Shown piece by piece: positions 1 to 64,000 of a DNA stretch of 64,000 nucleotides. This DNA comes from Dokdonia sinensis. GTDB lineage: Bacteria > Bacteroidota > Bacteroidia > Flavobacteriales > Flavobacteriaceae. The position numbers were made by a program, and so were the translations under genes. Numbering within the stretch: the stretch's first letter is position 1; each line of letters opens with the position of its first letter. Location: positions 62,001-126,000 of the forward strand of contig NZ_REFV01000012.1 in the NCBI RefSeq assembly GCF_003688895.1, read 5' to 3'. The notes below the pieces were generated by a model. It was not told the DNA's origin. It saw nothing but the letters and a program-made list of their open reading frames with translations, and did not search any database.

Positions 1-1554
1 CCCAGATTCATCTTGGTCGTTTTTACGCAGTGTGCGGCCACTTACACCTAGTCCCGGGTAGCCCTGTGCGAGTGATACACTCTGGACTATAGGGTTGTTT
101 TTAAATTTATTAAGGAGCGCATCTTCAGACTTGTTCTCTAATGCAACTGTTGCGTTTATGGCCAAGACTTGATTAGGGTTAAAACCTAAGTCCTTCGTCT
201 GCATAAACGTCATTTGTTTGTACATAACAGCAACGCTCACAATTAATATGACTGAGGCGGCAAACTGCACCACCACAAGTCCTTTGCGCACTAATTTTGC
301 TGCTCCCTTTCTAGCTGGAGAGGGGTTCATTATTTCTTTGGGTGAAAATTTAGAGAGATGTAATGCTGGGTACGATCCAGCCACTAGCGTAGTAATAATC
401 CATACGCCTAGGAGCAAGAAAAGAAAGGTAGGAGAGAGTACCTCTGCTACAACTATCGTTCTGCTTGTAATATCGTTAAAAAATGGTAGTGCAACTATAG
501 TGAGTACAATCCCAAGTGCAATAGCAATCCCAGTAATTAAAAATGTTTCCGTATAAAATCTGAGTATGAGGCTTTGTGTAGATGCTCCTAACGTTTTACT
601 TATGCCTACATCTTTTGTGCGCTTTTGAGAGCGCGCTGTCGTAAGATTCATATAATTAATGCAGGCAATAATAAGTATAAGAAAAGCTAGTAGTGTGAGA
701 TTGCGCACTTCATTAATATCCCCGTCACGCTTGCTGTAACTATCCAGGTAACCTCCAGAATATAAGTGGACCTCCTCCAACGGTTGTAAGCCGAAGGAGT
801 ACCATTGGTCTTCTTTAACCACATTCTTATTTAAAGTTGTTTGGATCTTACTTACAACCTCATCTATGTTTGTGTTGTCTACTGTATATATGTAGGTTTC
901 AAAACTAGAATTACTCCAAGAAGGGTTTTTATAAAAATTGAGGGTTTTAAAAGAGCCTACCATTGCCGCATCTAGGGTGCTGTTGCTAGGCAAATCTTCG
1001 TATACTCCGGTCACTTCAAGTTCGAGGCCATTATCTATGTTTAGGGTTTTCCCTATAATATCTATCGTTCCAAAATACTGTAAAGCACGACTTTGAGAAA
1101 GTGCAACTGCATTAGGCTTATCTAACGCTTTTTGACCATTGCCACGCAGGAAGGGGACATTAAAAATTTGGAACAACTCGGCGTCTGCCCAGTACAAATC
1201 CTTTTCTATAAACTGCTCGTCTCCAGCTTTTACAAAAGCATTTCCGCCAAAGTTATGACGATACATACGTGATGCTTTCTTAACCTCAGGAATGTCTGCC
1301 ACAATTGCTGGAGCGAGGGCTGCGGGAGCGTTTGTCCACGTTTCTTCGCCCTGGTCGCCATCTGTAAAGAGAAGGACACGCTGTATATTTTCTTTTTGAG
1401 CATACATCGTGTCAAAACTGCGCTCGTGACTTATAAATAAAAAAAGCAGTAATGTTATCGCTAGTCCCACAGAAAGGCCTAGAATATTGAGTACAGAAAA
1501 CTTAGGGTCTGATCGTAAGTTTCGCCAAGCAATTTTAATGTGGTTCTTAAACAT
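1..1554 (-). CDS. MacB/FtsX-type ABC permease, C-terminus cut by window edge
   Basis: The reading frame stays open from an ATG at 1554 to base 1 (518 codons) with no stop, so the gene continues outside the window. The start MFKNHIKIAWRNLRSD matches its four paralogues at 1.9-12.2 kb. One N-terminal membrane segment is followed by a large periplasmic MacB-like core, then the FtsX signature (INYMNLTTARSQKRTKDVGISKTLG), three membrane segments and the beginning of a second periplasmic core. Complete members are ~800 residues, so about 280 are missing. Such permeases work with a cytoplasmic ATPase; the likely partner is the ATPase at 12551-13252. The gene is separated from the upstream permease by 357 bp carrying its own candidate sigma-54 promoter, so it is probably a separate transcription unit. 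Substrate unknown. Confidence 0.9.
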   Translation of the reverse strand, partial: MFKNHIKIAWRNLRSDPKFSVLNILGLSVGLAITLLLFLFISHERSFDTMYAQKENIQRVLLFTDGDQGEETWTNAPAALAPAIVADIPEVKKASRMYRHNFGGNAFVKAGDEQFIEKDLYWADAELFQIFNVPFLRGNGQKALDKPNAVALSQSRALQYFGTIDIIGKTLNIDNGLELEVTGVYEDLPSNSTLDAAMVGSFKTLNFYKNPSWSNSSFETYIYTVDNTNIDEVVSKIQTTLNKNVVKEDQWYSFGLQPLEEVHLYSGGYLDSYSKRDGDINEVRNLTLLAFLILIIACINYMNLTTARSQKRTKDVGISKTLGASTQSLILRFYTETFLITGIAIALGIVLTIVALPFFNDITSRTIVVAEVLSPTFLFLLLGVWIITTLVAGSYPALHLSKFSPKEIMNPSPARKGAAKLVRKGLVVVQFAASVILIVSVAVMYKQMTFMQTKDLGFNPNQVLAINATVALENKSEDALLNKFKNNPIVQSVSLAQGYPGLGVSGRTLRKNDQDESG

Positions 1555-1633
1555 AGTTTTGTCTTTTATGCGACGTCTGGAATTTCATCCCATTTTTCAC
1601 TAGTGTTATTTCCTTTTAAGAGGTGTGATATTA

Positions 1634-1649
1634 CGCTTTCGCGAAAGCG
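1634..1649. repeat. Palindrome CGCTTTCGCGAAAGCG (intergenic)
   Basis: Exact copy between the first permease start (1554) and its candidate promoter (1685-1700), so it would lie in the mRNA leader and could fold there. Confidence 0.9.
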
Positions 1650-1684
1650 GAAAACTACCCATTTCCCAATCTGTTCTAATAAAG

Positions 1685-1700
1685 GTAACAATGATGCCAA
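1685..1700 (-). promoter_or_regulatory. Candidate sigma-54 promoter of the outermost permease
   Basis: The minus strand reads TTGGCATCATTGTTAC. It has a good -24 element (TTGGCA) and, ten bases after GG, TTAC in place of the canonical TTGC. It lies ~130 bp before the permease start at 1554 and 53 bp downstream of the tandem sites at 1753-1790. The divergent regulator at 15084 is a sigma-54 activator, which makes the call more likely; the -12 half is imperfect. Confidence 0.45.
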
Positions 1701-1752
1701 AACTGTAAGTTTCTATTTATCAATACTTTACAACTAAATCGAAAGAATAGAC

Positions 1753-1790
1753 TGTTCGATAATGATACACTCGCGTTCGGTAGTGATACA
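1753..1790. promoter_or_regulatory. Tandem candidate enhancer sites for the sigma-54 regulator
   Basis: Two direct copies, TGTTCGATAATGATACA (1753-1769) and CGTTCGGTAGTGATACA (1774-1790), start 21 bp apart, two helical turns. The same pair occurs at 14974-15012. Apart from these sites, the candidate promoter and two palindromes, the 1555-1911 spacer holds nothing recognisable. Confidence 0.55.
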
Positions 1791-1807
1791 GGTTGTTTTT
1801 CTGGATA

Positions 1808-1823
1808 CGCTTTCGCGAAAGCG
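1808..1823. repeat. Palindrome CGCTTTCGCGAAAGCG (intergenic)
   Basis: Exact copy about 90 bp past the stop of the permease gene ending at 1912 and 18 bp from the tandem enhancer-like sites. It could act as a bidirectional hairpin between the two transcription units. Confidence 0.9.
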
Positions 1824-1911
1824 AACTCAAAAAAACACGACCAAAGAGAGAGCACAGCGGTAAAGTGTAATAAAGCCAAGACCAAGCATCCCCCCTTTTT
1901 GGCTAAAGTAT

Positions 1912-4359
1912 TTACTCCGTTTTCAGACTTTCCACAGGATTTTTCATCGCGGTGGAGATGGTTCTTATACTCATTATGACGAGAGCCACAACAACCATCG
2001 CAATACCGCTCAGGGCAAATACCCACCAGCTCATTTCGGTTTTGTAAGCATAGTCTTGAAGCCAGCTTTTTATTCCCAGATAAGCCAATGGTAGAGCGAT
2101 AATAAATGCAATACCTACTAGTATTAGAAAATCTTTACAGAGTAAGGTGTTTAGTTGTAGCAGAGAAGCGCCTAAAACTTTGCGTATGCCTATTTCTTTG
2201 GTTCTCCGTTCTGTGGTGTGTATAACTAATCCGAACAAACCTAGACAACTAATTACTACTGAGAGTCCTGTGGACCAATTTAAGAGGTTTGAGATTCGTT
2301 GTTCTCTCGCATAAAATCTAGCTATCGTTTCATCCATAAATTGCACTTTAAATTGTGCCTCGGGATAAATACTTAAGTATTTTCCTTCGACACTTGCAAG
2401 TATTTTTTGCCAGCTTTCTGTATCACTTGCTGGTAAGGAGAGGTGTACATTTTTATACATAGAGCGCCAGCTCCTTTGTAGGTCACCGCTAAAAACCATA
2501 GGTGATACGCCACTCCTTAATGAGCGCTGATTAAAATCACTCATAACCCCTACAATTTCTATATCCTCTCCATCTCTTTTTAAAGTTTTTCCAATAATAT
2601 CGTGAGGATTCTGAAAACCAAACTTTTCAAGCCCAGTCTGATTAATTACAAACTCATTTATTGTATCATTTAAAGGTTTACGACCAGCTAAAAGTTGTAT
2701 ATCGTACAATTCTAGATAACGGTGGTCACCATAAATAAGCTCGACCTCCATACGTATATCCTTATCCCCATCTAATAATTGCATCCCACCAGAATGCTCA
2801 CTGAATGATGCTGGAGGTGAGCCTCCTAAACTGACATCTTTTAATCCGGGAATCGTCTTTATCGCATTTGCGAGGACTTGCTTCTTTGTAATTCCAGCAT
2901 CGCTCCAGGGGGTTTGAATGTAGGCAATAGCTGTAGTTTTAAAACCCATATCCTGACTCATTAAAAAATAGATTTGCTTACTTACAAGTAAGGTTGCTAT
3001 AATAAAAATCTGAGCAATTGAAAATTGAAATACCGTTAGGAACTTGCGTAAGTTGTTTTTGTCGCCCGCACTAACTTCTTGACCTTTTAATACTTTCGCG
3101 GGTTGAAATCTTGATAATACCAGACTCGGATAAAATCCAGAAAGTATTGTAACAATGACTAACAAAACAATTATAGCGGTAATTACTATAGGATTTAACA
3201 AAAGACTAATATCGAATTGGGCGGGTACAAAATCACTAAAAACCTGTAGTAACCAAATGGCGAGTATGATAGATACAATTGTTGCTATTAAGGTGAGAAT
3301 AAATGTTTCTCCTAGAAACTGCGCAATGAGTTGTTTTTTAGAACCACCTAATGTTTTGCGTATTCCTATTTCTTTTGCTCGCTGTGCCGCTTGCGCGGTG
3401 TTAAGGTTAATAAAGTTCACGCAGCCTAGAAGCAGAAGGAATAGCGCAACGATAGCAAGACCTACTAGCGTTTCTTTGTTTGCTTGTTCTTGATTATAAT
3501 CATAAATCCCATAGTTTTCATTAAAATGAATATCACTTAGAGGCTGTAGTTTAAAATATTGTTTCTGGTTAAATTCCTTAGCATATTTATCCCTATTTTT
3601 TAAAGAGATTTCTTCTAGTTCACGTTCAATAAGTTCGATACGAGCGGCAGGTGTTAACTTTACAAAGACTTGACTTGACGAGTTTGTCCATCCCCATTGC
3701 CCGTCTACAACGGCATCTTTTTGTCCCGTTTGTATAGCTGTAGGAAGGGAGATAAATTCTTCAAAAACGATGTCTGTACGTTTGTCAAAATTTGCTACTA
3801 CACCTTTGACAACTGTTCGTATGGAATCGTTATAGACAAGCTCCTTACCGATAATATCACTAGGTTCTTGGTTAGGGAAATAACGTTGAGCTCGTTTTTG
3901 CGAAAGCACCACCTCATTGGGATTTTTAAAAAGTCCTTCCTTAGTTCCGGCAAGCCACTTATACGTAAAAATGTCAAAATAGTCTGCCTCTGCAAACACC
4001 ATAAAAGTAGGCCTTTTGAACTCCTCGTCCATACTTTTGGATTTTACAGAATTAGCGTTCCAGGTATAGAAGTAACCTGCTGCTTCTATTCCAGGAAGAT
4101 CTGTTTTAGCAGTTAGGCGAAGTGGTATCGGGACGCCCGGGTTATAACTCAAACCATCCGGTGATTCAAAGTCAGAGACTATTCTATAAATTCTATCCCC
4201 GTCTTTATGAAACGTATCGAACGTAAAATCATAATACACCATCATCCCGATGACAAAAGCCGCGCTTAATCCTATAGAAAGGCTAATGATGTTAATTGCA
4301 GAAAACACTTTGTGCTTCCACAGATTGCGCCACGCTATTTTGAAATAATTGCTTATCAT
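1912..4359 (-). CDS. MacB/FtsX-type ABC permease (815 aa)
   Basis: Full-length member with the expected (1 TM + periplasmic core + 3 TM) x 2 plan. TM1 is near residues 18-44. The FtsX signature FINLNTAQAAQRAKEIGIRK lies near 314-339, the second copy RRTKEIGIRKVLGAS ends at ~732, and the tail is NPVESLKTE. An in-frame ATG at 4476 would add 39 residues, but these translate palindromic repeat DNA. The start at 4359 (MISNYFKIAWRNLWKHK) matches the paralogues. It is probably co-transcribed with the three permeases, ATPase and adaptor upstream, although repeat-filled spacers of 150-360 bp separate them. Family knowledge suggests an efflux or lipoprotein/peptide-handling complex; substrate unknown. 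Confidence 0.93.
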   Translation of the reverse strand: MISNYFKIAWRNLWKHKVFSAINIISLSIGLSAAFVIGMMVYYDFTFDTFHKDGDRIYRIVSDFESPDGLSYNPGVPIPLRLTAKTDLPGIEAAGYFYTWNANSVKSKSMDEEFKRPTFMVFAEADYFDIFTYKWLAGTKEGLFKNPNEVVLSQKRAQRYFPNQEPSDIIGKELVYNDSIRTVVKGVVANFDKRTDIVFEEFISLPTAIQTGQKDAVVDGQWGWTNSSSQVFVKLTPAARIELIERELEEISLKNRDKYAKEFNQKQYFKLQPLSDIHFNENYGIYDYNQEQANKETLVGLAIVALFLLLLGCVNFINLNTAQAAQRAKEIGIRKTLGGSKKQLIAQFLGETFILTLIATIVSIILAIWLLQVFSDFVPAQFDISLLLNPIVITAIIVLLVIVTILSGFYPSLVLSRFQPAKVLKGQEVSAGDKNNLRKFLTVFQFSIAQIFIIATLLVSKQIYFLMSQDMGFKTTAIAYIQTPWSDAGITKKQVLANAIKTIPGLKDVSLGGSPPASFSEHSGGMQLLDGDKDIRMEVELIYGDHRYLELYDIQLLAGRKPLNDTINEFVINQTGLEKFGFQNPHDIIGKTLKRDGEDIEIVGVMSDFNQRSLRSGVSPMVFSGDLQRSWRSMYKNVHLSLPASDTESWQKILASVEGKYLSIYPEAQFKVQFMDETIARFYAREQRISNLLNWSTGLSVVISCLGLFGLVIHTTERRTKEIGIRKVLGASLLQLNTLLCKDFLILVGIAFIIALPLAYLGIKSWLQDYAYKTEMSWWVFALSGIAMVVVALVIMSIRTISTAMKNPVESLKTE

Positions 4360-4369
4360 ATTTTTTTTC

Positions 4370-4576
4370 ACTTCCGCGAAGGTGGAAATCTCATTCCGTA
4401 CTTCGCAATTGCTAATTTTATTCCGGAGGTTTCGATACAATTTTATGATTTCGCTTTCACGAAATGATAAAATCACTCAACCACCTTTGATTGTGCTTAT
4501 GTTTTCACTTAATATCCGTGAGACGGATATCCCGTCCATCTTAGTGATATTTTCTTTTTACGCTTTCGCGAAAGCG
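4370..4576. repeat. Composite palindromic repeat cluster
   Basis: Several elements lie in order. A stem ACTTCCGCGAAGGTGGAAAT is at 4370-4389. A unit runs from GGAGGTTTCGATACAA (4425) through a variable inverted repeat to ATCACTCAACCACCTTTGA (ends 4490). ATATCCGTGAGACGGATAT is at 4512-4530 and the 16-bp palindrome CGCTTTCGCGAAAGCG at 4561-4576. The same order recurs at 12390-12547. It fills the spacer between two permeases. Confidence 0.85.
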
Positions 4577-4619
4577 TAATTCTAACTCCCCCATTTGTTC
4601 CCCTTTGGGGCTAGAGGAA

Positions 4620-7040
4620 TTATTCTGTTTTTAAACTCTTTACAGGATTTGCTGCTGCAGATCTGTATGAAACAACACTGACAATCGTTGCGGCAAGTGC
4701 TAACACAGCGAGTCCTACGAAAATGAACGTAAGTGGTTGTATATCTACGCGATATGCAAAATTATCTAACCAATTCTGAGTTACCCACCACGCCAGCGGC
4801 GTACTTACAATGAGAGCAATGACTACAAAAGAAACATACTCCCTAACAGAAAGTTTTAAAATTTGAGGAATCGTCGCTCCAAGCACCTTACGTATCCCAA
4901 TCTCTTTCGTTTTACCCACAATTAAGAGTAGCGTAATTCCTATAATCCCAATACTTGCGAGAAAAATCGCTATACCGTTAAGAACAAAAACGAGTGTTGC
5001 AGTTTTTGTATCCGTCTGGTGCAGTCGTTGAAAATTCTCATCGAGAAACTCAATATTCAGCGGGAAAGTATTATCCATTTTTTCATAGGCAGCGTTGATT
5101 TTGGCAAGTGTACTTTCAGTTGCATTAGTATCATAAGAAACAATGCTCATCCCACCCATCCGAACTCGATCTGAAACTGTAATGAAATAGGGCGCCACAG
5201 ATTCTCGTAAAGAAAACACATTGATATCTTCATAAATACCGTCTATGGTAAATGGGAACCCGTACGAACCATCTTCATTTTGATAATCAGGTTCTGTTAT
5301 GATTTGCGTTCCTATAAGTTGATCAGTAGAGATTCTTTTGAGTTTTGCAAAACGGGTAGCCGCAGACCTATTAATTAGTGTCCGGCGAGTATGCTCTTCT
5401 ATGTTTTCAAAAACGGAAGGCGCCAGCGTTGTCTTTAAGTCATACGCTTGCACGGCATCATAATCCAGATAAAACTGATTAGAATCCTCATAAATTGTTT
5501 CTAACCCTTCCAGTTTATAACGTATGTTGTTGAATGTTTCAATTCCAAAAGAAGAACCGTTTCCCACCTTTTTAATTTCAGGAATCGCCTCTAATTGTTG
5601 CTGGAAAACATCAATATTATCGGGAGATGAATAGGCAAACAAGATTCCTTCTTTCTGAAAACCGAGATCTTTATTCTCAATAAACTGGATTTGCTTATAC
5701 ATAAAATATGAAACCGATGTCACCCCTATCAATATTGCAAACTGGCTTACGATTAAATACTTGCGCATCGAGAAACGTTCGAACTGCTTCTCACTAAGTT
5801 TTTCTTTAAAAAGGCTTAGCGTATTTTTAGATGATAAAAGAATAGCAGGTGCCAGACTTGCTAAAATCCCGACAACCAACGCAACGGCAAGCACTATTGC
5901 AAATACTCCTATATCAGAAAATGGATTGCTTGCTAAAGCAACTCCCATAAAGTCATTAAAAAATGGAACGGCTACAAAAATGGTTATAAGTAATACTGGA
6001 AGCGAAACCAACACAAGTATAACAGCTTCCATTAAAAATTGAGATGCAATCCTATTACTAGAAGCGCCTAACACTTTACGTACGCCTATGACTTTAGACT
6101 GTTTGGTTTTAAGCGCAAGTGTGAAATTTGCATAATTAAATAGCGTGATGAGAATTATTAGAATCCCAAAAGCACCTATTAAATACATATAGTTAGCATT
6201 ACCTGGAGGCTTTAATTCATAGAGAATATTAGACTTAAGGTGGATGTCTGTAACTTTTTGAAGAAAATTTCCCTTGTAGGTTTTATTTGTTGCAAGTGAT
6301 GGGTCAATTTTCAGCATTTCAGCATTGTAGCCTTTTGTGACAATATCAGGGTTAGTTGCGGGTAGCAACTGTACATACATATGACTTCCCCAATAATCTA
6401 TTCTTTCTACATTTGTCGCAATGTTATAGTCAAAATGTGAGTTTGCTGGCACATCCTTGATTACAGCGGCAACTGTAAACGTTTGACCTGCGATGGTAAC
6501 TGGTTCGTCTATGAGGCTATTTAAATCTGCTTGACCTTTGAGTTTATCTGCCGTAGTTTCATTTAGAATTACAGTATTTCTTAGATTTTTAAATCTATCA
6601 AAACTACCCGCGAGGAGCTCCCACGTAAACATCTCGACAAATCCCGCGGCAGCATTTGTGGATAAAATTTTATCTTGTTCAATCTGCACATTGTTGTAAC
6701 GCAAGTACTCCGTATCGTTCGTTACAAAAAACTGAGTCGCATTTTCAATCCCAGCGACATTTTTAATTCCCGCTATTTGCTTTTGCTGTTCCTCACCTAC
6801 AGATGAACTATAGTTGCCAAAACCTACTACCGCATAATCTTGGGCTCGGTAAGTTCTCCCCACACGATATAAATGGTCGCTATTCTGGTGAAATTCATCA
6901 TAACTATTTTCAAACTTGAGATATCCTATCGCGATATATATCACGAGCAAGCCCACTACTAGACTAGTTATATTTAATACTGTAAAAAGTGGATTCCCCT
7001 TTAAACCTCTAAGTGCGATACGTAAACTGTTTTTGAACAT
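4620..7040 (-). CDS. MacB/FtsX-type ABC permease (806 aa), divergent first FtsX motif
   Basis: Same two-module architecture as its neighbours. The start MFKNSLRIALRGLKGNPLF is at 7040; a longer start at 7091 would read through a CCCTTCGACTGCGCTCAGGG repeat and is rejected. The first FtsX signature (near 305-327, NYANFTLALKTKQSKVIGVRK) departs from the N-x-x-T-A-R/Q form kept by the other four. The second, KTKEIGIRKVLGAT, ends near 723 and is normal, and the tail is NPVKSLKTE. It is the most diverged of the five paralogues and may form a heterodimer with one of them. ATP would come from the 12551-13252 ATPase. Substrate unknown. Confidence 0.92.
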   Translation of the reverse strand: MFKNSLRIALRGLKGNPLFTVLNITSLVVGLLVIYIAIGYLKFENSYDEFHQNSDHLYRVGRTYRAQDYAVVGFGNYSSSVGEEQQKQIAGIKNVAGIENATQFFVTNDTEYLRYNNVQIEQDKILSTNAAAGFVEMFTWELLAGSFDRFKNLRNTVILNETTADKLKGQADLNSLIDEPVTIAGQTFTVAAVIKDVPANSHFDYNIATNVERIDYWGSHMYVQLLPATNPDIVTKGYNAEMLKIDPSLATNKTYKGNFLQKVTDIHLKSNILYELKPPGNANYMYLIGAFGILIILITLFNYANFTLALKTKQSKVIGVRKVLGASSNRIASQFLMEAVILVLVSLPVLLITIFVAVPFFNDFMGVALASNPFSDIGVFAIVLAVALVVGILASLAPAILLSSKNTLSLFKEKLSEKQFERFSMRKYLIVSQFAILIGVTSVSYFMYKQIQFIENKDLGFQKEGILFAYSSPDNIDVFQQQLEAIPEIKKVGNGSSFGIETFNNIRYKLEGLETIYEDSNQFYLDYDAVQAYDLKTTLAPSVFENIEEHTRRTLINRSAATRFAKLKRISTDQLIGTQIITEPDYQNEDGSYGFPFTIDGIYEDINVFSLRESVAPYFITVSDRVRMGGMSIVSYDTNATESTLAKINAAYEKMDNTFPLNIEFLDENFQRLHQTDTKTATLVFVLNGIAIFLASIGIIGITLLLIVGKTKEIGIRKVLGATIPQILKLSVREYVSFVVIALIVSTPLAWWVTQNWLDNFAYRVDIQPLTFIFVGLAVLALAATIVSVVSYRSAAANPVKSLKTE

Positions 7041-7057
7041 AGTCTTTATAATTTTTG

Positions 7058-7159
7058 CCCTTCGACTGCGCTCAGGGCTCGGTTTATTCACTTAATATCT
7101 GCGGAGGGGGATATCCCATCCACCCTAGCGGTGTTTTCTTTTACGCTTTCGCGAAACCG
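7058..7159. repeat. Repeat cluster between permease genes
   Basis: Contains CCCTTCGACTGCGCTCAGGG (7058-7077), ATATCTGCGGAGGGGGATAT (7095-7114) and a one-mismatch copy of the 16-bp palindrome ending in ACCG (7144-7159). The last two are in the same order and spacing as at 4512-4576 and 12484-12547. Confidence 0.8.
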
Positions 7160-7219
7160 TAAAATTCATCCTCAAATTTTCTCATCTTCTCATCTTCTAA
7201 TTACCTCATTTGCTCATTA

Positions 7220-9619
7220 CTATTCCGTCCTCAAACTCTTTACAGGATTTGCAACCGCGGCTTTAATCGCTTGAAAACTCACGGTTATAATCGTAATCAA
7301 TAACGCACCTGCGCCAGCAATTAAGAATATTTCCGCCGAAATATCTGTTCGATACGAGAACTTCTCTACCCATCCGCTCATAAAATAATAAGCGAGTGGC
7401 GCTGCAATTAATAACGCAATCCCAACGAGAATTACGAAGTCTTTTGAAAGTAGTATCCAGAGGTTAGTAACCGTCGCGCCCAATACTTTACGCACGCCTA
7501 TTTCTTTGGTGCGCTGTTCGGCAACAAAGGAGGCGAGACCAAATAATCCTAAGCAACTTATGAGAATGGCGAGGAGTGTGAATATACTAGAAAGGCTGGC
7601 GATGCGTTCTTCTGCAATAAAATTTTGTGCATACTCATCATCTACAAAATCGTAGGAGAAGGGCAAATCAGGAAAATTAGATTTGAATATGTTTTCAATC
7701 GTTGATAGGCTCTCACCTATTGCTTTATCTTCTTTTAATCTTACAAAATAATAGCCTCCTGTCCCGTGACCAAATAGATACATTTGTGGGTAAACGGGCT
7801 CATAAGCGCTTTCATTAACTACATCCTTTACTACGCCTACAATTTGCATTGGTATATCGTTAGGATCAGGATCTTTAAACCTAATAAACTTACCTACTGG
7901 ATCTTCAATCCCCATATAGGCGACGGCTGTTTCGTTTAGAATGACAGAAGTAGAGTCTGTTGCAAAGTCACGCGAAAAAAATCTGCCTTTTGCTATTTCC
8001 ATCCCAACAGCATCCATATAATCAAAAGAAATAGCCATCTGTGCAAAGCTCTCGTCAAAATCGGCTGGCTTCCCATCCCACACAAATCCAGAAGAATAAT
8101 TCCATATTGTAGTACTCGGACTCGTACCCCATCCCATTTGAGAAACAGCGCCAGATTGTAAAAACTGATTGCGCATCATTTCATACTTTTCTGAAAAATC
8201 CTGACTGGAGGTCGGTATTTGAATCAGCTGCGCTGTGTCGAGCCCGACGGGTCTGTTTTTACTGAAATCTATTTGGTTTTTCACAACCAGCGTCCCGATA
8301 ATAAGCGCTATTGAAACTGTAAATTGTGTAACGACCAGCACCTTTCGCGGAAGCGAAGCATTTCTACCCATTTTAAATGTTCCTTTAAGCACTTTTATGG
8401 GTTTAAACGATGATAAATAGAATGCAGGATAACTACCCGAGATAAATGCTGTGAGTATAATAAACAATATAGAGACTCCCCAAAAAACTGGATTAGTCCA
8501 AGGGAAACTCACCGTCTTACCCGCTAGCAAATTAAAAGAGTTAATAGATAATAAAACCAATCCTATAGCAATGATATAAGCAAACACCACCACTAAAAAT
8601 GACTCGCTCAAAAATTGATTTATGAGTTGGCTACGTGATGAACCTATGGACTTGCGAATCCCAACTTCTAGCGCGCGCTTTTCTGAACGAGCGGTACTGA
8701 GGTTCATAAAATTAATACTCGCCAGTATAAGCACAAAAAGACCAATCAGACCAAATAACCAAACGTTATCTATTCTCCCTCCAGCCTGCACACCATTTTC
8801 AAATTGACCATATAAATACCAGTCCGTCATTGGGAACACAAACAACCTCGGGTCAAATGTATCTCCCCTAGGGTCATTGTCCTTTTTTACATTCTCGATT
8901 CTCGTATTTACAGCAGTTAAATCTGCATTTTCTGATAGTTTTACAAACAGGTCAAAGGAGTTATAATCCCAGTTTGTATCCTGATTTTCTAACCAGCTCC
9001 ATCGGACATCCTTGTAATGCTCAAAAGTCATTAGGAATCCAAGATCTGTAAAGCTATTGTTTGCGGGAATGTCTTTATATACCCCCGTGACTTCCATACT
9101 GTGCTCGTTATTTGAAACAATGACCCTACCTACAGCATTGTCATTTCCGAACAATGATTTTGCTGTAGTTTGAGATAATAAGATGGAGTTCTTAGCTTTT
9201 AAGCCACCACGAGTTCCCTCGATCATTTCTAGTTCCAAAAGGCTTGTAGCACTTTCTTGCATAAAGCGACCTCTGCTCGATATTACCTTGTCACCTACAG
9301 ACAGATACCGACCGTTATTACGGGACGACATCACAATATTCTCAAACACATCGCCAAAATTATCGCGCAACTGAAATTCTAACGCTAGTGGGATGGTCTC
9401 ATTAGATTGAACCTCTCCGTTAACCGTTTGGTGTTGCATCACTCGAGCAATGCGATGTTTATTTTCAAAGTGATTATCGTAGTCAAACTCATCTGCAATC
9501 CACAGACCTATTATTATCGTTACAGTGAGACCTAAAGCAAGGCCAAAAATGTTTATAAAAGAATACACCTTATTGTTTCTAAGGTTTCTCCAGGCTATTT
9601 TTAGGTTGTTTTTGAACAT
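7220..9619 (-). CDS. MacB/FtsX-type ABC permease (799 aa)
   Basis: Canonical member. MFKNNLKIAWRNLRNNKVYS leads into TM1 (about 20-43). A periplasmic core follows, then the FtsX signature at 303-328 (NFMNLSTARSEKRALEVGIRK) and three membrane segments. TM5 and a second core come next. The second signature RTKEIGVRKVLGAT ends near 716, followed by the last three membrane segments and the tail NPVKSLRTE. The start at 9619 needs no correction, because the repeat unit at 9638 lies just upstream. The gene is collinear with the adaptor/ATPase set. Function is inferred from family only. Confidence 0.93.
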   Translation of the reverse strand: MFKNNLKIAWRNLRNNKVYSFINIFGLALGLTVTIIIGLWIADEFDYDNHFENKHRIARVMQHQTVNGEVQSNETIPLALEFQLRDNFGDVFENIVMSSRNNGRYLSVGDKVISSRGRFMQESATSLLELEMIEGTRGGLKAKNSILLSQTTAKSLFGNDNAVGRVIVSNNEHSMEVTGVYKDIPANNSFTDLGFLMTFEHYKDVRWSWLENQDTNWDYNSFDLFVKLSENADLTAVNTRIENVKKDNDPRGDTFDPRLFVFPMTDWYLYGQFENGVQAGGRIDNVWLFGLIGLFVLILASINFMNLSTARSEKRALEVGIRKSIGSSRSQLINQFLSESFLVVVFAYIIAIGLVLLSINSFNLLAGKTVSFPWTNPVFWGVSILFIILTAFISGSYPAFYLSSFKPIKVLKGTFKMGRNASLPRKVLVVTQFTVSIALIIGTLVVKNQIDFSKNRPVGLDTAQLIQIPTSSQDFSEKYEMMRNQFLQSGAVSQMGWGTSPSTTIWNYSSGFVWDGKPADFDESFAQMAISFDYMDAVGMEIAKGRFFSRDFATDSTSVILNETAVAYMGIEDPVGKFIRFKDPDPNDIPMQIVGVVKDVVNESAYEPVYPQMYLFGHGTGGYYFVRLKEDKAIGESLSTIENIFKSNFPDLPFSYDFVDDEYAQNFIAEERIASLSSIFTLLAILISCLGLFGLASFVAEQRTKEIGVRKVLGATVTNLWILLSKDFVILVGIALLIAAPLAYYFMSGWVEKFSYRTDISAEIFLIAGAGALLITIITVSFQAIKAAVANPVKSLRTE

Positions 9620-9637
9620 AATTTTTTATTTCATTCT

Positions 9638-9749
9638 GGAGGTTTCGATACAATTTTTTAAAAAGCCTTTAGCTTTTTGAAAAATCACTCAACCACTTTT
9701 AATTGTTCTGTTCCTTATTATTTTTTATTTACACGCTTTCGCGAAAGCG
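9638..9749. repeat. GGAGGTTTCGATAC / ACTCAACCAC unit plus 16-bp palindrome
   Basis: The unit begins GGAGGTTTCGATACAA (9638), carries an internal inverted repeat (AAAAAGC..GCTTTTT) and ends ATCACTCAACCACTTTTAATTG (9705). The palindrome CGCTTTCGCGAAAGCG follows at 9734-9749. The ATATCC..GGATAT element found between them elsewhere is missing here. Confidence 0.82.
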
Positions 9750-9790
9750 TGCTCAAATCAATTTCATTCATTCCCTTTTGGGGTAGGGGC

Positions 9791-12223
9791 TTACTCCGTC
9801 TTCAAACTCTTCACGGGATTTGCTGTGGCCGCTTTAATGCTTTGATAGCTTACGGTAATAATTGCTATGAATGCGACTAAAACTACCGCGCCCACCAAAA
9901 CTTCCCATCCTATGGTTGTACGGTATGAGAAGTCCTGCAACCAGGTGTGCATCGCGTACCAACCTAATGGCAGTGCAATCAATGTGGCAATCGATACGAG
10001 TTTTAGAAAGTCAAGGGTAAGTCCGACGGTAATCTGGCTCACGCTGGCGCCCAAGACTTTGCGCACGCCTATTTCCTTAAAGCGTCGTTGAGCATTGAAA
10101 GTGGCCAATCCAAATAGCCCGAGACAGGCAATAAAAATGGATAATCCCGTAAAGATGAGTAGTATGGTGCTGATACGACGGTCTTGGCTATAGGTTTCTT
10201 CAAAATCTTCATCCATAAAGCTGTAATCAAATGGCTGTCCGGGTGCTTGTTGCTTCCAGAGGTTTTCTATGAGTGCGATGGTACTGGCATAGTCTTCAGA
10301 TTGCATTTTGACAGCCATCATTCCGCTGGACTTGTCTAGAAAGAGTGCAAGTGCTCCTATCTTTTCTCGCAATGGTTCGTAGTGGAAATTCTTGACCACT
10401 CCTACGATAGTATATTTTACAGGCTCATTACCCGAGTCCAGCTCGATGATTCTGGAACCTAAAGCCTCTTGTGCATCTAAACCTATAATATCTAGACTTG
10501 CTTCATTAATGATAACCCCTTCTGCGTCTGTCGTGATGCTTCTGTCAAAATCCCTACCTGCGACCAACTCTAAGCCAATTGTATTTAGATAATCATAATC
10601 TACCGACCACTCCTGTATCTGTATAGCATCCCCTTGATTTGTTTTTCCTTCTAAAAAGTAGGTACTATTAGACCGGTCTGACGGTGTGGGCATTTGGCTA
10701 CTTATGGTCGCACTTTCTACGGCACCTATTTTTTCCACCTCAGCTTTAAATGCGTCCAGTTGATTGCCAGCCGAAAAGACATTGTCAATAAGCAGTACCT
10801 GTTCTTTTTCAAAACCTAGATCCTTATTCTGTATAAATTGGAGTTGTTTAAAAACGACTAGCGTACCTACAATCAAAACAACAGCTACGGTGAATTGAAA
10901 AATGACCAGGCCACTACGAATGGCACCACCACCCACGTTTCCTTTAATTTCTCCCTTGAGCGTATCCACTGGATTAAAACGAGACATAAAAAATGCTGGG
11001 TAGCTTCCAGAAACAAATCCCAACAAAAGTGTCACCGCTAATATTACTACCCAAAACAATGGATTTGCAAGAGGTACACTGATGTCCTTCTGGGCAAGTT
11101 CGTTAAAATGGGGTAAGACCAAAAAGGAAACTGCTATCGCAATAACCATCGCCACAAGAGCGACCAATTGCGACTCACTTATAAATTGCCAAATCAACGT
11201 ACCCTTACTAGACCCCAGCGTCTTGCGTATTCCTATTTCTCTGGCGCGTCTGAGAGACTGCGCGGTAGAAAGATTCATAAAATTGACACAGGCCAAAAAC
11301 ACGAGAAACAAACCGACAACCCCTAGAATGTACACATTCTGAATGCTTCCTGTCTCGCTCATTTCGGCCTCACGGTCTGAGTGCAAGTAAATATCTTTAA
11401 GTGGGATAGTATGGTACTCTATATAATCGCCTGAAGCCTCAAAGGCTTCGGGAGTCATCCCTGGGAAGATTTTTTTGGCCCACGGGAGCATATAGGTTTC
11501 TAGCATCCCAGCAACTTTTTTGTCGAACGCTTGTATATTGGTTCCCGGTTGCAATTTCACGTAAGTGTAATAATTCATACTTCCCCAGAGGTCGCCTTTA
11601 GAGTCAGGATAACCGTCCATCGCCATAAAGATTCCGTGGTCTTTGAGGAAAGAGTTTTTAGGAAGGTCCTTTAAAACGCCGGTGACTTTGTAGGTGTTCT
11701 TATTACTCAACAGTACCGTTTTGCCTACTACATCTGTGGTATTGAAAACGCGCTGTGCGACAGTTTCAGAAAGTACGAGTGTATTTGCGTCATTAAGAGC
11801 CGTCGCCGAATTACCCGACAGCAGTTGAATATCAAAAAACTCAAAAAAGCTGGGGTCCACAAACGTCGCATCGCTTCCCTTAGTGTTCTCCTGTGTTTCG
11901 GTACTGCGTATGAGTAACTCTCCTCGGTCTCGGAAACGAACGGTTTGCTCCACTTCTGGAAAATCCCGTTGCATCGCTCCAGCCATTGGGGCAGAAGCTT
12001 CGGCCGTTTGGATTTCGGCACCACCAAATTTTACATCTGTGTCGATACGATAGATTTGGTCTACATCTGTGAACATTTTATTGTAGCTCAACTCATCGAT
12101 TATAAAAAGGGCAATGAGTAAACTCCCCACCATCCCGACAGCAAGTCCCAAGACGTTAATTCCCGTGAACAGCGGTTGCCGTTTAAGGTTTCTAAATGCT
12201 ATTTTGATATAATTCTTAATCAT
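9791..12223 (-). CDS. MacB/FtsX-type ABC permease (810 aa), first permease of the cluster
   Basis: Starts MIKNYIKIAFRNLKRQPLF at 12223, directly downstream of the ATPase gene. TM1 is near 20-43. The FtsX signature NFMNLSTAQSLRRAREIGIRK lies near 313-339, the second (RRFKEIGVRKVLGAS) ends near 727, and the tail NPVKSLKTE is shared with its paralogues. Its position next to the ATPase makes it the primary permease candidate. The others downstream look like tandem duplicates with diverged periplasmic cores. In MacB-type systems such a permease moves periplasmic substrates toward an outer-membrane exit duct. No TolC-like gene is in this window, so the exit is unknown. Confidence 0.93.
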   Translation of the reverse strand: MIKNYIKIAFRNLKRQPLFTGINVLGLAVGMVGSLLIALFIIDELSYNKMFTDVDQIYRIDTDVKFGGAEIQTAEASAPMAGAMQRDFPEVEQTVRFRDRGELLIRSTETQENTKGSDATFVDPSFFEFFDIQLLSGNSATALNDANTLVLSETVAQRVFNTTDVVGKTVLLSNKNTYKVTGVLKDLPKNSFLKDHGIFMAMDGYPDSKGDLWGSMNYYTYVKLQPGTNIQAFDKKVAGMLETYMLPWAKKIFPGMTPEAFEASGDYIEYHTIPLKDIYLHSDREAEMSETGSIQNVYILGVVGLFLVFLACVNFMNLSTAQSLRRAREIGIRKTLGSSKGTLIWQFISESQLVALVAMVIAIAVSFLVLPHFNELAQKDISVPLANPLFWVVILAVTLLLGFVSGSYPAFFMSRFNPVDTLKGEIKGNVGGGAIRSGLVIFQFTVAVVLIVGTLVVFKQLQFIQNKDLGFEKEQVLLIDNVFSAGNQLDAFKAEVEKIGAVESATISSQMPTPSDRSNSTYFLEGKTNQGDAIQIQEWSVDYDYLNTIGLELVAGRDFDRSITTDAEGVIINEASLDIIGLDAQEALGSRIIELDSGNEPVKYTIVGVVKNFHYEPLREKIGALALFLDKSSGMMAVKMQSEDYASTIALIENLWKQQAPGQPFDYSFMDEDFEETYSQDRRISTILLIFTGLSIFIACLGLFGLATFNAQRRFKEIGVRKVLGASVSQITVGLTLDFLKLVSIATLIALPLGWYAMHTWLQDFSYRTTIGWEVLVGAVVLVAFIAIITVSYQSIKAATANPVKSLKTE

Positions 12224-12245
12224 AATTCTTCGGTTTTTGATGTTG

Positions 12246-12547
12246 CCCTTCGACTACACTTCGACTTCGCTCAGTGCGAGCGCTCAGGGCTCGGTATGTT
12301 TCATTCAATATCCACCAAGGCGGATATCTTTTTACTAAACTGATTAGGTTTAATAGGTCTGTTCGTTTGTTGATTATTCTTTTCGTTTCGGAGGTTTCGG
12401 TACAATTCTGACTTCCCTTCGGCTTCGCTCAGGGGGCGTCAGAATCACTCAACCACCTTTGATGGTGCTTTTGTTTTCACTTCATATCCGCGAAGGCGGA
12501 TATCCTATTCACCCTAGTGCTAATTTAATCACGCTTTCGCGAAAGCG
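12246..12547. repeat. Repeat-filled spacer between ATPase and first permease
   Basis: From left to right: a CCCTTCGACT..GCTCAGGG hairpin (12246-12289); ATATCCACCAAGGCGGATAT (12308-12327); a GGAGGTTTCGGTACAA..ATCACTCAACCACC unit (12390-12466), whose inner arm carries a further CCCTTCGGCTTCGCTCAGGG hairpin; ATATCCGCGAAGGCGGATAT (12484-12503); and the 16-bp palindrome (12532-12547). Essentially the whole 327-bp spacer is repeats. Confidence 0.85.
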
Positions 12548-12550
12548 TAA

Positions 12551-13252
12551 TCAAACCACTGTTGCCTTCTTATACTCCGAAAGCACGTTTTCTGTCACTT
12601 TCTGACCATCCAACATGCGGATGATGCGGTGGCTGTATTTTGCGTCGTGCTCGCTGTGGGTTACCATTATGATGGTAGTTCCCGCGTCATTGAGCTCTGT
12701 GAGCAAATCCATCACTTCGTTACCGTTGCTACTGTCCAGGTTACCTGTGGGCTCATCGGCTAGGATGATTTTTGGGTTGTTTACCACGGCTCTGGCGACG
12801 GCGACACGCTGTTGCTGTCCTCCAGATAGTTGCTGTGGGAAGTGCTTACGGCGATGCATAATCTGCATTTTCTCAAGGACTTCTTCTACTCTTGCCTTGC
12901 GCTCGCTGGCAGGCACTTTTGTGTAAATAAGCGGTAGCTCCACATTTTCATACACTGTAAGCTCGTCGATAAGGTTAAAGCTCTGGAATACGAAACCGAT
13001 GTTGTGCTTTCTGAGTTCGGCGCGTTTGCGCTCGTTGTAGCCCGCGACTTCTGTCCCATTAAAGAGGAAGCTGCCACCATCTGGGTCGTCCAGCAAACCG
13101 AGGATGTTCAAGAGCGTAGATTTCCCGCAACCTGATGGCCCCATAATGGCTACAAATTCTCCTTCTTGTACGTTAAACGAGAGCTTGTTGAGCGCTACAG
13201 TTTTGACTTCTTCCGTAGCGTAGTACTTTTCTAGGTTTGTTATTTTTATCAT
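12551..13252 (-). CDS. ABC transporter ATPase, MacB/LolD type
   Basis: A 233-residue nucleotide-binding protein with all catalytic motifs: Walker A GPSGCGKST (38-46), Q-loop Q90, signature LSGGQQQR (142-149), Walker B IILADE (162-167) and switch His199. Length and motif spacing fit the LolD/MacB ATPase branch that pairs with FtsX-fold permeases. It is the only ATPase in the cluster, so it probably energises all five permeases, perhaps in alternative complexes. It lies between the adaptor gene (363-bp repeat-rich spacer) and the first permease. Cytoplasmic, membrane-associated. Confidence 0.95.
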   Translation of the reverse strand: MIKITNLEKYYATEEVKTVALNKLSFNVQEGEFVAIMGPSGCGKSTLLNILGLLDDPDGGSFLFNGTEVAGYNERKRAELRKHNIGFVFQSFNLIDELTVYENVELPLIYTKVPASERKARVEEVLEKMQIMHRRKHFPQQLSGGQQQRVAVARAVVNNPKIILADEPTGNLDSSNGNEVMDLLTELNDAGTTIIMVTHSEHDAKYSHRIIRMLDGQKVTENVLSEYKKATVV

Positions 13253-13271
13253 AATTCAGTAATTAATTGTC

Positions 13272-13547
13272 ATTTCCGCGAAGGCGGAAATCTTATCCAG
13301 TCAAGGGGTTTTCTTATTATTATTTTATCTACTCATTTCATTCCGGAGGTTTCGATACTATCCCGATTGCTATCGGGATCACTCAACCACCTTTGATTGG
13401 TCTTTTATTTTAATTCTTATCGACTTCTAACTGTTGCGAACATCTCCCTGACTCCCTCTTCAAAGAGGGACACTGTTGTGAGAAAATTTGTCTTTCCATT
13501 CAGACCTACAAGGAGACCCTCGTGCCTCGGGTGACACCTCGCAGGTC
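13272..13547. repeat. Repeat-filled spacer between adaptor and ATPase genes
   Basis: Contains ATTTCCGCGAAGGCGGAAAT (13272-13291), a GGAGGTTTCGATAC..ACTCAACCACC unit (13345-13398) whose inner arm is ATCCCGATTGCTATCGGGAT, a TCCCTCTTCAAAGAGGGA hairpin (13453-13470) and a long imperfect hairpin with arms GACCTACAAGG/CCTCGCAGGTC (13503-13547). Nothing coding is visible in the 363-bp spacer. Confidence 0.8.
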
Positions 13548-13615
13548 GAACGTGTTCATTCATTTGTTTCATCGCCAAGATTTATGTCATCCCACTCATA
13601 ACTCTGAACTCATAA

Positions 13616-14866
13616 CTATTCCTTCAAAACTAATTCCTGCACATCTCCATAATTATCATAACTGCTCGTGATAACTTTATCTCCAGGCTCTAGCCCTGAT
13701 AGTACTTCGTAATATTCTGTATTTTGTGAGCCTAGAGTGATGTCCACTCGGTAGGCGGTGTTTCCGTCTTCGCTTACTTTAAAAATCCAGTTACCTCCTG
13801 TTTTTTGGAAGAATCCTCCTTTTGGGATGAGTAAGGCTTGTTTTTCATCGCTGAGTGCGAGACGTATCTGTAAGGTCTGCCCACGGCGGATGCCTTCGGC
13901 TACTTTTTCGAAGACCATATCTACTTGGAATCTTCCGTTTGTGACTTGGGTGTATACTTTTTTGATTTCTAAAGTGTAACGCTCACCATTGTAGTTAAAA
14001 CTTCCCTTCTGCCCTGTGTAAATTCTAGAGATGTAGTGCTCGTCGATATCGGCTCTTACTTTGAAACCGCTGAGTACGTCTATTTGTCCGAGGCGTTCAC
14101 CTTTGTTTTTGGATTGCCCTATTTCTGCATCCAGTGAAGTTAGTTGGCCATCTACTGGGGCTCTTACGACAAGGTCTGCAACCTTACGACGCATTAATTC
14201 TAGGGCGTTCTGCGTACGGGCGTAAGAATTTTGCGCTTGTCCGCTTTCTATTTTTACGGCGATGGAATCCTGAGCGAGAATTTGCTTGCTCAGTGCCATA
14301 CGTTCTTTTTGGTAGTTATAATTATTTTCTGCTTGTATAAGGTCCTGGCGGGCTACAGCGTCCTTGTCGTAAAGTTTCTTATTTAAATCGTACACACGCT
14401 TTGCTTCGATGAGACTGTTCTCTACGTCTGTAAATTGATTCACACGATTAATAGTATTTTGACGTGCCGCGTTCTGAGAGATTTGCATCTGTGTTAGGAG
14501 ATTATACACCTGCGTTTCTTGGTTTACCAAGCTAAGTTCCAAATCTGTATTAGACAGTCTTAGAATAGGGTCTCCTTTTTTCATTATCGCACCGTCCTCC
14601 ACAAATTTTTCTTCTACACGGCCGCCCTCCAGTGCATCTAGGTAAATGGTGGTGATAGGAAGGACAATTCCGTTTACAGGTATGTTTTCTTGAAAAACGC
14701 CTTGCGTAGCATTTGCTATACTAATGCGCTCTTTTTCGACATTCAGCTTTGAGTTTCCTGTGCTTGAAATCAAAACAAATATGATCAGCGCTAGGATGGC
14801 AAGTCCTCCTATAATATAGCCTATCTTTTTAGCGTCAAATCGTTTCTTTTCTATTGGTATATCCAT
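13616..14866 (-). CDS. Periplasmic adaptor (membrane fusion protein, HlyD/MacA-like)
   Basis: 416 residues. A short cytoplasmic N-terminus precedes one membrane anchor (about 15-34). A barrel-sandwich half (GGRVEEKFVEDGAIMKKGDP) leads to a glutamine-rich alpha-helical hairpin (about 100-195). The second sandwich half (VVRAPVDGQLTSLDAEIGQ) and a beta-barrel region follow. MacA-like adaptors bridge an FtsX-type permease to an outer-membrane channel and stimulate the ATPase. It is the first gene of the minus-strand cluster and divergent from the sigma-54 regulator. A TTGGCACG element and tandem activator-like sites precede it. Substrate unknown. Confidence 0.92.
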   Translation of the reverse strand: MDIPIEKKRFDAKKIGYIIGGLAILALIIFVLISSTGNSKLNVEKERISIANATQGVFQENIPVNGIVLPITTIYLDALEGGRVEEKFVEDGAIMKKGDPILRLSNTDLELSLVNQETQVYNLLTQMQISQNAARQNTINRVNQFTDVENSLIEAKRVYDLNKKLYDKDAVARQDLIQAENNYNYQKERMALSKQILAQDSIAVKIESGQAQNSYARTQNALELMRRKVADLVVRAPVDGQLTSLDAEIGQSKNKGERLGQIDVLSGFKVRADIDEHYISRIYTGQKGSFNYNGERYTLEIKKVYTQVTNGRFQVDMVFEKVAEGIRRGQTLQIRLALSDEKQALLIPKGGFFQKTGGNWIFKVSEDGNTAYRVDITLGSQNTEYYEVLSGLEPGDKVITSSYDNYGDVQELVLKE

Positions 14867-14905
14867 TTCAGTTCTATTCTGTCGTTTAATTCTGCTAGGT
14901 CTATT

Positions 14906-14921
14906 AGGAAGAACGTGCCAA
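14906..14921 (-). promoter_or_regulatory. Candidate sigma-54 promoter of the adaptor/ABC cluster
   Basis: The minus strand reads TTGGCACGTTCTTCCT. The -24 half is an exact TTGGCACG; the -12 half is poor (no GC ten bases after GG). It lies 39 bp before the adaptor start and 53 bp downstream of the tandem sites at 14974-15012. Confidence 0.42.
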
Positions 14922-14973
14922 AAAACTAAACATCTGTTTTACAGTATTTTACATATATTTTGACGATTTAAAG

Positions 14974-15012
14974 TGTTCGGTTTTGATACACATGCTGTGC
15001 GATGGCGATACA
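14974..15012. promoter_or_regulatory. Tandem candidate enhancer sites for the sigma-54 regulator
   Basis: TGTTCGGTTTTGATACA (14974-14990) and TGTGCGATGGCGATACA (14996-15012) start 22 bp apart. With the pair at 1753-1790 they give the consensus yGTkCGrTnnyGATACA. The position between the regulator and adaptor genes would also allow autoregulation. Confidence 0.57.
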
Positions 15013-15041
15013 GTTTTGGGGGATAGTAAAATTTCTGATTA

Positions 15042-15057
15042 CGCTTTCGCGAAAGCG
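15042..15057. repeat. Palindrome CGCTTTCGCGAAAGCG (intergenic)
   Basis: Exact copy ending 26 bp before the response-regulator start codon, inside its promoter or leader region. Confidence 0.9.
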
Positions 15058-15083
15058 TATCCTAAATTTGTAATATTGTAACA

Positions 15084-16427
15084 ATGCTGCTTAAAAACGC
15101 AAACATATTAGTTATAGATGACGACGAAGATGTGCTCGTGGCGTTGCGACTATTGCTTAAGTCAAAGGCAAAAGAAGTTGTCACAAACAAGAATCCTAAT
15201 GCTATTATAGGACTTCTGGAAAAGCAAAAGTACGATGTCGTTGTCCTAGACATGAATTTTAATGGGCTTGTGAACACAGGTAATGAGGGAATTTTCTGGC
15301 TAAATAAGATTAAGAAGTATAATCCAGACATCGCCGTGATTTTGATTACAGCCTATGCAGATATTGACCTTGCCATACGGTCTCTTAAAGAAGGTGCTTC
15401 GGACTTCCTTGTTAAGCCTTGGAAAAATGACAAACTCTTAGACACAATAAGCGAAATCCTGAATAAAAAGACAGGAACGTCAAAACACAATTTACAGCTA
15501 GACTCAGAAACTAAAATCATAGGAGAAAGTGCTCCGATGCAGGATGTTTTTGTCAAATTAAAAAAAGTTGCCCCTACCGATGCAAACATTCTTGTACTGG
15601 GTGAAAACGGCACGGGTAAAGAACTTATCGCTCAAGCAATACACGATAACTCATTGCGTAAGGACAAACCTTTTGTAAAAGTAGATGTAGGCGCACTTAC
15701 GGAATCGCTTTTTGAGAGCGAACTTTTTGGTTATAAAAAAGGAGCATTTACAGATGCGCGCGAGGATAGAAAAGGGCGTTTTGAAAGTGCAAACGGCGGC
15801 ACCTTATTCCTAGATGAAATAGGAAATATAACTTTGCGCCAGCAAGCGCGACTTTTAAGCGTATTACAAAATAGAACAGTGATACCATTGGGATCAAATG
15901 TTCCTATTCCTATAGATATCAGACTTATTTGTGCAACCAACCTCAACTTGAGCGACTTGGCAGATGAAAACACCTTTCGCAAAGACCTTATTTATCGCAT
16001 CAATACAGTCGATATTACCATACCACCTTTAAGAAATCGTGGGACAGATATTACATTACTAGCTCATTATTTTATAGAGATGTATGCTCTAAAATATGGG
16101 AAAGCACCATTAAAACTATCGCCGAGTTTTATTTCTAAATTAAAGAGTCATTCCTTCCCTGGTAATGTACGTGAATTACAATACGCTCTTGAGCGTGTTG
16201 TTATCATGGCAGAAGATACAGTTCTAGAAGGTTCTGACATCGTTTTTTCTTCTATTGAAAAATCTCAAACTACTTCCATTCCAGAGCACACAAACCTGGA
16301 AGAAGTAGAGAAACTTACTATTCTCAATGTTATCGAAAAGAACAATGGTAATATTTCAAAAAGCGCAAAGGAGTTAGGACTCACTCGAACGGCACTCTAC
16401 CGTAGACTAAATAAATATGATTTATAG
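15084..16427 (+). CDS. Sigma-54-dependent response regulator, NtrC family
   Basis: 447 residues in three domains. The receiver (1-125) has acidic pocket DDD near 12-14 and phospho-acceptor Asp56. The AAA+ sigma-54 interaction domain (about 145-375) has Walker A GENGTGKE (173-180), the sigma-54-contacting loop GAFTDA (220-225), Walker B LFLDE (241-245) and arginine-rich sensor segments. A Fis-type helix-turn-helix follows (about 421-443, ISKSAKELGLTRTALYRRL). All residues needed for sigma-54 activation are present. The downstream kinase gene overlaps it by 11 bases, which indicates co-translation. Likely targets are the divergent ABC/adaptor cluster and its outermost permease, through the sites at 14974 and 1753. 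No rpoN gene is in the window. Confidence 0.96.
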   Translation: MLLKNANILVIDDDEDVLVALRLLLKSKAKEVVTNKNPNAIIGLLEKQKYDVVVLDMNFNGLVNTGNEGIFWLNKIKKYNPDIAVILITAYADIDLAIRSLKEGASDFLVKPWKNDKLLDTISEILNKKTGTSKHNLQLDSETKIIGESAPMQDVFVKLKKVAPTDANILVLGENGTGKELIAQAIHDNSLRKDKPFVKVDVGALTESLFESELFGYKKGAFTDAREDRKGRFESANGGTLFLDEIGNITLRQQARLLSVLQNRTVIPLGSNVPIPIDIRLICATNLNLSDLADENTFRKDLIYRINTVDITIPPLRNRGTDITLLAHYFIEMYALKYGKAPLKLSPSFISKLKSHSFPGNVRELQYALERVVIMAEDTVLEGSDIVFSSIEKSQTTSIPEHTNLEEVEKLTILNVIEKNNGNISKSAKELGLTRTALYRRLNKYDL

Positions 16428-17760
16428 AAGCTATGTCATCTCCCTATTGCTAAGAATTGCTTTACTGCTTCTAGGAATGGTTGCATTAGCTTTTGGGATT
16501 GTCAAGGGGGAACTTTATATCCTCATTACAGGTGGTTTAATATCCATCATTTTAGTATTTAATCTCATACAGTTTGTAATGAAACGCTTCGTTGCGATGG
16601 ATGATTTTTTTGAATCTGTAAAGTACCGAGATTTTTCAAGATGGTTTTCTGAGAAGCACGGCACACAAGATGTCAGACAATTACATAAAGGTTTTAACCT
16701 CGTAAATAAAACTATAAAATCTATAAATAATGAACGCCAGGCGCAGTTTGTCTATCTCCATAAGATTCTCGAAATGGTAGACGTAGGGATTATAGCCTAC
16801 AATCTAGAAACTGGGGAGGTACTTTGGTCAAATGACTCTTTTCTTAAAATTATGGATTTCCCATCCTTTAAGAATGTACATTTTGTCGAAAGTCGAAAAC
16901 CAGAGTTATATGATGAGTTGTTTGAAACCTATCACCCTACTGCAGCATCTGTCATTCTTAAAGTAAACCAAGAAAGTATAAAAGCACTAATCTCCGATAC
17001 GGTTTTTGAAATAGAAGAAGAATCTTTTAAACTTGTTGTTGTTCAGAACATAGATGAAACTCTAAATAAAAATGAGAGCGAGGCATGGAAGAAGCTACTT
17101 AGTGTAATGACGCACGAAATTATGAATAGTATTGCTCCTATTTCTTCTCTTGCAGAAACACTACAAGGACACATAAAGGATGTGCAAGAAGCTCCTGAAG
17201 AGCATACGCTGGAGCTAGAAGACCTTTACGCGGGCATTTCTAGTATCCAAAAGCGAAGTCAAGGTCTGATGAAATTTGCCAAAACCTACAGAAGTCTCAA
17301 TAAGGTTACTAAAGTTCACCGTACCTCCATACTGGCAGTCGAACTTTTCCAAAATATAGAAGACCTTATGCGCCCCACCATTATGGAAAAGGAAATCGAG
17401 ATAGCATTTCATTGTGAGAATCAGAATTTAGCACTCCAGATAGATACTCATCTTATCGAACAAGTTCTTATAAACCTTATTCTGAACGCCATAGACGCAA
17501 CGTCTGCAATACAAAAGGCTCAGATTACAATTACTGCCAAAACAAATACCAAGGGCGCACCTCAAATTTCTGTTAGAGATAATGGAAAAGGGATCCCAGA
17601 AGAGGTTCAAGAGAGTATTTTCATTCCGTTTTTTACCACAAAAGCCACGGGAAGCGGTATCGGCTTAAGCCTTTGCAAGCAGATTATGACATTACACCAA
17701 GGCAAGATTGCGATAAATAGTCAAGAAGAAGTAGGTACTGAGATTACTTTACTTTTTTAA
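16417..17760 (+). CDS. Sensor histidine kinase, NtrB/NtrY-like
   Basis: 447 residues. Two adjacent N-terminal membrane segments (about 5-30 and 32-54) have almost no periplasmic loop, so sensing is probably intramembrane or cytoplasmic. A PAS-like region (about 110-215) is followed by H-box SVMTHEIMNSIAPIS with phospho-acceptor His233. The catalytic ATPase domain has N-box NLILNAIDAT, G1 DNGKGIPEE and G2 GSGIGLSL. The start codon overlaps the end of the regulator gene, so this is its cognate partner. Cell-envelope stress or a toxic compound handled by the nearby ABC cluster is a plausible signal, but nothing in the sequence identifies it. Confidence 0.95.
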   Translation: MIYRSYVISLLLRIALLLLGMVALAFGIVKGELYILITGGLISIILVFNLIQFVMKRFVAMDDFFESVKYRDFSRWFSEKHGTQDVRQLHKGFNLVNKTIKSINNERQAQFVYLHKILEMVDVGIIAYNLETGEVLWSNDSFLKIMDFPSFKNVHFVESRKPELYDELFETYHPTAASVILKVNQESIKALISDTVFEIEEESFKLVVVQNIDETLNKNESEAWKKLLSVMTHEIMNSIAPISSLAETLQGHIKDVQEAPEEHTLELEDLYAGISSIQKRSQGLMKFAKTYRSLNKVTKVHRTSILAVELFQNIEDLMRPTIMEKEIEIAFHCENQNLALQIDTHLIEQVLINLILNAIDATSAIQKAQITITAKTNTKGAPQISVRDNGKGIPEEVQESIFIPFFTTKATGSGIGLSLCKQIMTLHQGKIAINSQEEVGTEITLLF

Positions 17761-17864
17761 GCACATTACGATACAATAGCATGTTGATTCAATTATTTTT
17801 AAGTAGCAATTCTCTGCAATGTGACTATTTAATTAAGATATTGTTATGCTTGGACTTGGACTTG

Positions 17865-17880
17865 CGCTTTCGCGAAAGCG
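17865..17880. repeat. Palindrome CGCTTTCGCGAAAGCG (intergenic)
   Basis: Exact copy about midway between the kinase stop (17760) and the glycosidase start (17984). Confidence 0.9.
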
Positions 17881-17983
17881 TAATGCGGCATTTTCTATCA
17901 TATATGCGATCTGAATGTAAGTTCTAAACGTAAATAAAACAGTACCAAAACAGACTTTCTTTATATTTATAAAAAATTTAAGT

Positions 17984-19144
17984 ATGAAAACTACAAGTAC
18001 CCTATTAAAATATACTCTGATATTCTTGTTTAGCCTCGTGACATTAGGTTGCACAAAAGATGATAGCTCTGAAGTCGAAACAGTAGGACAGGAGGAGCAA
18101 CAGGAAGAAAATCCTCCAGTAGATACAGATCTGTCTATTGCGGGTACAATTAGAGATATTTCATCTTCTGCTTTAGTTGAAGAAATGGGTGTGGGCTGGA
18201 ACCTAGGAAACAGCTTAGATGTGGAGAGTAGAGATAAGACCGCTTGGGGAAATCCGCTACCATCACAGGCTATTATTGATAGGGTGTATGCGATGGGATT
18301 CAGAACATTACGGATCCCAATTACTTGGAGTTACAATATGCAATCTACAGCTCCATTTACAATCGAAAATAGCTACCTGACTACCGTACAAAAGACTGTA
18401 AATTATGGAATAAGCAAAGGAATGCACGTTATTATAGATGTGCACCACGACAATAGCTGGATAAGACCAACGCAGACAGATGCTACAGCTGTTAAGGCTC
18501 GTCTGGGAAGTCTGTGGACCCAAGTAGCAAATAGATTTAAAACCTACGGGGACAAGCTTATTTTTGAAACGCTTAATGAGAATAGACTTCTCAATTCTCC
18601 AGAAGAATGGACAGGAGGAACCGAAGAAGGCAGAGCGGTATTAAACGAGTATCACAAAACGGCTCTCGATGCCATCCGTGCAACGGGCGGTAACAATGCA
18701 AACAGACACATAATGATAAGCACGTACGCCGCAAGCACATTACCTGTGGCTATGGATGGTCTTGTAATACCTAATAATGACGAAAGAGTGATTATCTCTC
18801 TGCACACTTATTTTCCTTGGCAATTTACGGGAGAAGAAGGAGGTGTATCGACTTGGGGAACTGACGAAGAAAAAGCAGCTCTCGAAGCAGAATTTGACTA
18901 TATCCGTGATAAATGGATTATTCAAGAGCAGCGTCCTGTTATTTTAGGAGAATGGGGAGCTAGAGATAGAAACAATCTGAACGTCAGAGAAGACTACTTC
19001 CAGTTTTATGTAGAAAAAAGTTTAGAACGCGGCTTACTGCCTATTGTTTGGGACGACGGAGGTAACTTTAGAATTTTAAATCGTGCAAATCTTCAATGGC
19101 ATTTCCCGACACTTGCAGAGACTATTATTGAGGCAGCGAATTAA
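17984..19144 (+). CDS. Glycoside hydrolase family 5 (cellulase-type) lipoprotein
   Basis: 386 residues with a lipoprotein signal peptide (lipobox LVTLGC, Cys23), a Glu/Asp-rich linker to about 50, then a GH5 TIM barrel. Visible landmarks are WNLGNSLD (72-79), RIPITW (110-115), VHHD (153-156), the acid/base Glu199 in FETLNEN, and the nucleophile Glu323 in LGEWGA. The local pattern around Glu199 (FETLNENRL..EEWTGG) resembles the beta-glucanase/xyloglucanase-like GH5 branch, but Asn replaces the usual Pro after Glu199. Expected to be tethered to the outer membrane and to cut beta-1,4-glucan-type polysaccharides outside the cell. A possible -7 box TATATTTA is at 17962-17969. A strong terminator follows. 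Confidence 0.93.
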   Translation: MKTTSTLLKYTLIFLFSLVTLGCTKDDSSEVETVGQEEQQEENPPVDTDLSIAGTIRDISSSALVEEMGVGWNLGNSLDVESRDKTAWGNPLPSQAIIDRVYAMGFRTLRIPITWSYNMQSTAPFTIENSYLTTVQKTVNYGISKGMHVIIDVHHDNSWIRPTQTDATAVKARLGSLWTQVANRFKTYGDKLIFETLNENRLLNSPEEWTGGTEEGRAVLNEYHKTALDAIRATGGNNANRHIMISTYAASTLPVAMDGLVIPNNDERVIISLHTYFPWQFTGEEGGVSTWGTDEEKAALEAEFDYIRDKWIIQEQRPVILGEWGARDRNNLNVREDYFQFYVEKSLERGLLPIVWDDGGNFRILNRANLQWHFPTLAETIIEAAN

Positions 19145-19160
19145 TTATTTTTGTTTATAG

Positions 19161-19202
19161 AAAAAGTGAAGCCCATCAAGCTCTTGATGGGCTTCACTTT
19201 TT
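19161..19202. terminator. Strong hairpin terminator after the GH5 gene
   Basis: A 20-bp perfect stem (AAAAAGTGAAGCCCATCAAG and its complement) has a 2-base loop and runs of A and T at its two ends, so it can terminate on either strand. Confidence 0.9.
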
Positions 19203-19278
19203 TGTGCTTTAGCGAAAGCTAAAGCCCCCTTAATATGTTTATTGCGCGACAGAATAAAATTTTGAGGTAGCGGCAAAA

Positions 19279-19437
19279 TCACTTATCCAGTCGTTTTATA
19301 TTAAAGACCCTCATAACAATAGCAAGGACAAGTACCGCTGTAGTAATTTGTGCTGTTTGAACTAATGGCTCCTTAAACAGGAATGCTAGAAACCAAAATA
19401 TCAATGTAAGTACAGAAAAAATCTTAACTAGTTTCAT
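19279..19437 (-). CDS. Small membrane protein, unknown function
   Basis: Start chosen at ATG 19437 (MKLVKIFSVLTLIFWF), giving 52 residues; the longer frame to 19461 would need a TTG codon. Two hydrophobic segments (about 5-21 and 27-43) flank a short EP-containing turn, and the end is basic (RVFNIKRLDK). This is a typical small two-pass inner-membrane protein. No family recognised. It lies alone between the GH5 terminator and the LRR gene. Confidence 0.6.
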   Translation of the reverse strand: MKLVKIFSVLTLIFWFLAFLFKEPLVQTAQITTAVLVLAIVMRVFNIKRLDK

Positions 19438-19505
19438 AAATGTATTTAAGAAGAGTGACAAAAATAAATGCCACCCTTCTACCTGGATAATAAATAAACT
19501 TAAGC

Positions 19506-22500
19506 TTACCGTTTAATGATCTTCTTAACGATTTGCTCTTGGTTAGGTGCTATTATAGTTAGAAAATAAACACCTGCTCTCTTAGACGATAGATCAATAA
19601 ATGCGTTATCAATTTTCTTCAATTTCCCTTCGCTGATTATGGTCCCAAATTGATTTTGAATACGGTAATCCACCCCAAAATCTAGGGTACTTTCAAGAGT
19701 AAACTTTCCATTATTTGGATTAGGATACAAGAAGGTGTGCTCTTCTAAGTCTTGAGAAAAGGAAGCAGTAGCATTCCCACTACAAGGCACAGGTGGATTA
19801 TTTATGCATTGCGGAGTATTAATTACGGTTAATGTAATTTCATCTGATGCTAATTGACCATTATTGCAAGAGTCGTCCAGCACAACTTGAAATGTTGAGG
19901 ATTGTGTGATCTGAAACTCTGGGTTTATAACTAATGTTGGATTTTGAGGATTACTGATGTCATAAAAAGTTATACTCGCTGTGGGGCAGAAACTCTCTTG
20001 ATATACGATATAGTCATTAAGATTTATACACGTTTTATCGCATATATCCTGATCTCCTTGCATCTCAATATATGGACTGCAATTATCATCTATTGAGGTT
20101 TGTGAATCAAGTTGCCAGTTTTGATATAGGGAAGCATTATTAGGATTATCTACCTGGACACAGAAAAGATCTGCATTGTTGGAGGCGTCCATAGCTGTAA
20201 AATTAGCATTATTGCCATTTTTCGCGTTAAGGACTTTCAACTCATTTTTTGTACACGTAAGTGAAGCTAATTTTACGTTAGAAGAAACATCCAAATCTAT
20301 AAGGCTATTATTGTGAATATTTAATTCTTCAAGTTCTAGCAACGCACTTGTATCCAGACTTGTTAAGCCCATTTTTATAAGACTAAGACTTCTTACCTCT
20401 GGATTATTGTCAAGTATTGGATTTGAAAATGTAGCATTCTTTGCTGTAATATAATTCAAGACAGGGTTATTCTTGATTTTGAGGCTCGTAAGCGCAGTGA
20501 GCTTCTTGAGCTTAATATTTTCTAACTGATTATACCCCTTTAATTTAAGTTCAGTAATAGGTAAGTCTGCAAGAAATATCTCCTCTAAACTTGAACTAAC
20601 GGCCTTAGGGAGTTTTAATGTAGTAAGATTGAGGCAACTTAGGACAGTTACTTTTTTGAGATCATATAAATCCTTTAAATCTAAACTAGAAAGATTAACT
20701 GCATTCTTCACTTTAAAGTTCTCAAGACTCGAGAAATCTTCTAATCCTGTAAAATCTTGTATGGCTGTATTATTTAAGTTTAAAGTAACAATATTTTCTA
20801 TGTTTGAAGTGTAAACCCAATCATCTACTACGCCATTTTCTGGAGTGTTTGATATTATCCATTGTTCAAAGGCATCATCTGGAACATACGTAAGACATTG
20901 GTTTGAATATGTCGCTGTAGCATCTTTTTGCCAGTTAGAATATGGGAGCGACTGCCCACTAGAGGCTTGCTGTGGGTCATCTACGTTAATGCACACTAAA
21001 TTAGGACAGCCTGTTAACGCAAGATACGTAAGCTGGGAATTGTTCCCGTTTTTTACAGAAACAACTTCTAATGTATTGTCCTCAACTTGAACTAAATTAA
21101 GATGAGCATTATTGCTTAAGTTAAGCCTATCAATATTATTGCCTCTCAATCTGAGCTCTTTAAGTTTAGGGAGCAAGGTCGCGTCTAAATCTGACAGACC
21201 TATATTTTGTCCCGTGAATCTTTCAACCATAGGGTTGTTTCCCATTTGTAAGCTCAAATTAGGTGAATCCTCTAATAAAAGATATTCTAGGGATGTATTA
21301 TTCTCGACTGCAACGGTGGTCAATTGTGCATTATCATTAAGCTTGAGCTCTTGCAGATGATTGTATCCGTCAAAATCTATATTTGTCAAATTAGTAAAGC
21401 TTATCTGAACATTTTCAAGACTGGAATTTGCATAGGCCGGGGGAAGAAAAGATGTTATCTGACTAGCGTTTGTTAAAGTAAGATTTTTGAGGTTTTCGTT
21501 TCCAGAGAGATCGAGTGACTGGACAGGACTATAAGACAGAGAGAACGTCTCTAGATTTATAAAATCTTCTATCCCTGTATAATCTTGCACTTGGCTAAAG
21601 AAAGCACTATAATTCGTTATTGAGGTAAGATTGCTTGTTTCTACCCAGTCGTCTATGGGTCCATTTTCTGGGGTGTTATTTATTACCCATTGCTCAAAGG
21701 CATCGTCTGGGATGTAGGTGCGGCACTTCCAAGTATATGTAGCAGAACTATCTTTTTTCCAGCCAGAATATCCGTTTGTTTGATTTTGAGCATCTACTGG
21801 ACTATCTACAGAGATACAAGCATTAGGATTACCTCGAGCATCAAAGGATATTGCATTAAGATTGTTTGCAGTTATATTTTCAAGATCGTTATTAATTATA
21901 TTGAACACTGCTCCTCCAGGCATCAACGTGACGTTTGAAAAATCAAGCTCTTTGAGGCTATTATTCGAAAGGTTCACGTATTGAACTCCCGTAAGATTAT
22001 TGAGATCGACTGTTTCTATTTGACTACCACTAGCTACTAGCCACATTATATTACCAGAAAGCTTAAGATCTTTGGTCTGTCCACCACTAATACCAATAGT
22101 GTATGGATTAGGAGTATTATTAAATTGCCAATTAATATTTTCTAACTTGCAGTGTTGAGCAGTTATACTTGCCCCATCCATATTATCGGGAGCCAGCTCC
22201 ATAACTTCCAGATTAGAACTCCCTGAAACACTTACATTTATTATTTTCTTATTATTAAGGAGGTTAAGATTTGTTATGTTCGTATTTCTAAGTTGTAAAA
22301 ATTGCAGCTCTAATTTATCCTGTAAAGCGATGCTTGAAATAGAATTAGAAGAGAGGTTTAAAACTCGAAGCTCGTCATTGTTAGTAAGATCCACGCTGCT
22401 TAAGTTATTACCCTGAAGTTGTAATCTTGTTAAATCTACATTGTTCGAAACATCAATAGTTGATAAAAGATTATTCTCCAATAGTAAAGTGCCTAGTAAA

Positions 22501-23045
22501 ACATTTTTTGAGACATCTATATTCGAAATAGAATTATTACCAACTTCTAACTGATTCAATAATAAATTATTCTGAACATCTAATGAAATGAGCTGGTTAT
22601 TATTAACAAAAAGTTTTTGCAACTGAGATTGCTGACTTAAATTCAAGTTTACTAAATTATTATCATTGAGCGATAGAATCTCTAAAACACTATTCAATGG
22701 AAGAATAATAGATGTCAACCCAAAATTAGCCACCGGAGTATTTACTCGGACTATTTTGAGATTAGAATTTAATGACAAATCTAACGAAGTGAGTTTGTTG
22801 CCACCTGCATTCAATCTTGTAAGTGCACTAAAATGCTCAATACCCTGGAGATCAGAAATATTTTCATTCATTACCACTAAAGTGGTCATCTGACTCACCT
22901 CACTTACCTGAATTACCCCGTCCTGATTACTGTCAAAATTATTTAAACAGTACGCTTCAAAAACAGGATCGTTAAATTGTACCGTCTGTGCCTCGACAGA
23001 AGTTACAAAAAGCAAAAAAGCGATTAATACGTAGAATGGCCTCAT
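19506..23045 (-). CDS. Secreted leucine-rich-repeat protein with T9SS sorting domain
   Basis: 1179 residues. Signal peptide 1-20 (ends SVEAQ). Three related modules start with an F-x-x-W/Y cap (FNDPVFEAY near 24; YIPDDAFEQW at 444; YVPDDAFEQW at 720). Each contains irregular ~21-residue leucine-rich repeats and closes with a Cys-x-VD..Y..W-x-KD..C block. A short Ig-like segment follows, then a type IX secretion tail (LYPNPNNGKFTLES...GVYFLTI...IVKKIIKR, last ~80 residues). Probably exported across the outer membrane and attached or released; such LRR proteins usually bind proteins or glycans. It has its own upstream inverted-repeat promoter (23065-23111). Confidence 0.92.
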   Translation of the reverse strand: MRPFYVLIAFLLFVTSVEAQTVQFNDPVFEAYCLNNFDSNQDGVIQVSEVSQMTTLVVMNENISDLQGIEHFSALTRLNAGGNKLTSLDLSLNSNLKIVRVNTPVANFGLTSIILPLNSVLEILSLNDNNLVNLNLSQQSQLQKLFVNNNQLISLDVQNNLLLNQLEVGNNSISNIDVSKNVLLGTLLLENNLLSTIDVSNNVDLTRLQLQGNNLSSVDLTNNDELRVLNLSSNSISSIALQDKLELQFLQLRNTNITNLNLLNNKKIINVSVSGSSNLEVMELAPDNMDGASITAQHCKLENINWQFNNTPNPYTIGISGGQTKDLKLSGNIMWLVASGSQIETVDLNNLTGVQYVNLSNNSLKELDFSNVTLMPGGAVFNIINNDLENITANNLNAISFDARGNPNACISVDSPVDAQNQTNGYSGWKKDSSATYTWKCRTYIPDDAFEQWVINNTPENGPIDDWVETSNLTSITNYSAFFSQVQDYTGIEDFINLETFSLSYSPVQSLDLSGNENLKNLTLTNASQITSFLPPAYANSSLENVQISFTNLTNIDFDGYNHLQELKLNDNAQLTTVAVENNTSLEYLLLEDSPNLSLQMGNNPMVERFTGQNIGLSDLDATLLPKLKELRLRGNNIDRLNLSNNAHLNLVQVEDNTLEVVSVKNGNNSQLTYLALTGCPNLVCINVDDPQQASSGQSLPYSNWQKDATATYSNQCLTYVPDDAFEQWIISNTPENGVVDDWVYTSNIENIVTLNLNNTAIQDFTGLEDFSSLENFKVKNAVNLSSLDLKDLYDLKKVTVLSCLNLTTLKLPKAVSSSLEEIFLADLPITELKLKGYNQLENIKLKKLTALTSLKIKNNPVLNYITAKNATFSNPILDNNPEVRSLSLIKMGLTSLDTSALLELEELNIHNNSLIDLDVSSNVKLASLTCTKNELKVLNAKNGNNANFTAMDASNNADLFCVQVDNPNNASLYQNWQLDSQTSIDDNCSPYIEMQGDQDICDKTCINLNDYIVYQESFCPTASITFYDISNPQNPTLVINPEFQITQSSTFQVVLDDSCNNGQLASDEITLTVINTPQCINNPPVPCSGNATASFSQDLEEHTFLYPNPNNGKFTLESTLDFGVDYRIQNQFGTIISEGKLKKIDNAFIDLSSKRAGVYFLTIIAPNQEQIVKKIIKR

Positions 23046-23064
23046 AGTCAGAATTTTAATTTCT

Positions 23065-23111
23065 CAAATATCTATCAGAAAATGATTCATCGTCCCACCC
23101 TAAAAAGGTAG
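23065..23111 (-). promoter_or_regulatory. Inverted-repeat promoter of the LRR gene
   Basis: Operator-like site CCACCCTAAAAAGGTAG (23095-23111), left arm one base off consensus, centred at 23103. The -7 box GATATTTG (minus strand, 23065-23072) is centred 34.5 bp downstream. Start codon at 23045. Confidence 0.55.
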
Positions 23112-23156
23112 GTTTGTATTTTTTTCCTATAGATTTTTGTTTTCGGGACGATTAGA

Positions 23157-23175
23157 TTTTCGCTTTAAGCGAAAA
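23157..23175. repeat. Hairpin TTTTCGCTTTAAGCGAAAA
   Basis: Perfect 9-bp arms around one base, 25 bp past the stop of the thioredoxin-like gene. It could serve as its terminator, though the minus-strand T-run precedes rather than follows the stem's right arm. Confidence 0.45.
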
Positions 23176-23199
23176 AAAACTTTCAATTTGCTTTTTTAA

Positions 23200-24309
23200 T
23201 TATTTAGCTCCCAGATTTGTCTCTAAAATGGCTTGTAAAGAATCTGACTTTATACATCTCGCAACTATTATCCCTTCACTATTAATCAAGACATTATCTG
23301 GAATAATATTTACCTCATATATGGCGGCGCCATTATTCTCTTCGCCTTTAAGCTCGCTAAGATTTGTCCACGGTAATTGCTGGCGGTTAATCGCATTAAT
23401 CCAAGCCTCCTTACTCGCATCGTGGGAAATCCCTATGATTTCAAAACCACTCTTATTATAGGAATTGTAAAGCGCTATTAAATCTGGATTTGCCTTAATA
23501 CAAGGCGCACACCACGAGGCCCAAAACTCAATTAAAGTATATGTATCCCCTGAAACATCTGAAATTTTTACAATCTCACCTGCAGCATCAGGTTGCGCAA
23601 AGTCTACATATGGATCACCTACTTCTGGTTTTAGAGACTTTGCTATAAATTCCTGAATAAGCTTCCCCTTTTCGGTTGCCTTTGAGTTTTCATTCATTAA
23701 GTCGTAAAGCGCCGCTGTCATTTCTTTTCCAAAACTGAATTTGTATACATTCAGATTATTAAGGCTTATAGGACTGTTAGGAAACTCGGCGATAAAGGCA
23801 GCTGTTATACTATCTATCTTAAATTTTTTAAGCTCCATCTTTTTCTTAAGCCTTTTTATCTCCTCCCGTCGCGATGTATAAAGTGATAGACTTTCTAGCT
23901 CGACAATCTTATCGCTGGTAGCATAATAAATGTCTTTCTCTTTTTTAAGTCTATTTTTTAAAATCGATGATTGCGCGTTGAGTTTGGACCCAGTTATTGT
24001 TGCCAATTTTAACTGATCACTATTTCCAGAAATTCTAATTTCTCTCGGCTCTAACCAAAGTGACTTGTAATTTGCAGTCCCTTTTATGAGTAAAATTGCC
24101 GATGTAGGTTGCTCGATCACACCTTGAAATTCAAAATTTCCGTCTTGCACTAGACTAGAGTCCATAACCTCATTATGCATCATAAGTAGTACTGTAGACT
24201 CATCTTTGATATCTTTGAGCTGTCCATAAACTTTGAACACTTGATCATTTTTTTCATTTACACAAGACGACAATAAGAATAATAATGAGATGACAATTGA
24301 CAATTTCAT
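23200..24309 (-). CDS. TlpA/ResA-like thioredoxin lipoprotein with N-terminal DUF4369-like domain
   Basis: 369 residues. Lipoprotein signal (LLSSC, Cys16). An N-terminal beta-rich region (about 25-105) is of the kind found before TlpA-like thioredoxins in Bacteroidota. A charged helical stretch (110-170) follows, then a C-terminal thioredoxin fold with redox motif W-C-A-P-C (Cys267, Cys270) in FWASWCAPC. It probably reduces or shuffles disulfides of exported proteins or c-type cytochromes in the periplasm. No direct partner gene is adjacent. The LRR cargo downstream contains paired cysteines, but a link is speculative. Confidence 0.9.
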   Translation of the reverse strand: MKLSIVISLLFLLSSCVNEKNDQVFKVYGQLKDIKDESTVLLMMHNEVMDSSLVQDGNFEFQGVIEQPTSAILLIKGTANYKSLWLEPREIRISGNSDQLKLATITGSKLNAQSSILKNRLKKEKDIYYATSDKIVELESLSLYTSRREEIKRLKKKMELKKFKIDSITAAFIAEFPNSPISLNNLNVYKFSFGKEMTAALYDLMNENSKATEKGKLIQEFIAKSLKPEVGDPYVDFAQPDAAGEIVKISDVSGDTYTLIEFWASWCAPCIKANPDLIALYNSYNKSGFEIIGISHDASKEAWINAINRQQLPWTNLSELKGEENNGAAIYEVNIIPDNVLINSEGIIVARCIKSDSLQAILETNLGAK

Positions 24310-24381
24310 AAAATGGTCTTATACTCTTTTTTGGATTGAGTGCACTTAAAATATTGTAATAATGGTGATGTGGTATTCTTA

Positions 24382-24397
24382 CGCTTTCGCGAAAGCG
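24382..24397. repeat. Palindrome CGCTTTCGCGAAAGCG (intergenic)
   Basis: Exact copy between the thioredoxin-like gene start (24309) and the stop of the gene at 24420; as TACGCTTTCGCGAAAGCGTA it is palindromic over 20 bp. Confidence 0.9.
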
Positions 24398-24419
24398 TAC
24401 TTACCCCTATATCCATTTC

Positions 24420-24878
24420 CTACAGTTTTAAGGAACTCAAAAAAGATTCCTGAATCCTACTTAGTCGTGTGCACTCCGTACTAAGATCTGCATTAGGCTC
24501 CTTTAGAAATACCGCAGCACTGTGCTCCCCTATCTTCTTTATACGCTTGACCATCGATTTATTGAAACCATCTGAAAGTAAATTAGTTTCTAAAGCATCA
24601 AGTTCTTTTCTCAAATCTGTGTAAGCTGGATAAGCAACACTTTGAGAAGTAATTACCACTTTTTCTGACCCCTCATTCTTACAAAAAGAGGTTGTTTTTT
24701 CTAGAAGTCCTAGGACAAGTTGTCGCTGGATAGAATCTTTCTTTTTCTTAACATCGCTTTTGAGCCCTTTTACTGCGTCATTTTTTAACTTCTTGAGCCC
24801 AAATTGTGCGTTTGCATCTTGAGTATTTAAAAGGATGCAAAATAGAATACCAGTTAAAATTGTGAGTGATTTTTTCAT
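24420..24878 (-). CDS. Secreted protein of unknown function (152 aa)
   Basis: Signal peptide about 1-24 (ends DANAQ). A very basic stretch (LKKLKNDAVKGLKSDVKKKK) follows, then a mainly helical domain. The C-terminal segment LKEPNADLSTECTRLSRIQES resembles KKEPEADLSVPCDRLNKLNEA in the secreted protein at 26263-27951, so the two genes share a small domain with one conserved Cys. No family recognised. It has its own upstream inverted repeat (24933-24949), so it is probably coregulated with the neighbouring operon. Confidence 0.78.
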   Translation of the reverse strand: MKKSLTILTGILFCILLNTQDANAQFGLKKLKNDAVKGLKSDVKKKKDSIQRQLVLGLLEKTTSFCKNEGSEKVVITSQSVAYPAYTDLRKELDALETNLLSDGFNKSMVKRIKKIGEHSAAVFLKEPNADLSTECTRLSRIQESFLSSLKL

Positions 24879-24903
24879 TGGAATGTGGTTTTAAATTCAC
24901 TTA

Positions 24904-24949
24904 CAATGTCTCCAATAATTAAAGTATTTGTACTACCCGAAATGGGTGG
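24904..24949 (-). promoter_or_regulatory. Inverted-repeat promoter of the 24420-24878 gene
   Basis: Site CTACCCGAAATGGGTGG (24933-24949), centred at 24941, 55 bp before the start codon. The -7 box at the expected place is weak (AGACATTG, 24904-24911), so this is the least certain promoter of the set, though the operator-like site is good. Confidence 0.5.
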
Positions 24950-25031
24950 TTGAAAACAAATGTCTCATTTTTAGACATTTAAACAAAATAATTTACTCCT
25001 ATAATCTATAATGCTTATAGATTGCAAGAAC

Positions 25032-25808
25032 TTACAAACCATATTTCTTCTTCATTTCTTCCATAAGCCTTAAAGCATCTTTTTGTGCCTTTTTTGCTTC
25101 TATCTCTGCCTGTCTGACTTGATCGTTTGCCTCGTCTATAGCTCTCTGCTTTTCTGATGCGATACGATTTTTTTCTTCGTTGCGTGCAAGTTCTGCTTGC
25201 GCTTTCTGTTTTAAGGTTTGATTCGCTTTTAATGTAAACCACGATAATATTTCCTCTTCTGAGGCAATATTTCTTTGCGCAGCCAATAATTTTTCTACAT
25301 CAATGTCCTCTGGGCTGGCGAGACAAACACGTTTTAGTTCTAGAGCTAATGCTCTAAAATCAGCTTGCTTTTTGGTATCTCCCACAATAGCAAAGAATAC
25401 AACTGGTAAATCGACTAGATTATAAGCAATTGCTTTCCCTAGTTGAACAATTACTTGTTGGTTATTGTTTTTATATTCGGCTATAATCTCTGCCACATTG
25501 TTTTTATTTGATTTCAGATCAAGCTCGACCTTAGTTATACCGTCAAACCGATCTTTTTGTCTTTTTAGACCATTCCAAAATGCTTTTTGTTCCATCTTAC
25601 TGCCTTCAATTGTTATAAGCTTAGATTGATTATCCAATGCAACATCAAACATTTTTTGGGCTGTGAGAACTGCCTCTATGAAATAATTAATTTCAACATT
25701 TTCTAAATTTTGATGATATACTCCATTCGAAATATAGAGGCCGTGAGAGGCTTTTTGAGCAATTCCTATATACTCGCTTAATTTATCTTCAAAGATCGTC
25801 GTTGCCAT
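25032..25808 (-). CDS. Unknown cytoplasmic protein with C-terminal coiled coil (258 aa)
   Basis: No signal peptide or membrane segment. The N-terminal ~190 residues look like a compact alpha/beta domain (VNYFIEAVLTAQKMFD, KLITIEGSKMEQKAFW, VVFFAIVGDTKKQAD). The last ~70 residues form an Ala/Glu/Lys/Arg-rich coiled coil (ARNEEKNRIASEKQRAIDEA) ending KKKYGL. No family recognised. Its start lies 2 bp beyond the stop of the 25811-26248 gene, so the two are almost certainly cotranslated. Last gene of the operon driven from upstream of 27951. Confidence 0.8.
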   Translation of the reverse strand: MATTIFEDKLSEYIGIAQKASHGLYISNGVYHQNLENVEINYFIEAVLTAQKMFDVALDNQSKLITIEGSKMEQKAFWNGLKRQKDRFDGITKVELDLKSNKNNVAEIIAEYKNNNQQVIVQLGKAIAYNLVDLPVVFFAIVGDTKKQADFRALALELKRVCLASPEDIDVEKLLAAQRNIASEEEILSWFTLKANQTLKQKAQAELARNEEKNRIASEKQRAIDEANDQVRQAEIEAKKAQKDALRLMEEMKKKYGL

Positions 25809-25810
25809 AA

Positions 25811-26248
25811 TTATAATATTGTTGGATCTATTTTGGATTTACTATGCGCTATTTTTATTAGTGTATCCCCCCAACCATCATCTGCCCAGTTTTGTGTAAA
25901 TGTGAACCATTGCGAGTAGTGGGCACCATCTTCCTCAAATATTGCTGCGGCAATCCTATTGCGTTCTATTAGTCTATTAAATTGGTATTCTCTTATCCAA
26001 TCTTTGCTACCGTTAATAACAATTTTTGCTCCCTTTATGGTGGGGTAATTTTTCTCAAAAACAGTTAAGAATTCCTTATTTAAAGCAGGATCATTAGCAA
26101 TATCTACCGGGAGTTTTCTCACGAGTCCAGAATCATCTATACCAAGACCAACACTCTCTGCTGCTTTCTGAATTGTGCTTCCTATTAACTCCAGACCCTT
26201 ATCTCTAGCTTCAAATCCTTGTCCGATGATTTTCTTTAAGTTTATCAT
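25811..26248 (-). CDS. Unknown small cytoplasmic protein (145 aa)
   Basis: No export signal. The sequence is amphipathic at the start (MINLKKIIGQGFEARDKGLELIGSTIQ) with an aromatic, acidic C-terminal half (HYSQWFTFTQNWADDGWGD). I recognise no family. It is the middle gene of a three-gene operon: 14 bp separate it from the secreted protein upstream and 2 bp from the coiled-coil protein downstream. It presumably acts with one of them. Its product may be a partner or immunity-like protein, but nothing in the sequence settles that. Confidence 0.75.
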   Translation of the reverse strand: MINLKKIIGQGFEARDKGLELIGSTIQKAAESVGLGIDDSGLVRKLPVDIANDPALNKEFLTVFEKNYPTIKGAKIVINGSKDWIREYQFNRLIERNRIAAAIFEEDGAHYSQWFTFTQNWADDGWGDTLIKIAHSKSKIDPTIL

Positions 26249-26262
26249 AATTCTATATTAGA

Positions 26263-27951
26263 TTAGTTCACCTTATCGCAGGTCACTCGTTCTTTCATAA
26301 TGCGACCACCGCTTTTTTGTGGTTTAGACCAGCCCCCCACATAGTCAGATCTGAACACAAACTCTAGATACCCACATTTTCCCTCTGGCGTTTTGTAGGG
26401 AAAAGCTGCATAAAGTTCCCTGTATTTTTCTAGTGGTCGCTGTATGACCTTCCAGTCTCTTGTTATTATAGTGCGGGTAAATTTTTCTTTGAACCCTTGA
26501 TTATTCATAATACTGAGTAACTGTGCTTCGAGACCAGCATTTCTGGTGACGGCTCTAGGTAAGTTGTTTGCCGCGATAAACACTTCTTCCTGCTTCACCT
26601 CAACTTTTTGATAATATTCAGGACCCTCACCTTTTGATAAATCTACCTCAAAAGAACCTTTGTATAAGACTGCTCCTGTTTTTGCGGTGACTAATGCCAC
26701 CTGTGCATTCCATTTCTTTTTCCTTGGAGATTCTTTAGATAAACCACGAGCCATTTGCAATGGTGTGATATTTTTATATTTGGCCTCTTGTTTTAGGTCT
26801 GTTGTTAGATTTGGGACAACGATAAATTGATAGGTTGTGGCAGATGCGTCCCAACCTGGAAAAATGAGCATTGTCGTATTCTTTCCAGAATCATCATCTG
26901 TAAAATAACGGTCTAGCGTTAGGCCGGCAGCATCCCTTACCGTAAACTCGCCTCCAGTTCCCATAGGTTTTCCTGATGCACTCAATGTGTTGGGATCTCC
27001 TACGGCATCCATTATTGTAGCGCCAAAGTAGATGGTACCATATATCGCATCACCAGGCTCAAATACTGGATTAATTTCTACTGATGCTTCATTGCCTGCT
27101 TTATACGGCACTTTTGTAAAGACAATCTCATTTACGTGTTCTTTGTGGAAGTCTCCCGTATATATAGAAGCAAGTTCTTCTTCGGCTGCTTCGAGTTGTC
27201 TTTCGGCGGCATTTTTTATATCATTTAAGGTAGGATTATCTCCTCCTATCGCGGCAAATCCTCTTACGACCTTGAGAACTCTTTTTGACATCTTACTCTT
27301 TTTAACACCATCCATCGTGTTTACTTGGTCAAGTAGTGTGTAAAGATTTGTTGGGATCTGATATAAGTTCAAGGTTTCATCTAGATTCTCTAGTTTACTC
27401 TTAAGCTGCTTACCTTGTCCGTCTAGTTTCCCAGCCGCTTGTGCTTCTGACATTTGTTTCATCATCGCCGCTCTATCAAATGACAACACCTCATCAAAAA
27501 CGTTGTTCTGCTCTGCAAAGCGCTCATTTTCAAAAGTACCTCCTGCAAAATTCTGGTAATTATCAATAAAGAATGTAAAATTGTAATTTGCTTTTGCAAA
27601 ATCTGCCTTATTTGCACTTAATGCCTGACTCGCTTCGTTAAGTTTGTTCAATCTATCACAAGGAACAGATAAGTCTGCTTCTGGCTCTTTTTTTATAACA
27701 AAGTCCATATAGCGTCTAGCATTCTTTAAATTATTTTCCATTTTAAGCAATTCCCCTTGCTCCTTTGCTTTTTCTGCTAGGTCTAATTGTTTATTTAGAT
27801 TTTTAAAAGAAGTAGCCGCACGACTTTCTGATCCCACAGTAACAGAACCAGAACCACCGACGCAAGGGTTTGCTTGCTGGGCTCTTAGACTGGGATCTGT
27901 AAGCGAAAAACAAAAAATTAAAATAAATGGTAGGTGATATTTTGATTTCAT
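26263..27951 (-). CDS. Large secreted protein of unknown function (562 aa)
   Basis: Signal peptide about 1-25 (FSLTDPSLRAQ), with no T9SS tail, so periplasmic or surface by another route. The N-terminal helical region includes ARRYMDFVIKKEPEADLSVP, shared with the 24420-24878 product. The C-terminal two thirds are beta-rich with repeated extended segments. The final part contains the segment FAPYKTPEGKCGYLEF-like YAAFPYKTPEGKC and a last Cys in RVTCDKVN. No family recognised. First gene of an operon with two unexported unknown proteins. The leader carries the CTACCC inverted repeat. Confidence 0.82.
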   Translation of the reverse strand: MKSKYHLPFILIFCFSLTDPSLRAQQANPCVGGSGSVTVGSESRAATSFKNLNKQLDLAEKAKEQGELLKMENNLKNARRYMDFVIKKEPEADLSVPCDRLNKLNEASQALSANKADFAKANYNFTFFIDNYQNFAGGTFENERFAEQNNVFDEVLSFDRAAMMKQMSEAQAAGKLDGQGKQLKSKLENLDETLNLYQIPTNLYTLLDQVNTMDGVKKSKMSKRVLKVVRGFAAIGGDNPTLNDIKNAAERQLEAAEEELASIYTGDFHKEHVNEIVFTKVPYKAGNEASVEINPVFEPGDAIYGTIYFGATIMDAVGDPNTLSASGKPMGTGGEFTVRDAAGLTLDRYFTDDDSGKNTTMLIFPGWDASATTYQFIVVPNLTTDLKQEAKYKNITPLQMARGLSKESPRKKKWNAQVALVTAKTGAVLYKGSFEVDLSKGEGPEYYQKVEVKQEEVFIAANNLPRAVTRNAGLEAQLLSIMNNQGFKEKFTRTIITRDWKVIQRPLEKYRELYAAFPYKTPEGKCGYLEFVFRSDYVGGWSKPQKSGGRIMKERVTCDKVN

Positions 27952-27970
27952 TGTATAGTGTATTAAGAAC

Positions 27971-28017
27971 TAAAACTAGCGACAATAATCTCATAGAATA
28001 CTACCCAAAACAGGTAG
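27971..28017 (-). promoter_or_regulatory. Inverted-repeat promoter of the 27951-25032 operon
   Basis: Site CTACCCAAAACAGGTAG (28001-28017), centred at 28009. The -7 box TAGTTTTA (minus strand, 27971-27978) is centred exactly 34.5 bp downstream. Start codon at 27951. Confidence 0.6.
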
Positions 28018-28024
28018 GTAACGT

Positions 28025-28052
28025 AAAAAGGGCTACCCAAATAGGTAACCCC
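28025..28052 (-). terminator. Terminator of the M4 protease gene
   Basis: On the minus strand GGGGTTACC-TATTTG-GGTAGCCC is followed by TTTTT, 41 bp after the protease stop. Its arms contain the same CTACC/GGTA letters as the adjacent inverted-repeat operator, so the sequences could interact or have a common origin. Confidence 0.8.
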
Positions 28053-28092
28053 TCTTACTTCCAAAACACTAACTACTTAAAAAGTACTTTTA

Positions 28093-31000
28093 CTATTTCT
28101 TAATTAATCTTTGATTAGTCTCCTCACCATCGATCATTGTGCATCGTACAATATAAACTCCGGCTTGTAAAGTTGATATATCATAGGACTGATCATAATC
28201 ATTAAAAGTCTTTACTAGACTTCCTTTCATATCATATACAGAGATTTGAATAAAATCTTCCTCTGTAAGACCCTTTAACTCAAATGTATTTTGAACTGGG
28301 TTAGGATATACAATGATTTCATCATATTCTATTACATCGTTTGATTCTTTAATTGAATTTGCCCCTAACGTAGTTACAACAGTTCCAGAGGTGGAAGGTA
28401 AGTTTCCTCCAGTAATCCCTTCAATAAGCGTGGCATCGACAAAAATCTGATCTCCATTTCCACTTGCATCACAACGCAATCTCAATCTAGAGTTTTGAGA
28501 AAATGCAAAATCGCTGTTTCTTATCGTTGCATTCATCTGGAAATCGCCGTTGTTAAATATCTCAACATTATTTACGAAGTTAGAAACAACTTGCCATCCA
28601 GATCCATTATTGAATTCTAAGAAGAAATTTTCTTGACCTTCAAAACTGAAAACGTGAACGAGAAATTCAAAATTCATATAATCGTAAGCAGTTAAGTCAA
28701 ACGTAGGTGATATCATACTAGAGTTTTGCCCAGAATTATCTCTTAGTCTTATACTCCTATTCCCTTCTAAGGATCTCGCGTCTGTTCTTCTGTGAGCATC
28801 CCAGCCTCCATCTATCCATCCGTCCCAACTGGTCTCAAAATAACCTTGGTTTAATGTCACACTTGTCATTGCACCTTGGGTAGTAGCGGTAACGGTATTA
28901 CTTTCCCCCGAAAAGTTACCGCCTACATCCCAAGTTAAAATTTCAAAATTATAAGTGATCCCTGGCGTTAAATTGCCTATGGTATATTGGTTTGTTCCTG
29001 CTTGCCAAATATTTGCCCACACGCTACCATTTACTAATAAAAGTTGAGAAAATATCCCTTCATTATCTGTTGCTGGTGTCCAGCTTAAGGTAGCCTCTGT
29101 AGCCGTATTACTCACTAGTGAAAGATCTGTAATCGTAGATGGCGGGATTAAATCTAGAGTATCACCATTTGAAACTCTCAAGCATATTTGATCTGTCTGC
29201 CCGTAAATTATATTACTTCCAGAAGTCAATACATTATTACCATCTTTTAATTCGTAAGAAGTTCCATTTGAACCGAAATCCACAAAAATGAAGTTGTAAT
29301 CACCATCAGGTAATGTTGATATATCAATGTTTTCTGTAAGCGAACTTCCTGGCGTTTGATTATAATATTGACCATTTGCACTAGCTTTCACGACCACATA
29401 GTTTGCGTCCTTTATTATCCATTGTAAAAACTCTGGATTAGTTCCAAAGGTCATTTCTAATTGTAAGGACTGCGCACAAGAACTGGCAGCAGTAGTAATG
29501 TTGAGCACAGCACTTTTTGCAGACTCATTACCAGCGCCATCATAGGCCAGCACTTCAAACCCATAAGCAGTTCCTGTTATAAGTCCAGTAACCGTAGCCG
29601 CGTTTGAAGATACATCGGCAATTTGAACTCCGTCCTGAAATACTTTATATCCTGCTACCCCAACATTATCAACAGAGGCATCCCAGCTTAAGTCTAGACT
29701 TTGCTCAGCCACATTGTTTGCTACCAGATTTATAGGTATAGAGGGAGCCTGACTGTCACAAGAAGCACCAGTAGTTGTAAAAGTGATTTTACCGCCTGGC
29801 GAGGACACATTGTTATCAGGATCTGTAGCAAAAGCCACCACCGTGTAGGTTGTACAAGGCAGAAGTCCTGTAATAGTTCCTGTGTTTCCAGCATAGTAAG
29901 GCTGTATCTGCTTATTTAAATATAAATAAGAAGCGACAACAGCTACGTTATCTGTATACGTTCCCCATTCAAAATCTGCAGTAGTGTCTGAAACACTTGT
30001 TAAGTTAAAATAGCTAGGTCCTACGGGCTGTTCAAAATCAAAAACTCTAGTTCCCGCATTGCCCACGCAATATTCTGCTCCTTTGGAAAAGTCGAAGTTA
30101 TTTAGCTCCATTAAAATATTACCATTCAAATCCTTCATTCTAAACCCACCAGAATAACCCCCGGTTGTTAGACCGTCACCATCTAAATCGTAAATATGTA
30201 TTTTATAAGATCCCAAAGATGGTAGTGCGAGAGGTTGACTCACATAGGTAGTCCCTGGTACTTCGTTTTCAAAACTTCCAGGACCAGCGCCTACAACAAG
30301 TCCACCATTTTGATCAATTACGTATAGCATTATATCCTGTGGATTACCGTCAATATCTATTTCAAAAATAACATCTGCAGGGCCACAAGTAATTGAAGTC
30401 TGTCCATAAGCTGGCCCCACTCCTACTGTATGCCACGCATCTGTTACGGCAATTTCCTCTGGACTTCCTATCCCATATAAATCACGAGCAGCCTCAATAC
30501 TTCCCACTCTCGAGTCGTGATATTGTGAGCTGGGCGAGAGGTAAACGGTTAGATTTCTGTAAGCAATAGCTGCGGCTTTATCTGGACCTATTCCCGTAAT
30601 ATTATAAGTATTTCCAACTTCGTTTGTACCAGACTGACCTTCAGTAATTAAATAAAACCAATGATTCTGGACACCGCTATTTGTGTGAACACCGCCATTA
30701 TCTAAATTAAATGGATCATCTGTCCAATGGGTGCCGTGATAAAATTTAGGGTCAAAATGAATATTTGGGTTTTCCATATTTCTAAAACCCTCCGTAGGTT
30801 TAGCAGGATCGAGGCCTCGTCCAATTTCCCAGTCTTTTACATTTATAGCCTTATACTTAGACATAAACCCAAAAATATCTGCAAAGCTCTCGTTGAGTTG
30901 TCCCGACTCATTACTATAAATTAAACTTGCCGAATACTGAACAACACCGTGACTAAGCTCGTGCCCCGCGACCTCAAGATGGCTCAGCGGATTTGACGTA

Positions 31001-32010
31001 CCCGAAGTTCTCGTAAAATATATCTGATCTTGGTACCAAAAAGCATTGTTTACATAGCCAAAATCTGCAGTATTTACTGTGCTTCTAATTTTTGTTCCAT
31101 TGCCATCAAAGGAGTTTCGGTTGTGCTCGTTCTTAAAATAGTTATACGCAGACTCCATCCCAAAATGCGCTTGCACAGCACTCTGATTATTAAACACGGT
31201 ACTTGTACTGGTCACAGGAGCCGCATTAAAAGCAAGAGAGCCTTGAGCATCTTTGGTTTCGATTTCTGCTCCTAAAGACGTATTACGCAATTCATAATTT
31301 CCTGGAATATATTCTCTTGCTGTAAACTGCACAAGGCCATTATAAACACTCTGACCTTGAGCTGGCGTGTCCTGATGGTAGATTAATGCTTTGCTAAAAA
31401 CAAAATCTCCAGTAACAGCATCTATGTAAACCACCTCTCTATTTACGGGTTTCAAACTCATCATATCAAACGCGTATACAGCACGAGATTGATCACTTAT
31501 TCCAGCAAGTTTAGGAAGAATAGTAAGTGTACCCTCTGGCTTTGTATATCCCATTTTCTTGGACTGCTCGCTGTCTTCCCAGGCATAATTTTCAGAAGGA
31601 AAAGCATCCTTTGCTTTAAGGAATGCTGTTGTTTTTGCAATAAAGTTTTGGTCGGTATTATAGACGTTCATATCAGGAAGGTCATTTATTACTTTCTTAA
31701 TCACACCATCCTTACTTATGACTGTCGTAGTAGAAAAAGCGATAGGAATCCCATTATAAGAACTGCTATATTTTTCAATTTTAAAACCTAGTTCATCTGT
31801 GGACTCAGATTTCTTAATAAATTTGAATTTATCCCCTTTGGTTTTTGTTAGACTTAGCAGCGCTCCCTTACTATCTGTCGAGTTAAAAATCGTCTTTCCA
31901 TCCAGATGAATTACTGAACTTGACTTGTTTACTTCCTGACTATATAGTGTGCTACTGTATATGAGTAGTGCAAATAATAGCGTAAAGGATTTTAAATAAT
32001 TTTTCATCAT
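28093..32010 (-). CDS. Secreted M4 (thermolysin-family) metalloprotease with FN3 domains and T9SS tail
   Basis: 1305 residues. Signal peptide 1-24. A propeptide with FTP/PepSY-like features (about 25-215) precedes the M4 catalytic domain. Zinc motif HELSH has ligands His350 and His354 and catalytic Glu351; the third ligand is Glu374 in LNESFADIFG; GGVHTNSGVQNHWFY supplies the substrate-side histidine. Downstream come a P-type/pre-peptidase-like beta region, three fibronectin III domains and a galactose-binding/MAM-like segment. The T9SS tail is VYPNPVQNTFELKG...GVYIVRC...QRLIKK. An extracellular protease for peptide nutrition or surface processing. ATG at 32010; the adjacent ATG at 32007 is equally possible. 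Confidence 0.95.
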   Translation of the reverse strand: MMKNYLKSFTLLFALLIYSSTLYSQEVNKSSSVIHLDGKTIFNSTDSKGALLSLTKTKGDKFKFIKKSESTDELGFKIEKYSSSYNGIPIAFSTTTVISKDGVIKKVINDLPDMNVYNTDQNFIAKTTAFLKAKDAFPSENYAWEDSEQSKKMGYTKPEGTLTILPKLAGISDQSRAVYAFDMMSLKPVNREVVYIDAVTGDFVFSKALIYHQDTPAQGQSVYNGLVQFTAREYIPGNYELRNTSLGAEIETKDAQGSLAFNAAPVTSTSTVFNNQSAVQAHFGMESAYNYFKNEHNRNSFDGNGTKIRSTVNTADFGYVNNAFWYQDQIYFTRTSGTSNPLSHLEVAGHELSHGVVQYSASLIYSNESGQLNESFADIFGFMSKYKAINVKDWEIGRGLDPAKPTEGFRNMENPNIHFDPKFYHGTHWTDDPFNLDNGGVHTNSGVQNHWFYLITEGQSGTNEVGNTYNITGIGPDKAAAIAYRNLTVYLSPSSQYHDSRVGSIEAARDLYGIGSPEEIAVTDAWHTVGVGPAYGQTSITCGPADVIFEIDIDGNPQDIMLYVIDQNGGLVVGAGPGSFENEVPGTTYVSQPLALPSLGSYKIHIYDLDGDGLTTGGYSGGFRMKDLNGNILMELNNFDFSKGAEYCVGNAGTRVFDFEQPVGPSYFNLTSVSDTTADFEWGTYTDNVAVVASYLYLNKQIQPYYAGNTGTITGLLPCTTYTVVAFATDPDNNVSSPGGKITFTTTGASCDSQAPSIPINLVANNVAEQSLDLSWDASVDNVGVAGYKVFQDGVQIADVSSNAATVTGLITGTAYGFEVLAYDGAGNESAKSAVLNITTAASSCAQSLQLEMTFGTNPEFLQWIIKDANYVVVKASANGQYYNQTPGSSLTENIDISTLPDGDYNFIFVDFGSNGTSYELKDGNNVLTSGSNIIYGQTDQICLRVSNGDTLDLIPPSTITDLSLVSNTATEATLSWTPATDNEGIFSQLLLVNGSVWANIWQAGTNQYTIGNLTPGITYNFEILTWDVGGNFSGESNTVTATTQGAMTSVTLNQGYFETSWDGWIDGGWDAHRRTDARSLEGNRSIRLRDNSGQNSSMISPTFDLTAYDYMNFEFLVHVFSFEGQENFFLEFNNGSGWQVVSNFVNNVEIFNNGDFQMNATIRNSDFAFSQNSRLRLRCDASGNGDQIFVDATLIEGITGGNLPSTSGTVVTTLGANSIKESNDVIEYDEIIVYPNPVQNTFELKGLTEEDFIQISVYDMKGSLVKTFNDYDQSYDISTLQAGVYIVRCTMIDGEETNQRLIKK

Positions 32011-32037
32011 ATTTAGAATTGATAGTTAATACGATGT

Positions 32038-32084
32038 TAAAATTAGTCTGTAAGGTGGTGCCTTGTCCTACCCGCAAAGGGTAG
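32038..32084 (-). promoter_or_regulatory. Inverted-repeat promoter of the M4 protease gene
   Basis: Site CTACCCGCAAAGGGTAG (32068-32084), perfect 6-bp arms, centred at 32076. The -7 box TAATTTTA (minus strand, 32038-32045) is centred 34.5 bp downstream. The site starts 13 bp from the stop of the kinase gene. Confidence 0.62.
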
Positions 32085-32096
32085 TAAATCAAATAT

Positions 32097-34919
32097 TTAG
32101 GCTATTGATCCTTGTAGGACGACGGTAGTACCTGTGGGAAGTGTATCGATATGGAACGTGAAGTTTATTTTTGATGCTCGCTCTTTCATATAGGATAGGC
32201 CTCTTGTTTTTTTTGCTTTCGCGAAAGCGTACCCTTTGCCATTATCGATACATTGCATCTTTACCAAAGGATGGTCGTACTGAAATTTTAAATGCACCAT
32301 TGTCGCATCTGAGTGCTTTGCCACATTTGTAATGGCTTCCTTAAAAATCAAGATGATCTGTCTGTTATAGTAGTAGGGTAATCTGGGATTATTAGGTATA
32401 TCCTTTTCGATCTCACACTCTATATTCCAACTCGATAAATAGTCTCGCGAGAAATCAATGATATAATCTACCACCTCAAGAAGATAATCACTATCAGGTT
32501 GCAAGGAAAACATAAAATCTCGAGTTCCCCTATAAAGATCCTCAGCATCTGTTTTTACCGTAGTGAGGGATTTATGGGTAAAGGAGTCTAGAGCGGCATC
32601 TGTTTCTGAAAGAATGTGCTCTGAGACCATTGTTATTCTAGCAAGTTTATTTCCCATCTCATCGTGAAAATCTTTTGCCATTCTATCACGCACCTGCGCA
32701 AGTTCTTTCTCTAGCGTTGTCTTTGAAGTAATTGCCTCATTAAGAATCGTATTTCTCTTTCTAGTATTCTTAAGCTTAGCAGAAATAATAAGTATCATAA
32801 ATAATGAGAGGATTGCTGTGCTCCCTATCAAAAACACAGGCTGCATATACCACGGGTCTCTAAGCTGGAATTGAAATGTGTCACTATATCCCCAGACTCC
32901 ATCTATTTTCTTTGATCGAAGCTGGAAGTTATAATCACCTTGTTCCAGATTGTTAAAGTCTAAAACAGTCTCTTTTGTACTAATCCAGGGGTCATCATTG
33001 ATCTGGTATTGAGAAATTAGAGCATCAGCCCGGTTATAGGAAATAATATTAAGGTCAAATTTATTTCCGCTTTGATTAATATGTATGAGAGGTGCCTCCT
33101 GATACTGAATATCCATAGTATTATCTATACTATATCCCCCATCATTTGTTCCGAACCACATCTCTTTACCTGAATCTTCATAAAAACTTGTGATGTAAGA
33201 AGACCCCAAACTGTTTTTAAGATAAAGTCGCTCCAGCTTTTCGTCTTTATAAATTACGATTCCGTTATTTGTACCTAACCAGATTTGACCTTTAAAATCT
33301 ATGGTTACTGCATTTATTTCTAATTTCTCTGTTCCTTCTATTTGGGTTATATTTTCATTCTTATCCACCACAAAAAGACCATTACTAGTAGCCATAAACA
33401 TCTGGTCATCGTCTTTGTAAAATTGATGTATCTGATAGTCTATTTTTGGATAGGAAAGAAGCTCATTATTACTCTCAACCAGAAGCCCTGAATTAGTAGC
33501 AATCATCAACTTGTCGTTAAACACCACCATATCATTCATAAGTAGCGCTACAAGTTTTCTGTCTTTGATGAGTTTAGTATCATTAGGAAATAGTAGTGTA
33601 TCCTCTTTTATTCTATAAACGCCTTGTTGCGTTTCATAAGCTATAGACTCTATACCTATCTCAATTTTAGGAATCGATATTTGGTCATTTAAATCCCTCT
33701 CAAAAACACTTAATCTTATTTTATTTTCAATTTTTGAAATTTTGTTAGGTGAATTTTTAAGAGATCTCTCCATCTCTAACTTATGATCTTTATAAATAAA
33801 TAAACTATTATCTGAGAGCAGAAATACTTGGTCATCGAGACCTTCTATATCTTTTATCAATTTATTTCGTGTCCCTTTATATTCTTTAAAAGCATACTTC
33901 TCTGGAGCAAAAAAACAATATACTCCTTGTCCATAAGAAGAAACCCAAATATTTGACTCGTGATCCAGCAATATGTCAGAAATGTTCGTTTTTATATTCA
34001 ATGCTGCGGTAACATCCTGAATCTTATTGCCTTCCAGGTCGTAGGTTACTAATTTTTGAGGTAGTGTACTTTTTCCACTCAGGATTAAAATCTTATCAAA
34101 ATAGCGTATCGCTTTAAATAGCACGTCATTAAAATCCTTCAGTACTATTTTTTTAATGATTCTATTGCCTTGGACCATCATTATAGTGTTTCCGCTACCG
34201 GCATAAATGATATCATCCTTGTAGGAAAGTGTGGAAATATTAAACTCTTTAAGCGCGTTAAATGCCCTTGTGAGCTCTAGGTTTTGGCTTATTTCATACA
34301 CCCCATTTACGGTGTTTTTGATAGGATGATTCCTGCCTGTTATGTACAGTTTATCCTTAATTTTATGAAATTGTATAGGGACTTGTACGGGTTTCTGGTT
34401 TACAACTATTCTAAGTGAATCGTTCTGAAAGCTCAGTTGAAAATTTGTCTTTTCGTAAACTCCATTATTATTTTTTCTAAACAGGAAATTATCAGATATA
34501 GAAGTACTCCAAAGAGCACCGTAAGCAGAGACAAGATTATTTACTTTTGACAGGCTGTCTCGTGGCACTAATCTTCTGAAAGACTGGTTGTCAAGCTGAT
34601 ACAATCCTCGTCCCCATGTACCTGCAACAAGATTGTTTTTGTGTAGAATAGGTGCTATTACATAATTAGAATGAAAACCTTGACCCGTTCTAAAATTTTT
34701 AAAAGTGTTCCCGTCAAACTTAGATAAGCCATCATCAGTACCAACCCAAATGTATCCTTTATCATCTTGCTCCAAGCCATAACATAAATTATTAGGTAGA
34801 CCGTCTACGGTTGTAAAATGAGCAAAACGATTTTGACTAATGCTGTTGTAAAAACAACAGAGGAAGATAAGTGTAATGTGGTAACGCACTAAAGAGTATT
34901 TGTATCTAAAAGTAATCAA
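32097..34919 (-). CDS. Hybrid-type sensor kinase with two-component-regulator propeller repeats
   Basis: 940 residues. N-terminal signal/anchor, then a long periplasmic sensor of propeller repeats (DDKGYIWVGTDDGLSKFDG, ESNIWVSSYGQGVY, GQIWLGTNNGIVIY, EMWFGTNDGGYSID). A Y_Y_Y-like domain (DFNNLEQGDYNFQLRSKK) and one membrane helix (~698-716) follow. A HisKA_3 domain has His752 in DFHDEMGNKLARI, and the HATPase has DNGKG. Its start overlaps the regulator stop by 3 bases as TTGA, so it begins with TTG, or with GTG at 34889 (which gives a tidier signal peptide). The 16-bp palindrome lies in frame just after DNGKG, adding AFAKA where the paralogue at 35538 has FKQEK. Confidence 0.9.
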   Translation of the reverse strand: MITFRYKYSLVRYHITLIFLCCFYNSISQNRFAHFTTVDGLPNNLCYGLEQDDKGYIWVGTDDGLSKFDGNTFKNFRTGQGFHSNYVIAPILHKNNLVAGTWGRGLYQLDNQSFRRLVPRDSLSKVNNLVSAYGALWSTSISDNFLFRKNNNGVYEKTNFQLSFQNDSLRIVVNQKPVQVPIQFHKIKDKLYITGRNHPIKNTVNGVYEISQNLELTRAFNALKEFNISTLSYKDDIIYAGSGNTIMMVQGNRIIKKIVLKDFNDVLFKAIRYFDKILILSGKSTLPQKLVTYDLEGNKIQDVTAALNIKTNISDILLDHESNIWVSSYGQGVYCFFAPEKYAFKEYKGTRNKLIKDIEGLDDQVFLLSDNSLFIYKDHKLEMERSLKNSPNKISKIENKIRLSVFERDLNDQISIPKIEIGIESIAYETQQGVYRIKEDTLLFPNDTKLIKDRKLVALLMNDMVVFNDKLMIATNSGLLVESNNELLSYPKIDYQIHQFYKDDDQMFMATSNGLFVVDKNENITQIEGTEKLEINAVTIDFKGQIWLGTNNGIVIYKDEKLERLYLKNSLGSSYITSFYEDSGKEMWFGTNDGGYSIDNTMDIQYQEAPLIHINQSGNKFDLNIISYNRADALISQYQINDDPWISTKETVLDFNNLEQGDYNFQLRSKKIDGVWGYSDTFQFQLRDPWYMQPVFLIGSTAILSLFMILIISAKLKNTRKRNTILNEAITSKTTLEKELAQVRDRMAKDFHDEMGNKLARITMVSEHILSETDAALDSFTHKSLTTVKTDAEDLYRGTRDFMFSLQPDSDYLLEVVDYIIDFSRDYLSSWNIECEIEKDIPNNPRLPYYYNRQIILIFKEAITNVAKHSDATMVHLKFQYDHPLVKMQCIDNGKGYAFAKAKKTRGLSYMKERASKINFTFHIDTLPTGTTVVLQGSIA
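32214..32229. repeat. Palindrome copy inside the propeller kinase gene
   Basis: TGCTTTCGCGAAAGCG, translated in frame as A-F-A-K-A (residues ~898-902) in the ATP-lid region. Confidence 0.88.
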
Positions 34920-35533
34920 ATAAGCTTTTGATCAGACGCGATCTGGATAGCACTTTCCTTATCATGCACCTGTAACTTATCGTAAATATTCTTTATGTGA
35001 AATTTTATGGTATTAGGACTTACATCCATTTTTATTGCTACACCTTTGTAACTGCTTCCTTGTGACAGCAAAGTAAGCACCTCCGTTTCACGGTCAGTAA
35101 GAATACTTTCTGGAGCTTTCTGGAAAGAATTTACGACCATTTTTGCTATTTGAATACTCATAGGAGCACCTCCTTGAACAGCTTCATTTAAGGCATCTTC
35201 TATTTTTGAGCCTGTGGCATTTTTTGTTAGGTATCCACAAGCTCCTGCACATAAGGCATCAAAAACGTAGTTAGAATGCTCAAAAACGGTAACCATTATT
35301 ATAAGCGTACTAGGTTTTATTTTCTTTATTTCTTTAGTGCCTTGAATCCCGCTCATTCCCGGAAGTTCTATATCCATTAAAACGATATCTGGCGCGTCGT
35401 TTCTAAAATTTTCTATGGCGTCTTCGCAATTGAGATATGTCGCCGCAATCTTAAAATTATCTAACTTATCTACACTCCTACTAAAGACTTCATTTAGTGT
35501 CTCGTTATCCTCTATAATGACTACTTTATACAT
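34916..35533 (-). CDS. LuxR/NarL-family response regulator
   Basis: 205 residues. The receiver domain (1-120) has Glu8/Asp9 in IIEDN and phospho-acceptor Asp54 in VLMDIELPG. The C-terminal LuxR helix-turn-helix (about 138-196) includes LTDRETEVLTLLSQG and SPNTIKFHIKNIYDKL. It is sandwiched between two HisKA_3 kinases: 4 bp separate it from the upstream kinase stop and it overlaps the downstream kinase start, so one mRNA encodes both kinases and the regulator. It is the obvious candidate to bind the CTACCC-N5-GGGTAG sites before six nearby units, including its own operon. Confidence 0.95.
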   Translation of the reverse strand: MYKVVIIEDNETLNEVFSRSVDKLDNFKIAATYLNCEDAIENFRNDAPDIVLMDIELPGMSGIQGTKEIKKIKPSTLIIMVTVFEHSNYVFDALCAGACGYLTKNATGSKIEDALNEAVQGGAPMSIQIAKMVVNSFQKAPESILTDRETEVLTLLSQGSSYKGVAIKMDVSPNTIKFHIKNIYDKLQVHDKESAIQIASDQKLI

Positions 35534-35537
35534 AAAG

Positions 35538-37328
35538 CTATGCTATTTTAAGAATTTCAAAATCTGGTAATTGTCCTTCAAATTTTATTTCCGTTCCTGA
35601 GTCGTTTGAGACTACTGCTAGACTACAATGAATCCTCCTTGCTCTATGGACCATATTATTAAGACCATTTTTCCTAGAAAGTTTCTCTTGTTTAAACCCT
35701 GCTCCATTGTCCTTAATGGTAATGAATAAGAAATTATTCTTAAGTATAAAAGATAAAATAATTGTCTCACAATTACTGTGTTTAATGGCATTGGTTATTG
35801 CCTCTTTACAGATAAGTATGATTTGCCTGTTCCAATAATAAGGGATTTGAGGATTAGCGTCATTTTTAAAAATCAAATCTATGTCCTTATCAAAACTATT
35901 AATATAGTCCAGAGCAAAGTCTGCAATGTAAGCATACACATCCTCTAGGGTATCACTCTCTGCACGTAATGAGAACATAAAATCTCTGGTACCGCTATAC
36001 AACTCATTTGCATCTCGCTTAATAATTGTGAGCGCATCGAGAAAGTCTGCTTGGGTTTTTGTTTCTTTTTCTTGAATAATATGGTCCGATATTGTTGTTA
36101 TACGAGCCAACTTATTCCCCATATCATCGTGAAAATCTTTGGCAATATTATCTCTTACTTCCTTAAGCTCGATAAGCAGTTTTGACCGATTATTTATAAG
36201 TGACTTTAATTGCTTATTCTTATTTTTTGACTTACGCAATTGCCATATAAACAATACACTTAAAATTAAAATGGCGATGATTACGACAACTAAAATTAGG
36301 TTGTTTTTATTTGCAATTATAAGTTCCTGTTGAGAATTTTGTGCTTTCAATTCTGCGTTTTCCCTTTCTTTTTTTTCTGCCTCGTATTTGGATTCGATCT
36401 CGAGAACATTAGCTAGTCGTTGCTCATTATTAAAGCTATCTCTAAGTTTCACAGCCTCTTGTTGAACAGAAAGTGCATCTTTATATTTTCTTTGAGCTTG
36501 GAGTATCTTGCTTTTAAACTCAACCCTTTCAATATAGGCTGGATCTTTTTTAAGAATATTCATTAGCGACAACGCCTCATCTATATCGCTAGCGGCAAGA
36601 TTATATTCACCTAAATGGAAATACGCTTGTGCTCGATAAAAAATAGCATCATCTTTTTGAGTACGCTGTATGATATCCCAAAAATCATTTTTGATACTCT
36701 TTACTAGTTCTATAACCTCAACATATTCACCTTGTAATAATTTATTTTTGGCTAAAAATTTTAAAACTGCTGCTTCTAGAAATCTAATTCCTTTTTCCTT
36801 GCTTAGTACTCTTGCCTGTTTTAAGAGAAGTTCAGATTTTTCAAGTTGGTTCAGACTCAAATAGACACTCCCAAGGTTAGATATTGTTGAAACATAGATC
36901 TCCGCATCCTCCTCTAAAGTAACTTCTGACAGTAGAGTTTTGTAAACCTTCTCTGCTCTTTCGTATTCATCTATTTTAGACCAAATCATTCCCAAATTAT
37001 TACTTAGATCTAAATAGGTTTGTCGTTTTCCTATCGCTTTCGCTAAATCGATTGCCTTAATGACATTATCTGTAGAGGCCTCATAATCTCCTTGAACAAA
37101 ATAATAAAAACCTAATCTGTCAAAGACTTGCAGTTTTAAAGAATCTGATTTTTCTCGTTTTGCAATGGTATCCATTTCCTGTAATAAATGGAAGGCTTCT
37201 TTACCATTACCACCACGCAATAGTATACTTGCGCTGTCTTTTAATTTCTTAAAGGTTTGAGCAGATTGAGAGTTTACGGGTATCGTAAATAAAATAAATA
37301 TGTATAAAATGAATCTGCCGTTTTGCAT
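35538..37328 (-). CDS. Tetratricopeptide-repeat sensor histidine kinase
   Basis: 596 residues. Signal-like N-terminus (MQNGRFILYIFILFTIPVNS), about seven TPR helices pairs (30-330; e.g. LDLSNNLGMIWSKIDEYERA, FYRAQAYFHLGEYNLAASD), a coiled-coil, and one membrane helix (~342-364). A HisKA_3 domain has His400 in DFHDDMGNKLARI, and the HATPase has DNGAG. Paralogous to the 32097-34919 kinase over the last 200 residues. First gene of the operon. The -7 box of its promoter ends 5 bp before the ATG, so the mRNA may be leaderless. Confidence 0.93.
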   Translation of the reverse strand: MQNGRFILYIFILFTIPVNSQSAQTFKKLKDSASILLRGGNGKEAFHLLQEMDTIAKREKSDSLKLQVFDRLGFYYFVQGDYEASTDNVIKAIDLAKAIGKRQTYLDLSNNLGMIWSKIDEYERAEKVYKTLLSEVTLEEDAEIYVSTISNLGSVYLSLNQLEKSELLLKQARVLSKEKGIRFLEAAVLKFLAKNKLLQGEYVEVIELVKSIKNDFWDIIQRTQKDDAIFYRAQAYFHLGEYNLAASDIDEALSLMNILKKDPAYIERVEFKSKILQAQRKYKDALSVQQEAVKLRDSFNNEQRLANVLEIESKYEAEKKERENAELKAQNSQQELIIANKNNLILVVVIIAILILSVLFIWQLRKSKNKNKQLKSLINNRSKLLIELKEVRDNIAKDFHDDMGNKLARITTISDHIIQEKETKTQADFLDALTIIKRDANELYSGTRDFMFSLRAESDTLEDVYAYIADFALDYINSFDKDIDLIFKNDANPQIPYYWNRQIILICKEAITNAIKHSNCETIILSFILKNNFLFITIKDNGAGFKQEKLSRKNGLNNMVHRARRIHCSLAVVSNDSGTEIKFEGQLPDFEILKIA

Positions 37329-37333
37329 AGGCG

Positions 37334-37380
37334 TAAATCTAAGTCCTCCTAGAACAAATGAACCTACCCAAAATGGGTAG
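37334..37380 (-). promoter_or_regulatory. Inverted-repeat promoter of the kinase-regulator-kinase operon
   Basis: Site CTACCCAAAATGGGTAG (37364-37380), perfect arms, centred at 37372. The -7 box TAGATTTA (minus strand, 37334-37341) is centred 34.5 bp downstream. The start codon at 37328 leaves room for almost no 5' leader. Confidence 0.62.
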
Positions 37381-37389
37381 GTAACACTA

Positions 37390-37411
37390 AACCCCAGCTC
37401 GCGCTGGGGTT
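37390..37411. terminator. Hairpin after the FN3 secreted protein gene
   Basis: AACCCCAGC-TCGC-GCTGGGGTT, 38 bp past the stop at 37450. The T-run is stronger on the plus strand (TTTTT) than on the minus strand (TTT), so termination of the minus-strand gene is plausible but not ideal. Confidence 0.6.
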
Positions 37412-37449
37412 TTTACACAAATAACTTATTAACTTGATATGAGAAAAAT

Positions 37450-40257
37450 TTAAACTTTAATTAATTTCATTACTTGTGCGTTATCGTTTTCACTTATAAT
37501 TTGAATAATATATATCCCTGAGCTTAGATCTTGAATATTATAATTTTCCTCCTTTGTAAAACGCTTTATTTTACTTCCATTTAAGGTATACACCGTCACC
37601 TCTTTTACATTAAAGTTTGATGTTTCTATTGAAAAGAAATCTGAAACTGGATTTGGATATATCCTTGCAGTACCATTAGAAGAAAAATCATTGAGACTCA
37701 GAGAGCTTGTTGTAAAACTCAATACATCGCTAAACTCGGTATCAGCCCCATTACACAATGCTTTGACATAAACATCATACTCGGTCTCGATTTCAAGAGA
37801 AGAAAATGCAAACATTGTTTCATCCGTTAGACCTGTTTGAATAGGTGTATCTGTATTAGGGTCATCACCTGTTGCCATCAACACTATTTCAAAATCAACA
37901 GCATCACCTTCTGGCCCTGTCCAATTTACAACAACACTATCTGATGATATTTCAGAAACCTCGACGTTTACAGGTGTTGTACAAGCAGCGGTTGTAACCT
38001 CTGTAACTTCAGAAAAACCACTATCTACACCATCACATTGAGAAACTATATAAACATCATAAGCAGTATCAGCATTTAAACCTGTGATGGATGTCGCAGT
38101 ACCCGTGGTGATAAAGTCCCTTATAGGAGTATCCATACTAGGATCTGCTCCATCTCCCATAATAAGAACTTGATACGTTCCTTCATTGTCCGTAGTACCT
38201 ACCCATAAGATATCAAAACTATCTGTTGTAACATTCTGTATAGATATATCACTCACCACAGTACAAGCAAGCGTTGTAAATGAAACCACCGTAGAGAATG
38301 GACTGTCACCGCCAGCACAAATAGAGCTCACATAAACGTCATACGTTGTATCTGCTTCAAGTCCTATAGTATCTGTAGATGTTCCCGAGGATACTAAACT
38401 AGATTGTACTGGAGTATCCATAGTAGGATCATCCCCCTGCGCCATTATTAATACATTATAACCACTATCATTATCTGCCGTGGCATCCCAGGTTACGGTT
38501 GCCCCTGTTCCTGTGATGTTTGAGATTGATACATTTTGGGGCGTAAGACAATCTGCTTTTGTGATGCGTAATCTAGGGGAGAAATCACTTGTTCCCAGGC
38601 TACAATCACTACGCACATAAATATCATACTCCACTCCTGGAGTGAGCCCGATAATAAACGAGCCATTTTGCCCTTCTACCTCGGTAGAAACTGGGGTGTC
38701 AAAGTTAGGATTCTCTCCACTTAACATCGTTGTTATTCTATAGATTCCTGTATTATTTGGCGTGGCAGGCCAGGTAACTGTTATCCCGTTAGTACTTTCA
38801 GAAACAACAGTTGGCGCTTCTGGAGCATTACATTCGTCTTCAAACGTGAGCGTATATAATTCTCTACCAGAAGTTGCCGTATTTGCACTTATAAATAAGC
38901 CTGTCCCGGTTGGAAAAAACAAAGGATCACTTCCTGTATTTGCAGTTGTATTTATGTCAGATACTAATCGAACTAAATCATTTGATGATTTATATTCATA
39001 TAACTCGTTGCCAATTGCATCATCTTGAAGCGCATTGAAATATAAACGATCCGTAAACAATGTAATTCCGCTGATATCTGAACCGTTCATTCCTAAATTC
39101 AAATCATTTACCAGTACGGCATTACCCCCTGCATCTATTTTGTATAATTCTCTTCCTAAGCTATTATTTGTACTCGCACTAAAAAAGATCTCGTTATTGT
39201 AAAGCGTTAAATCCCTAGGAGAAGTAATTAAACCATTCCCAGATGTTGGAAAATTAACTTCACTAGTAATTCCTGAAGATAGATCTGTTTTATATAGCAA
39301 TCGTAAATTACTAGATCTTCTCGCAGAATAAAATAGTTCATTTCCTAGTTGCGCAAACAAGCCAGGATTTGCTCCTGAAAAAGTTAAATCAGAAACCAGT
39401 TCAACAGATCCATTATTTTCTAAATCTATACGATGAACCTCAAAATCTTCGTTGGTATCACGTGCTGAAAAGTATAAGTAGTTATCAATTTGTTTAAAAG
39501 CAGCTGGACTTGCTCCTCCAGAAGTATTAATGTCCGTGATTTGAACAGGAATATTAAATCCATCACCCATAAATAGTTCCTCACGAAACACACCATTTGT
39601 AGTTAAGAATTGAGAAGCTACATAAATTTTAGAACCATCATTTTTTGTAAAAACATAAGCAGATCCATTACGTCGGGCAGAGGTAGAGCCTGATCCAGTA
39701 GGTGCAATCTCCGTAATAGTATTTCCATCAGTAGCATATAGTTGAACTCCTGGTGTATTTACGCCTTCAGCTGTAAAGTATAGAAAGTCATCAGTAGCTA
39801 GAAATTGAGCAGGTAGACTACTTCCACTCGGTCTGAGATTAACTATTGAAACTGCTCCCGTAGTAATATCATATATTCCCAATTCAAATTCTGAAGCGCT
39901 TAGTCGAACTGCGTAGTAGACTTTATCTTTGAATACTGCAAAATTTTGTATGTCACTAGATGTAGGATTTAAAAAGACTGGCACAATGCTGGCGCTACCT
40001 GCTGGATCAACGGGAAAAGTTCCTGCCAAAGTTCCATCCGTTTGATATAATGCGCCATCATTTATATTATTACTGTTAGGCCTTACCCCAACAAAATAAG
40101 TAATACCATTGTCTGCTTGAAAATAGTCTGGGGACAGATTACTCGCACCAAGATTGTTGTCTCCTAAATATATAGGAGTAGACTCTTGGTCAAACATTTG
40201 GGCTAGCAAACCATTAAAGCTTAAAATAAAGCTCAACATAAATAGTAATTTTCTCAT
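37450..40257 (-). CDS. Secreted beta-propeller/FN3 protein with T9SS sorting domain (935 aa)
   Basis: Start set at ATG 40257 (MRKLLFMLSFILSF), which gives a normal signal peptide ending LLAQ; an upstream start at 40284 would bury it. Residues ~25-475 form ELW-x-TDGT-like repeats (LYQTDGTLAGTF, LYATDGNTITEI, ELYKIDAGGNAVLVND), a likely beta-propeller. Four fibronectin III domains follow (each with CT/CL-x-P-x-x-V...GATVTW and TYDVYV). The T9SS tail is IYPNPVSDFFSIET...GIYIIQI...VMKLIKV. Probably a surface or released binding protein. No enzyme motif seen. Confidence 0.9.
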   Translation of the reverse strand: MRKLLFMLSFILSFNGLLAQMFDQESTPIYLGDNNLGASNLSPDYFQADNGITYFVGVRPNSNNINDGALYQTDGTLAGTFPVDPAGSASIVPVFLNPTSSDIQNFAVFKDKVYYAVRLSASEFELGIYDITTGAVSIVNLRPSGSSLPAQFLATDDFLYFTAEGVNTPGVQLYATDGNTITEIAPTGSGSTSARRNGSAYVFTKNDGSKIYVASQFLTTNGVFREELFMGDGFNIPVQITDINTSGGASPAAFKQIDNYLYFSARDTNEDFEVHRIDLENNGSVELVSDLTFSGANPGLFAQLGNELFYSARRSSNLRLLYKTDLSSGITSEVNFPTSGNGLITSPRDLTLYNNEIFFSASTNNSLGRELYKIDAGGNAVLVNDLNLGMNGSDISGITLFTDRLYFNALQDDAIGNELYEYKSSNDLVRLVSDINTTANTGSDPLFFPTGTGLFISANTATSGRELYTLTFEDECNAPEAPTVVSESTNGITVTWPATPNNTGIYRITTMLSGENPNFDTPVSTEVEGQNGSFIIGLTPGVEYDIYVRSDCSLGTSDFSPRLRITKADCLTPQNVSISNITGTGATVTWDATADNDSGYNVLIMAQGDDPTMDTPVQSSLVSSGTSTDTIGLEADTTYDVYVSSICAGGDSPFSTVVSFTTLACTVVSDISIQNVTTDSFDILWVGTTDNEGTYQVLIMGDGADPSMDTPIRDFITTGTATSITGLNADTAYDVYIVSQCDGVDSGFSEVTEVTTAACTTPVNVEVSEISSDSVVVNWTGPEGDAVDFEIVLMATGDDPNTDTPIQTGLTDETMFAFSSLEIETEYDVYVKALCNGADTEFSDVLSFTTSSLSLNDFSSNGTARIYPNPVSDFFSIETSNFNVKEVTVYTLNGSKIKRFTKEENYNIQDLSSGIYIIQIISENDNAQVMKLIKV

Positions 40258-40281
40258 AATTATAAGTTTAAGATTAAGTTC

Positions 40282-40328
40282 CAAAACTAGTAGGGTAAAT
40301 CTTACACTGAACTACCCAAGATGGGTAG
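40282..40328 (-). promoter_or_regulatory. Inverted-repeat promoter of the FN3 protein gene
   Basis: Site CTACCCAAGATGGGTAG (40312-40328), perfect arms, centred at 40320. The -7 box TAGTTTTG (minus strand, 40282-40289) matches TAnnTTTG fully and is centred 34.5 bp downstream. Confidence 0.65.
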
Positions 40329-40412
40329 GTTTGGGATGGAAAAAATCAAGCGTCTTGTATTTGAGTAAAAATGATGTTCTCTTGATAGGATATTTAGAGT
40401 TAGTTTCATTTC

Positions 40413-40428
40413 CGCTTTCGCGAAAGCG
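40413..40428. repeat. Palindrome CGCTTTCGCGAAAGCG (intergenic)
   Basis: Exact copy between the FN3 gene promoter and the duplicated tRNA terminator. Confidence 0.9.
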
Positions 40429-40439
40429 AAACGTCTACT

Positions 40440-40503
40440 AACAAAAAAAGCTCCCATTTCTGGAAGCTTTATGTGGGCAATGAGGGATTCGAACCCCCGA
40501 CCC
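40440..40503. repeat. 64-bp direct repeat, left copy (terminator + 3' half of tRNA)
   Basis: Identical to 40788-40851. Includes the hairpin AAGCTTCC/GGGAGCTT with a T7 run (40443-40470, minus strand) and the tRNA T-arm/acceptor 3' strand. A second identical 24-bp block is at 40523-40546 and 40869-40892. Confidence 0.92.
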
Positions 40504-40550
40504 TCCCGAAGTAAATTCGGGATGCTCTGAACCAACTGAGCTAATTACCA
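40474..40550 (-). pseudogene. Damaged tRNA-Val copy with replaced anticodon arm
   Basis: D-arm, variable region, T-arm and the acceptor 3' strand are identical to tRNA-Val at 40822-40896. The anticodon arm is instead TCCCGAA-TTTAC-TTCGGGA, two bases longer than normal and self-complementary over 7 bp. The 5' acceptor strand is TGGTAAT (first pair T:C, one G:U). If forced into a 7-base loop the anticodon would be UUA. The 5' end overlaps the last codons of the GIY-YIG gene. Probably non-functional. Confidence 0.75.
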
Positions 40551-40786
40551 ATCAACTTCTCAATCATTATTCGGCTTTTCCACTTCTTAATCTGCCGTTC
40601 TCGAGCGTAAGCATCAACCTTGCTATCGTACTCTTCAGTATGTACAACAAACCAATCCTTTGCCTTCCCAGTAAAACCTGTATGATCCCAAAGATGTTCT
40701 TTCAACCGTATGTCAATATCCCCGGTCGAACCAATATAATAACGGTCTAAGGCCTTTGAATATAATATATAAGTGAAGTATTTCAT
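40541..40786 (-). CDS. GIY-YIG nuclease-domain protein (UPF0213-like)
   Basis: 81 residues from ATG 40786 (MKYFTYILYSKALDRYYIGS). The GIY-YIG core is YILYS...YYIGST, followed by Arg and the conserved ERQIKKWKS block. The upstream TTG at 40792 is less likely. The gene sits precisely between the terminator of tRNA-Val and the damaged tRNA copy. Its ATG is 4 bp past the tRNA terminator T-run, with no room for a promoter, so expression needs read-through. Its final codons (LIGN-stop) are formed by the 5' end of the tRNA relic. Small GIY-YIG proteins are of uncertain function. The duplication suggests insertion at, or copying of, the tRNA gene. Confidence 0.9.
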   Translation of the reverse strand: MKYFTYILYSKALDRYYIGSTGDIDIRLKEHLWDHTGFTGKAKDWFVVHTEEYDSKVDAYARERQIKKWKSRIMIEKLIGN

Positions 40787-40787
40787 A

Positions 40788-40851
40788 AACAAAAAAAGCT
40801 CCCATTTCTGGAAGCTTTATGTGGGCAATGAGGGATTCGAACCCCCGACCC
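40788..40851. repeat. 64-bp direct repeat, right copy
   Basis: The original copy, overlapping the 3' part of the intact tRNA-Val and its terminator. Offset from the left copy is 348 bp. Confidence 0.92.
40791..40818 (-). terminator. Intrinsic terminator of tRNA-Val
   Basis: Minus strand AAAGCTTCC-AGAAAT-GGGAGCTTT followed by TTTT, starting 3 bp after the tRNA. Confidence 0.88.
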
Positions 40852-40896
40852 CCTCGGTGTAAACGAGGTGCTCTGAACCAACTGAGCTAATTGCCC
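40822..40896 (-). tRNA. tRNA-Val (anticodon UAC)
   Basis: 75 nt with complete cloverleaf. Acceptor GGGCAAT/ATTGCCC, D-arm AGCTCAGTTGGTTCAGAGC, anticodon stem CCTCG/CGAGG with loop TTTACAC (anticodon TAC), T-arm with GGTTCGAATCC, discriminator A. CCA is not encoded. A good promoter lies 49 bp upstream. Confidence 0.97.
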
Positions 40897-40944
40897 TAAC
40901 TCGAATTTTGAACTATCCGTTCTCGTTCTTTGTGTTAGCGGGTG

Positions 40945-40975
40945 CAAATATACAGCTGTTTTTAATTCCCGCAAA
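40945..40975 (-). promoter_or_regulatory. Bacteroidota-type promoter of tRNA-Val
   Basis: TTTG (40972-40975) and TATATTTG (40945-40952) are separated by 19 bp, the Bacteroidota consensus. Confidence 0.72.
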
Positions 40976-41081
40976 TAAAAATCTAAGAAATTTTGCAAAT
41001 TATTTGAGTTGTTAAACTTTGGTTGATGTCTGCTGCTATTGCGAGGACTTTCTATTATTTTGCAATTACAAAACATAGCGT

Positions 41082-43334
41082 ATGCTTCAGAAAAAAAAGG
41101 AAACAATATTGCGCACACTGCGCACTATTGTTAGAGTGATGAACTATTTAGGATTAGCACTCATACTCTTCATACTTACCGTTTATATAGGTATTTGGGG
41201 AGCACTCCCTTCTAAAGCAGACCTTACTGAAGTCTCGTCTTATAAACCATCACAGATATTTGATATTAACAATGAACTTATAGGAATATACTACCTCAAT
41301 AATCGTGTTCCAGTGTCTCTGGACAGTATTCCTCAGCACGTTGTTCACGCATTGATAGCCACAGAGGACGCCCGTTTTTATGACCACAATGGCGTTGATG
41401 CTAGAAGTGCATTAAGAGTAATTGTAAAATCACTTGCACTTCAAGATGCGTCGTCTGGAGGTGGTAGTACACTTACCCAGCAACTAGCTAAAAATATGTT
41501 TGACCGCAAAAATTTAAGCTTTCTTACTCTTCCCGTCGCCAAAGTCAAAGAAATGATCATCGCCCAGAGAATAGAGAAACTCTTTACTAAGGAACAGATT
41601 CTGGAGCTCTATCTCAATGCTGTTCCTTTTAGCGGGAATACGTATGGGATTGAAAGTGCCTCTCTCAAGTATTTTGGCAAGTCTGCTATCGACCTTACCG
41701 TAACCGAAGGAGCAACGCTCATAGGAACACTTAAAGCAACACACTATTATAATCCCCAGCGTGCTCCTGCTAGAAGTACGCAAAGAAGGAATACAGTGCT
41801 TAATCAAATGGCAAAATATGGATTTTTAACTGTAGACTCACTCGACATACTTAAAAAAGAAGCTCTCGAACTTGACTTCAACACCTATGATGAGCAACAA
41901 GGCGTGGCGCCACACTTTCGTGAAAACTTAAGGCAAAAGATGGTAGCTTGGTGCAAGGAAAACAGCGATAGTGACAAACCTTTTAACCTGTACACGAGCG
42001 GTCTAAAAATTTACACGACCATAGATCTAAAAATGCAACGCCTCGCCGAAACCGCCGCACAAGAACATATGCAAAAAATGCAAAGTCAGTTCGAAAGCGA
42101 ATATCCAGCCTCTAAGGCACCTTGGAGAGACAAGAAAACGGTAGAAAGCAAACTCAAACAATTAAAATCCTACCAAAAACTAAAAGCCAAAGGACTTATC
42201 GAAAGCCAAATCATAGACTCTCTTTCTATAAAAAGGAAGATGAAAGTCTATACTTATGATGGTTATAAGAAAGTAAGATATAGCACTATCGATAGTTTAG
42301 AACACTACCTCAGGTTCCTTAATATGGGAATGCTTGCAATAAATCCACAAGATGGTGCTGTAAGTACTTGGGTAGGTGGTGTGAATTTTGAAAAATTCAA
42401 ATACGGACACATTGAGAGCAAGCGTCAGGTAGGCTCTACATTTAAACCTATCGTTTATGCGACCGCCTTAGAAGAAGGACAATCTCCTTGTCAGTATTTT
42501 TCGGCGAGGGAGGTTTCTTATGAAAATTATGACAACTGGAGTCCATCTAACAGCGATCAGGCAGATTATTATTATCAGAACGTGAGTATGACAGGTGCTT
42601 TGACTCGGTCACTTAACGCAGTATCTGTAAAGATTCTTGAAAAAACAGGGATTGAAAAAGTCATTGCAATGGGTAAAAAACTCGAAATTAAAAGCACACT
42701 CCCAGCTGTTCCCTCTCTAGCACTAGGAACTGCAGAACTTTCTGTAAAAGAACTTGCGGGTGCTTATGCAGCATTTGTAAACGAAAGTAAACCCGTTAAA
42801 CCCTATTTCCTTTCGAGAATAGAGGATTCAAATGGTAAAATGCTAGAAGAGTTCAAACCAAAAAACAAAATCAAACCAGCCTTCTCAGAAAACACAAGAC
42901 AGACGATGATTACCATGATGGAATCTGTCATAGACAAGGGTACTGGAAAGCGTTTACGATCTACCTATGGCGTACGTATGGATGTAGCAGGTAAAACTGG
43001 AACCACTCAAAACAATAAAGACGCCTGGTTTGTAGCCGTTACTCCAACACTTGTTGCTGTCACTTGGGTAGGACACGACGACCACCGCATTGGGTTTAGA
43101 AGTACAAGAGTGGGGCAAGGCGCAAATGCAGCGCTTCCCATTGTTGCAAAATTCCTTCGGAAAATAGAGCGAGATACATCCTTCGACACTATCACTAAAA
43201 CGAAATTTAAACCGATGAGCAATGATGTTAGCGTAGCGATGGATTGCCCAGACCTTGTAAGAGATGGTTTCTTAAAGAGACTATTTACAAATCCAGAAAA
43301 AAAGAAAACAAAAAATTTTAAAAAGAAAAACTAA
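41082..43334 (+). CDS. Penicillin-binding protein 1A (bifunctional peptidoglycan synthase)
   Basis: 750 residues. N-terminal membrane anchor (about 22-41). Glycosyltransferase GT51 domain: catalytic Glu95 in EDARFYDHNGVD and TLTQQLAKNMF (130-140). A linker follows, then the transpeptidase: Ser452-T-F-K455, SLN (510-512) and KTG (638-640). The C-terminus is Lys-rich (PEKKKTKNFKKKN). It polymerises lipid II glycan strands and cross-links peptides at the periplasmic face. Its stop overlaps the convergent folC stop by 4 bases. Promoter probably between tRNA-Val and 41082. Confidence 0.96.
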   Translation: MLQKKKETILRTLRTIVRVMNYLGLALILFILTVYIGIWGALPSKADLTEVSSYKPSQIFDINNELIGIYYLNNRVPVSLDSIPQHVVHALIATEDARFYDHNGVDARSALRVIVKSLALQDASSGGGSTLTQQLAKNMFDRKNLSFLTLPVAKVKEMIIAQRIEKLFTKEQILELYLNAVPFSGNTYGIESASLKYFGKSAIDLTVTEGATLIGTLKATHYYNPQRAPARSTQRRNTVLNQMAKYGFLTVDSLDILKKEALELDFNTYDEQQGVAPHFRENLRQKMVAWCKENSDSDKPFNLYTSGLKIYTTIDLKMQRLAETAAQEHMQKMQSQFESEYPASKAPWRDKKTVESKLKQLKSYQKLKAKGLIESQIIDSLSIKRKMKVYTYDGYKKVRYSTIDSLEHYLRFLNMGMLAINPQDGAVSTWVGGVNFEKFKYGHIESKRQVGSTFKPIVYATALEEGQSPCQYFSAREVSYENYDNWSPSNSDQADYYYQNVSMTGALTRSLNAVSVKILEKTGIEKVIAMGKKLEIKSTLPAVPSLALGTAELSVKELAGAYAAFVNESKPVKPYFLSRIEDSNGKMLEEFKPKNKIKPAFSENTRQTMITMMESVIDKGTGKRLRSTYGVRMDVAGKTGTTQNNKDAWFVAVTPTLVAVTWVGHDDHRIGFRSTRVGQGANAALPIVAKFLRKIERDTSFDTITKTKFKPMSNDVSVAMDCPDLVRDGFLKRLFTNPEKKKTKNFKKKN

Positions 43335-44503
43335 ACCACTTCAGCCACTACAAAGGTACTTCCGCCCACAAAAATCAAATCGGCAGGGCTTGCTGTCTTT
43401 TTTGCTGTATCTAATGCTTCATTTACCGAAGCATAAGCTTCACCAATTAGTTTATGACTTTTGGCAGCTTCACTTAATTGCGCTACCTCCATTCCTCTTG
43501 GAATGTCTGGTTTGCAAAAATAATAGGTCGCATACGTGGGAAATATTGGTAATACTTCAACCAGATCTTTATCCGACACCATACCTAGAACGATATGTAA
43601 GCGCTCAAATTTTTCTTTAGAAAGTTGATCTACCACGTAGTGCAAACCTTCGGCGTTGTGGCCTGTGTCGCATATCACTTTTGGTGATTCCTGTAATGTT
43701 TGCCATCGCCCTAAAAGCCCTGTATTTTTAACGACGTTTTTTAAACCTTTTGCAATATGCTGTATCCCAACGGCAAATCCCTGGTCCTGCAATACAGAAA
43801 TCGCAACTTGAACGGTACGCATATTCTGTTTTTGATATGAGCCCAATAGGTCAGACTCCATCGGCATTAGATTAAAATCATAAGCTTTGTGTAAGGGAGC
43901 ATTACGCTTTCGCGAAAGCGTACTAAAAACCTCCTCCGTTTCCTTTTGATACTCGCCAATGATTACGGGAACTCCTTCTTTTATGATTCCAGCTTTTTCG
44001 GTTGCAATCTCTGGGAGTGTATTTCCTAAAAACTGCGTATGATCCATCCCTATATTAGTTATTACAGAAAGTTCTGGCGTAATGATGTTTGTCGCATCAA
44101 GACGTCCTCCCAGTCCTACTTCAATAACGGCTACGTCTACCTTTTTTGAAGCAAAAAAGGCAAAGGCCATACCCACGGTCATTTCAAAAAATGAAAGTTG
44201 ATGTGCTTCAAAATAGGCTTTGTGCTTTTTTACAAACCCTATCACAAATTGTTTAGAAACCACTTCTCCATTAAGCCGGATGCGCTCTCGAAAATCCTTG
44301 AGATGGGGTGATGTATACAACCCGACGTTATATCCTGCTTCTTGTAAAACCGAGGCTAACATATGACTCGTAGATCCCTTACCATTAGTCCCTGCAACGT
44401 GAATGGATTTAAATTCCTTTTGCGGGTTTTCTAGATATTGGGCAAGCGCCTGAATTTTGTCTAGATTTATCTTATAGTTTGCTGCCCCCTGACGTTGGTA
44501 CAT
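43331..44503 (-). CDS. folC: Folylpolyglutamate/dihydrofolate synthase
   Basis: 390 residues from ATG 44503. Mur-ligase fold: P-loop HVAGTNGKGSTS (39-50), SPHL, GGRLDATN, and the C-terminal domain with DTGHNAEG and DKD. It adds glutamate to dihydropteroate/folates in the cytosol. The frame continues upstream of 44503 without stop and encodes Y-Q-E-T-L-D-W-L-F-A-Q-L-P, the usual FolC N-terminus, but the codon where ATG is expected (44546-44548) is ATC. Either a rare ATC start or a shortened protein is used. A 16-bp palindrome inside the gene encodes L-S-R-K-R. Last gene of the ExbB-ExbD-TonB direction. Confidence 0.92.
   Translation of the reverse strand: MYQRQGAANYKINLDKIQALAQYLENPQKEFKSIHVAGTNGKGSTSHMLASVLQEAGYNVGLYTSPHLKDFRERIRLNGEVVSKQFVIGFVKKHKAYFEAHQLSFFEMTVGMAFAFFASKKVDVAVIEVGLGGRLDATNIITPELSVITNIGMDHTQFLGNTLPEIATEKAGIIKEGVPVIIGEYQKETEEVFSTLSRKRNAPLHKAYDFNLMPMESDLLGSYQKQNMRTVQVAISVLQDQGFAVGIQHIAKGLKNVVKNTGLLGRWQTLQESPKVICDTGHNAEGLHYVVDQLSKEKFERLHIVLGMVSDKDLVEVLPIFPTYATYYFCKPDIPRGMEVAQLSEAAKSHKLIGEAYASVNEALDTAKKTASPADLIFVGGSTFVVAEVV
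43905..43920. repeat. Palindrome copy inside folC
   Basis: Exact CGCTTTCGCGAAAGCG, translated as (T)LSRKRN in the region between the ATPase and C-terminal domains. Confidence 0.9.
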
Positions 44504-44578
44504 TGGGAGCTGAGCAAATAGCCAGTCTAGTGTTTCTTGATATGTGATAGTATGATGATTTAAACGTAAAAATATGTC

Positions 44579-45412
44579 CTAATCTGAAAGACTGAAGCGG
44601 TACACAATTTTCCCAATTTGCTTGGAAGGAGCTTTAGAATCTGCATTAAACTTCGTTGCAAGTGCAGCAGCTTTTGCAGGTTCTGTAAGACATCTGGAAT
44701 TGTTTGTCGTACCACGAACACCAGGAACAGCTTTTATCACTTTCCCGTTACGATCCACTTCTATACTTACGACGACAATTCCTGCTTCATTACAGTCTTG
44801 CTGGCGTTTTGGTTTACCTAAAGCTTTTCTACCGCCGAGTTGGTAGTTTCCGTCACCATCCAAACCTGTTCCTGTCCCGTAGTAGCTTGAGGCGTTTGGG
44901 TCTCCGTTTGGGTCGCCTTTATCTCCTCCAGAGCTATCATTACCCTGTCCTTGTTGGGCTGCACCATCACTTTTGGGACCATTAATGAGTGCATCGAGTG
45001 CACTAGTCGTAGATTGATCCGGCTTTGGATCTGGCTTTGCTTCTTCCTTAGGCTTTTCTACAGGTTTATCTTTTGGCTTTTCAACCTTGGGTTTTGGAGT
45101 TTCTTTAGGTTTCTCCTCAATTACTGGGGCGTCTTCATTATCCTGAGTGACGACCTCATCCTTTATTTCTGGTTCCGGAGGTGTAGGTTCTGGTTGCGGA
45201 GCAGTATTTTTAGGTGCAGACGCAACAGGTTGTGTAGGCTGTATATCCCCCGACCCAGTATCTGAGGTTCCAAAATTAACTGCAATTCCTCCTTCTATAG
45301 GTGGGTCTAGGTACTTCATTCCTACCACAAACATCAGCAACAAGATAATTGCCATAATAATGCTACTTATGGTAAAGGATTTACGTTTATGTACGGTGTC
45401 TAGGTATGCCAC
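44579..45412 (-). CDS. TonB-like energy transducer
   Basis: 277 residues. N-terminal cytoplasmic stub, one membrane helix (about 15-34), a long Pro/Glu/Lys-rich periplasmic spacer (PQPEPTPPEPEIKDE, PKETPKPKVEKPKDK), a Gly/Asp-rich stretch, and a C-terminal TonB-like domain (GIVVVSIEVDRNGKVIKAVPG). The start codon is GTG (45410-45412). With the adjacent ExbD and ExbB genes it forms the proton-motive-force-driven complex that energises TonB-dependent outer-membrane receptors. The gap to exbD is 111 bp and carries a palindrome. Confidence 0.9.
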   Translation of the reverse strand: MAYLDTVHKRKSFTISSIIMAIILLLMFVVGMKYLDPPIEGGIAVNFGTSDTGSGDIQPTQPVASAPKNTAPQPEPTPPEPEIKDEVVTQDNEDAPVIEEKPKETPKPKVEKPKDKPVEKPKEEAKPDPKPDQSTTSALDALINGPKSDGAAQQGQGNDSSGGDKGDPNGDPNASSYYGTGTGLDGDGNYQLGGRKALGKPKRQQDCNEAGIVVVSIEVDRNGKVIKAVPGVRGTTNNSRCLTEPAKAAALATKFNADSKAPSKQIGKIVYRFSLSD

Positions 45413-45496
45413 TATTGAGTTATGAGTTGTGAGTTGTGAGTTGTGAGTAAAATTAAATCTTCTGAACTGGTTGTAATACTTGATTGATTTTGAGTA

Positions 45497-45512
45497 CGCT
45501 TTCGCGAAAGCG
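45497..45512. repeat. Palindrome CGCTTTCGCGAAAGCG (intergenic)
   Basis: Exact copy in the ExbD-TonB spacer, 12 bp after the ExbD stop. Confidence 0.9.
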
Positions 45513-45523
45513 TAAGAAGTACC

Positions 45524-45916
45524 CTAATTAGGCCTCACCGCCAAAACAATCTTATACTTATTCCTGTTTGCAATGTCCATAACTTTAACGGCATTTTCGA
45601 TGGGAACTCCCTCTTCTGCCCTTAAAATTATAGTAGGCTCCTCAACTCCTCGCAACTCACTTGTGATGAAAGCCTCAATGCCGTTCTCGCTTACACGTTC
45701 CTTGTTTACATAGTAATCTAAATCCTTTGTAATACTTACGGACAGGTTTTGCTTGTTGCTTGTCTTTCCTTTTGCCTTAGGTAATATGAGGTCTAGTGCG
45801 TCTGGGGTGATGGCCGGGGAAGTAAGTAGGAAGAAAACCAACAACAGGAAAACAATGTCCGTCATGGAACTCATACTGAACTCTGGGCTCACTTTATTTC
45901 TTCCGCGTAAATTCAT
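45524..45916 (-). CDS. exbD: ExbD/TolR-family biopolymer transporter
   Basis: 130 residues. Cytoplasmic N-terminus MNLRGRNKVSPEFSMSSMTD, one membrane helix (about 21-37) starting with the Asp (MTDIVFLLLVFFLL) that carries protons in ExbD/TolR, and a periplasmic domain ending VLAVRPN. It lies 1 bp from the ExbB/TolQ stop, so the two are cotranslated. It couples proton flow to TonB. Confidence 0.94.
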   Translation of the reverse strand: MNLRGRNKVSPEFSMSSMTDIVFLLLVFFLLTSPAITPDALDLILPKAKGKTSNKQNLSVSITKDLDYYVNKERVSENGIEAFITSELRGVEEPTIILRAEEGVPIENAVKVMDIANRNKYKIVLAVRPN

Positions 45917-45917
45917 A

Positions 45918-46622
45918 TTAGCTCGGTTCGTTTAACATATCAAGGAAGTCCACCGCATTTGCTTCCATAGAGTGCACTACTTTATCTGTACGCACTACAA
46001 GGTGGTTATATCCCATATAGGCAATAATACCTACAATAAGACCGGCCACAGTTGTTGTCATTGCTGTATAGATACCTTCGGCTAAAGTTCCCATTTCTGC
46101 TTGACCACTGCTGGTTGCAAGCGTGTGGAAAGCGAGTACCATCCCAATAACAGTTCCTAAGAAACCGATCATAGGCGCGGCGCCTGCTATAGTCGCTAGT
46201 ACTGAAACGTTCTTCTCAAGTTTATATACTTCAAGACGTCCTTGATTCTCTATGGCAGTATTAATATCCTCAAGCGGACTACCGATACGTGAGATACCCT
46301 TTGCCGTTAGTCTTGATACGGGAGAATTAGCCTGCGCACAGTAAATCTTTGCAGATTCGATATTTCCAGAAGCGACATTATCACGTATCTGATTCATAAA
46401 GTTGCTATCTATTTTTGAGGCAGCTTTTATCGCAAAGAGACGTTCAAAATAAATGTAAATCGCCACAAATAGCAACACAAAAAGTACAGCTATAATAATT
46501 ATCCCTGCCGTACCACCGGTAACAAGCAAATCGATAATAGAAAGTGTCTTTTCAACAGGTTCTTCGGTTCCAAGTGCATCTGTTGCATCTTGGGCTCCGT
46601 CTTGAATTAGGGTATAAAGCAT
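45918..46622 (-). CDS. exbB: ExbB/TolQ/MotA-family proton channel
   Basis: 234 residues with three membrane segments (about 33-58, 125-150 and 163-190 of the MotA_ExbB fold). Conserved LATIAGAAPMIGFLGTVIGM lines the channel, and the C-terminus is cytoplasmic (NAVDFLDMLNEPS). First gene of the exbB-exbD-tonB set; it forms the pentameric stator around ExbD. folC follows further downstream. Confidence 0.94.
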   Translation of the reverse strand: MLYTLIQDGAQDATDALGTEEPVEKTLSIIDLLVTGGTAGIIIIAVLFVLLFVAIYIYFERLFAIKAASKIDSNFMNQIRDNVASGNIESAKIYCAQANSPVSRLTAKGISRIGSPLEDINTAIENQGRLEVYKLEKNVSVLATIAGAAPMIGFLGTVIGMVLAFHTLATSSGQAEMGTLAEGIYTAMTTTVAGLIVGIIAYMGYNHLVVRTDKVVHSMEANAVDFLDMLNEPS

Positions 46623-46682
46623 ATTTTGTTTTAGTTGAGGCTTTAAAGTGAAACGATGGTTGTATAATAAAATTGTATGTAC

Positions 46683-48086
46683 CTATGAAGCCATAGTTCC
46701 TCCAGTAAGTAAGATAAATACCAATGCTCCCGCCGCAAAGCCTAAAAACGCGAGCCAAGTTATTTTCTTTAAATACCAGATAAAATCGATTTTCTCCATT
46801 CCCATCGCCGCAACTCCTGCCGCAGATCCTATGATGAGCATACTACCTCCTGTTCCTGCCGAGTAAGCAATGAAGTGCCATAGTAGACTATCTGTAGGCG
46901 CAGTATACATACCCATAGAAGCTGCTACAAGAGGAACATTGTCAATAATTGCAGATAACACTCCTAGAATCGCTACAACGATATCCTGATTAGGAATTGC
47001 CGCGTTTAGAATCTCAGCCACATAACGTAATGTGCCTACTGGATCTCCAGATTCAGACACACCATACACTAAACTCTCTAATCCTGCTACCGCCATAAGA
47101 ATTCCTAGGAAGAAAAGAATGCTTGAAATCTCTATACGAGATAATGCTTTGTGAGCGCTATACAGGTGCTTGCGCTCCTTTGTAAAGTCTTCTTCAGGGT
47201 GGATGTATTCTGAAACTAACCAAACAACTCCAAGAGCTAACATCATTCCCATATACGGAGGAAGATGTGTCAACGTTTTAAAAATAGGTACAGAAACGAT
47301 CATCCCTAATCCTAAGAAAAGCATTGTCTTACTACTTAGTAATCGTTCTGCCTCCTCGTCTTCGGTTGTGTCTACTATAATATCGCCTTTAAATGCCGGT
47401 AAGTAGGTTGCAATAAAAAATGGTAACGCAAAACAGATAAGAGATGGAACTACAACGTACTCTATAAGTTTCATCGCCGTTACGTTATCTGCAATCCAAA
47501 GCATTGTAGTCGTTACATCCCCAATAGGTGACCAAGCACCACCAGCATTTGCAGCGATTACTACCATAGCCGCAAACCAAAGACGCTGATCTCTGTTTGT
47601 TATTAACTTGCGCAGTAGCGTAATTAGTACAATAGTAGCCGTAAGGTTATCAATTATCGCCGAAAGAACGAATGCAAGGATTCCAATAATCCATAATAAT
47701 TTTTTCTTACTTCTGGTACGTACCGCTCCTTTGAGCACTTCAAAACCTCTGTGTAGGTCAATAATCTCTACGATAGTCATCGCCCCAATTAGGAATATGA
47801 GTATTTCTGCTGTTTTCCCTAAGTGATGTAGTAAGGTATTCTTAAACCCTTCGTCTGCAGCCTCTGCTGCATCTCCTGTAATTAGACTTCCGTCAGGAAA
47901 TAAGCTCCAAGCGTGCTCGTGTGTGTCAATCACATCAAACCAACCTGCGTGGAAACCTACAGCAAGAACTGCCCAAATCAGGGACGCCATTATTAGCGCC
48001 GGTACTGTTTTATCAAGTTTTAAAGGATGTTCTAAGGTAATGGACAAATAGCCTATTACGAAAATGAGAATAATTACTGATTCCAT
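46683..48086 (-). CDS. nhaD: Na+/H+ antiporter NhaD
   Basis: 467 residues, about 12 membrane segments, very hydrophobic. Internal halves carry the NhaD/ArsB-family features: N-terminal PLKLDKTVPALIMASLIWA, the loop LSAIIDNLTATIVL, NAGGAWSPIGDVTTTMLW, and the second-half counterpart LSAIIDNVPLVAASMGMY. It exchanges cytoplasmic Na+ for H+, as expected in a marine bacterium. It is followed 18 bp downstream of, and codirectional with, the dehydrogenase gene at 48105. Confidence 0.94.
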   Translation of the reverse strand: MESVIILIFVIGYLSITLEHPLKLDKTVPALIMASLIWAVLAVGFHAGWFDVIDTHEHAWSLFPDGSLITGDAAEAADEGFKNTLLHHLGKTAEILIFLIGAMTIVEIIDLHRGFEVLKGAVRTRSKKKLLWIIGILAFVLSAIIDNLTATIVLITLLRKLITNRDQRLWFAAMVVIAANAGGAWSPIGDVTTTMLWIADNVTAMKLIEYVVVPSLICFALPFFIATYLPAFKGDIIVDTTEDEEAERLLSSKTMLFLGLGMIVSVPIFKTLTHLPPYMGMMLALGVVWLVSEYIHPEEDFTKERKHLYSAHKALSRIEISSILFFLGILMAVAGLESLVYGVSESGDPVGTLRYVAEILNAAIPNQDIVVAILGVLSAIIDNVPLVAASMGMYTAPTDSLLWHFIAYSAGTGGSMLIIGSAAGVAAMGMEKIDFIWYLKKITWLAFLGFAAGALVFILLTGGTMAS

Positions 48087-48104
48087 AAAAGTTGGTTTTA
48101 AATT

Positions 48105-49331
48105 TTATAGTAGCTCTTTAAGAGCGATTTCAAAAGCGGTTTTACTTATGTTTTTCTTGTCGCTGCTATTATCAAAGGTATTTTGAATAGCATTTTTTAT
48201 TGTGATCGATGTATCGTTAAAGATAGCATCATCTGTCATTTGCACCTTACGTTCCATAAAATAGGCAAAAACGCGTGCCATCCCACAGTTTGATATAAAA
48301 TCTGGGATAAGACTTACCTGAGCATCTGTATGTTCCATAATAGAACCAAAGAAAATCTCCTTATCTGCAAATGGCACGTTTGCCCCGCAGGAAATCACCT
48401 CTAACCCCGTGCTTATCATACGGTCTATCTGGTCTTGGGTAATAAGTCGCGACGCAGCACAAGGTGCAAAAATCTCCGTCTCAAGATTCCAGATACGCTC
48501 GTTCATTTCGGAAAATGGAATTAGATTGTCCTTCCCCAAGGTATTTCCATCTTTATTAAGATACAACTCCCTAACCTCTTCAAAAGAGAACCCGTCTTCT
48601 TTTATAAGACCGCCCACGATGTCTATTATTCCTACAATCTTTGCGTCCATCTGAGCGAGATAGTAAGCTGCAGCAGCACCCACGTTTCCAAAACCTTGGA
48701 CCACCGCACGTTTACCTTTTATACTACCCCCATAAATATCATAATAATGATGAACAGCTTCGGCAACGCCATAGCCCGTAATCATATCTGCCACCGTATA
48801 TTTTCTCCGCACGTCTGGAGAAAATGCTGGATTTTCTATAACCTTGATCACACCCTGGCGCAATTGCCCGATGCGGTTAATCTTATCTGCCTCAGAGGGT
48901 TGAAAATGACCGTTAAACACGCCTTCTTGAGGATGCCACACGCCACTTTCCTCGGTAATTGGAATCACCTCGTGTATTTCATCTACATTAAGATCACCTC
49001 CCGTACCGTAATAGCTTTTAAGCAAAGGTGAAACTGCTCTGTACCAACGCTCTAGAACGCCCTTCTTACGAGGGTCTTTCGGGTCAAAGTTAATCCCTGA
49101 TTTTGCTCCACCTATAGCGGGACCAGACACGGTAAACTTAACTTCCATCGTTTTAGCAAGTGATAGTACCTCGTTCTTATCAAGCCCTTTGCGCATACGC
49201 GTTCCGCCTCCCGCGGCACCGCCACGTAGGGAATTTATAACCACCCAACCTTCGGCTTCGGTTTCTGGGTCGTTCCAATGGAAAACAATTTCTGGAGATT
49301 TATCTTCGTAACGCTGGAGGAGTTCTCTCAT
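48105..49331 (-). CDS. Glu/Leu/Phe/Val dehydrogenase family protein
   Basis: 408 residues. The N-terminal substrate domain includes GGGTRMR, the catalytic region GPAIGGAKSGINFDPKDPRKKG and GTGGDLNVDE. The NAD(P)-binding Rossmann domain starts AVVQGFGNVGAAAAYYLAQ. The family interconverts an amino acid and its 2-oxo acid with ammonia. Which substrate is used cannot be told from motifs alone; glutamate or a branched-chain amino acid. It may form an operon with nhaD downstream. Confidence 0.9.
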   Translation of the reverse strand: MRELLQRYEDKSPEIVFHWNDPETEAEGWVVINSLRGGAAGGGTRMRKGLDKNEVLSLAKTMEVKFTVSGPAIGGAKSGINFDPKDPRKKGVLERWYRAVSPLLKSYYGTGGDLNVDEIHEVIPITEESGVWHPQEGVFNGHFQPSEADKINRIGQLRQGVIKVIENPAFSPDVRRKYTVADMITGYGVAEAVHHYYDIYGGSIKGKRAVVQGFGNVGAAAAYYLAQMDAKIVGIIDIVGGLIKEDGFSFEEVRELYLNKDGNTLGKDNLIPFSEMNERIWNLETEIFAPCAASRLITQDQIDRMISTGLEVISCGANVPFADKEIFFGSIMEHTDAQVSLIPDFISNCGMARVFAYFMERKVQMTDDAIFNDTSITIKNAIQNTFDNSSDKKNISKTAFEIALKELL

Positions 49332-49396
49332 TAAGTTTGGTTAGTAGTTGAAACACAAATATAATAAACTTGATTGCCAGCACCCGAATTTTACAT

Positions 49397-50515
49397 TTAT
49401 TTAATATTGAGGTCAGGAACGTAGATTTTTCCGGAACTGTGATCCTTTTTTGCGCCTGTCACACTCGCTAGACAATTATCATCACCTTCCATTTTTAGCA
49501 CGCCCAGTAATGCAAACACGAGCGCTTCTTTAAACTCAACGAGCTTATTTTCAGGAACGATAATTTGTACGCTCCTGCCTGCCGGCGAGACAGGTTCGCG
49601 AAAACGTATTTCAGAATCGTGCAACTTCTTTACTCGTTCTACCAGATATTCGTTAAAAGCTCCTCCTCCAGTAACTAAAACTTTCCCGCCATTGCCGAAA
49701 TTCTGAGCCAGCTGAAACGCTACGTGCTCCGTAAATGTAGCCAGCACATCATTTGCCGAAAGCTGAAAAGGCTCGATAATCGGAAAAATATGCTGATGGA
49801 CCCACTCGATGCCCAGCGATTTGGGAGCGGGTGCTTCGTAATACGGCAAGGCGTTTAATTTTTCAAACAATGGGGTGTGGATGTTTCCCGCTTTCGCGAA
49901 AGCGCCACCTTTATCATAATCTGCTCCGAGTTCCTTTGCATATCTATTCAGTACCACATTAACAGGGCAAATATCGTATGCAATGCGTTTACCATCCTGC
50001 TCTGTCGAAACATTTGCAAATCCGCCCAGATTGAGGCAGTAGTCATATTCCGAAAACAATATGCTGTCTCCTATAGGAACTAAAGGCGCTCCCTGACCAC
50101 CTAGTCGCACGTCCTGCTCGCGGAAATCACAAACCACTTTATGACCGGTAATCATAGAAATTTTAGGTAAATTACCTATCTGCAATGTGAATCCCTTGTC
50201 GGGCTGATGTAATACCGTGTGTCCGTGGGAACAGATGGCATCTATATCTCTTAGATTGTTTTGGTCTATGAAATTATTTATGATTTCGCCTAAATATGCA
50301 GTGTATTGGACGTTTAAAGCATCTCTTTCGGCTTTTGGGAGATTGTGGGCTTGGGCTAGTTTTTTTTGCCAATTTGCCGGATACGGAATCGTTTCGGCAA
50401 GCAGGATTTCGGCGGAATAGGTTTTGGTTTTAACAATTTTCGCGTAAGCGCAATCTACCCCGTCTAGACTTGTGCCACTCATCACTCCGATAACGTTGTA
50501 GATTTTTCCCTTCAT
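49397..50515 (-). CDS. anmK: Anhydro-N-acetylmuramic acid kinase
   Basis: 372 residues from ATG 50515 (MKGKIYNVIG); the GTG one codon earlier is unlikely. The ASKHA-fold nucleotide motifs are GVMSGTSLDGVD (11-22), the catalytic Asp in CDFREQDVRLGGQGAPLVPIGD, GGFANVS, and TGGGAFN near the C-terminus. It phosphorylates and opens 1,6-anhydroMurNAc from recycled cell wall, giving MurNAc-6-P. The 16-bp palindrome adds AFAKA at residues 205-209, where related proteins have A-x-x-G. The next gene is divergent. Confidence 0.94.
   Translation of the reverse strand: MKGKIYNVIGVMSGTSLDGVDCAYAKIVKTKTYSAEILLAETIPYPANWQKKLAQAHNLPKAERDALNVQYTAYLGEIINNFIDQNNLRDIDAICSHGHTVLHQPDKGFTLQIGNLPKISMITGHKVVCDFREQDVRLGGQGAPLVPIGDSILFSEYDYCLNLGGFANVSTEQDGKRIAYDICPVNVVLNRYAKELGADYDKGGAFAKAGNIHTPLFEKLNALPYYEAPAPKSLGIEWVHQHIFPIIEPFQLSANDVLATFTEHVAFQLAQNFGNGGKVLVTGGGAFNEYLVERVKKLHDSEIRFREPVSPAGRSVQIIVPENKLVEFKEALVFALLGVLKMEGDDNCLASVTGAKKDHSSGKIYVPDLNIK
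49889..49904. repeat. Palindrome copy inside anmK
   Basis: Exact CGCTTTCGCGAAAGCG, translated as AFAKA in GGAFAKAGN. Confidence 0.9.
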
Positions 50516-50528
50516 CACGTTAAATCTA

Positions 50529-50559
50529 TTGAAGAAAACGCAAAAATCAAGTATCTTTG
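50529..50559 (+). promoter_or_regulatory. Promoter of the acyl-CoA dehydrogenase gene
   Basis: TTG (50529-50531) and TATCTTTG (50552-50559) with 20 bp between, 38 bp before the start codon. Confidence 0.65.
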
Positions 50560-50596
50560 TGTGCTTTTTTTACATAAATCATAATAAAACCACGAT

Positions 50597-51739
50597 ATGG
50601 ATTTTGGCTTAACCGAAGAACATTTAATGATACGCGACGCTGCTCGCGATTTTGCCCGAACAGAATTACTGGACGGCGTTATAGAACGCGATGAGAAACA
50701 ATCGTTTCCAGACGAGCTTGTAAAGAAAATGGGTGACCTGGGATTTATGGGCATTATGGTAGACCCAAAATACGGCGGAAGCGGTATGGACGCGATCTCT
50801 TATGTGCTAATTATGGAGGAGCTTTCTAAAATTGATGCCTCTGCCTCTGTAATTGTTTCGGTTAACAATTCGCTGGTGTGTTACGGATTAGAGTCTTACG
50901 GAACAGAAGAGCAGAAGCAAAAATACCTTACAAAACTTGCGACTGGTGAGTTTGTAGGCGCTTTTTGTTTAAGTGAGCCAGAAGCTGGATCTGACGCAAC
51001 TTCACAAGCGACAACGGCAATAGATAAAGGTGACCATTACGTAATAAATGGAACCAAAAACTGGATTACAAATGGAGGACGCTCTGACGTTTATCTAGTT
51101 ATCGCGCAGACAGATAGAGAAAAAGGACACCGTGGGATAAACGCTTTTATCGTAGAGAAAGGGATGGAAGGTTTTGAAATAGGACCTAAGGAGGATAAGT
51201 TGGGCATACGTGGGAGTGATACGCACACTTTACAGTTTAACGATGTGAAAGTTCCTAAGGAAAATCGCATAGGAGAGGATGGTTTTGGGTTCAAATTTGC
51301 GATGAAGACCCTTTCTGGGGGACGTATCGGGATTGCTGCTCAGGCACTCGGGATTGCTTCTGGTGCTTATGAGCTTGCGCTTAAGTATTCTAAAGAGCGT
51401 AAAGCCTTTGGTACGGAGATTTGTAACCACCAGGCCATTGCCTTTAAACTAGCAGATATGTTTGTGGAGATAGAAGCAGCACGTCACCTTGTGATGAAAG
51501 CGGCCTGGGATAAAGACCAAGGAAACAACTACGACCAGTCTAGCGCAATGGCAAAACTCTACGCCTCTAAAGTTGCAATGGAACAATCTGTAGAAGCGGT
51601 GCAAATACACGGTGGTAACGGTTTCGTAAAGGAATACCACGTAGAGCGTATGATGCGTGATGCTAAAATTACTCAGATTTACGAGGGAACCTCAGAGATA
51701 CAGAAAATTGTGATTTCTAGAAGTTTGATAAAGGGGTAA
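50597..51739 (+). CDS. Acyl-CoA dehydrogenase (FAD-dependent)
   Basis: 380 residues, the usual length. N-terminal helical domain ([20 protein letters not shown]), the flavin signatures [12 protein letters not shown] (about 126-137) and NWITNGG, and the C-terminal helical domain with RKAFG and [33 protein letters not shown]. Catalytic base is the Glu in IYEGTSE. Oxidises acyl-CoA to enoyl-CoA in fatty-acid or branched-chain amino-acid breakdown, passing electrons to ETF. Chain specificity cannot be read from this. A strong terminator follows. Confidence 0.95.
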   Translation: [380 protein letters not shown]

Positions 51740-51759
51740 AACAAATGAGTTTCTAAATA

Positions 51760-51796
51760 AAAAAGTCGGATGTTTCAGAACATCCGACTTTTTTTT
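51760..51796. terminator. Terminator after the acyl-CoA dehydrogenase
   Basis: AAAAAGTCGGATGTT-TCAG-AACATCCGACTTTTT; T-runs at both ends allow it to serve the convergent gene at 51816 too. Confidence 0.9.
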
Positions 51797-51815
51797 CAGG
51801 TATTAAAAGGACGAC

Positions 51816-52085
51816 CTAGTTATCGTCGTTTCCTTCTATTTCATCTTCTACTTCTTGAGCTGCGTTTTCGATAGCAGCGCCAGTTTCCTCAGCTGCATTT
51901 TCGATAGCATCACCGGTTTCCTCGGCTGCATTTTCGATAGCTTCTCCTGCGTTTTCTAATCCATTTTCTATGTCTTCTCCAGCAGACTCTGCCGCGTTTT
52001 CCATTTTTTCTTGTGTTGTCTCTCTACAAGAAACAGTCGAGAATGTGAATGCTGTTAATGCTAGAATTACAAATACTTTTTTCAT
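51816..52085 (-). CDS. Small acidic repeat lipoprotein (89 aa)
   Basis: Lipoprotein signal with lipobox STVSC (Cys20). After that comes a Glu/Ala/Asn-rich helix of ~11-residue repeats (AIENAAEETGD and variants, five copies) and an acidic tail (EDEIEGNDDN). It resembles coiled LEA-like/YtxH-like proteins, but no family is certain. Probably an outer-membrane-anchored helical protein. Confidence 0.75.
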   Translation of the reverse strand: MKKVFVILALTAFTFSTVSCRETTQEKMENAAESAGEDIENGLENAGEAIENAAEETGDAIENAAEETGAAIENAAQEVEDEIEGNDDN

Positions 52086-52181
52086 GTTGTTATGGTTTTT
52101 AGTTATATACGCAAAGTATGAAATATTGGACTACGTTGTGCTTAAGATGTCGTTATTTTTAACTTAGCAAAATCTTAAATG

Positions 52182-52189
52182 TATCTTTG
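52182..52189 (+). promoter_or_regulatory. -7 box of the EamA transporter gene
   Basis: TATCTTTG, matching TAnnTTTG; no clear -33 TTG. A TTG at 52187 cannot be the start codon if this is the promoter, which supports the start at 52226. Confidence 0.5.
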
Positions 52190-52225
52190 TGCAAAACCAT
52201 TCTTTTGCTCAGAGGAGTCATTTAT

Positions 52226-53035
52226 ATGCTCATTGCCGCTTTCGCCTTTTCGTGGATGAACCTGTTTGCAAAATACCTCGAGAACTTTCACCCGCTTCAA
52301 GTAGTCTTTTTTAGAGCTTTTGGAACTTTTATTTTTATATTTCCTTTTATGCTTTCGCGAAAGCTTCCTATAATCGGTAAAAATGTGTTTTGGTTAAGTT
52401 TTAGAGGTGTACTAAGTTTTGTATCACTTGCACTTTACTTTATTGTAATACAAAGAATACCGCTAGGATCTGCGGTAGCATTACGATATACCGCTCCTGT
52501 TTTTAGCGCAGTATTTGCATTAATATTCCTAAAGGAGTACGTAAAATTTTGGCAATGGATTGCCATTGCAATTTCCATTGCAGGTGCGTTTGTAATGAAA
52601 GAAGTTGATTTAAGAATAGACACTTTGAGTTTTACACTCGTCATCCTCTCATCCATCTTGGTAGGTGGTGTGTTTACGATTGTCCGATATCTAGGATCTC
52701 GTGAGCATTACCTTACGATCATTAATTATTTTATGGTTTTTTCTATAGTTGGTAGTCTTTTCTTTTTAAGTAAGTGGCGTATGCCTGTAGGTCAAGAATG
52801 GTGGTATGTTTGTGGTATCGGTGTTTTTGGGCTTTTTGGTCAAGTATTTCTTACCCGCGCATTTCAACTTGCAGATACAGCTACTGTGGCGCCCATAAAG
52901 TATATGGAACTAGTTTATGCATTGCTATTAGGCTATTTTATTTTTGGAGAAACCTATGGCTTTTACCCAATGATTGGGATGGGACTACTCATTTTTGGAA
53001 TGCTACTTAATTTGTGGGTAAAGCAAAGGGGGTAA
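52226..53035 (+). CDS. EamA/DMT-family transporter
   Basis: 269 residues from ATG 52226, preceded by AGAGGAG (52211-52217). Ten hydrophobic segments in two EamA halves, e.g. MLIAAFAFSWMNLFAKYLENFHPLQVVFFRAFGTF and later TATVAPIKYMELVYALLLGY. Related proteins export amino acids or small metabolites; substrate unknown. The palindrome at 52350 encodes MLSRKLP at the end of the second segment. Confidence 0.9.
   Translation: MLIAAFAFSWMNLFAKYLENFHPLQVVFFRAFGTFIFIFPFMLSRKLPIIGKNVFWLSFRGVLSFVSLALYFIVIQRIPLGSAVALRYTAPVFSAVFALIFLKEYVKFWQWIAIAISIAGAFVMKEVDLRIDTLSFTLVILSSILVGGVFTIVRYLGSREHYLTIINYFMVFSIVGSLFFLSKWRMPVGQEWWYVCGIGVFGLFGQVFLTRAFQLADTATVAPIKYMELVYALLLGYFIFGETYGFYPMIGMGLLIFGMLLNLWVKQRG
52350..52365. 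repeat. Palindrome copy inside the EamA gene
   Basis: TGCTTTCGCGAAAGCT, translated as (M)LSRKL at a membrane-segment boundary. Confidence 0.85.
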
Positions 53036-53046
53036 TCGTATTAACG

Positions 53047-53070
53047 AAAAAAGCAGGTCAACTGACCTGC
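53047..53070 (-). terminator. Terminator after the 53098-53328 lipoprotein gene
   Basis: GCAGGTCA-AC-TGACCTGC; on the minus strand the stem is followed by TTTTTT, 28 bp from that gene's stop. Confidence 0.85.
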
Positions 53071-53097
53071 CTCTTACTATCTTATTAGGATACCTTC

Positions 53098-53328
53098 TTA
53101 GTTTTGCTCATCTATAGCAGGAGTAGTAGCCTCTACTTCTCCTGTTACTTCTGTCTGAATTTCCTCAGTACCTTCTACTTCCATAGTTGGTGCATTTTCT
53201 ATCACTTCGATAGTAGTTTCTGAAGACTCAAGAGCAGTTTCACTAGTAGCTTGAGGAGCAGTCTCTTTGCAAGCAGCTAGAGACAATACAGTAGCTGCGA
53301 TAGCCACCGAAAAAAAAGTGTTTTTCAT
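53098..53328 (-). CDS. Small acidic lipoprotein (76 aa)
   Basis: Start at ATG 53328 (MKNTFFSVAIAATVLSLAAC), a good lipoprotein signal with Cys20; the frame extends to 53379 but would spoil the signal. The mature part is almost only Glu, Thr, Ala, Val (ETALESSETTIEVIENAPTMEVEG). No family recognised. A -7 box TATATTTG is at 53356-53363 on the minus strand. Confidence 0.72.
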   Translation of the reverse strand: MKNTFFSVAIAATVLSLAACKETAPQATSETALESSETTIEVIENAPTMEVEGTEEIQTEVTGEVEATTPAIDEQN

Positions 53329-53363
53329 TGTTTTATTTCTATTAAAAAAAGTGGGCAAATATA

Positions 53364-53830
53364 ATTTTATTTTTGACACGCATAACGTTTTTAAAAATTA
53401 TTTCAAATTATTTTTTAGCATCTAACTACTTGTGATTCAATTTTTTAGATAACCTAGAACTATCAACCATCATTACATATAGAAGAATAGACACCCTTTT
53501 TTACAAGAAAACTACTTAAGCACTATTAATCCAACGTAAAATTTCTTTGCTCGTCGCACAGGACATTGTAATTTCCAGAAAATTTAACCATTTGGAAGAG
53601 ATACGTCTTAAGCTGGAATACATTAAAAACAAATAGGAAAGTATTATAGATAGGTAACCCATTTTTACATACCGACTGATCTTCAGACCCAAGTGCAGTA
53701 CTTAAATAAGAAATGGAAAAACCACGTCAACAGTCTAGTTTAATGCAAAGATCATTGAAGAGCTCATAGAAACCTATAAAATCAGGCTTAATAAAGCACC
53801 ATAAGCTCAAAGACGCAAACACTCTAAAAG
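53364..53830. other. Gene-poor spacer with decayed coding traces
   Basis: No ORF, repeat or RNA recognised in ~470 bp. Two short plus-strand stretches look formerly coding: one ending L-E-E-I-R-L-K-L-E-Y-I-K-N-K-stop (to 53635) and one reading K-I-I-E-E-L-I-E-T-Y-K-I-R-L-N-K-A-P-stop (near 53742-53801), in frames without start codons. They may be remnants of a gene or of an insertion sequence. Confidence 0.35.
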
Positions 53831-53860
53831 CACAGAACCTGCATCAAGGCAGGTTCTGTG
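53831..53860. terminator. Terminator after clpX
   Basis: CACAGAACCTGC-ATCAAG-GCAGGTTCTGTG, a 12-bp stem; minus-strand continuation CTTTTAG, 24 bp past the clpX stop. Confidence 0.82.
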
Positions 53861-53883
53861 TTTGAGTAAGTGTCATAATTCTA

Positions 53884-55116
53884 TTAAGAAGCTGCTTTTA
53901 ATTTATTCAGGGTAGATTTATTAAGTTTAGACTCAGCGTAATCTCTTGACACCGTAAATTCTGTCTCCTCTGAACTGGGTAAGTCGAACATTGCATCTGT
54001 AAGCACTGCCTCACATAAAGACCGTAAACCTCGGGCTCCAAGCTTGTATTCAACTGCCTTTTCTACTAAATAATCTAACGCTTCGTCAGAAATAGAGAAG
54101 GCTATATCGTCCATTTTGAACAGCTTAGTATATTGTTTTATAATTGCATTTTTAGGCTCTGTAAGAATAGCTCTAAGTGTCCCTGCATCTAGGGGATCCA
54201 TATGAGTTAGTACTGGTAGGCGGCCTATGATTTCTGGTATTAACCCAAAATCCTTCAGATCCTTAGGGATAATATACTTAAGCATATTATCCTTCTCTAA
54301 CTCATCATCTGTTTTGCTGGCAGCAAAACCCATAGCTTGCATATTGAGACGCTTAGAAATATGACGCTCGATGCCATCAAAGGCTCCACCGGCTATAAAT
54401 AAGATATGTTCCGTATTTACTTCTATAAACTTTTGATCAGGATGCTTGCGTCCACCTTTTGGCGGGACATTTACTACTGTTCCTTCAAGTAATTTTAACA
54501 AGGCTTGTTGCACTCCCTCTCCACTAACATCACGTGTGATGGATGGGTTATCACTTTTACGCGCAATTTTATCGATTTCGTCTATAAAAACAATGCCGCG
54601 CTGTGCTTTGTCTAGGTTATAATCTGCTGCTTGTAATAGTCTCGTTAAAATGCTCTCTACATCTTCCCCAACATAACCTGCTTCGGTTAGGACGGTTGCA
54701 TCTACAATCGCGAGAGGCACGTTAAGCATTTTTGCAACTGTTTTTGCAATTAGGGTTTTTCCAGTACCCGTCTGACCAACCATCACCACATTACTCTTTT
54801 GAATCTCAATATCATCATCGCTAGAAGGCTGCAATAAGCGCTTGTAATGATTATAGACTGCGACAGAAATTACTTTTTTTGAAAACTCTTGACCTATGAT
54901 ATATCCGTCAAGAAATTCTTTTATCTCATGCGGTTTCTTCAGTTTAAGTTCTCCTGCAAGATCGTTTGTCTGAGTATCCTTTGATTCTTCGATAACAATA
55001 CCGTGAGCCTGTTCTATACAACGGTCACATATATGCGCATCTAGACCTGCAATTAAGAGGTTAGTCTCTGGCTTTTTCCTTCCACAAAATGAACATTCTA
55101 AATCTTCCTTCGCCAT
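53884..55116 (-). CDS. clpX: ClpX, ATPase subunit of ClpXP protease
   Basis: 410 residues. N-terminal C4 zinc finger (Cys8, Cys11, Cys30, Cys33). AAA+ module with Walker A GQTGTGKT (114-121), Walker [11 protein letters not shown], sensor and arginine-finger regions, and pore loop GYVGED. The IGF-type ClpP-docking loop lies in the usual place. It unfolds tagged proteins and feeds them to ClpP. Third gene of tig-clpP-clpX. Confidence 0.97.
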
Positions 55117-55140
55117 ATTGATTCTTTATAATAAGGAGTA

Positions 55141-55156
55141 CGCTTTCGCGAAAGCG
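55141..55156. repeat. Palindrome CGCTTTCGCGAAAGCG (intergenic)
   Basis: Exact copy in the 54-bp clpP-clpX spacer, 14 bp past the clpP stop. Confidence 0.9.
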
Positions 55157-55170
55157 CACAAAAATTTATT

Positions 55171-55845
55171 TTATTCTCTACGTAACACTTCGTCTATCAT
55201 TCCGTACTCCAGGGCCTTATCTGCCTTCATCCAGTAATCTCGATCACTATCCTCGTAAACTTTATCGTATTCTTGGCCTGAATGCTTTGCTATGATCTCA
55301 TATAGCTCTTGCTTAAGGGTAATAATCTCTCTCGCCGTAATCTCAATATCACTTGCTTGACCTTGTGCACCACCTAATGGCTGATGAATCATCACACGAG
55401 AATGAGGAAGACCGCTACGTTTACCCTTAGTTCCGGCACAAAGCAACACCGCACCCATAGATGCTGCCATACCTGTACATATCGTTGCTACATCAGGCTT
55501 GATAAACTGCATCGTATCATAAATTCCCAGTCCTGCATAAACGCTACCTCCAGGAGAATTAATATAAATCTGTATATCCTTGTTTGCATCTGTACTCTCT
55601 AAAAAGAGGAGTTGTGCTTGTACGATATTTGCAACTTGATCATTAATACCCATTCCTAAAAAGATGATCCGATCCATCATCAATCTAGAAAAAACATCCA
55701 TAGAAACAGCATTCATCTGGCGTTCTTCTATAATATTAGGCGTCAGTCCTACTGGTGTCATAGCACTTGTAATCTGATCGTAGTACATACTATTTATACC
55801 CTGATCCTTGATTGCAAAATCTTTAAATTCTTTTCCGTAATCCAT
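55171..55845 (-). CDS. clpP: ClpP, proteolytic subunit
   Basis: 224 residues with the full catalytic triad: Ser129 in GMAASMGA, His154 in MIHQPLGG and Asp199 in YEDSDRDYW. The N-terminus is ~20 residues longer than in E. coli ([15 protein letters not shown]), as usual in this phylum, and may be processed. It forms the tetradecameric chamber that ClpX docks on. 90 bp from tig. Confidence 0.96.
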
Positions 55846-55935
55846 ATCTTTAATCGTGCAATTTTTTATAGTTAAAAAAGGCGCATTACTGTAAAAGTAG
55901 CGCGCCTTAAAGATACTTATAAATCAATTAGTATT

Positions 55936-57258
55936 CTAATTGTATACTTCTTTGACAAAGTCATCAAAGCTTACTTTCTTAGTCTTTAACTTCACGTTTT
56001 CCTTAAAGAAATCGAGCATTTTCTGGTGCATAAGCTGCTCTGATAGACGTTTTACCTCTTCTTGGTTACCGAGTATGCGTGCCGCAATATCGTCCAATTC
56101 TTTCTCCTCTGGGTTAAGCTGACCAAACTGCGCCATCTGGCCTTTAATCATCTCCTTAGCGTAAGCCTTGAGCTCCTCGAAAGTTACTTGTAAGTTATTT
56201 TCCTGAACGATCTTACCTTCTATTAACTGGTAACGAAGTCCTTTTTCAGATCGGTCGTATTCTTCTTTTGCCTCTTCGAGACTCATTTCCTTTTCTCCGG
56301 TAGATTGAATCCAACGCGACAAGAATTCACTAGGTAAATCAAATTTAGTCTCATCTATAAGACGCTCTGTAACATCGTTTAATAACTGCTGATCGCTCTG
56401 CTGTTTGAACTGACGCTCTGCATCTTCTTTTATCTTATCCTTAAGTTCGGTTACAGAAGTTACTACTCCTTTACCAAAAAGCTTATCAAAAAGCTCTTGA
56501 TCAAGATCTGCAGCCTCTCTTTTGTTAATTTCAGAAATTGTGAAGGTTACCTCAGCATTGAGATCATTTGCCTCATCTTGGGACATTTTAAAGGCATTCT
56601 GAAAATCTCGAGCCTCGGCAAAAAGACCTTTTGTCTTTACGGTAATAATATCCCCAACTTTTGCTCCGATAAAGGCGTCTGTATTTTTCTTCCCTTTAAG
56701 CGCTGCCACTTCAAAAGTTGTCGTATTTTCAATACCAGCCTCATCGTTAAAAAAAGTTCCTGTTACCTCACTATCTTTTGCAACCTCTTTTTGAGGAGAT
56801 AATTTCCCATATTGCTTCTGAATGGTAGTAACTTGATTCTCAATCATTTTTTTATCTGCCTCAATCTCGTAGCTGACTACCGCCTTTTTAGGCTGTAAGT
56901 TTACTTCAAATTTTGGCGCCATTCCTAAATCAAACTCAAAGCTGAAATCATCTGCATCCCAGTCAAACTCTTCCTGATTTTTAGGCAATGGATTTCCTAA
57001 GACATCCAGCTTTTCTTCAGTCATATATTTACCAAGGGCATCTTGTAAAAGCTTATTTACCTCGTCTACAAGAACTGCTTTTCCATACTGCTTTTGCACA
57101 ATCCCCATAGGAACGTGTCCTTTTCTAAAGCCAGGAATATTTGCAGTCTTTCTGTAGTCTTTTAAAATCTTATCTACTTTTTCTCTGTAGTCATCCTTTG
57201 CGATTTCTACTTTAACCACAGCGTTAAGCTCGTCTATTTGGTCTCTCGTGATATTCAT
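55936..57258 (-). CDS. tig: Trigger factor
   Basis: 440 residues. N-terminal ribosome-binding domain (about 1-145) with the tail-loop motif PGFRKGHVPMGIVQKQYG. The middle PPIase-like domain (150-245) lacks a clear FKBP active site. The C-terminal helical chaperone domain follows (260-440). It binds nascent chains at the ribosome exit. Transcribed from its own promoter (57281-57311), with clpP and clpX downstream. Confidence 0.95.
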   Translation of the reverse strand: MNITRDQIDELNAVVKVEIAKDDYREKVDKILKDYRKTANIPGFRKGHVPMGIVQKQYGKAVLVDEVNKLLQDALGKYMTEEKLDVLGNPLPKNQEEFDWDADDFSFEFDLGMAPKFEVNLQPKKAVVSYEIEADKKMIENQVTTIQKQYGKLSPQKEVAKDSEVTGTFFNDEAGIENTTTFEVAALKGKKNTDAFIGAKVGDIITVKTKGLFAEARDFQNAFKMSQDEANDLNAEVTFTISEINKREAADLDQELFDKLFGKGVVTSVTELKDKIKEDAERQFKQQSDQQLLNDVTERLIDETKFDLPSEFLSRWIQSTGEKEMSLEEAKEEYDRSEKGLRYQLIEGKIVQENNLQVTFEELKAYAKEMIKGQMAQFGQLNPEEKELDDIAARILGNQEEVKRLSEQLMHQKMLDFFKENVKLKTKKVSFDDFVKEVYN

Positions 57259-57280
57259 ATCTGTCTTAATTTAAGGACGG

Positions 57281-57311
57281 CAAAAGTACGGATTTTTTAT
57301 CCTTTTGACAA
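57281..57311 (-). promoter_or_regulatory. Promoter of tig-clpP-clpX
   Basis: TTG (57309-57311) and TACTTTTG (57281-57288) on the minus strand, 20 bp apart, 23 bp before the start. Confidence 0.7.
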
Positions 57312-57339
57312 TCTTTTAAATAGTTGTCTTCTAAGCGAT

Positions 57340-57681
57340 TTAATTGTCCTTAAGAAAGCTAAATAGAATGCTCTGGAAGATACTGAGCAGGATGCTAAAG
57401 AGCAATGCATACAGAAATCCATCTACAGCAAAGCCGTCTACAAAATAATCTGCAAGGAGAATAATAAATGCATTTATAACAAAAAGGAACAATCCAAACG
57501 TCAGTAAGGTAATAGGTATCGTTAATATCACGAGTATAGGCTTTACAATAAACCTAAGTAATGCCACTACAATAGCGACAACTATTGCTCCAACATAACC
57601 AGAAACCGCAACTCCGGGCAAAATATAAGCTAGCACCATAACGGCAACCGCAGTAAGAAGAATTTTTAGAATGGTATTCAT
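57340..57681 (-). CDS. Phage-holin-4 family (YvlD-like) membrane protein
   Basis: 113 residues from ATG 57681 (MNTILKILLTAVAVMVLAYILPGV); the frame reaches 57753 only by reading through a palindrome. Four membrane segments with the family landmark VKPILVILTIPITLLTFGLF. Despite the name this is a chromosomal inner-membrane protein found widely in Bacteroidota, with unknown role; no phage genes are nearby. Confidence 0.85.
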   Translation of the reverse strand: MNTILKILLTAVAVMVLAYILPGVAVSGYVGAIVVAIVVALLRFIVKPILVILTIPITLLTFGLFLFVINAFIILLADYFVDGFAVDGFLYALLFSILLSIFQSILFSFLKDN

Positions 57682-57707
57682 AATATAAGTTTTAATGGTT
57701 ATCCTTA

Positions 57708-57723
57708 TGCTTTCGCGAAAGCA
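57708..57723. repeat. Palindrome variant TGCTTTCGCGAAAGCA
   Basis: Fully symmetrical variant (both outer bases changed together), 27 bp upstream of the YvlD-like gene. Confidence 0.88.
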
Positions 57724-57739
57724 TAAAAAAGATACAAAT

Positions 57740-57772
57740 AAAAAAAGCACCAAGGTCGCCCAAGGTGCTTTC
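57740..57772 (-). terminator. Terminator after the GDSL gene
   Basis: AAAGCACC/GGTGCTTT arms around 12 bases (AAGGTCGCCCAA); on the minus strand a T7 run follows, ~20 bp past the GDSL stop. Confidence 0.82.
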
Positions 57773-57792
57773 TTAATATTTAAGTCTAATGC

Positions 57793-59322
57793 TTAGTTTA
57801 CATTATTTGTAATATTTACGGTACTGTAGTCTCCTATATTTACTTTAGGAACCGTAGCGCCATACTTAGCATTTATAGCGTCAATGATTGAGTTTGCTGT
57901 AAGAGCATATCCTCTAGGTGATGGGTGAACTCCGTCAAGAGAAAAAGCACCACCTGTTACAAACGTAGAAGTAAGCGTTCCTCCGTCAAAAACAACACCA
58001 CTACCAGCAACCTGCTGCAATTGTGCTCTTGCATCTACATAAGCAAGATCATTTGCCGCAGCAAGACCCTGAATGGTTGCATTGTATGAAGCTTGCGCTG
58101 TTGCAACACGTCCTTGCTCAACAGCTGTAAGCACAAACTGATCTGCAAGTGGCACAGAAACACCATTTATTAATTGTGGATTATCGTTTACAAGCGTTCC
58201 TAAAACCCCAGCAGCCGTAAGCGGAAATAAGTCACTATCATTAGCCTGACGCAAAGTGCCTAATGTAGCAGCTGTAGCAGCATCTAAACCGAAAGGAGGC
58301 CCTTGCAAAATTTGAGAAATATCTGTAAGATCGTCATCGCTCATTGTAGGGAAGTTTACTCCTTCTGCAAAGTTAATTTGACGTGCAGCAGCTTCTTCGG
58401 CCGTAATGATTCCAAACTGAACTAATCCTGGTAAAACTTGCTGATTATACAAGGCAAAATTACTATTCAAAAATGCAGCCGTAGGAGCATCAAGAGGTAT
58501 GGATTGTGCTGGTACGGTTGTAAAAAATGGGATCGAAGTTACATCTGCAATGTTTACCAAAGCCCCTTTTGCACCAGTCCCTACTAAGGCAGCAACTTGT
58601 TGAGAATACACAGATGCAAAGACGTTAGGATCTGTAATATCATTACCACCGTAAGTAGATGGATCAAGATTTCCTGTTTGATCTGTCCCTGCTCCTCCAG
58701 AAGTAGCGTAACTTAATACATCATTATTTCCTATCCACAAGGAGAAGAAAGAAGGATTTTGAGCAACTGCATCTGCAAGAACAGTTGCATTAGGCTCAGA
58801 GGCGATGCGAATAAAGTATGGATTTGCGGCAGCTGGAAAGTTTGCCACATTACCATAACCCGGTGTTACTAAATGGAAAGATTTTGCACCAGGCACTCCC
58901 ATATTATTAAATGGTCCTGAAAGCACGTTGCTTATATCTGTAGTAGGCGTACCAGCAAGAACGGCAGGCCCAGGATTACCATTTGCATCTGTAGCAAGTA
59001 CAAATCTATTTGCTGTTATTTGGTTTCCTCCTAGAGTAAGACCTCCTAAATTATCGTTTGTAAGCGGCTGAGTAAATTCTCCACCTCCCGCAAGCGCAAA
59101 TTGTTGCGCCATAATATTTGGGTAAGAATCATTTTGAGCTGTTCTGTAAAGAGCACCGTCTGCAAATCCAGCAGTAAGTGAGTTACCTAAAGCGACATAA
59201 TTAGAAAAATCTGCTTCGCCACTAGTGAAAAAGTTATCCTCTTCTATTGGGTTGTCAAATTCTGGTTCACAGGCTGCAAATGCAATTGCAAGTACTGGAA
59301 GATATTTTATATATTTTTTCAT
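57793..59322 (-). CDS. SGNH/GDSL-type hydrolase lipoprotein (outer membrane)
   Basis: 509 residues. Lipobox AFAAC (Cys18). SGNH landmarks: block I NYVALGNSLTAGF with Ser48, block III SLWIGNNDVLSYA, block V DGVHPSPRGY (catalytic Asp and His). An Ala/Gly/Thr-rich middle part is typical of the lipoprotein branch in Bacteroidota. Expected to act as an esterase/lipase at the outer membrane. It lies 12 bp downstream of the FadL-like gene, so the two may act together on hydrophobic substrates. Confidence 0.88.
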   Translation of the reverse strand: MKKYIKYLPVLAIAFAACEPEFDNPIEEDNFFTSGEADFSNYVALGNSLTAGFADGALYRTAQNDSYPNIMAQQFALAGGGEFTQPLTNDNLGGLTLGGNQITANRFVLATDANGNPGPAVLAGTPTTDISNVLSGPFNNMGVPGAKSFHLVTPGYGNVANFPAAANPYFIRIASEPNATVLADAVAQNPSFFSLWIGNNDVLSYATSGGAGTDQTGNLDPSTYGGNDITDPNVFASVYSQQVAALVGTGAKGALVNIADVTSIPFFTTVPAQSIPLDAPTAAFLNSNFALYNQQVLPGLVQFGIITAEEAAARQINFAEGVNFPTMSDDDLTDISQILQGPPFGLDAATAATLGTLRQANDSDLFPLTAAGVLGTLVNDNPQLINGVSVPLADQFVLTAVEQGRVATAQASYNATIQGLAAANDLAYVDARAQLQQVAGSGVVFDGGTLTSTFVTGGAFSLDGVHPSPRGYALTANSIIDAINAKYGATVPKVNIGDYSTVNITNNVN

Positions 59323-59334
59323 CTTGATAACGTA

Positions 59335-60594
59335 TTATAATTTATAAGAAACTCCTAATCCAGGAATGAAAGCACTAGACTTGTAAGTACCTCCGAAAGG
59401 GACTGTCTGTCCGTTCTCAGTATAACCAGTATATTCTGCATCTACCTCTTCGAATCTTAAATAAAGGAATGAAGCATCTATGGACAACTTCTCTCCTATA
59501 TTAAAGGAAAGTCCTCCTGTGAAACCGTGAGAATCATTACGTGGTGTTTCTGGAGCAAAGAACCCTTCTGTTACAGGAGACTCATCAAAGTAATATCCCG
59601 CTCGAAGCGTAATAGCTTTTACAGCCTCATACTGAACCCCAAAACGATATGTTGAAGCGTCATCATAGTTACGAGGGTTAACAGAATCTGGCACATCTTC
59701 TGGAGCAAAATCGATGTCTAAAGACTCATAAGCACTCCATACGGCAAGATTATAATCAAATGCAAACATCCACTTACCCCAAGTGTAAGAAGTACCGATA
59801 GACCACTCTGCCGGCAGAGGCAATGAAGCAGCAAACCCTACAGATCCATTTTGAACGGGAGCTAGTGGAGAGTTTGGAACGTTCTCAAACGTAGCAACTC
59901 CTTCATCTTGCTCAACTTCTACGTCAATTCTAGAACGATAATTCATCCCAAAACGTAAATTTTCAACTGGATTAAGCATAAAGCCAGCAGACCAACCCCA
60001 AGCAGAAATACCGCTGGCGTCTATAGTAACATTGGAGCGATTTCCCTCTTCATCTGTGAGTGTTCTGTTCAAATTACGATTAAAGTTTACAGACCCACTT
60101 ACATAGATAGGTCCACCTCCAACACTAAACACATCTGCAAGTTTTACAGACACCAACGGCTGAATGTAAATTGCTGCAAGGTCTATGTTATTTACAAGGT
60201 GTGATCCAGCCCAGTCGTCTTCGTAAGAAACTGCACTACCATAAGGTGTGTAAGCAGCAAGACCTAATGTCACGTGATCAGAAACTGCATAACTCCCGTA
60301 GAAGTAAAAAGGAGTTCCTGTTGGACTATTAGTTTGGGCAGACTGTCCAAATTCTGCATTCTGAAATTTCACATCTGAGAACACAGCACTTACACCACCA
60401 GCAATGTTCAACTTATTTTCTAAGTAAACAAGTCCAGCTGGATTAAAAAACGCAAGCTCTGCATTATTTACCACAGCAACACCAGTATGTCCCATAGCAA
60501 GAGAGCGCTGCCCCTGAAGGCTCACACGGTAACCTCCTGCGTATGTCACAGCACACACTAGTAAGAGTACCAAAACACTAAATACTTTTTTCAT
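59335..60594 (-). CDS. FadL/TodX-like outer-membrane transport protein (OmpP1 family)
   Basis: 419 residues. Signal peptide about 1-19 (MKKVFSVLVLLLVCAVTYA). N-terminal hatch region GYRVSLQGQRSLAMGHTG and NNAELAFFNPAGLVYL typical of the family. Then a beta-barrel of alternating aromatic strands ending in SSAFIPGLGVSYKL (C-terminal aromatic-rich strand). It moves fatty acids or other hydrophobic molecules across the outer membrane. Operon with the GDSL hydrolase. Confidence 0.93.
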   Translation of the reverse strand: MKKVFSVLVLLLVCAVTYAGGYRVSLQGQRSLAMGHTGVAVVNNAELAFFNPAGLVYLENKLNIAGGVSAVFSDVKFQNAEFGQSAQTNSPTGTPFYFYGSYAVSDHVTLGLAAYTPYGSAVSYEDDWAGSHLVNNIDLAAIYIQPLVSVKLADVFSVGGGPIYVSGSVNFNRNLNRTLTDEEGNRSNVTIDASGISAWGWSAGFMLNPVENLRFGMNYRSRIDVEVEQDEGVATFENVPNSPLAPVQNGSVGFAASLPLPAEWSIGTSYTWGKWMFAFDYNLAVWSAYESLDIDFAPEDVPDSVNPRNYDDASTYRFGVQYEAVKAITLRAGYYFDESPVTEGFFAPETPRNDSHGFTGGLSFNIGEKLSIDASFLYLRFEEVDAEYTGYTENGQTVPFGGTYKSSAFIPGLGVSYKL

Positions 60595-60725
60595 AATTTA
60601 AATTTAGTTAGAGGAATTTTTATTGATTCTTTAATGATAAGCGACTAAAATTACGATAAATTCAGCCACTCGATAATTTTTACTATAATTTACTATGCGT
60701 ACATAATAAATAATTCACGACAATG

Positions 60726-61490
60726 TTATAAAAAATTTAGGACTTCTTTCAGGAAAACTTTGGGATTTTCTGCGTGAAGCCAATGACCTGCTTTAGGAAT
60801 CGTTTTTAATTCTGCTTTCGCGAAAGCGGAATGAATCAAATTTTCATCTTCTTCCCCTATATAATCTGAATGCTCACCTCTCAAGAATAGGGTCTCTGCG
60901 CTGTACTTCTTCTCTACTGGAAGAGGCTTCCCTATTTCTTCTATATGAGTAATTAAAGCTGAAAGATTCATCCTAAGCCCAAGCTCACCTTTTTCTTTCC
61001 AATATAAGTTTTTGAGCAAAAATTGCCGTATTCCGATCTCAGGAATATATTGCGACAGGAAATTATCTGCCTCACTTCTTCCAGAAAGCGCCTCTTTATC
61101 TTCCGATAAAGCCATAAGCCCCTTAAGAATAACCTGATGATGTTGAGGATATGCTCGCGGACTAATATCTGCAATGATTAGTTTTTTTACGACATTCGGA
61201 TAAGTCGTTGCAAAGAGCATTGCTGTCTTTCCGCCCATACTATGCCCTAAAAGTACAATCTCCTTCAAATCCTTTTTATCACAATAGGCTTTCAAATCCT
61301 CAACAAGAAGCTCGTAGTTAAAATGCTCACTATGAAAGCTCCTGCCGTGATTGCGCTGGTCTACAAGATGGACTTCATAACCTTTATCTGCAAACTGCCC
61401 TCCGAGCGTTTTCCAGTTGTCACCCATACCTAAAAACCCGTGCAGAATGACAAAAGGAATCCCTTCTCCTATGATTTTAGAATGTAACAT
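60726..61490 (-). CDS. Alpha/beta-hydrolase (YbfF-like)
   Basis: 254 residues. The oxyanion stretch VILHGFLGMGDNW is near 13-25, nucleophile Ser in VLLGHSMGGKT (Ser98), acid Asp in ISPRAYP-proximal strand order, and His in GHWLH (last ~18 residues). Esterase or thioesterase-like, substrate unknown. The palindrome at 60813 adds AFAKA just before the catalytic-His loop (IHSAFAKAELKTIPKAGHW). Its start codon overlaps none but abuts the pdxJ stop, suggesting cotranscription. Confidence 0.9.
   Translation of the reverse strand: MLHSKIIGEGIPFVILHGFLGMGDNWKTLGGQFADKGYEVHLVDQRNHGRSFHSEHFNYELLVEDLKAYCDKKDLKEIVLLGHSMGGKTAMLFATTYPNVVKKLIIADISPRAYPQHHQVILKGLMALSEDKEALSGRSEADNFLSQYIPEIGIRQFLLKNLYWKEKGELGLRMNLSALITHIEEIGKPLPVEKKYSAETLFLRGEHSDYIGEEDENLIHSAFAKAELKTIPKAGHWLHAENPKVFLKEVLNFL
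60813..60828. repeat. Palindrome copy inside the hydrolase gene
   Basis: TGCTTTCGCGAAAGCG, translated as AFAKA(E) before the C-terminal strand. Confidence 0.88.
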
Positions 61491-62204
61491 CTATGCTAGT
61501 TTTTTGAGATATTGTTGTATGACGCTATCAAAACCAAAATACAATGATTCTGCAATAAGAGCATGTCCTATTGAAACTTCTAACAATTCTGGAATACTAT
61601 CTTTAAAAAATTCAATATTCTCTAAAGACAAGTCGTGCCCAGCATTTATACCTAACTGCAAGTCATTTGCTAGAAGTGCTACGTCAATGTAGGGCTTAAT
61701 CACATCTTTATTCCCTTGAGCATAACCTTTAGCATAGTCTTCTGTATAGAGCTCTACCCTATCAGTTCCAACTGCTTTTGCTCCTTCTACCATTTCCATA
61801 ACAGGATCTACAAATATGGAGGTTCTAATCCCATAAGACTTAAACTCTGAAATAACTTCTGTTAGAAAATTCTTGTTCTTGATTGTGTCCCAACCGGCAT
61901 TAGATGTTATTGCATCTACAGCATCAGGAACAAGAGTTACCTGAGCGGGCTTGCACTCCAAGACTAAATCAATAAATTTTTGAATAGGATTCCCCTCTAT
62001 ATTAAGCTCTTTAGCAACTATTTCCTTTAGGTCTCTTGCGTCCTGATATCTTATATGACGCTCATCTGGCCGGGGATGTATGGTTATTCCCTGAGCCCCC
62101 ATTTTTTCGAGATCTCTCGCTACCTTTACTACGTTAGGAAAATCTGCTCCACGGGAATTACGGAGCGTTGCAATTTTATTTACGTTTACACTTAGTACTG
62201 TCAT
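61491..62204 (-). CDS. pdxJ: Pyridoxine 5'-phosphate synthase
   Basis: 237 residues from ATG 62204 (MTVLSVNVNKIATLRNSRG), the family start; the frame to 62240 is upstream leader. TIM barrel with ITIHPRPDERHIRYQD (catalytic His and phosphate contacts), VTLVPD, EMGA-type elements and INAGHDLSL (ring closing region). It condenses 1-deoxyxylulose-5-P with 3-amino-2-oxopropyl phosphate to give pyridoxine phosphate. Divergent from the CBS gene; -7 box TATTTTTG at 62230-62237. Confidence 0.95.
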   Translation of the reverse strand: MTVLSVNVNKIATLRNSRGADFPNVVKVARDLEKMGAQGITIHPRPDERHIRYQDARDLKEIVAKELNIEGNPIQKFIDLVLECKPAQVTLVPDAVDAITSNAGWDTIKNKNFLTEVISEFKSYGIRTSIFVDPVMEMVEGAKAVGTDRVELYTEDYAKGYAQGNKDVIKPYIDVALLANDLQLGINAGHDLSLENIEFFKDSIPELLEVSIGHALIAESLYFGFDSVIQQYLKKLA

Positions 62205-62282
62205 TGTGTCCTTGGTATGAATTGTGCTACAAAAATACAAAGACGCCCGTGTGGGGCGGCTATTTTTTCATTATTTTGCAAT

Positions 62283-62939
62283 ATGCTCATTACAGATTAT
62301 ATCATAAACGACATAAAACCAGTTTCAGAAACAGAACCTGTCTCTGCTGTACAGTCTATCTTTAGTCAAACTACGTATTCACACGTGCCTGTCTCTAAGG
62401 ACGGCACGTATCAGGGCTCCCTTGCAGAAAATGACGCGCATTGCTACGAAGGAAAAACAACCATTTCTGAATATCGACATTCTTATAGTCAGTTTTTTGT
62501 GAGATTTGACACTAACTGGCTAGACGTTTTAGAGGCATTTGCTCAGAACAGTACAAACATAATGCCTGTGCTCGATGAGCATAATAGTTATTTAGGATAC
62601 TACGAACTGGCAGATGTGATGAATTTTTTTAACAGCACTCCATTCATAGCAGAATACGGAAGTGTCCTTATTATTGAGAAAGGAATATTAGATTATAGCT
62701 TTAGTGAGATAAGTCAAATTATTGAATCTAATGACGGAACGATTTTAGGAGCTTTTATTTCGAAAATAGAAAATGACGTAGCAGAAATCTCAATTAAAGT
62801 AGGAAAAGCTAATTTTAATGATCTTCTTGCAGCTTTTAGAAGATATAGTTACAATATAGTCTCTAGTCATCAAGAAGATACCTTTGTAAGAGATCTTAGA
62901 GAGCGTTCACAATATCTTGAAAAATATCTTAATATATAG
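62283..62939 (+). CDS. CBS-domain protein
   Basis: 218 residues from ATG 62283 (MLITDYIINDIKPVS); an in-frame start at 62217 would read through the pdxJ promoter. Two CBS-like repeats (about 1-60 and 65-130: NIMPVLDEHNSYLGYYELADVMNFF) and a C-terminal ACT-like or regulatory half (VGKANFNDLLAAFRRYSYNIV). Probably binds adenine nucleotides. It sits 5 bp before nadK, so it may modulate NAD(P) metabolism; that is inference from position. Confidence 0.87.
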   Translation: MLITDYIINDIKPVSETEPVSAVQSIFSQTTYSHVPVSKDGTYQGSLAENDAHCYEGKTTISEYRHSYSQFFVRFDTNWLDVLEAFAQNSTNIMPVLDEHNSYLGYYELADVMNFFNSTPFIAEYGSVLIIEKGILDYSFSEISQIIESNDGTILGAFISKIENDVAEISIKVGKANFNDLLAAFRRYSYNIVSSHQEDTFVRDLRERSQYLEKYLNI

Positions 62940-62944
62940 GCACT

Positions 62945-63829
62945 ATGAAAGTAGGCATCTTCGGCCAGTTTTATCATCGTGACTCTGCACGATATGTCCA
63001 GGAATTGCTGGATATTCTGGACAAACAAAATATTGAGGTAATTATAGAACGTAATTTTCTTGAACTCATTCATAAGAATGAGAATATTAATAAAAAATAT
63101 TCTCATTTCTCCACCTTTGAGGAATTAGACAAAAGCTACAATCTTTTCTTTAGTATAGGTGGTGATGGGACTATGCTCAGAACTGTCACCTACATAAGAG
63201 ACCTAGACATCCCCATAGTAGGTATTAACACAGGAAGACTAGGATTTCTTGCAACCATTAAGAAAGAAGCAATAGAAAAATCTGTTCTTCAAATCCTCAA
63301 GAGTAATTACTCGCTTTCTGAGCGATCACTACTGTCTGTAAAAGTAGAGGGTAATGCTGAGATTTTTGGCGACATGGACTTTGCGCTTAACGAGATTGCG
63401 GTAAATAGAAAAAACACAACCTCGATGATTTCGGTAGAGACCCATATAAATGGGGAACCACTTACCCACTATTGGGCAGATGGTCTCATTGTGGCTACAC
63501 CTACAGGATCTACAGGTTATTCCCTAAGCTGCGGGGGACCGGTAATCGCACCGCTCACCTCTAGCTTTGTTCTCACCCCTATTGCACCTCACAACCTAAA
63601 TGCTCGCCCTCTAGTGATTCCTGACAATAGCATTATAACACTTACCGTTTCGGGTAGAGAAGAGCAACACCTGATTTCGCTCGATTCCCGTATTACAACT
63701 TTAGACAACGACACTACAATTACAATCCAAAAATCACCTTTTACCGTCAAACTAATTACACTAGAAGACGAGAGCTTTCTTAAAACCCTACGCAAGAAAC
63801 TACTTTGGGGAGAAGATAAGCGCAATTAG
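62945..63829 (+). CDS. nadK: NAD kinase
   Basis: 294 residues. ATP/NAD-binding GGDGTML (72-78), NTGRLGFLA, the substrate region NEIAV, and ATPTGSTGYSLSCGGP. It phosphorylates NAD to NADP. Cotranscribed with the CBS gene (gap 5 bp). Confidence 0.96.
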   Translation: MKVGIFGQFYHRDSARYVQELLDILDKQNIEVIIERNFLELIHKNENINKKYSHFSTFEELDKSYNLFFSIGGDGTMLRTVTYIRDLDIPIVGINTGRLGFLATIKKEAIEKSVLQILKSNYSLSERSLLSVKVEGNAEIFGDMDFALNEIAVNRKNTTSMISVETHINGEPLTHYWADGLIVATPTGSTGYSLSCGGPVIAPLTSSFVLTPIAPHNLNARPLVIPDNSIITLTVSGREEQHLISLDSRITTLDNDTTITIQKSPFTVKLITLEDESFLKTLRKKLLWGEDKRN

Positions 63830-63888
63830 GCAATATTTAAGTAGAAAGACTGTTAACCAAATGTACCTCGAGATGGTATTTTTTTATG

Positions 63889-63904
63889 CGCTTTCGCGAA
63901 AGCG
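63889..63904. repeat. Palindrome CGCTTTCGCGAAAGCG (intergenic)
   Basis: Exact copy 60 bp past the nadK stop. Confidence 0.9.
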
Positions 63905-63954
63905 TATAATCCACACATTTACGTGTCTAATTACAGTTAAGAGTACATTATTAT

Positions 63955-63962
63955 TATATTTG
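63955..63962 (+). promoter_or_regulatory. -7 box before the gene at the right edge
   Basis: TATATTTG, a full TAnnTTTG match, 17 bp before an ATG at 63980; no clear -33 TTG. Confidence 0.5.
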
Positions 63963-63979
63963 CAAACTTTTGAAGCTAT

Positions 63980-64000
63980 ATGAGGTATTTGACGATTATT
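63980..64000 (+). CDS. Start of a gene continuing past the window (possibly porG)
   Basis: Seven codons, MRYLTII, look like the beginning of a signal peptide, preceded by a promoter box. In many Flavobacteriaceae the gene after nadK is porG (DUF6089, T9SS), then uppS and bamA. This call rests on gene order only. Confidence 0.4.

Follow-up and report, generated by a model that had tools for sequence, protein, structure and literature searches.

The inverted repeat CTACCC-N5-GGGTAG, found ahead of six neighboring units of Dokdonia sinensis, is very probably a switch for a small group of secreted proteins as well as for the regulator itself. This reading is based on the fixed promoter distance at which the six units share the site and on the way the site travels with the regulator gene in distant relatives. 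From these sequence comparisons, we consider it highly probable that the NarL/FixJ-type regulator encoded at 34916 to 35533 uses the dyad as its operator, from which, at about position -43, it would activate its own operon together with five neighboring units for secreted or type IX secretion system (T9SS) proteins. Positions are those of the window, the whole 64,000-nucleotide stretch of DNA that was analyzed, and all of its sites, boxes, and genes given below lie on the minus strand.

Candidate operator dyads and the units that follow them

The six sites listed in an earlier note on this DNA are real. Perfect dyads were found at 32068 to 32084, 37364 to 37380, and 40312 to 40328 (none expected from 100 shuffles), dyads with one mismatch at 24933 to 24949 and 28001 to 28017, and a dyad with two mismatches at 23095 to 23111. 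With up to three mismatches allowed, the pattern by itself hardly rises above noise in the window (16 occurrences versus 10.2 expected, with 6 of 100 shuffles as high), and the dyad at 23095 therefore leans on its context. The pattern scan also gave a weak second dyad, with three mismatches, at 28033 to 28049; it lies 32 bp upstream of that at 28001 and may be due to chance.

The dyad at 40312 precedes a secreted protein with fn3 and T9SS domains (37450 to 40257), the start codon of which was set at 40257 rather than at the TTG at 40284. The dyad at 37364 is that of the two-component operon, which Pfam searches and gene order resolve into a TPR sensor kinase with HisKA_3/HATPase domains (35538 to 37328; predicted to be near-leaderless), the response regulator with receiver and GerE/LuxR helix-turn-helix (HTH) domains that is the proposed dyad binder (34916 to 35533), and, as the third gene, a propeller sensor kinase with Reg_prop, Y_Y_Y, and HisKA_3 domains (32097 to 34919). 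Next comes the dyad at 32068, ahead of an M4 metallopeptidase with fn3 and T9SS C-terminal domains (28093 to 32010). The 28001 unit consists of a secreted protein (26263 to 27951) and two uncharacterized proteins (25811 to 26248 and 25032 to 25808), all three without a Pfam family; homologues of the first, with 36 to 37% amino acid identity, come after a dyad in Winogradskyella and Spongiivirga. A small secreted protein that resembles part of the relatives of this protein (24420 to 24878) follows the dyad at 24933, and downstream of it is a DUF4369/thioredoxin-like (TlpA-like) protein (23200 to 24309), a homologue of which is found near a putatively dyad-controlled gene in Polaribacter (locus L177). 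The dyad at 23095 lies ahead of a secreted leucine-rich repeat protein with a T9SS C-terminal sorting domain (Por_Secre_tail; 19506 to 23045). Across species, the cargo at putatively dyad-controlled genes is homologous, including that at a dispersed Polaribacter site.

Promoter geometry

The distance from the end of the dyad to an 8-nt -7 box is 22 nt, or 34.5 bp from center to center. At this spacing, perfect TAnnTTT boxes follow the dyads at 40312 (TAGTTTTG, 40282 to 40289), 37364 (TAGATTTA, 37334 to 37341), 32068 (TAATTTTA, 32038 to 32045), and 28001 (TAGTTTTA, 27971 to 27978), and a box with one mismatch follows that at 23095 (GATATTTG, 23065 to 23072). The box of the 24933 dyad is poor (GACATTGT, 24903 to 24910).

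In Flavobacterium psychrophilum (PMC9723704) and Flavobacterium johnsoniae (PMC6847099), the -7 box TAnnTTTG spans -12 to -5. If the box is placed likewise in the window, the dyad center shifts from the previously suggested vicinity of -41 to about -43. The dyad would then occupy -51 to -35, a class II-like site with an invariant position abutting or overlapping the -35/-33 region. The window promoters share the -7 box type of Flavobacterium sigma-A promoters (TTTG/TAnnTTTG) but differ from them in that the proximal half of the dyad stands in the place of the -33 element. None of the window promoters has a TTTG at -33; the sole TTTG nearby, at the 37364 promoter, would lie at approximately -29 to -26. 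Three of the four perfect boxes carry a G at -10, which is avoided in F. johnsoniae promoters (PMC6847099); this unfavorable base fits the expectation for activator-dependent promoters.

Distribution in the D. sinensis genome

Six dyads with at most one mismatch occur in the 3.65-Mb genome, five inside the cluster and the sixth at position 8396 of contig C5, while a reversed-pattern control gave one. The composite of dyad and box with up to two mismatches is confined to the cluster. At three mismatches, there are nine composites in the cluster and six outside, against four in the control. The restriction of the strong sites to the cluster points to a local regulon, and the genome-wide set of T9SS cargo genes suggested by the earlier note was not seen.

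Co-occurrence of dyad and regulator in relatives

Orthologues were fetched by the protein sequence of the regulator alone, which gave 25 loci with at least 47% amino acid identity. The dyad obeying the 22-nt rule was present in 19 of these 25 loci, often directly 5' of the regulator gene, whereas the count with each of 29 permuted half-sites was 0 or 1. A perfect box was found at offset 22 in 16 of the 25 loci, with no more than 3 at any other offset tested from 8 to 44. The offset and half-site test counted 77 of the 80 fetched loci (L083, L084, and L085 being unclassed), and its permuted control covered the 25 orthologue loci only. The six failing loci are L053, L065, L069, L078, L081, and L126, of which L081 and L126 have dyads with two mismatches at 22 nt. 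Among half-site gaps of 0 to 30, gap 5 occurred 20 times, gap 4 seven times, and gaps 14 and 16 once each, with 0.017 expected per gap, in 26 loci (504 kb) that include the window and a few near-duplicates. When distinct site-strands were counted, the box histogram had its sole peak at 22, with 24 boxes there for gap 5 and 7 for gap 4, compared with maxima of 3 and 2, respectively, at other positions.

The exact composite was present in 11 of the 20 orthologue genomes searched versus none of 394 other Bacteroidota genomes, taken irrespective of orthologue content (Fisher P = 1.3e-16). No orthologue was found in the 17 other genomes of the same genus, in which the best match had 39% identity. 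The exact dyad occurs in 18 of 397 genomes of the family, and for the 17 other than D. sinensis, the first locus of each (L016 to L032) was examined. A perfect box at 22 nt was present only in L032, from Spongiivirga (genome G217), an orthologue carrier. The other 16 were taken as chance occurrences; near boxes were seen in L018 (TACATTT at 23 nt) and L021 (one mismatch at 22 nt), and no box was noticed in the rest. The second site of genome G150 (L038) was scanned for the dyad only.

In the relatives, the sites lie ahead of many genes for secreted proteins as well as of the gene for the regulator or the kinase itself, and some lie ahead of genes for products not evidently secreted, such as those for a glycosyltransferase (L178) and a hydrolase-like protein (L050, position 12136). 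Carriage of the dyad at the 22-nt distance by orthologues chosen by protein sequence supports the earlier proposal that the regulator binds the dyad and probably regulates its own operon.

Spacer classes and the recognition helix

The length of the spacer, 4 or 5 bp, tracks the last helix of the regulator in a listing that gives, for each nearest HTH, its best site, with dyad and box mismatches totaling at most two. In Flammeovirga, the 4-bp form is found ahead of the regulator in all five loci. Of 395 genomes of the phylum, two contain the 4-bp composite when any first box base but no mismatch is allowed, with one in the control. The tree relating regulators to spacers has 37 rows (L083 and L085 fall outside the regulator set, and L084 was excluded for its garbled translation); its N5 labels for L081 and L126 come from dyads with two mismatches and its N4 labels for L073, L079, and L080 from dyads with one.

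We tentatively propose, as a possibility, a cis code of phylum-wide reach in which the helix [VI]K[FY]H[IL][KR][NK]IY of one LuxR-HTH branch of Bacteroidota would read CTACCC/GGGTAG with the proximal half 22 nt before the -7 box, the spacer being set by the C-terminal dimer helix (5 bp with [KR]E-x-A, 4 bp with no Glu there). The proposal is kept at this level because, of the 92 HTHs in the fetched loci, 38 have a perfect dyad with a gap of 4 or 5 within 1.2 kb (0 for permuted half-sites). The KFH helix is kept in most of the other 54, the regulator of the window among them. No perfect dyad was found near three relatives with a changed helix, L053 (RFH), L072 (RAH), and L078 (KTH), an argument that is weak because many relatives with an unchanged helix also have none nearby. 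In Paenibacillus, a TATAGT -10 box lies 23 nt after a 5-bp dyad. The spacer classes that track the last helix and the predicted near-leaderless regulator genes appear to be new points.

Regulator class and known systems

The regulator has the domains of the NarL/FixJ class (Pfam Response_reg, 1.6e-22; GerE, 4.8e-17) and 20 matches in its own genome. HisKA_3 is recognized in both flanking kinases, with a score of 26.3 in the propeller kinase and of 20.5, below the curated cutoff of 24, in the TPR kinase. Escherichia coli NarL (PDB chains 1a04, 1je8, and 8u3b match the regulator) likewise combines a receiver with a GerE HTH, and the TACCC/GGGTA half-sites resemble those of the NarL site TACCCCTAAAGGGGTA. 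NarL sites at -40 to -49 and -38 to -47 serve the activated promoters napF and yeaR (PMC4549865). In contrast to the 7-2-7 spacing of NarL, with 6 bp between the TACCC halves of TACCCCTAAAGGGGTA (PMC4549865), the present halves are separated by 5 (or 4) bp. The window system further differs in its conserved outer C/G, its one rigid position, and its Bacteroidota sigma-A promoter with a -7 box, and no nitrate genes are among the units described.

By PDB sequence comparison, the full-length regulator is best matched by proteins of the VraR/LiaR type (5hev, 7ve6, and 4gvp), the HTH of VraR reading TVKTHVSNI compared with TIKFHIKNI in the window regulator. The operator class of VraR differs from the window dyad. 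PorX/PorY resembles the present system as two-component control tied to type IX secretion in Bacteroidota, but in the window it is the cargo that would be controlled and not the secretion machine. PorX is not known to have a LuxR HTH.

Proposed mechanism and alternatives

One or both partner kinases, of the TPR and the propeller type, would phosphorylate the regulator, which would then bind the dyad as a head-to-head dimer centered near -43. Its promoter-proximal half would end at -35, where a -33 element would otherwise sit, and the bound dimer would activate sigma-A RNA polymerase at the -7 box. This would switch on the kinase-regulator-kinase operon itself, giving positive feedback, together with the five neighboring units, which encode secreted or T9SS-exported proteins.

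The same regulator could instead bind as a repressor, its dimer covering the -33 region and blocking polymerase until the kinases change its state. A dyad ending at -35 would crowd a -33 element, and autoregulation by repression is common; however, the window promoters retain no TTTG at -33, an offset rigid to the base is typical of contact activation, and the unfavorable G at -10 also speaks against it, so that we regard repression as unlikely. It is very improbable that the dyad is read by a different DNA-binding protein, such as a paralogous regulator of the LuxR type, and that the regulator is a mere member of the regulon. The many genomic matches to the regulator would supply candidates, and its operon is itself under the dyad, but loci fetched by this regulator alone carry the dyad and the spacer length follows the adjoining HTH sequence; the changed-helix relatives count against another binder only weakly.

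The dyads could also function in RNA, as hairpins or as terminators of the gene before them, given that an inverted repeat can fold in RNA, all window dyads except that at 40312 lie just 3' of a preceding gene, and a T-run follows the dyad in some relatives (L059, L062, L064, and L050 at 7069). We disfavor this reading as extremely improbable: read in the transcribed direction, none of the window dyads is followed by a T-run, and termination would leave unexplained the fixed 22-nt spacing to the next promoter box, the co-occurrence with the regulator, and a dyad within the end of an upstream gene (L052 at 9950). Activation by the NarL/FixJ-type regulator is the preferred reading.

Among the matches listed in a keyword search of open-access full text, the operator was not described. 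Operator, promoter geometry, regulator, and targets are here linked across several families from sequence alone, which yields ready predictions for binding and expression tests. The system would also offer a portable promoter that can be activated in Bacteroidota, and a natural test case for the way in which operator spacing is set by a dimer interface. If the cis code is true, regulons would be readable straight from genomes in this phylum and possibly also in Paenibacillus.

Dyads, promoter boxes, and genes of the cluster

Six minus-strand gene units, lying between 19.5 and 40.3 kb, are each preceded by CTACCC-N5-GGGTAG or by a close variant of it. The dyad is perfect at 40312 (ahead of the fn3/T9SS protein), 37364 (the kinase-regulator-kinase operon), and 32068 (the M4 peptidase), has one mismatch at 28001 (the 26263-27951 gene) and 24933 (the 24420-24878 gene), and has two at 23095 (the LRR protein), which confirms the earlier note's observation of an inverted repeat shared by six promoters. 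At all six sites, 22 nt separate the dyad end from an 8-nt box, which reads TAGTTTTG, TAGATTTA, TAATTTTA, and TAGTTTTA at the 40312, 37364, 32068, and 28001 dyads, respectively, GATATTTG (one mismatch) at 23095, and GACATTGT (two mismatches) at 24933. Because the -7 box of Flavobacterium psychrophilum and F. johnsoniae is placed at -12 to -5 (PMC9723704, PMC6847099), the window dyads would span -51 to -35, with their center at -43.

The response regulator (34916-35533, minus strand), with a receiver and a GerE domain, is flanked by a TPR kinase and a propeller/Y_Y_Y kinase, both of which have HisKA_3 matches. A recognized T9SS cargo gene is first in three of the five nonregulatory units, the fn3/T9SS protein, the M4 peptidase, and the LRR protein all carrying a T9SS tail; the other two units encode secreted proteins, and their first genes match no Pfam family. 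The small secreted protein at 24420-24878 matches the first part of relatives of the 26263-27951 protein, and these two units may therefore be paralogues.

The organism's genome contains six dyads at zero or one mismatch, of which five fall within the cluster (reversed control, 1), and the two-mismatch dyad alone is noise (41 versus 58 for the control). With two or fewer mismatches allowed, all matches to the composite CTACCC-N5-GGGTAG-N22-TAnnTTT lie in the cluster, four of them at promoters and one being a reverse-orientation match of the 32068 dyad. At three mismatches, both weaker sites (23095 and 24933) appear, along with two more reverse-orientation matches at cluster dyads and six matches elsewhere (control, 4). 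Judged by its strong sites, the regulon is thus local, and its proposed extension to T9SS cargo across the genome fails. Beyond the window, this genome has a single perfect half-site pair spaced by 1 to 14 bp (G000:C12:110120); its gap is 6, a NarL-like spacing.

Co-occurrence of the regulator and its probable operator

No regulator orthologue was found in the 17 other genomes of the genus searched, the best match having 39% identity. Named genomes were scanned by regulator protein alone, and 80 loci were kept. Of these, 25 reached 47% identity or more and were treated as orthologue loci; they include a few near-duplicates and came from Polaribacter, Winogradskyella, Spongiivirga, Hyunsoonleella, Pedobacter, Sporocytophaga, Cytophaga, Flammeovirga, Chryseosolibacter, and metagenome bins. 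Composite sites, defined by a gap of 4 or 5, no more than one mismatch in each of dyad and box, and an offset of 21 to 23, occur in 19/25 of these loci, versus at most 1/25 for 29 permuted half-sites. With the permuted control confined to the 25, composites were also present in 4/11 loci at 37 to 46% identity, all with gap 4, and in 14/41 more distant loci (13 with gap 4 and one with gap 5). The fixed distance to the -7 box expected in related genomes was recovered: a perfect box lies at offset 22 in 16/25 loci, and no other offset between 8 and 44 has one in more than 3. Counted over distinct site-strands, perfect boxes peak clearly at 22 alone, with either gap. In 26 loci, half-site pairs have gap 5 twenty times, gap 4 seven times, and gaps 14 and 16 once each, against an expected 0.017 pairs per gap.

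The exact composite was found in 11/20 orthologue genomes, which represent 20/25 orthologue loci and exclude the organism's own, versus 0/394 other Bacteroidota genomes taken irrespective of orthologue content (Fisher P = 1.3e-16). One-mismatch composites occur in six of the 394, one each, with six matches for the control. For the exact dyad in 18 family genomes, a perfect box at N22 was seen only in the organism's own genome and in Spongiivirga; the dyads at two further loci, with a perfect box at N23 (L018) and a one-mismatch box at N22 (L021), were taken as chance. This comparison supports the site, geometry, and partner of the predicted operator system, and the main inference of the earlier note, that the 34916-35533 regulator reads the dyad, holds as a prediction together with the observation behind it.

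An HMM of the HTH identified 92 HTHs in the window and scanned loci. A perfect dyad with gap 4 or 5 lies no more than 1.2 kb from 38 of them; none of the 29 permuted half-sites gave any. The other 54 include the window regulator, the operon dyad lying 1.8 kb upstream of its gene. No site was seen for many KFH-helix HTHs among these 54, and a nearby site therefore cannot be predicted from the helix alone.

Probable targets and start codons

Dyads in relatives precede the regulator gene or kinase-regulator operon, genes for T9SS-tailed, Ig-domain lipoprotein-like, lectin-like, and DUF285 proteins, and also a glycosyltransferase and a hydrolase-like protein. A T9SS C-terminal domain (E <= 1e-3) was detected in 13 of 25 nonregulatory open reading frames of relatives hand-chosen for the domain scan, 10 of them above Pfam's cutoff. 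By sequence comparison, cargo is common to the cluster and its relatives. The 26263-27951 family follows a dyad in Winogradskyella and Spongiivirga (36 to 37% identity), and in Hyunsoonleella a T9SS-tailed protein homologous to the fn3 cargo is encoded downstream of a 4-bp dyad. A Polaribacter dyad, located on a different contig, lies ahead of a gene that matches both LRR and fn3 cargo and has a homologue of the 23200 gene some 2 kb away. In a genome of Cytophagaceae (G427), dyad-preceded, probably secreted genes lie on three further contigs (L167, L168, and L169), so its regulon appears dispersed, unlike that of the window genome. At three Pedobacter sites (L059 8634, L062 8636, and L064 7824), a -7-like box lies 22 nt from the dyad on both sides, suggesting that two divergent promoters share each dyad.

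Box end and start codon are 4 or 5 nt apart for 8 of 13 dyads preceding a regulator or first operon gene (the window kinase, L050, L051, L052, L061, L063 with a poor box, L067, and L068) and 8 to 33 nt apart for the remaining five; the five window cargo units have 19 to 27 nt. At 37328-37341 the TPR kinase start codon lies 5 nt past the -7 box. Since transcription is assumed to start at the fifth nucleotide after the box, the start codons of the 4- to 5-nt genes are predicted at +1 or +2, making the window operon mRNA near leaderless. Leaderless mRNAs are given as 5.5% in F. psychrophilum (PMC9723704), and leaders exceed 10 nt on 87% of F. johnsoniae transcripts (PMC6847099).

Spacer classes and sites beyond the orthologues

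CTACCC-N4-GGGTAG, also 22 nt from the box, is found in Flammeovirga (five loci) and with one Hyunsoonleella regulator (L054), which is 60% identical to that of the window. In the tree, L054 falls within a starred nine-member group containing the window regulator (100/99), and Flammeovirga falls within a second starred group (96/91), where 5-bp regulators are found as well. The 4-bp label requires at least four gains or losses, which suggests repeated changes in spacer length. In counts made by eye from a table that includes near-duplicates and relatives, and with the nearest HTH assumed to be the partner, the Glu of [KR]E-x-A in the last HTH helix is present in 15/15 Bacteroidota rows with a 5-bp site and 0/29 rows with a 4-bp site, and is absent from 6/6 rows with a 5-bp site outside Bacteroidota. 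NarL is described as dimerizing along helix alpha10 (PMC4549865), to which, by our own mapping, the last helix would correspond; this helix is a plausible cause of spacer length.

Among Bacteroidales loci that match in the HTH only, a 4-bp dyad lies 22 nt ahead of a GAAATT(T/A)-like box. Eight (L096, L106, L112, L113, L115, L117, L119, and L120) have a perfect 4-bp dyad near LuxR-type HTHs. In the five that were read (L096, L106, L112, L115, and L120), it lies between TPR-LuxR-like and OmpA-like genes, named by eye; a small HTH open reading frame follows it in L112, and one may lie between dyad and OmpA-like gene in all five. Five Paenibacillus loci (L105, L109, L111, L114, and L123), probably one inherited case, have an exact 5-bp dyad 23 nt ahead of TATAGT, roughly 200 bp away from where the HTH starts. 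Their palindrome is longer and is flanked by A and T runs, so this dyad may be a terminator instead of an operator.

Proposed mechanism

No description of the operator was found among the open-access papers listed by keyword searches of full text. The dyad matches NarL in half-site (engineered site TACCCCTAAAGGGGTA) and in position, NarL sites being given at -40 to -49 for napF and -38 to -47 for yeaR (PMC4549865). NarL spacing is 6, versus 5 or 4 in the cluster and its relatives, and the system is for this reason NarL-like and not a NarL system. In the proposed mechanism, one or both kinases would sense a signal and pass phosphate to the regulator, a dimer of which would bind the dyad at -43 and touch polymerase, standing in for a -33 element. 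The outcome, which like the sensing step is drawn from family knowledge, would be transcription of the cargo and of the two-component system itself.
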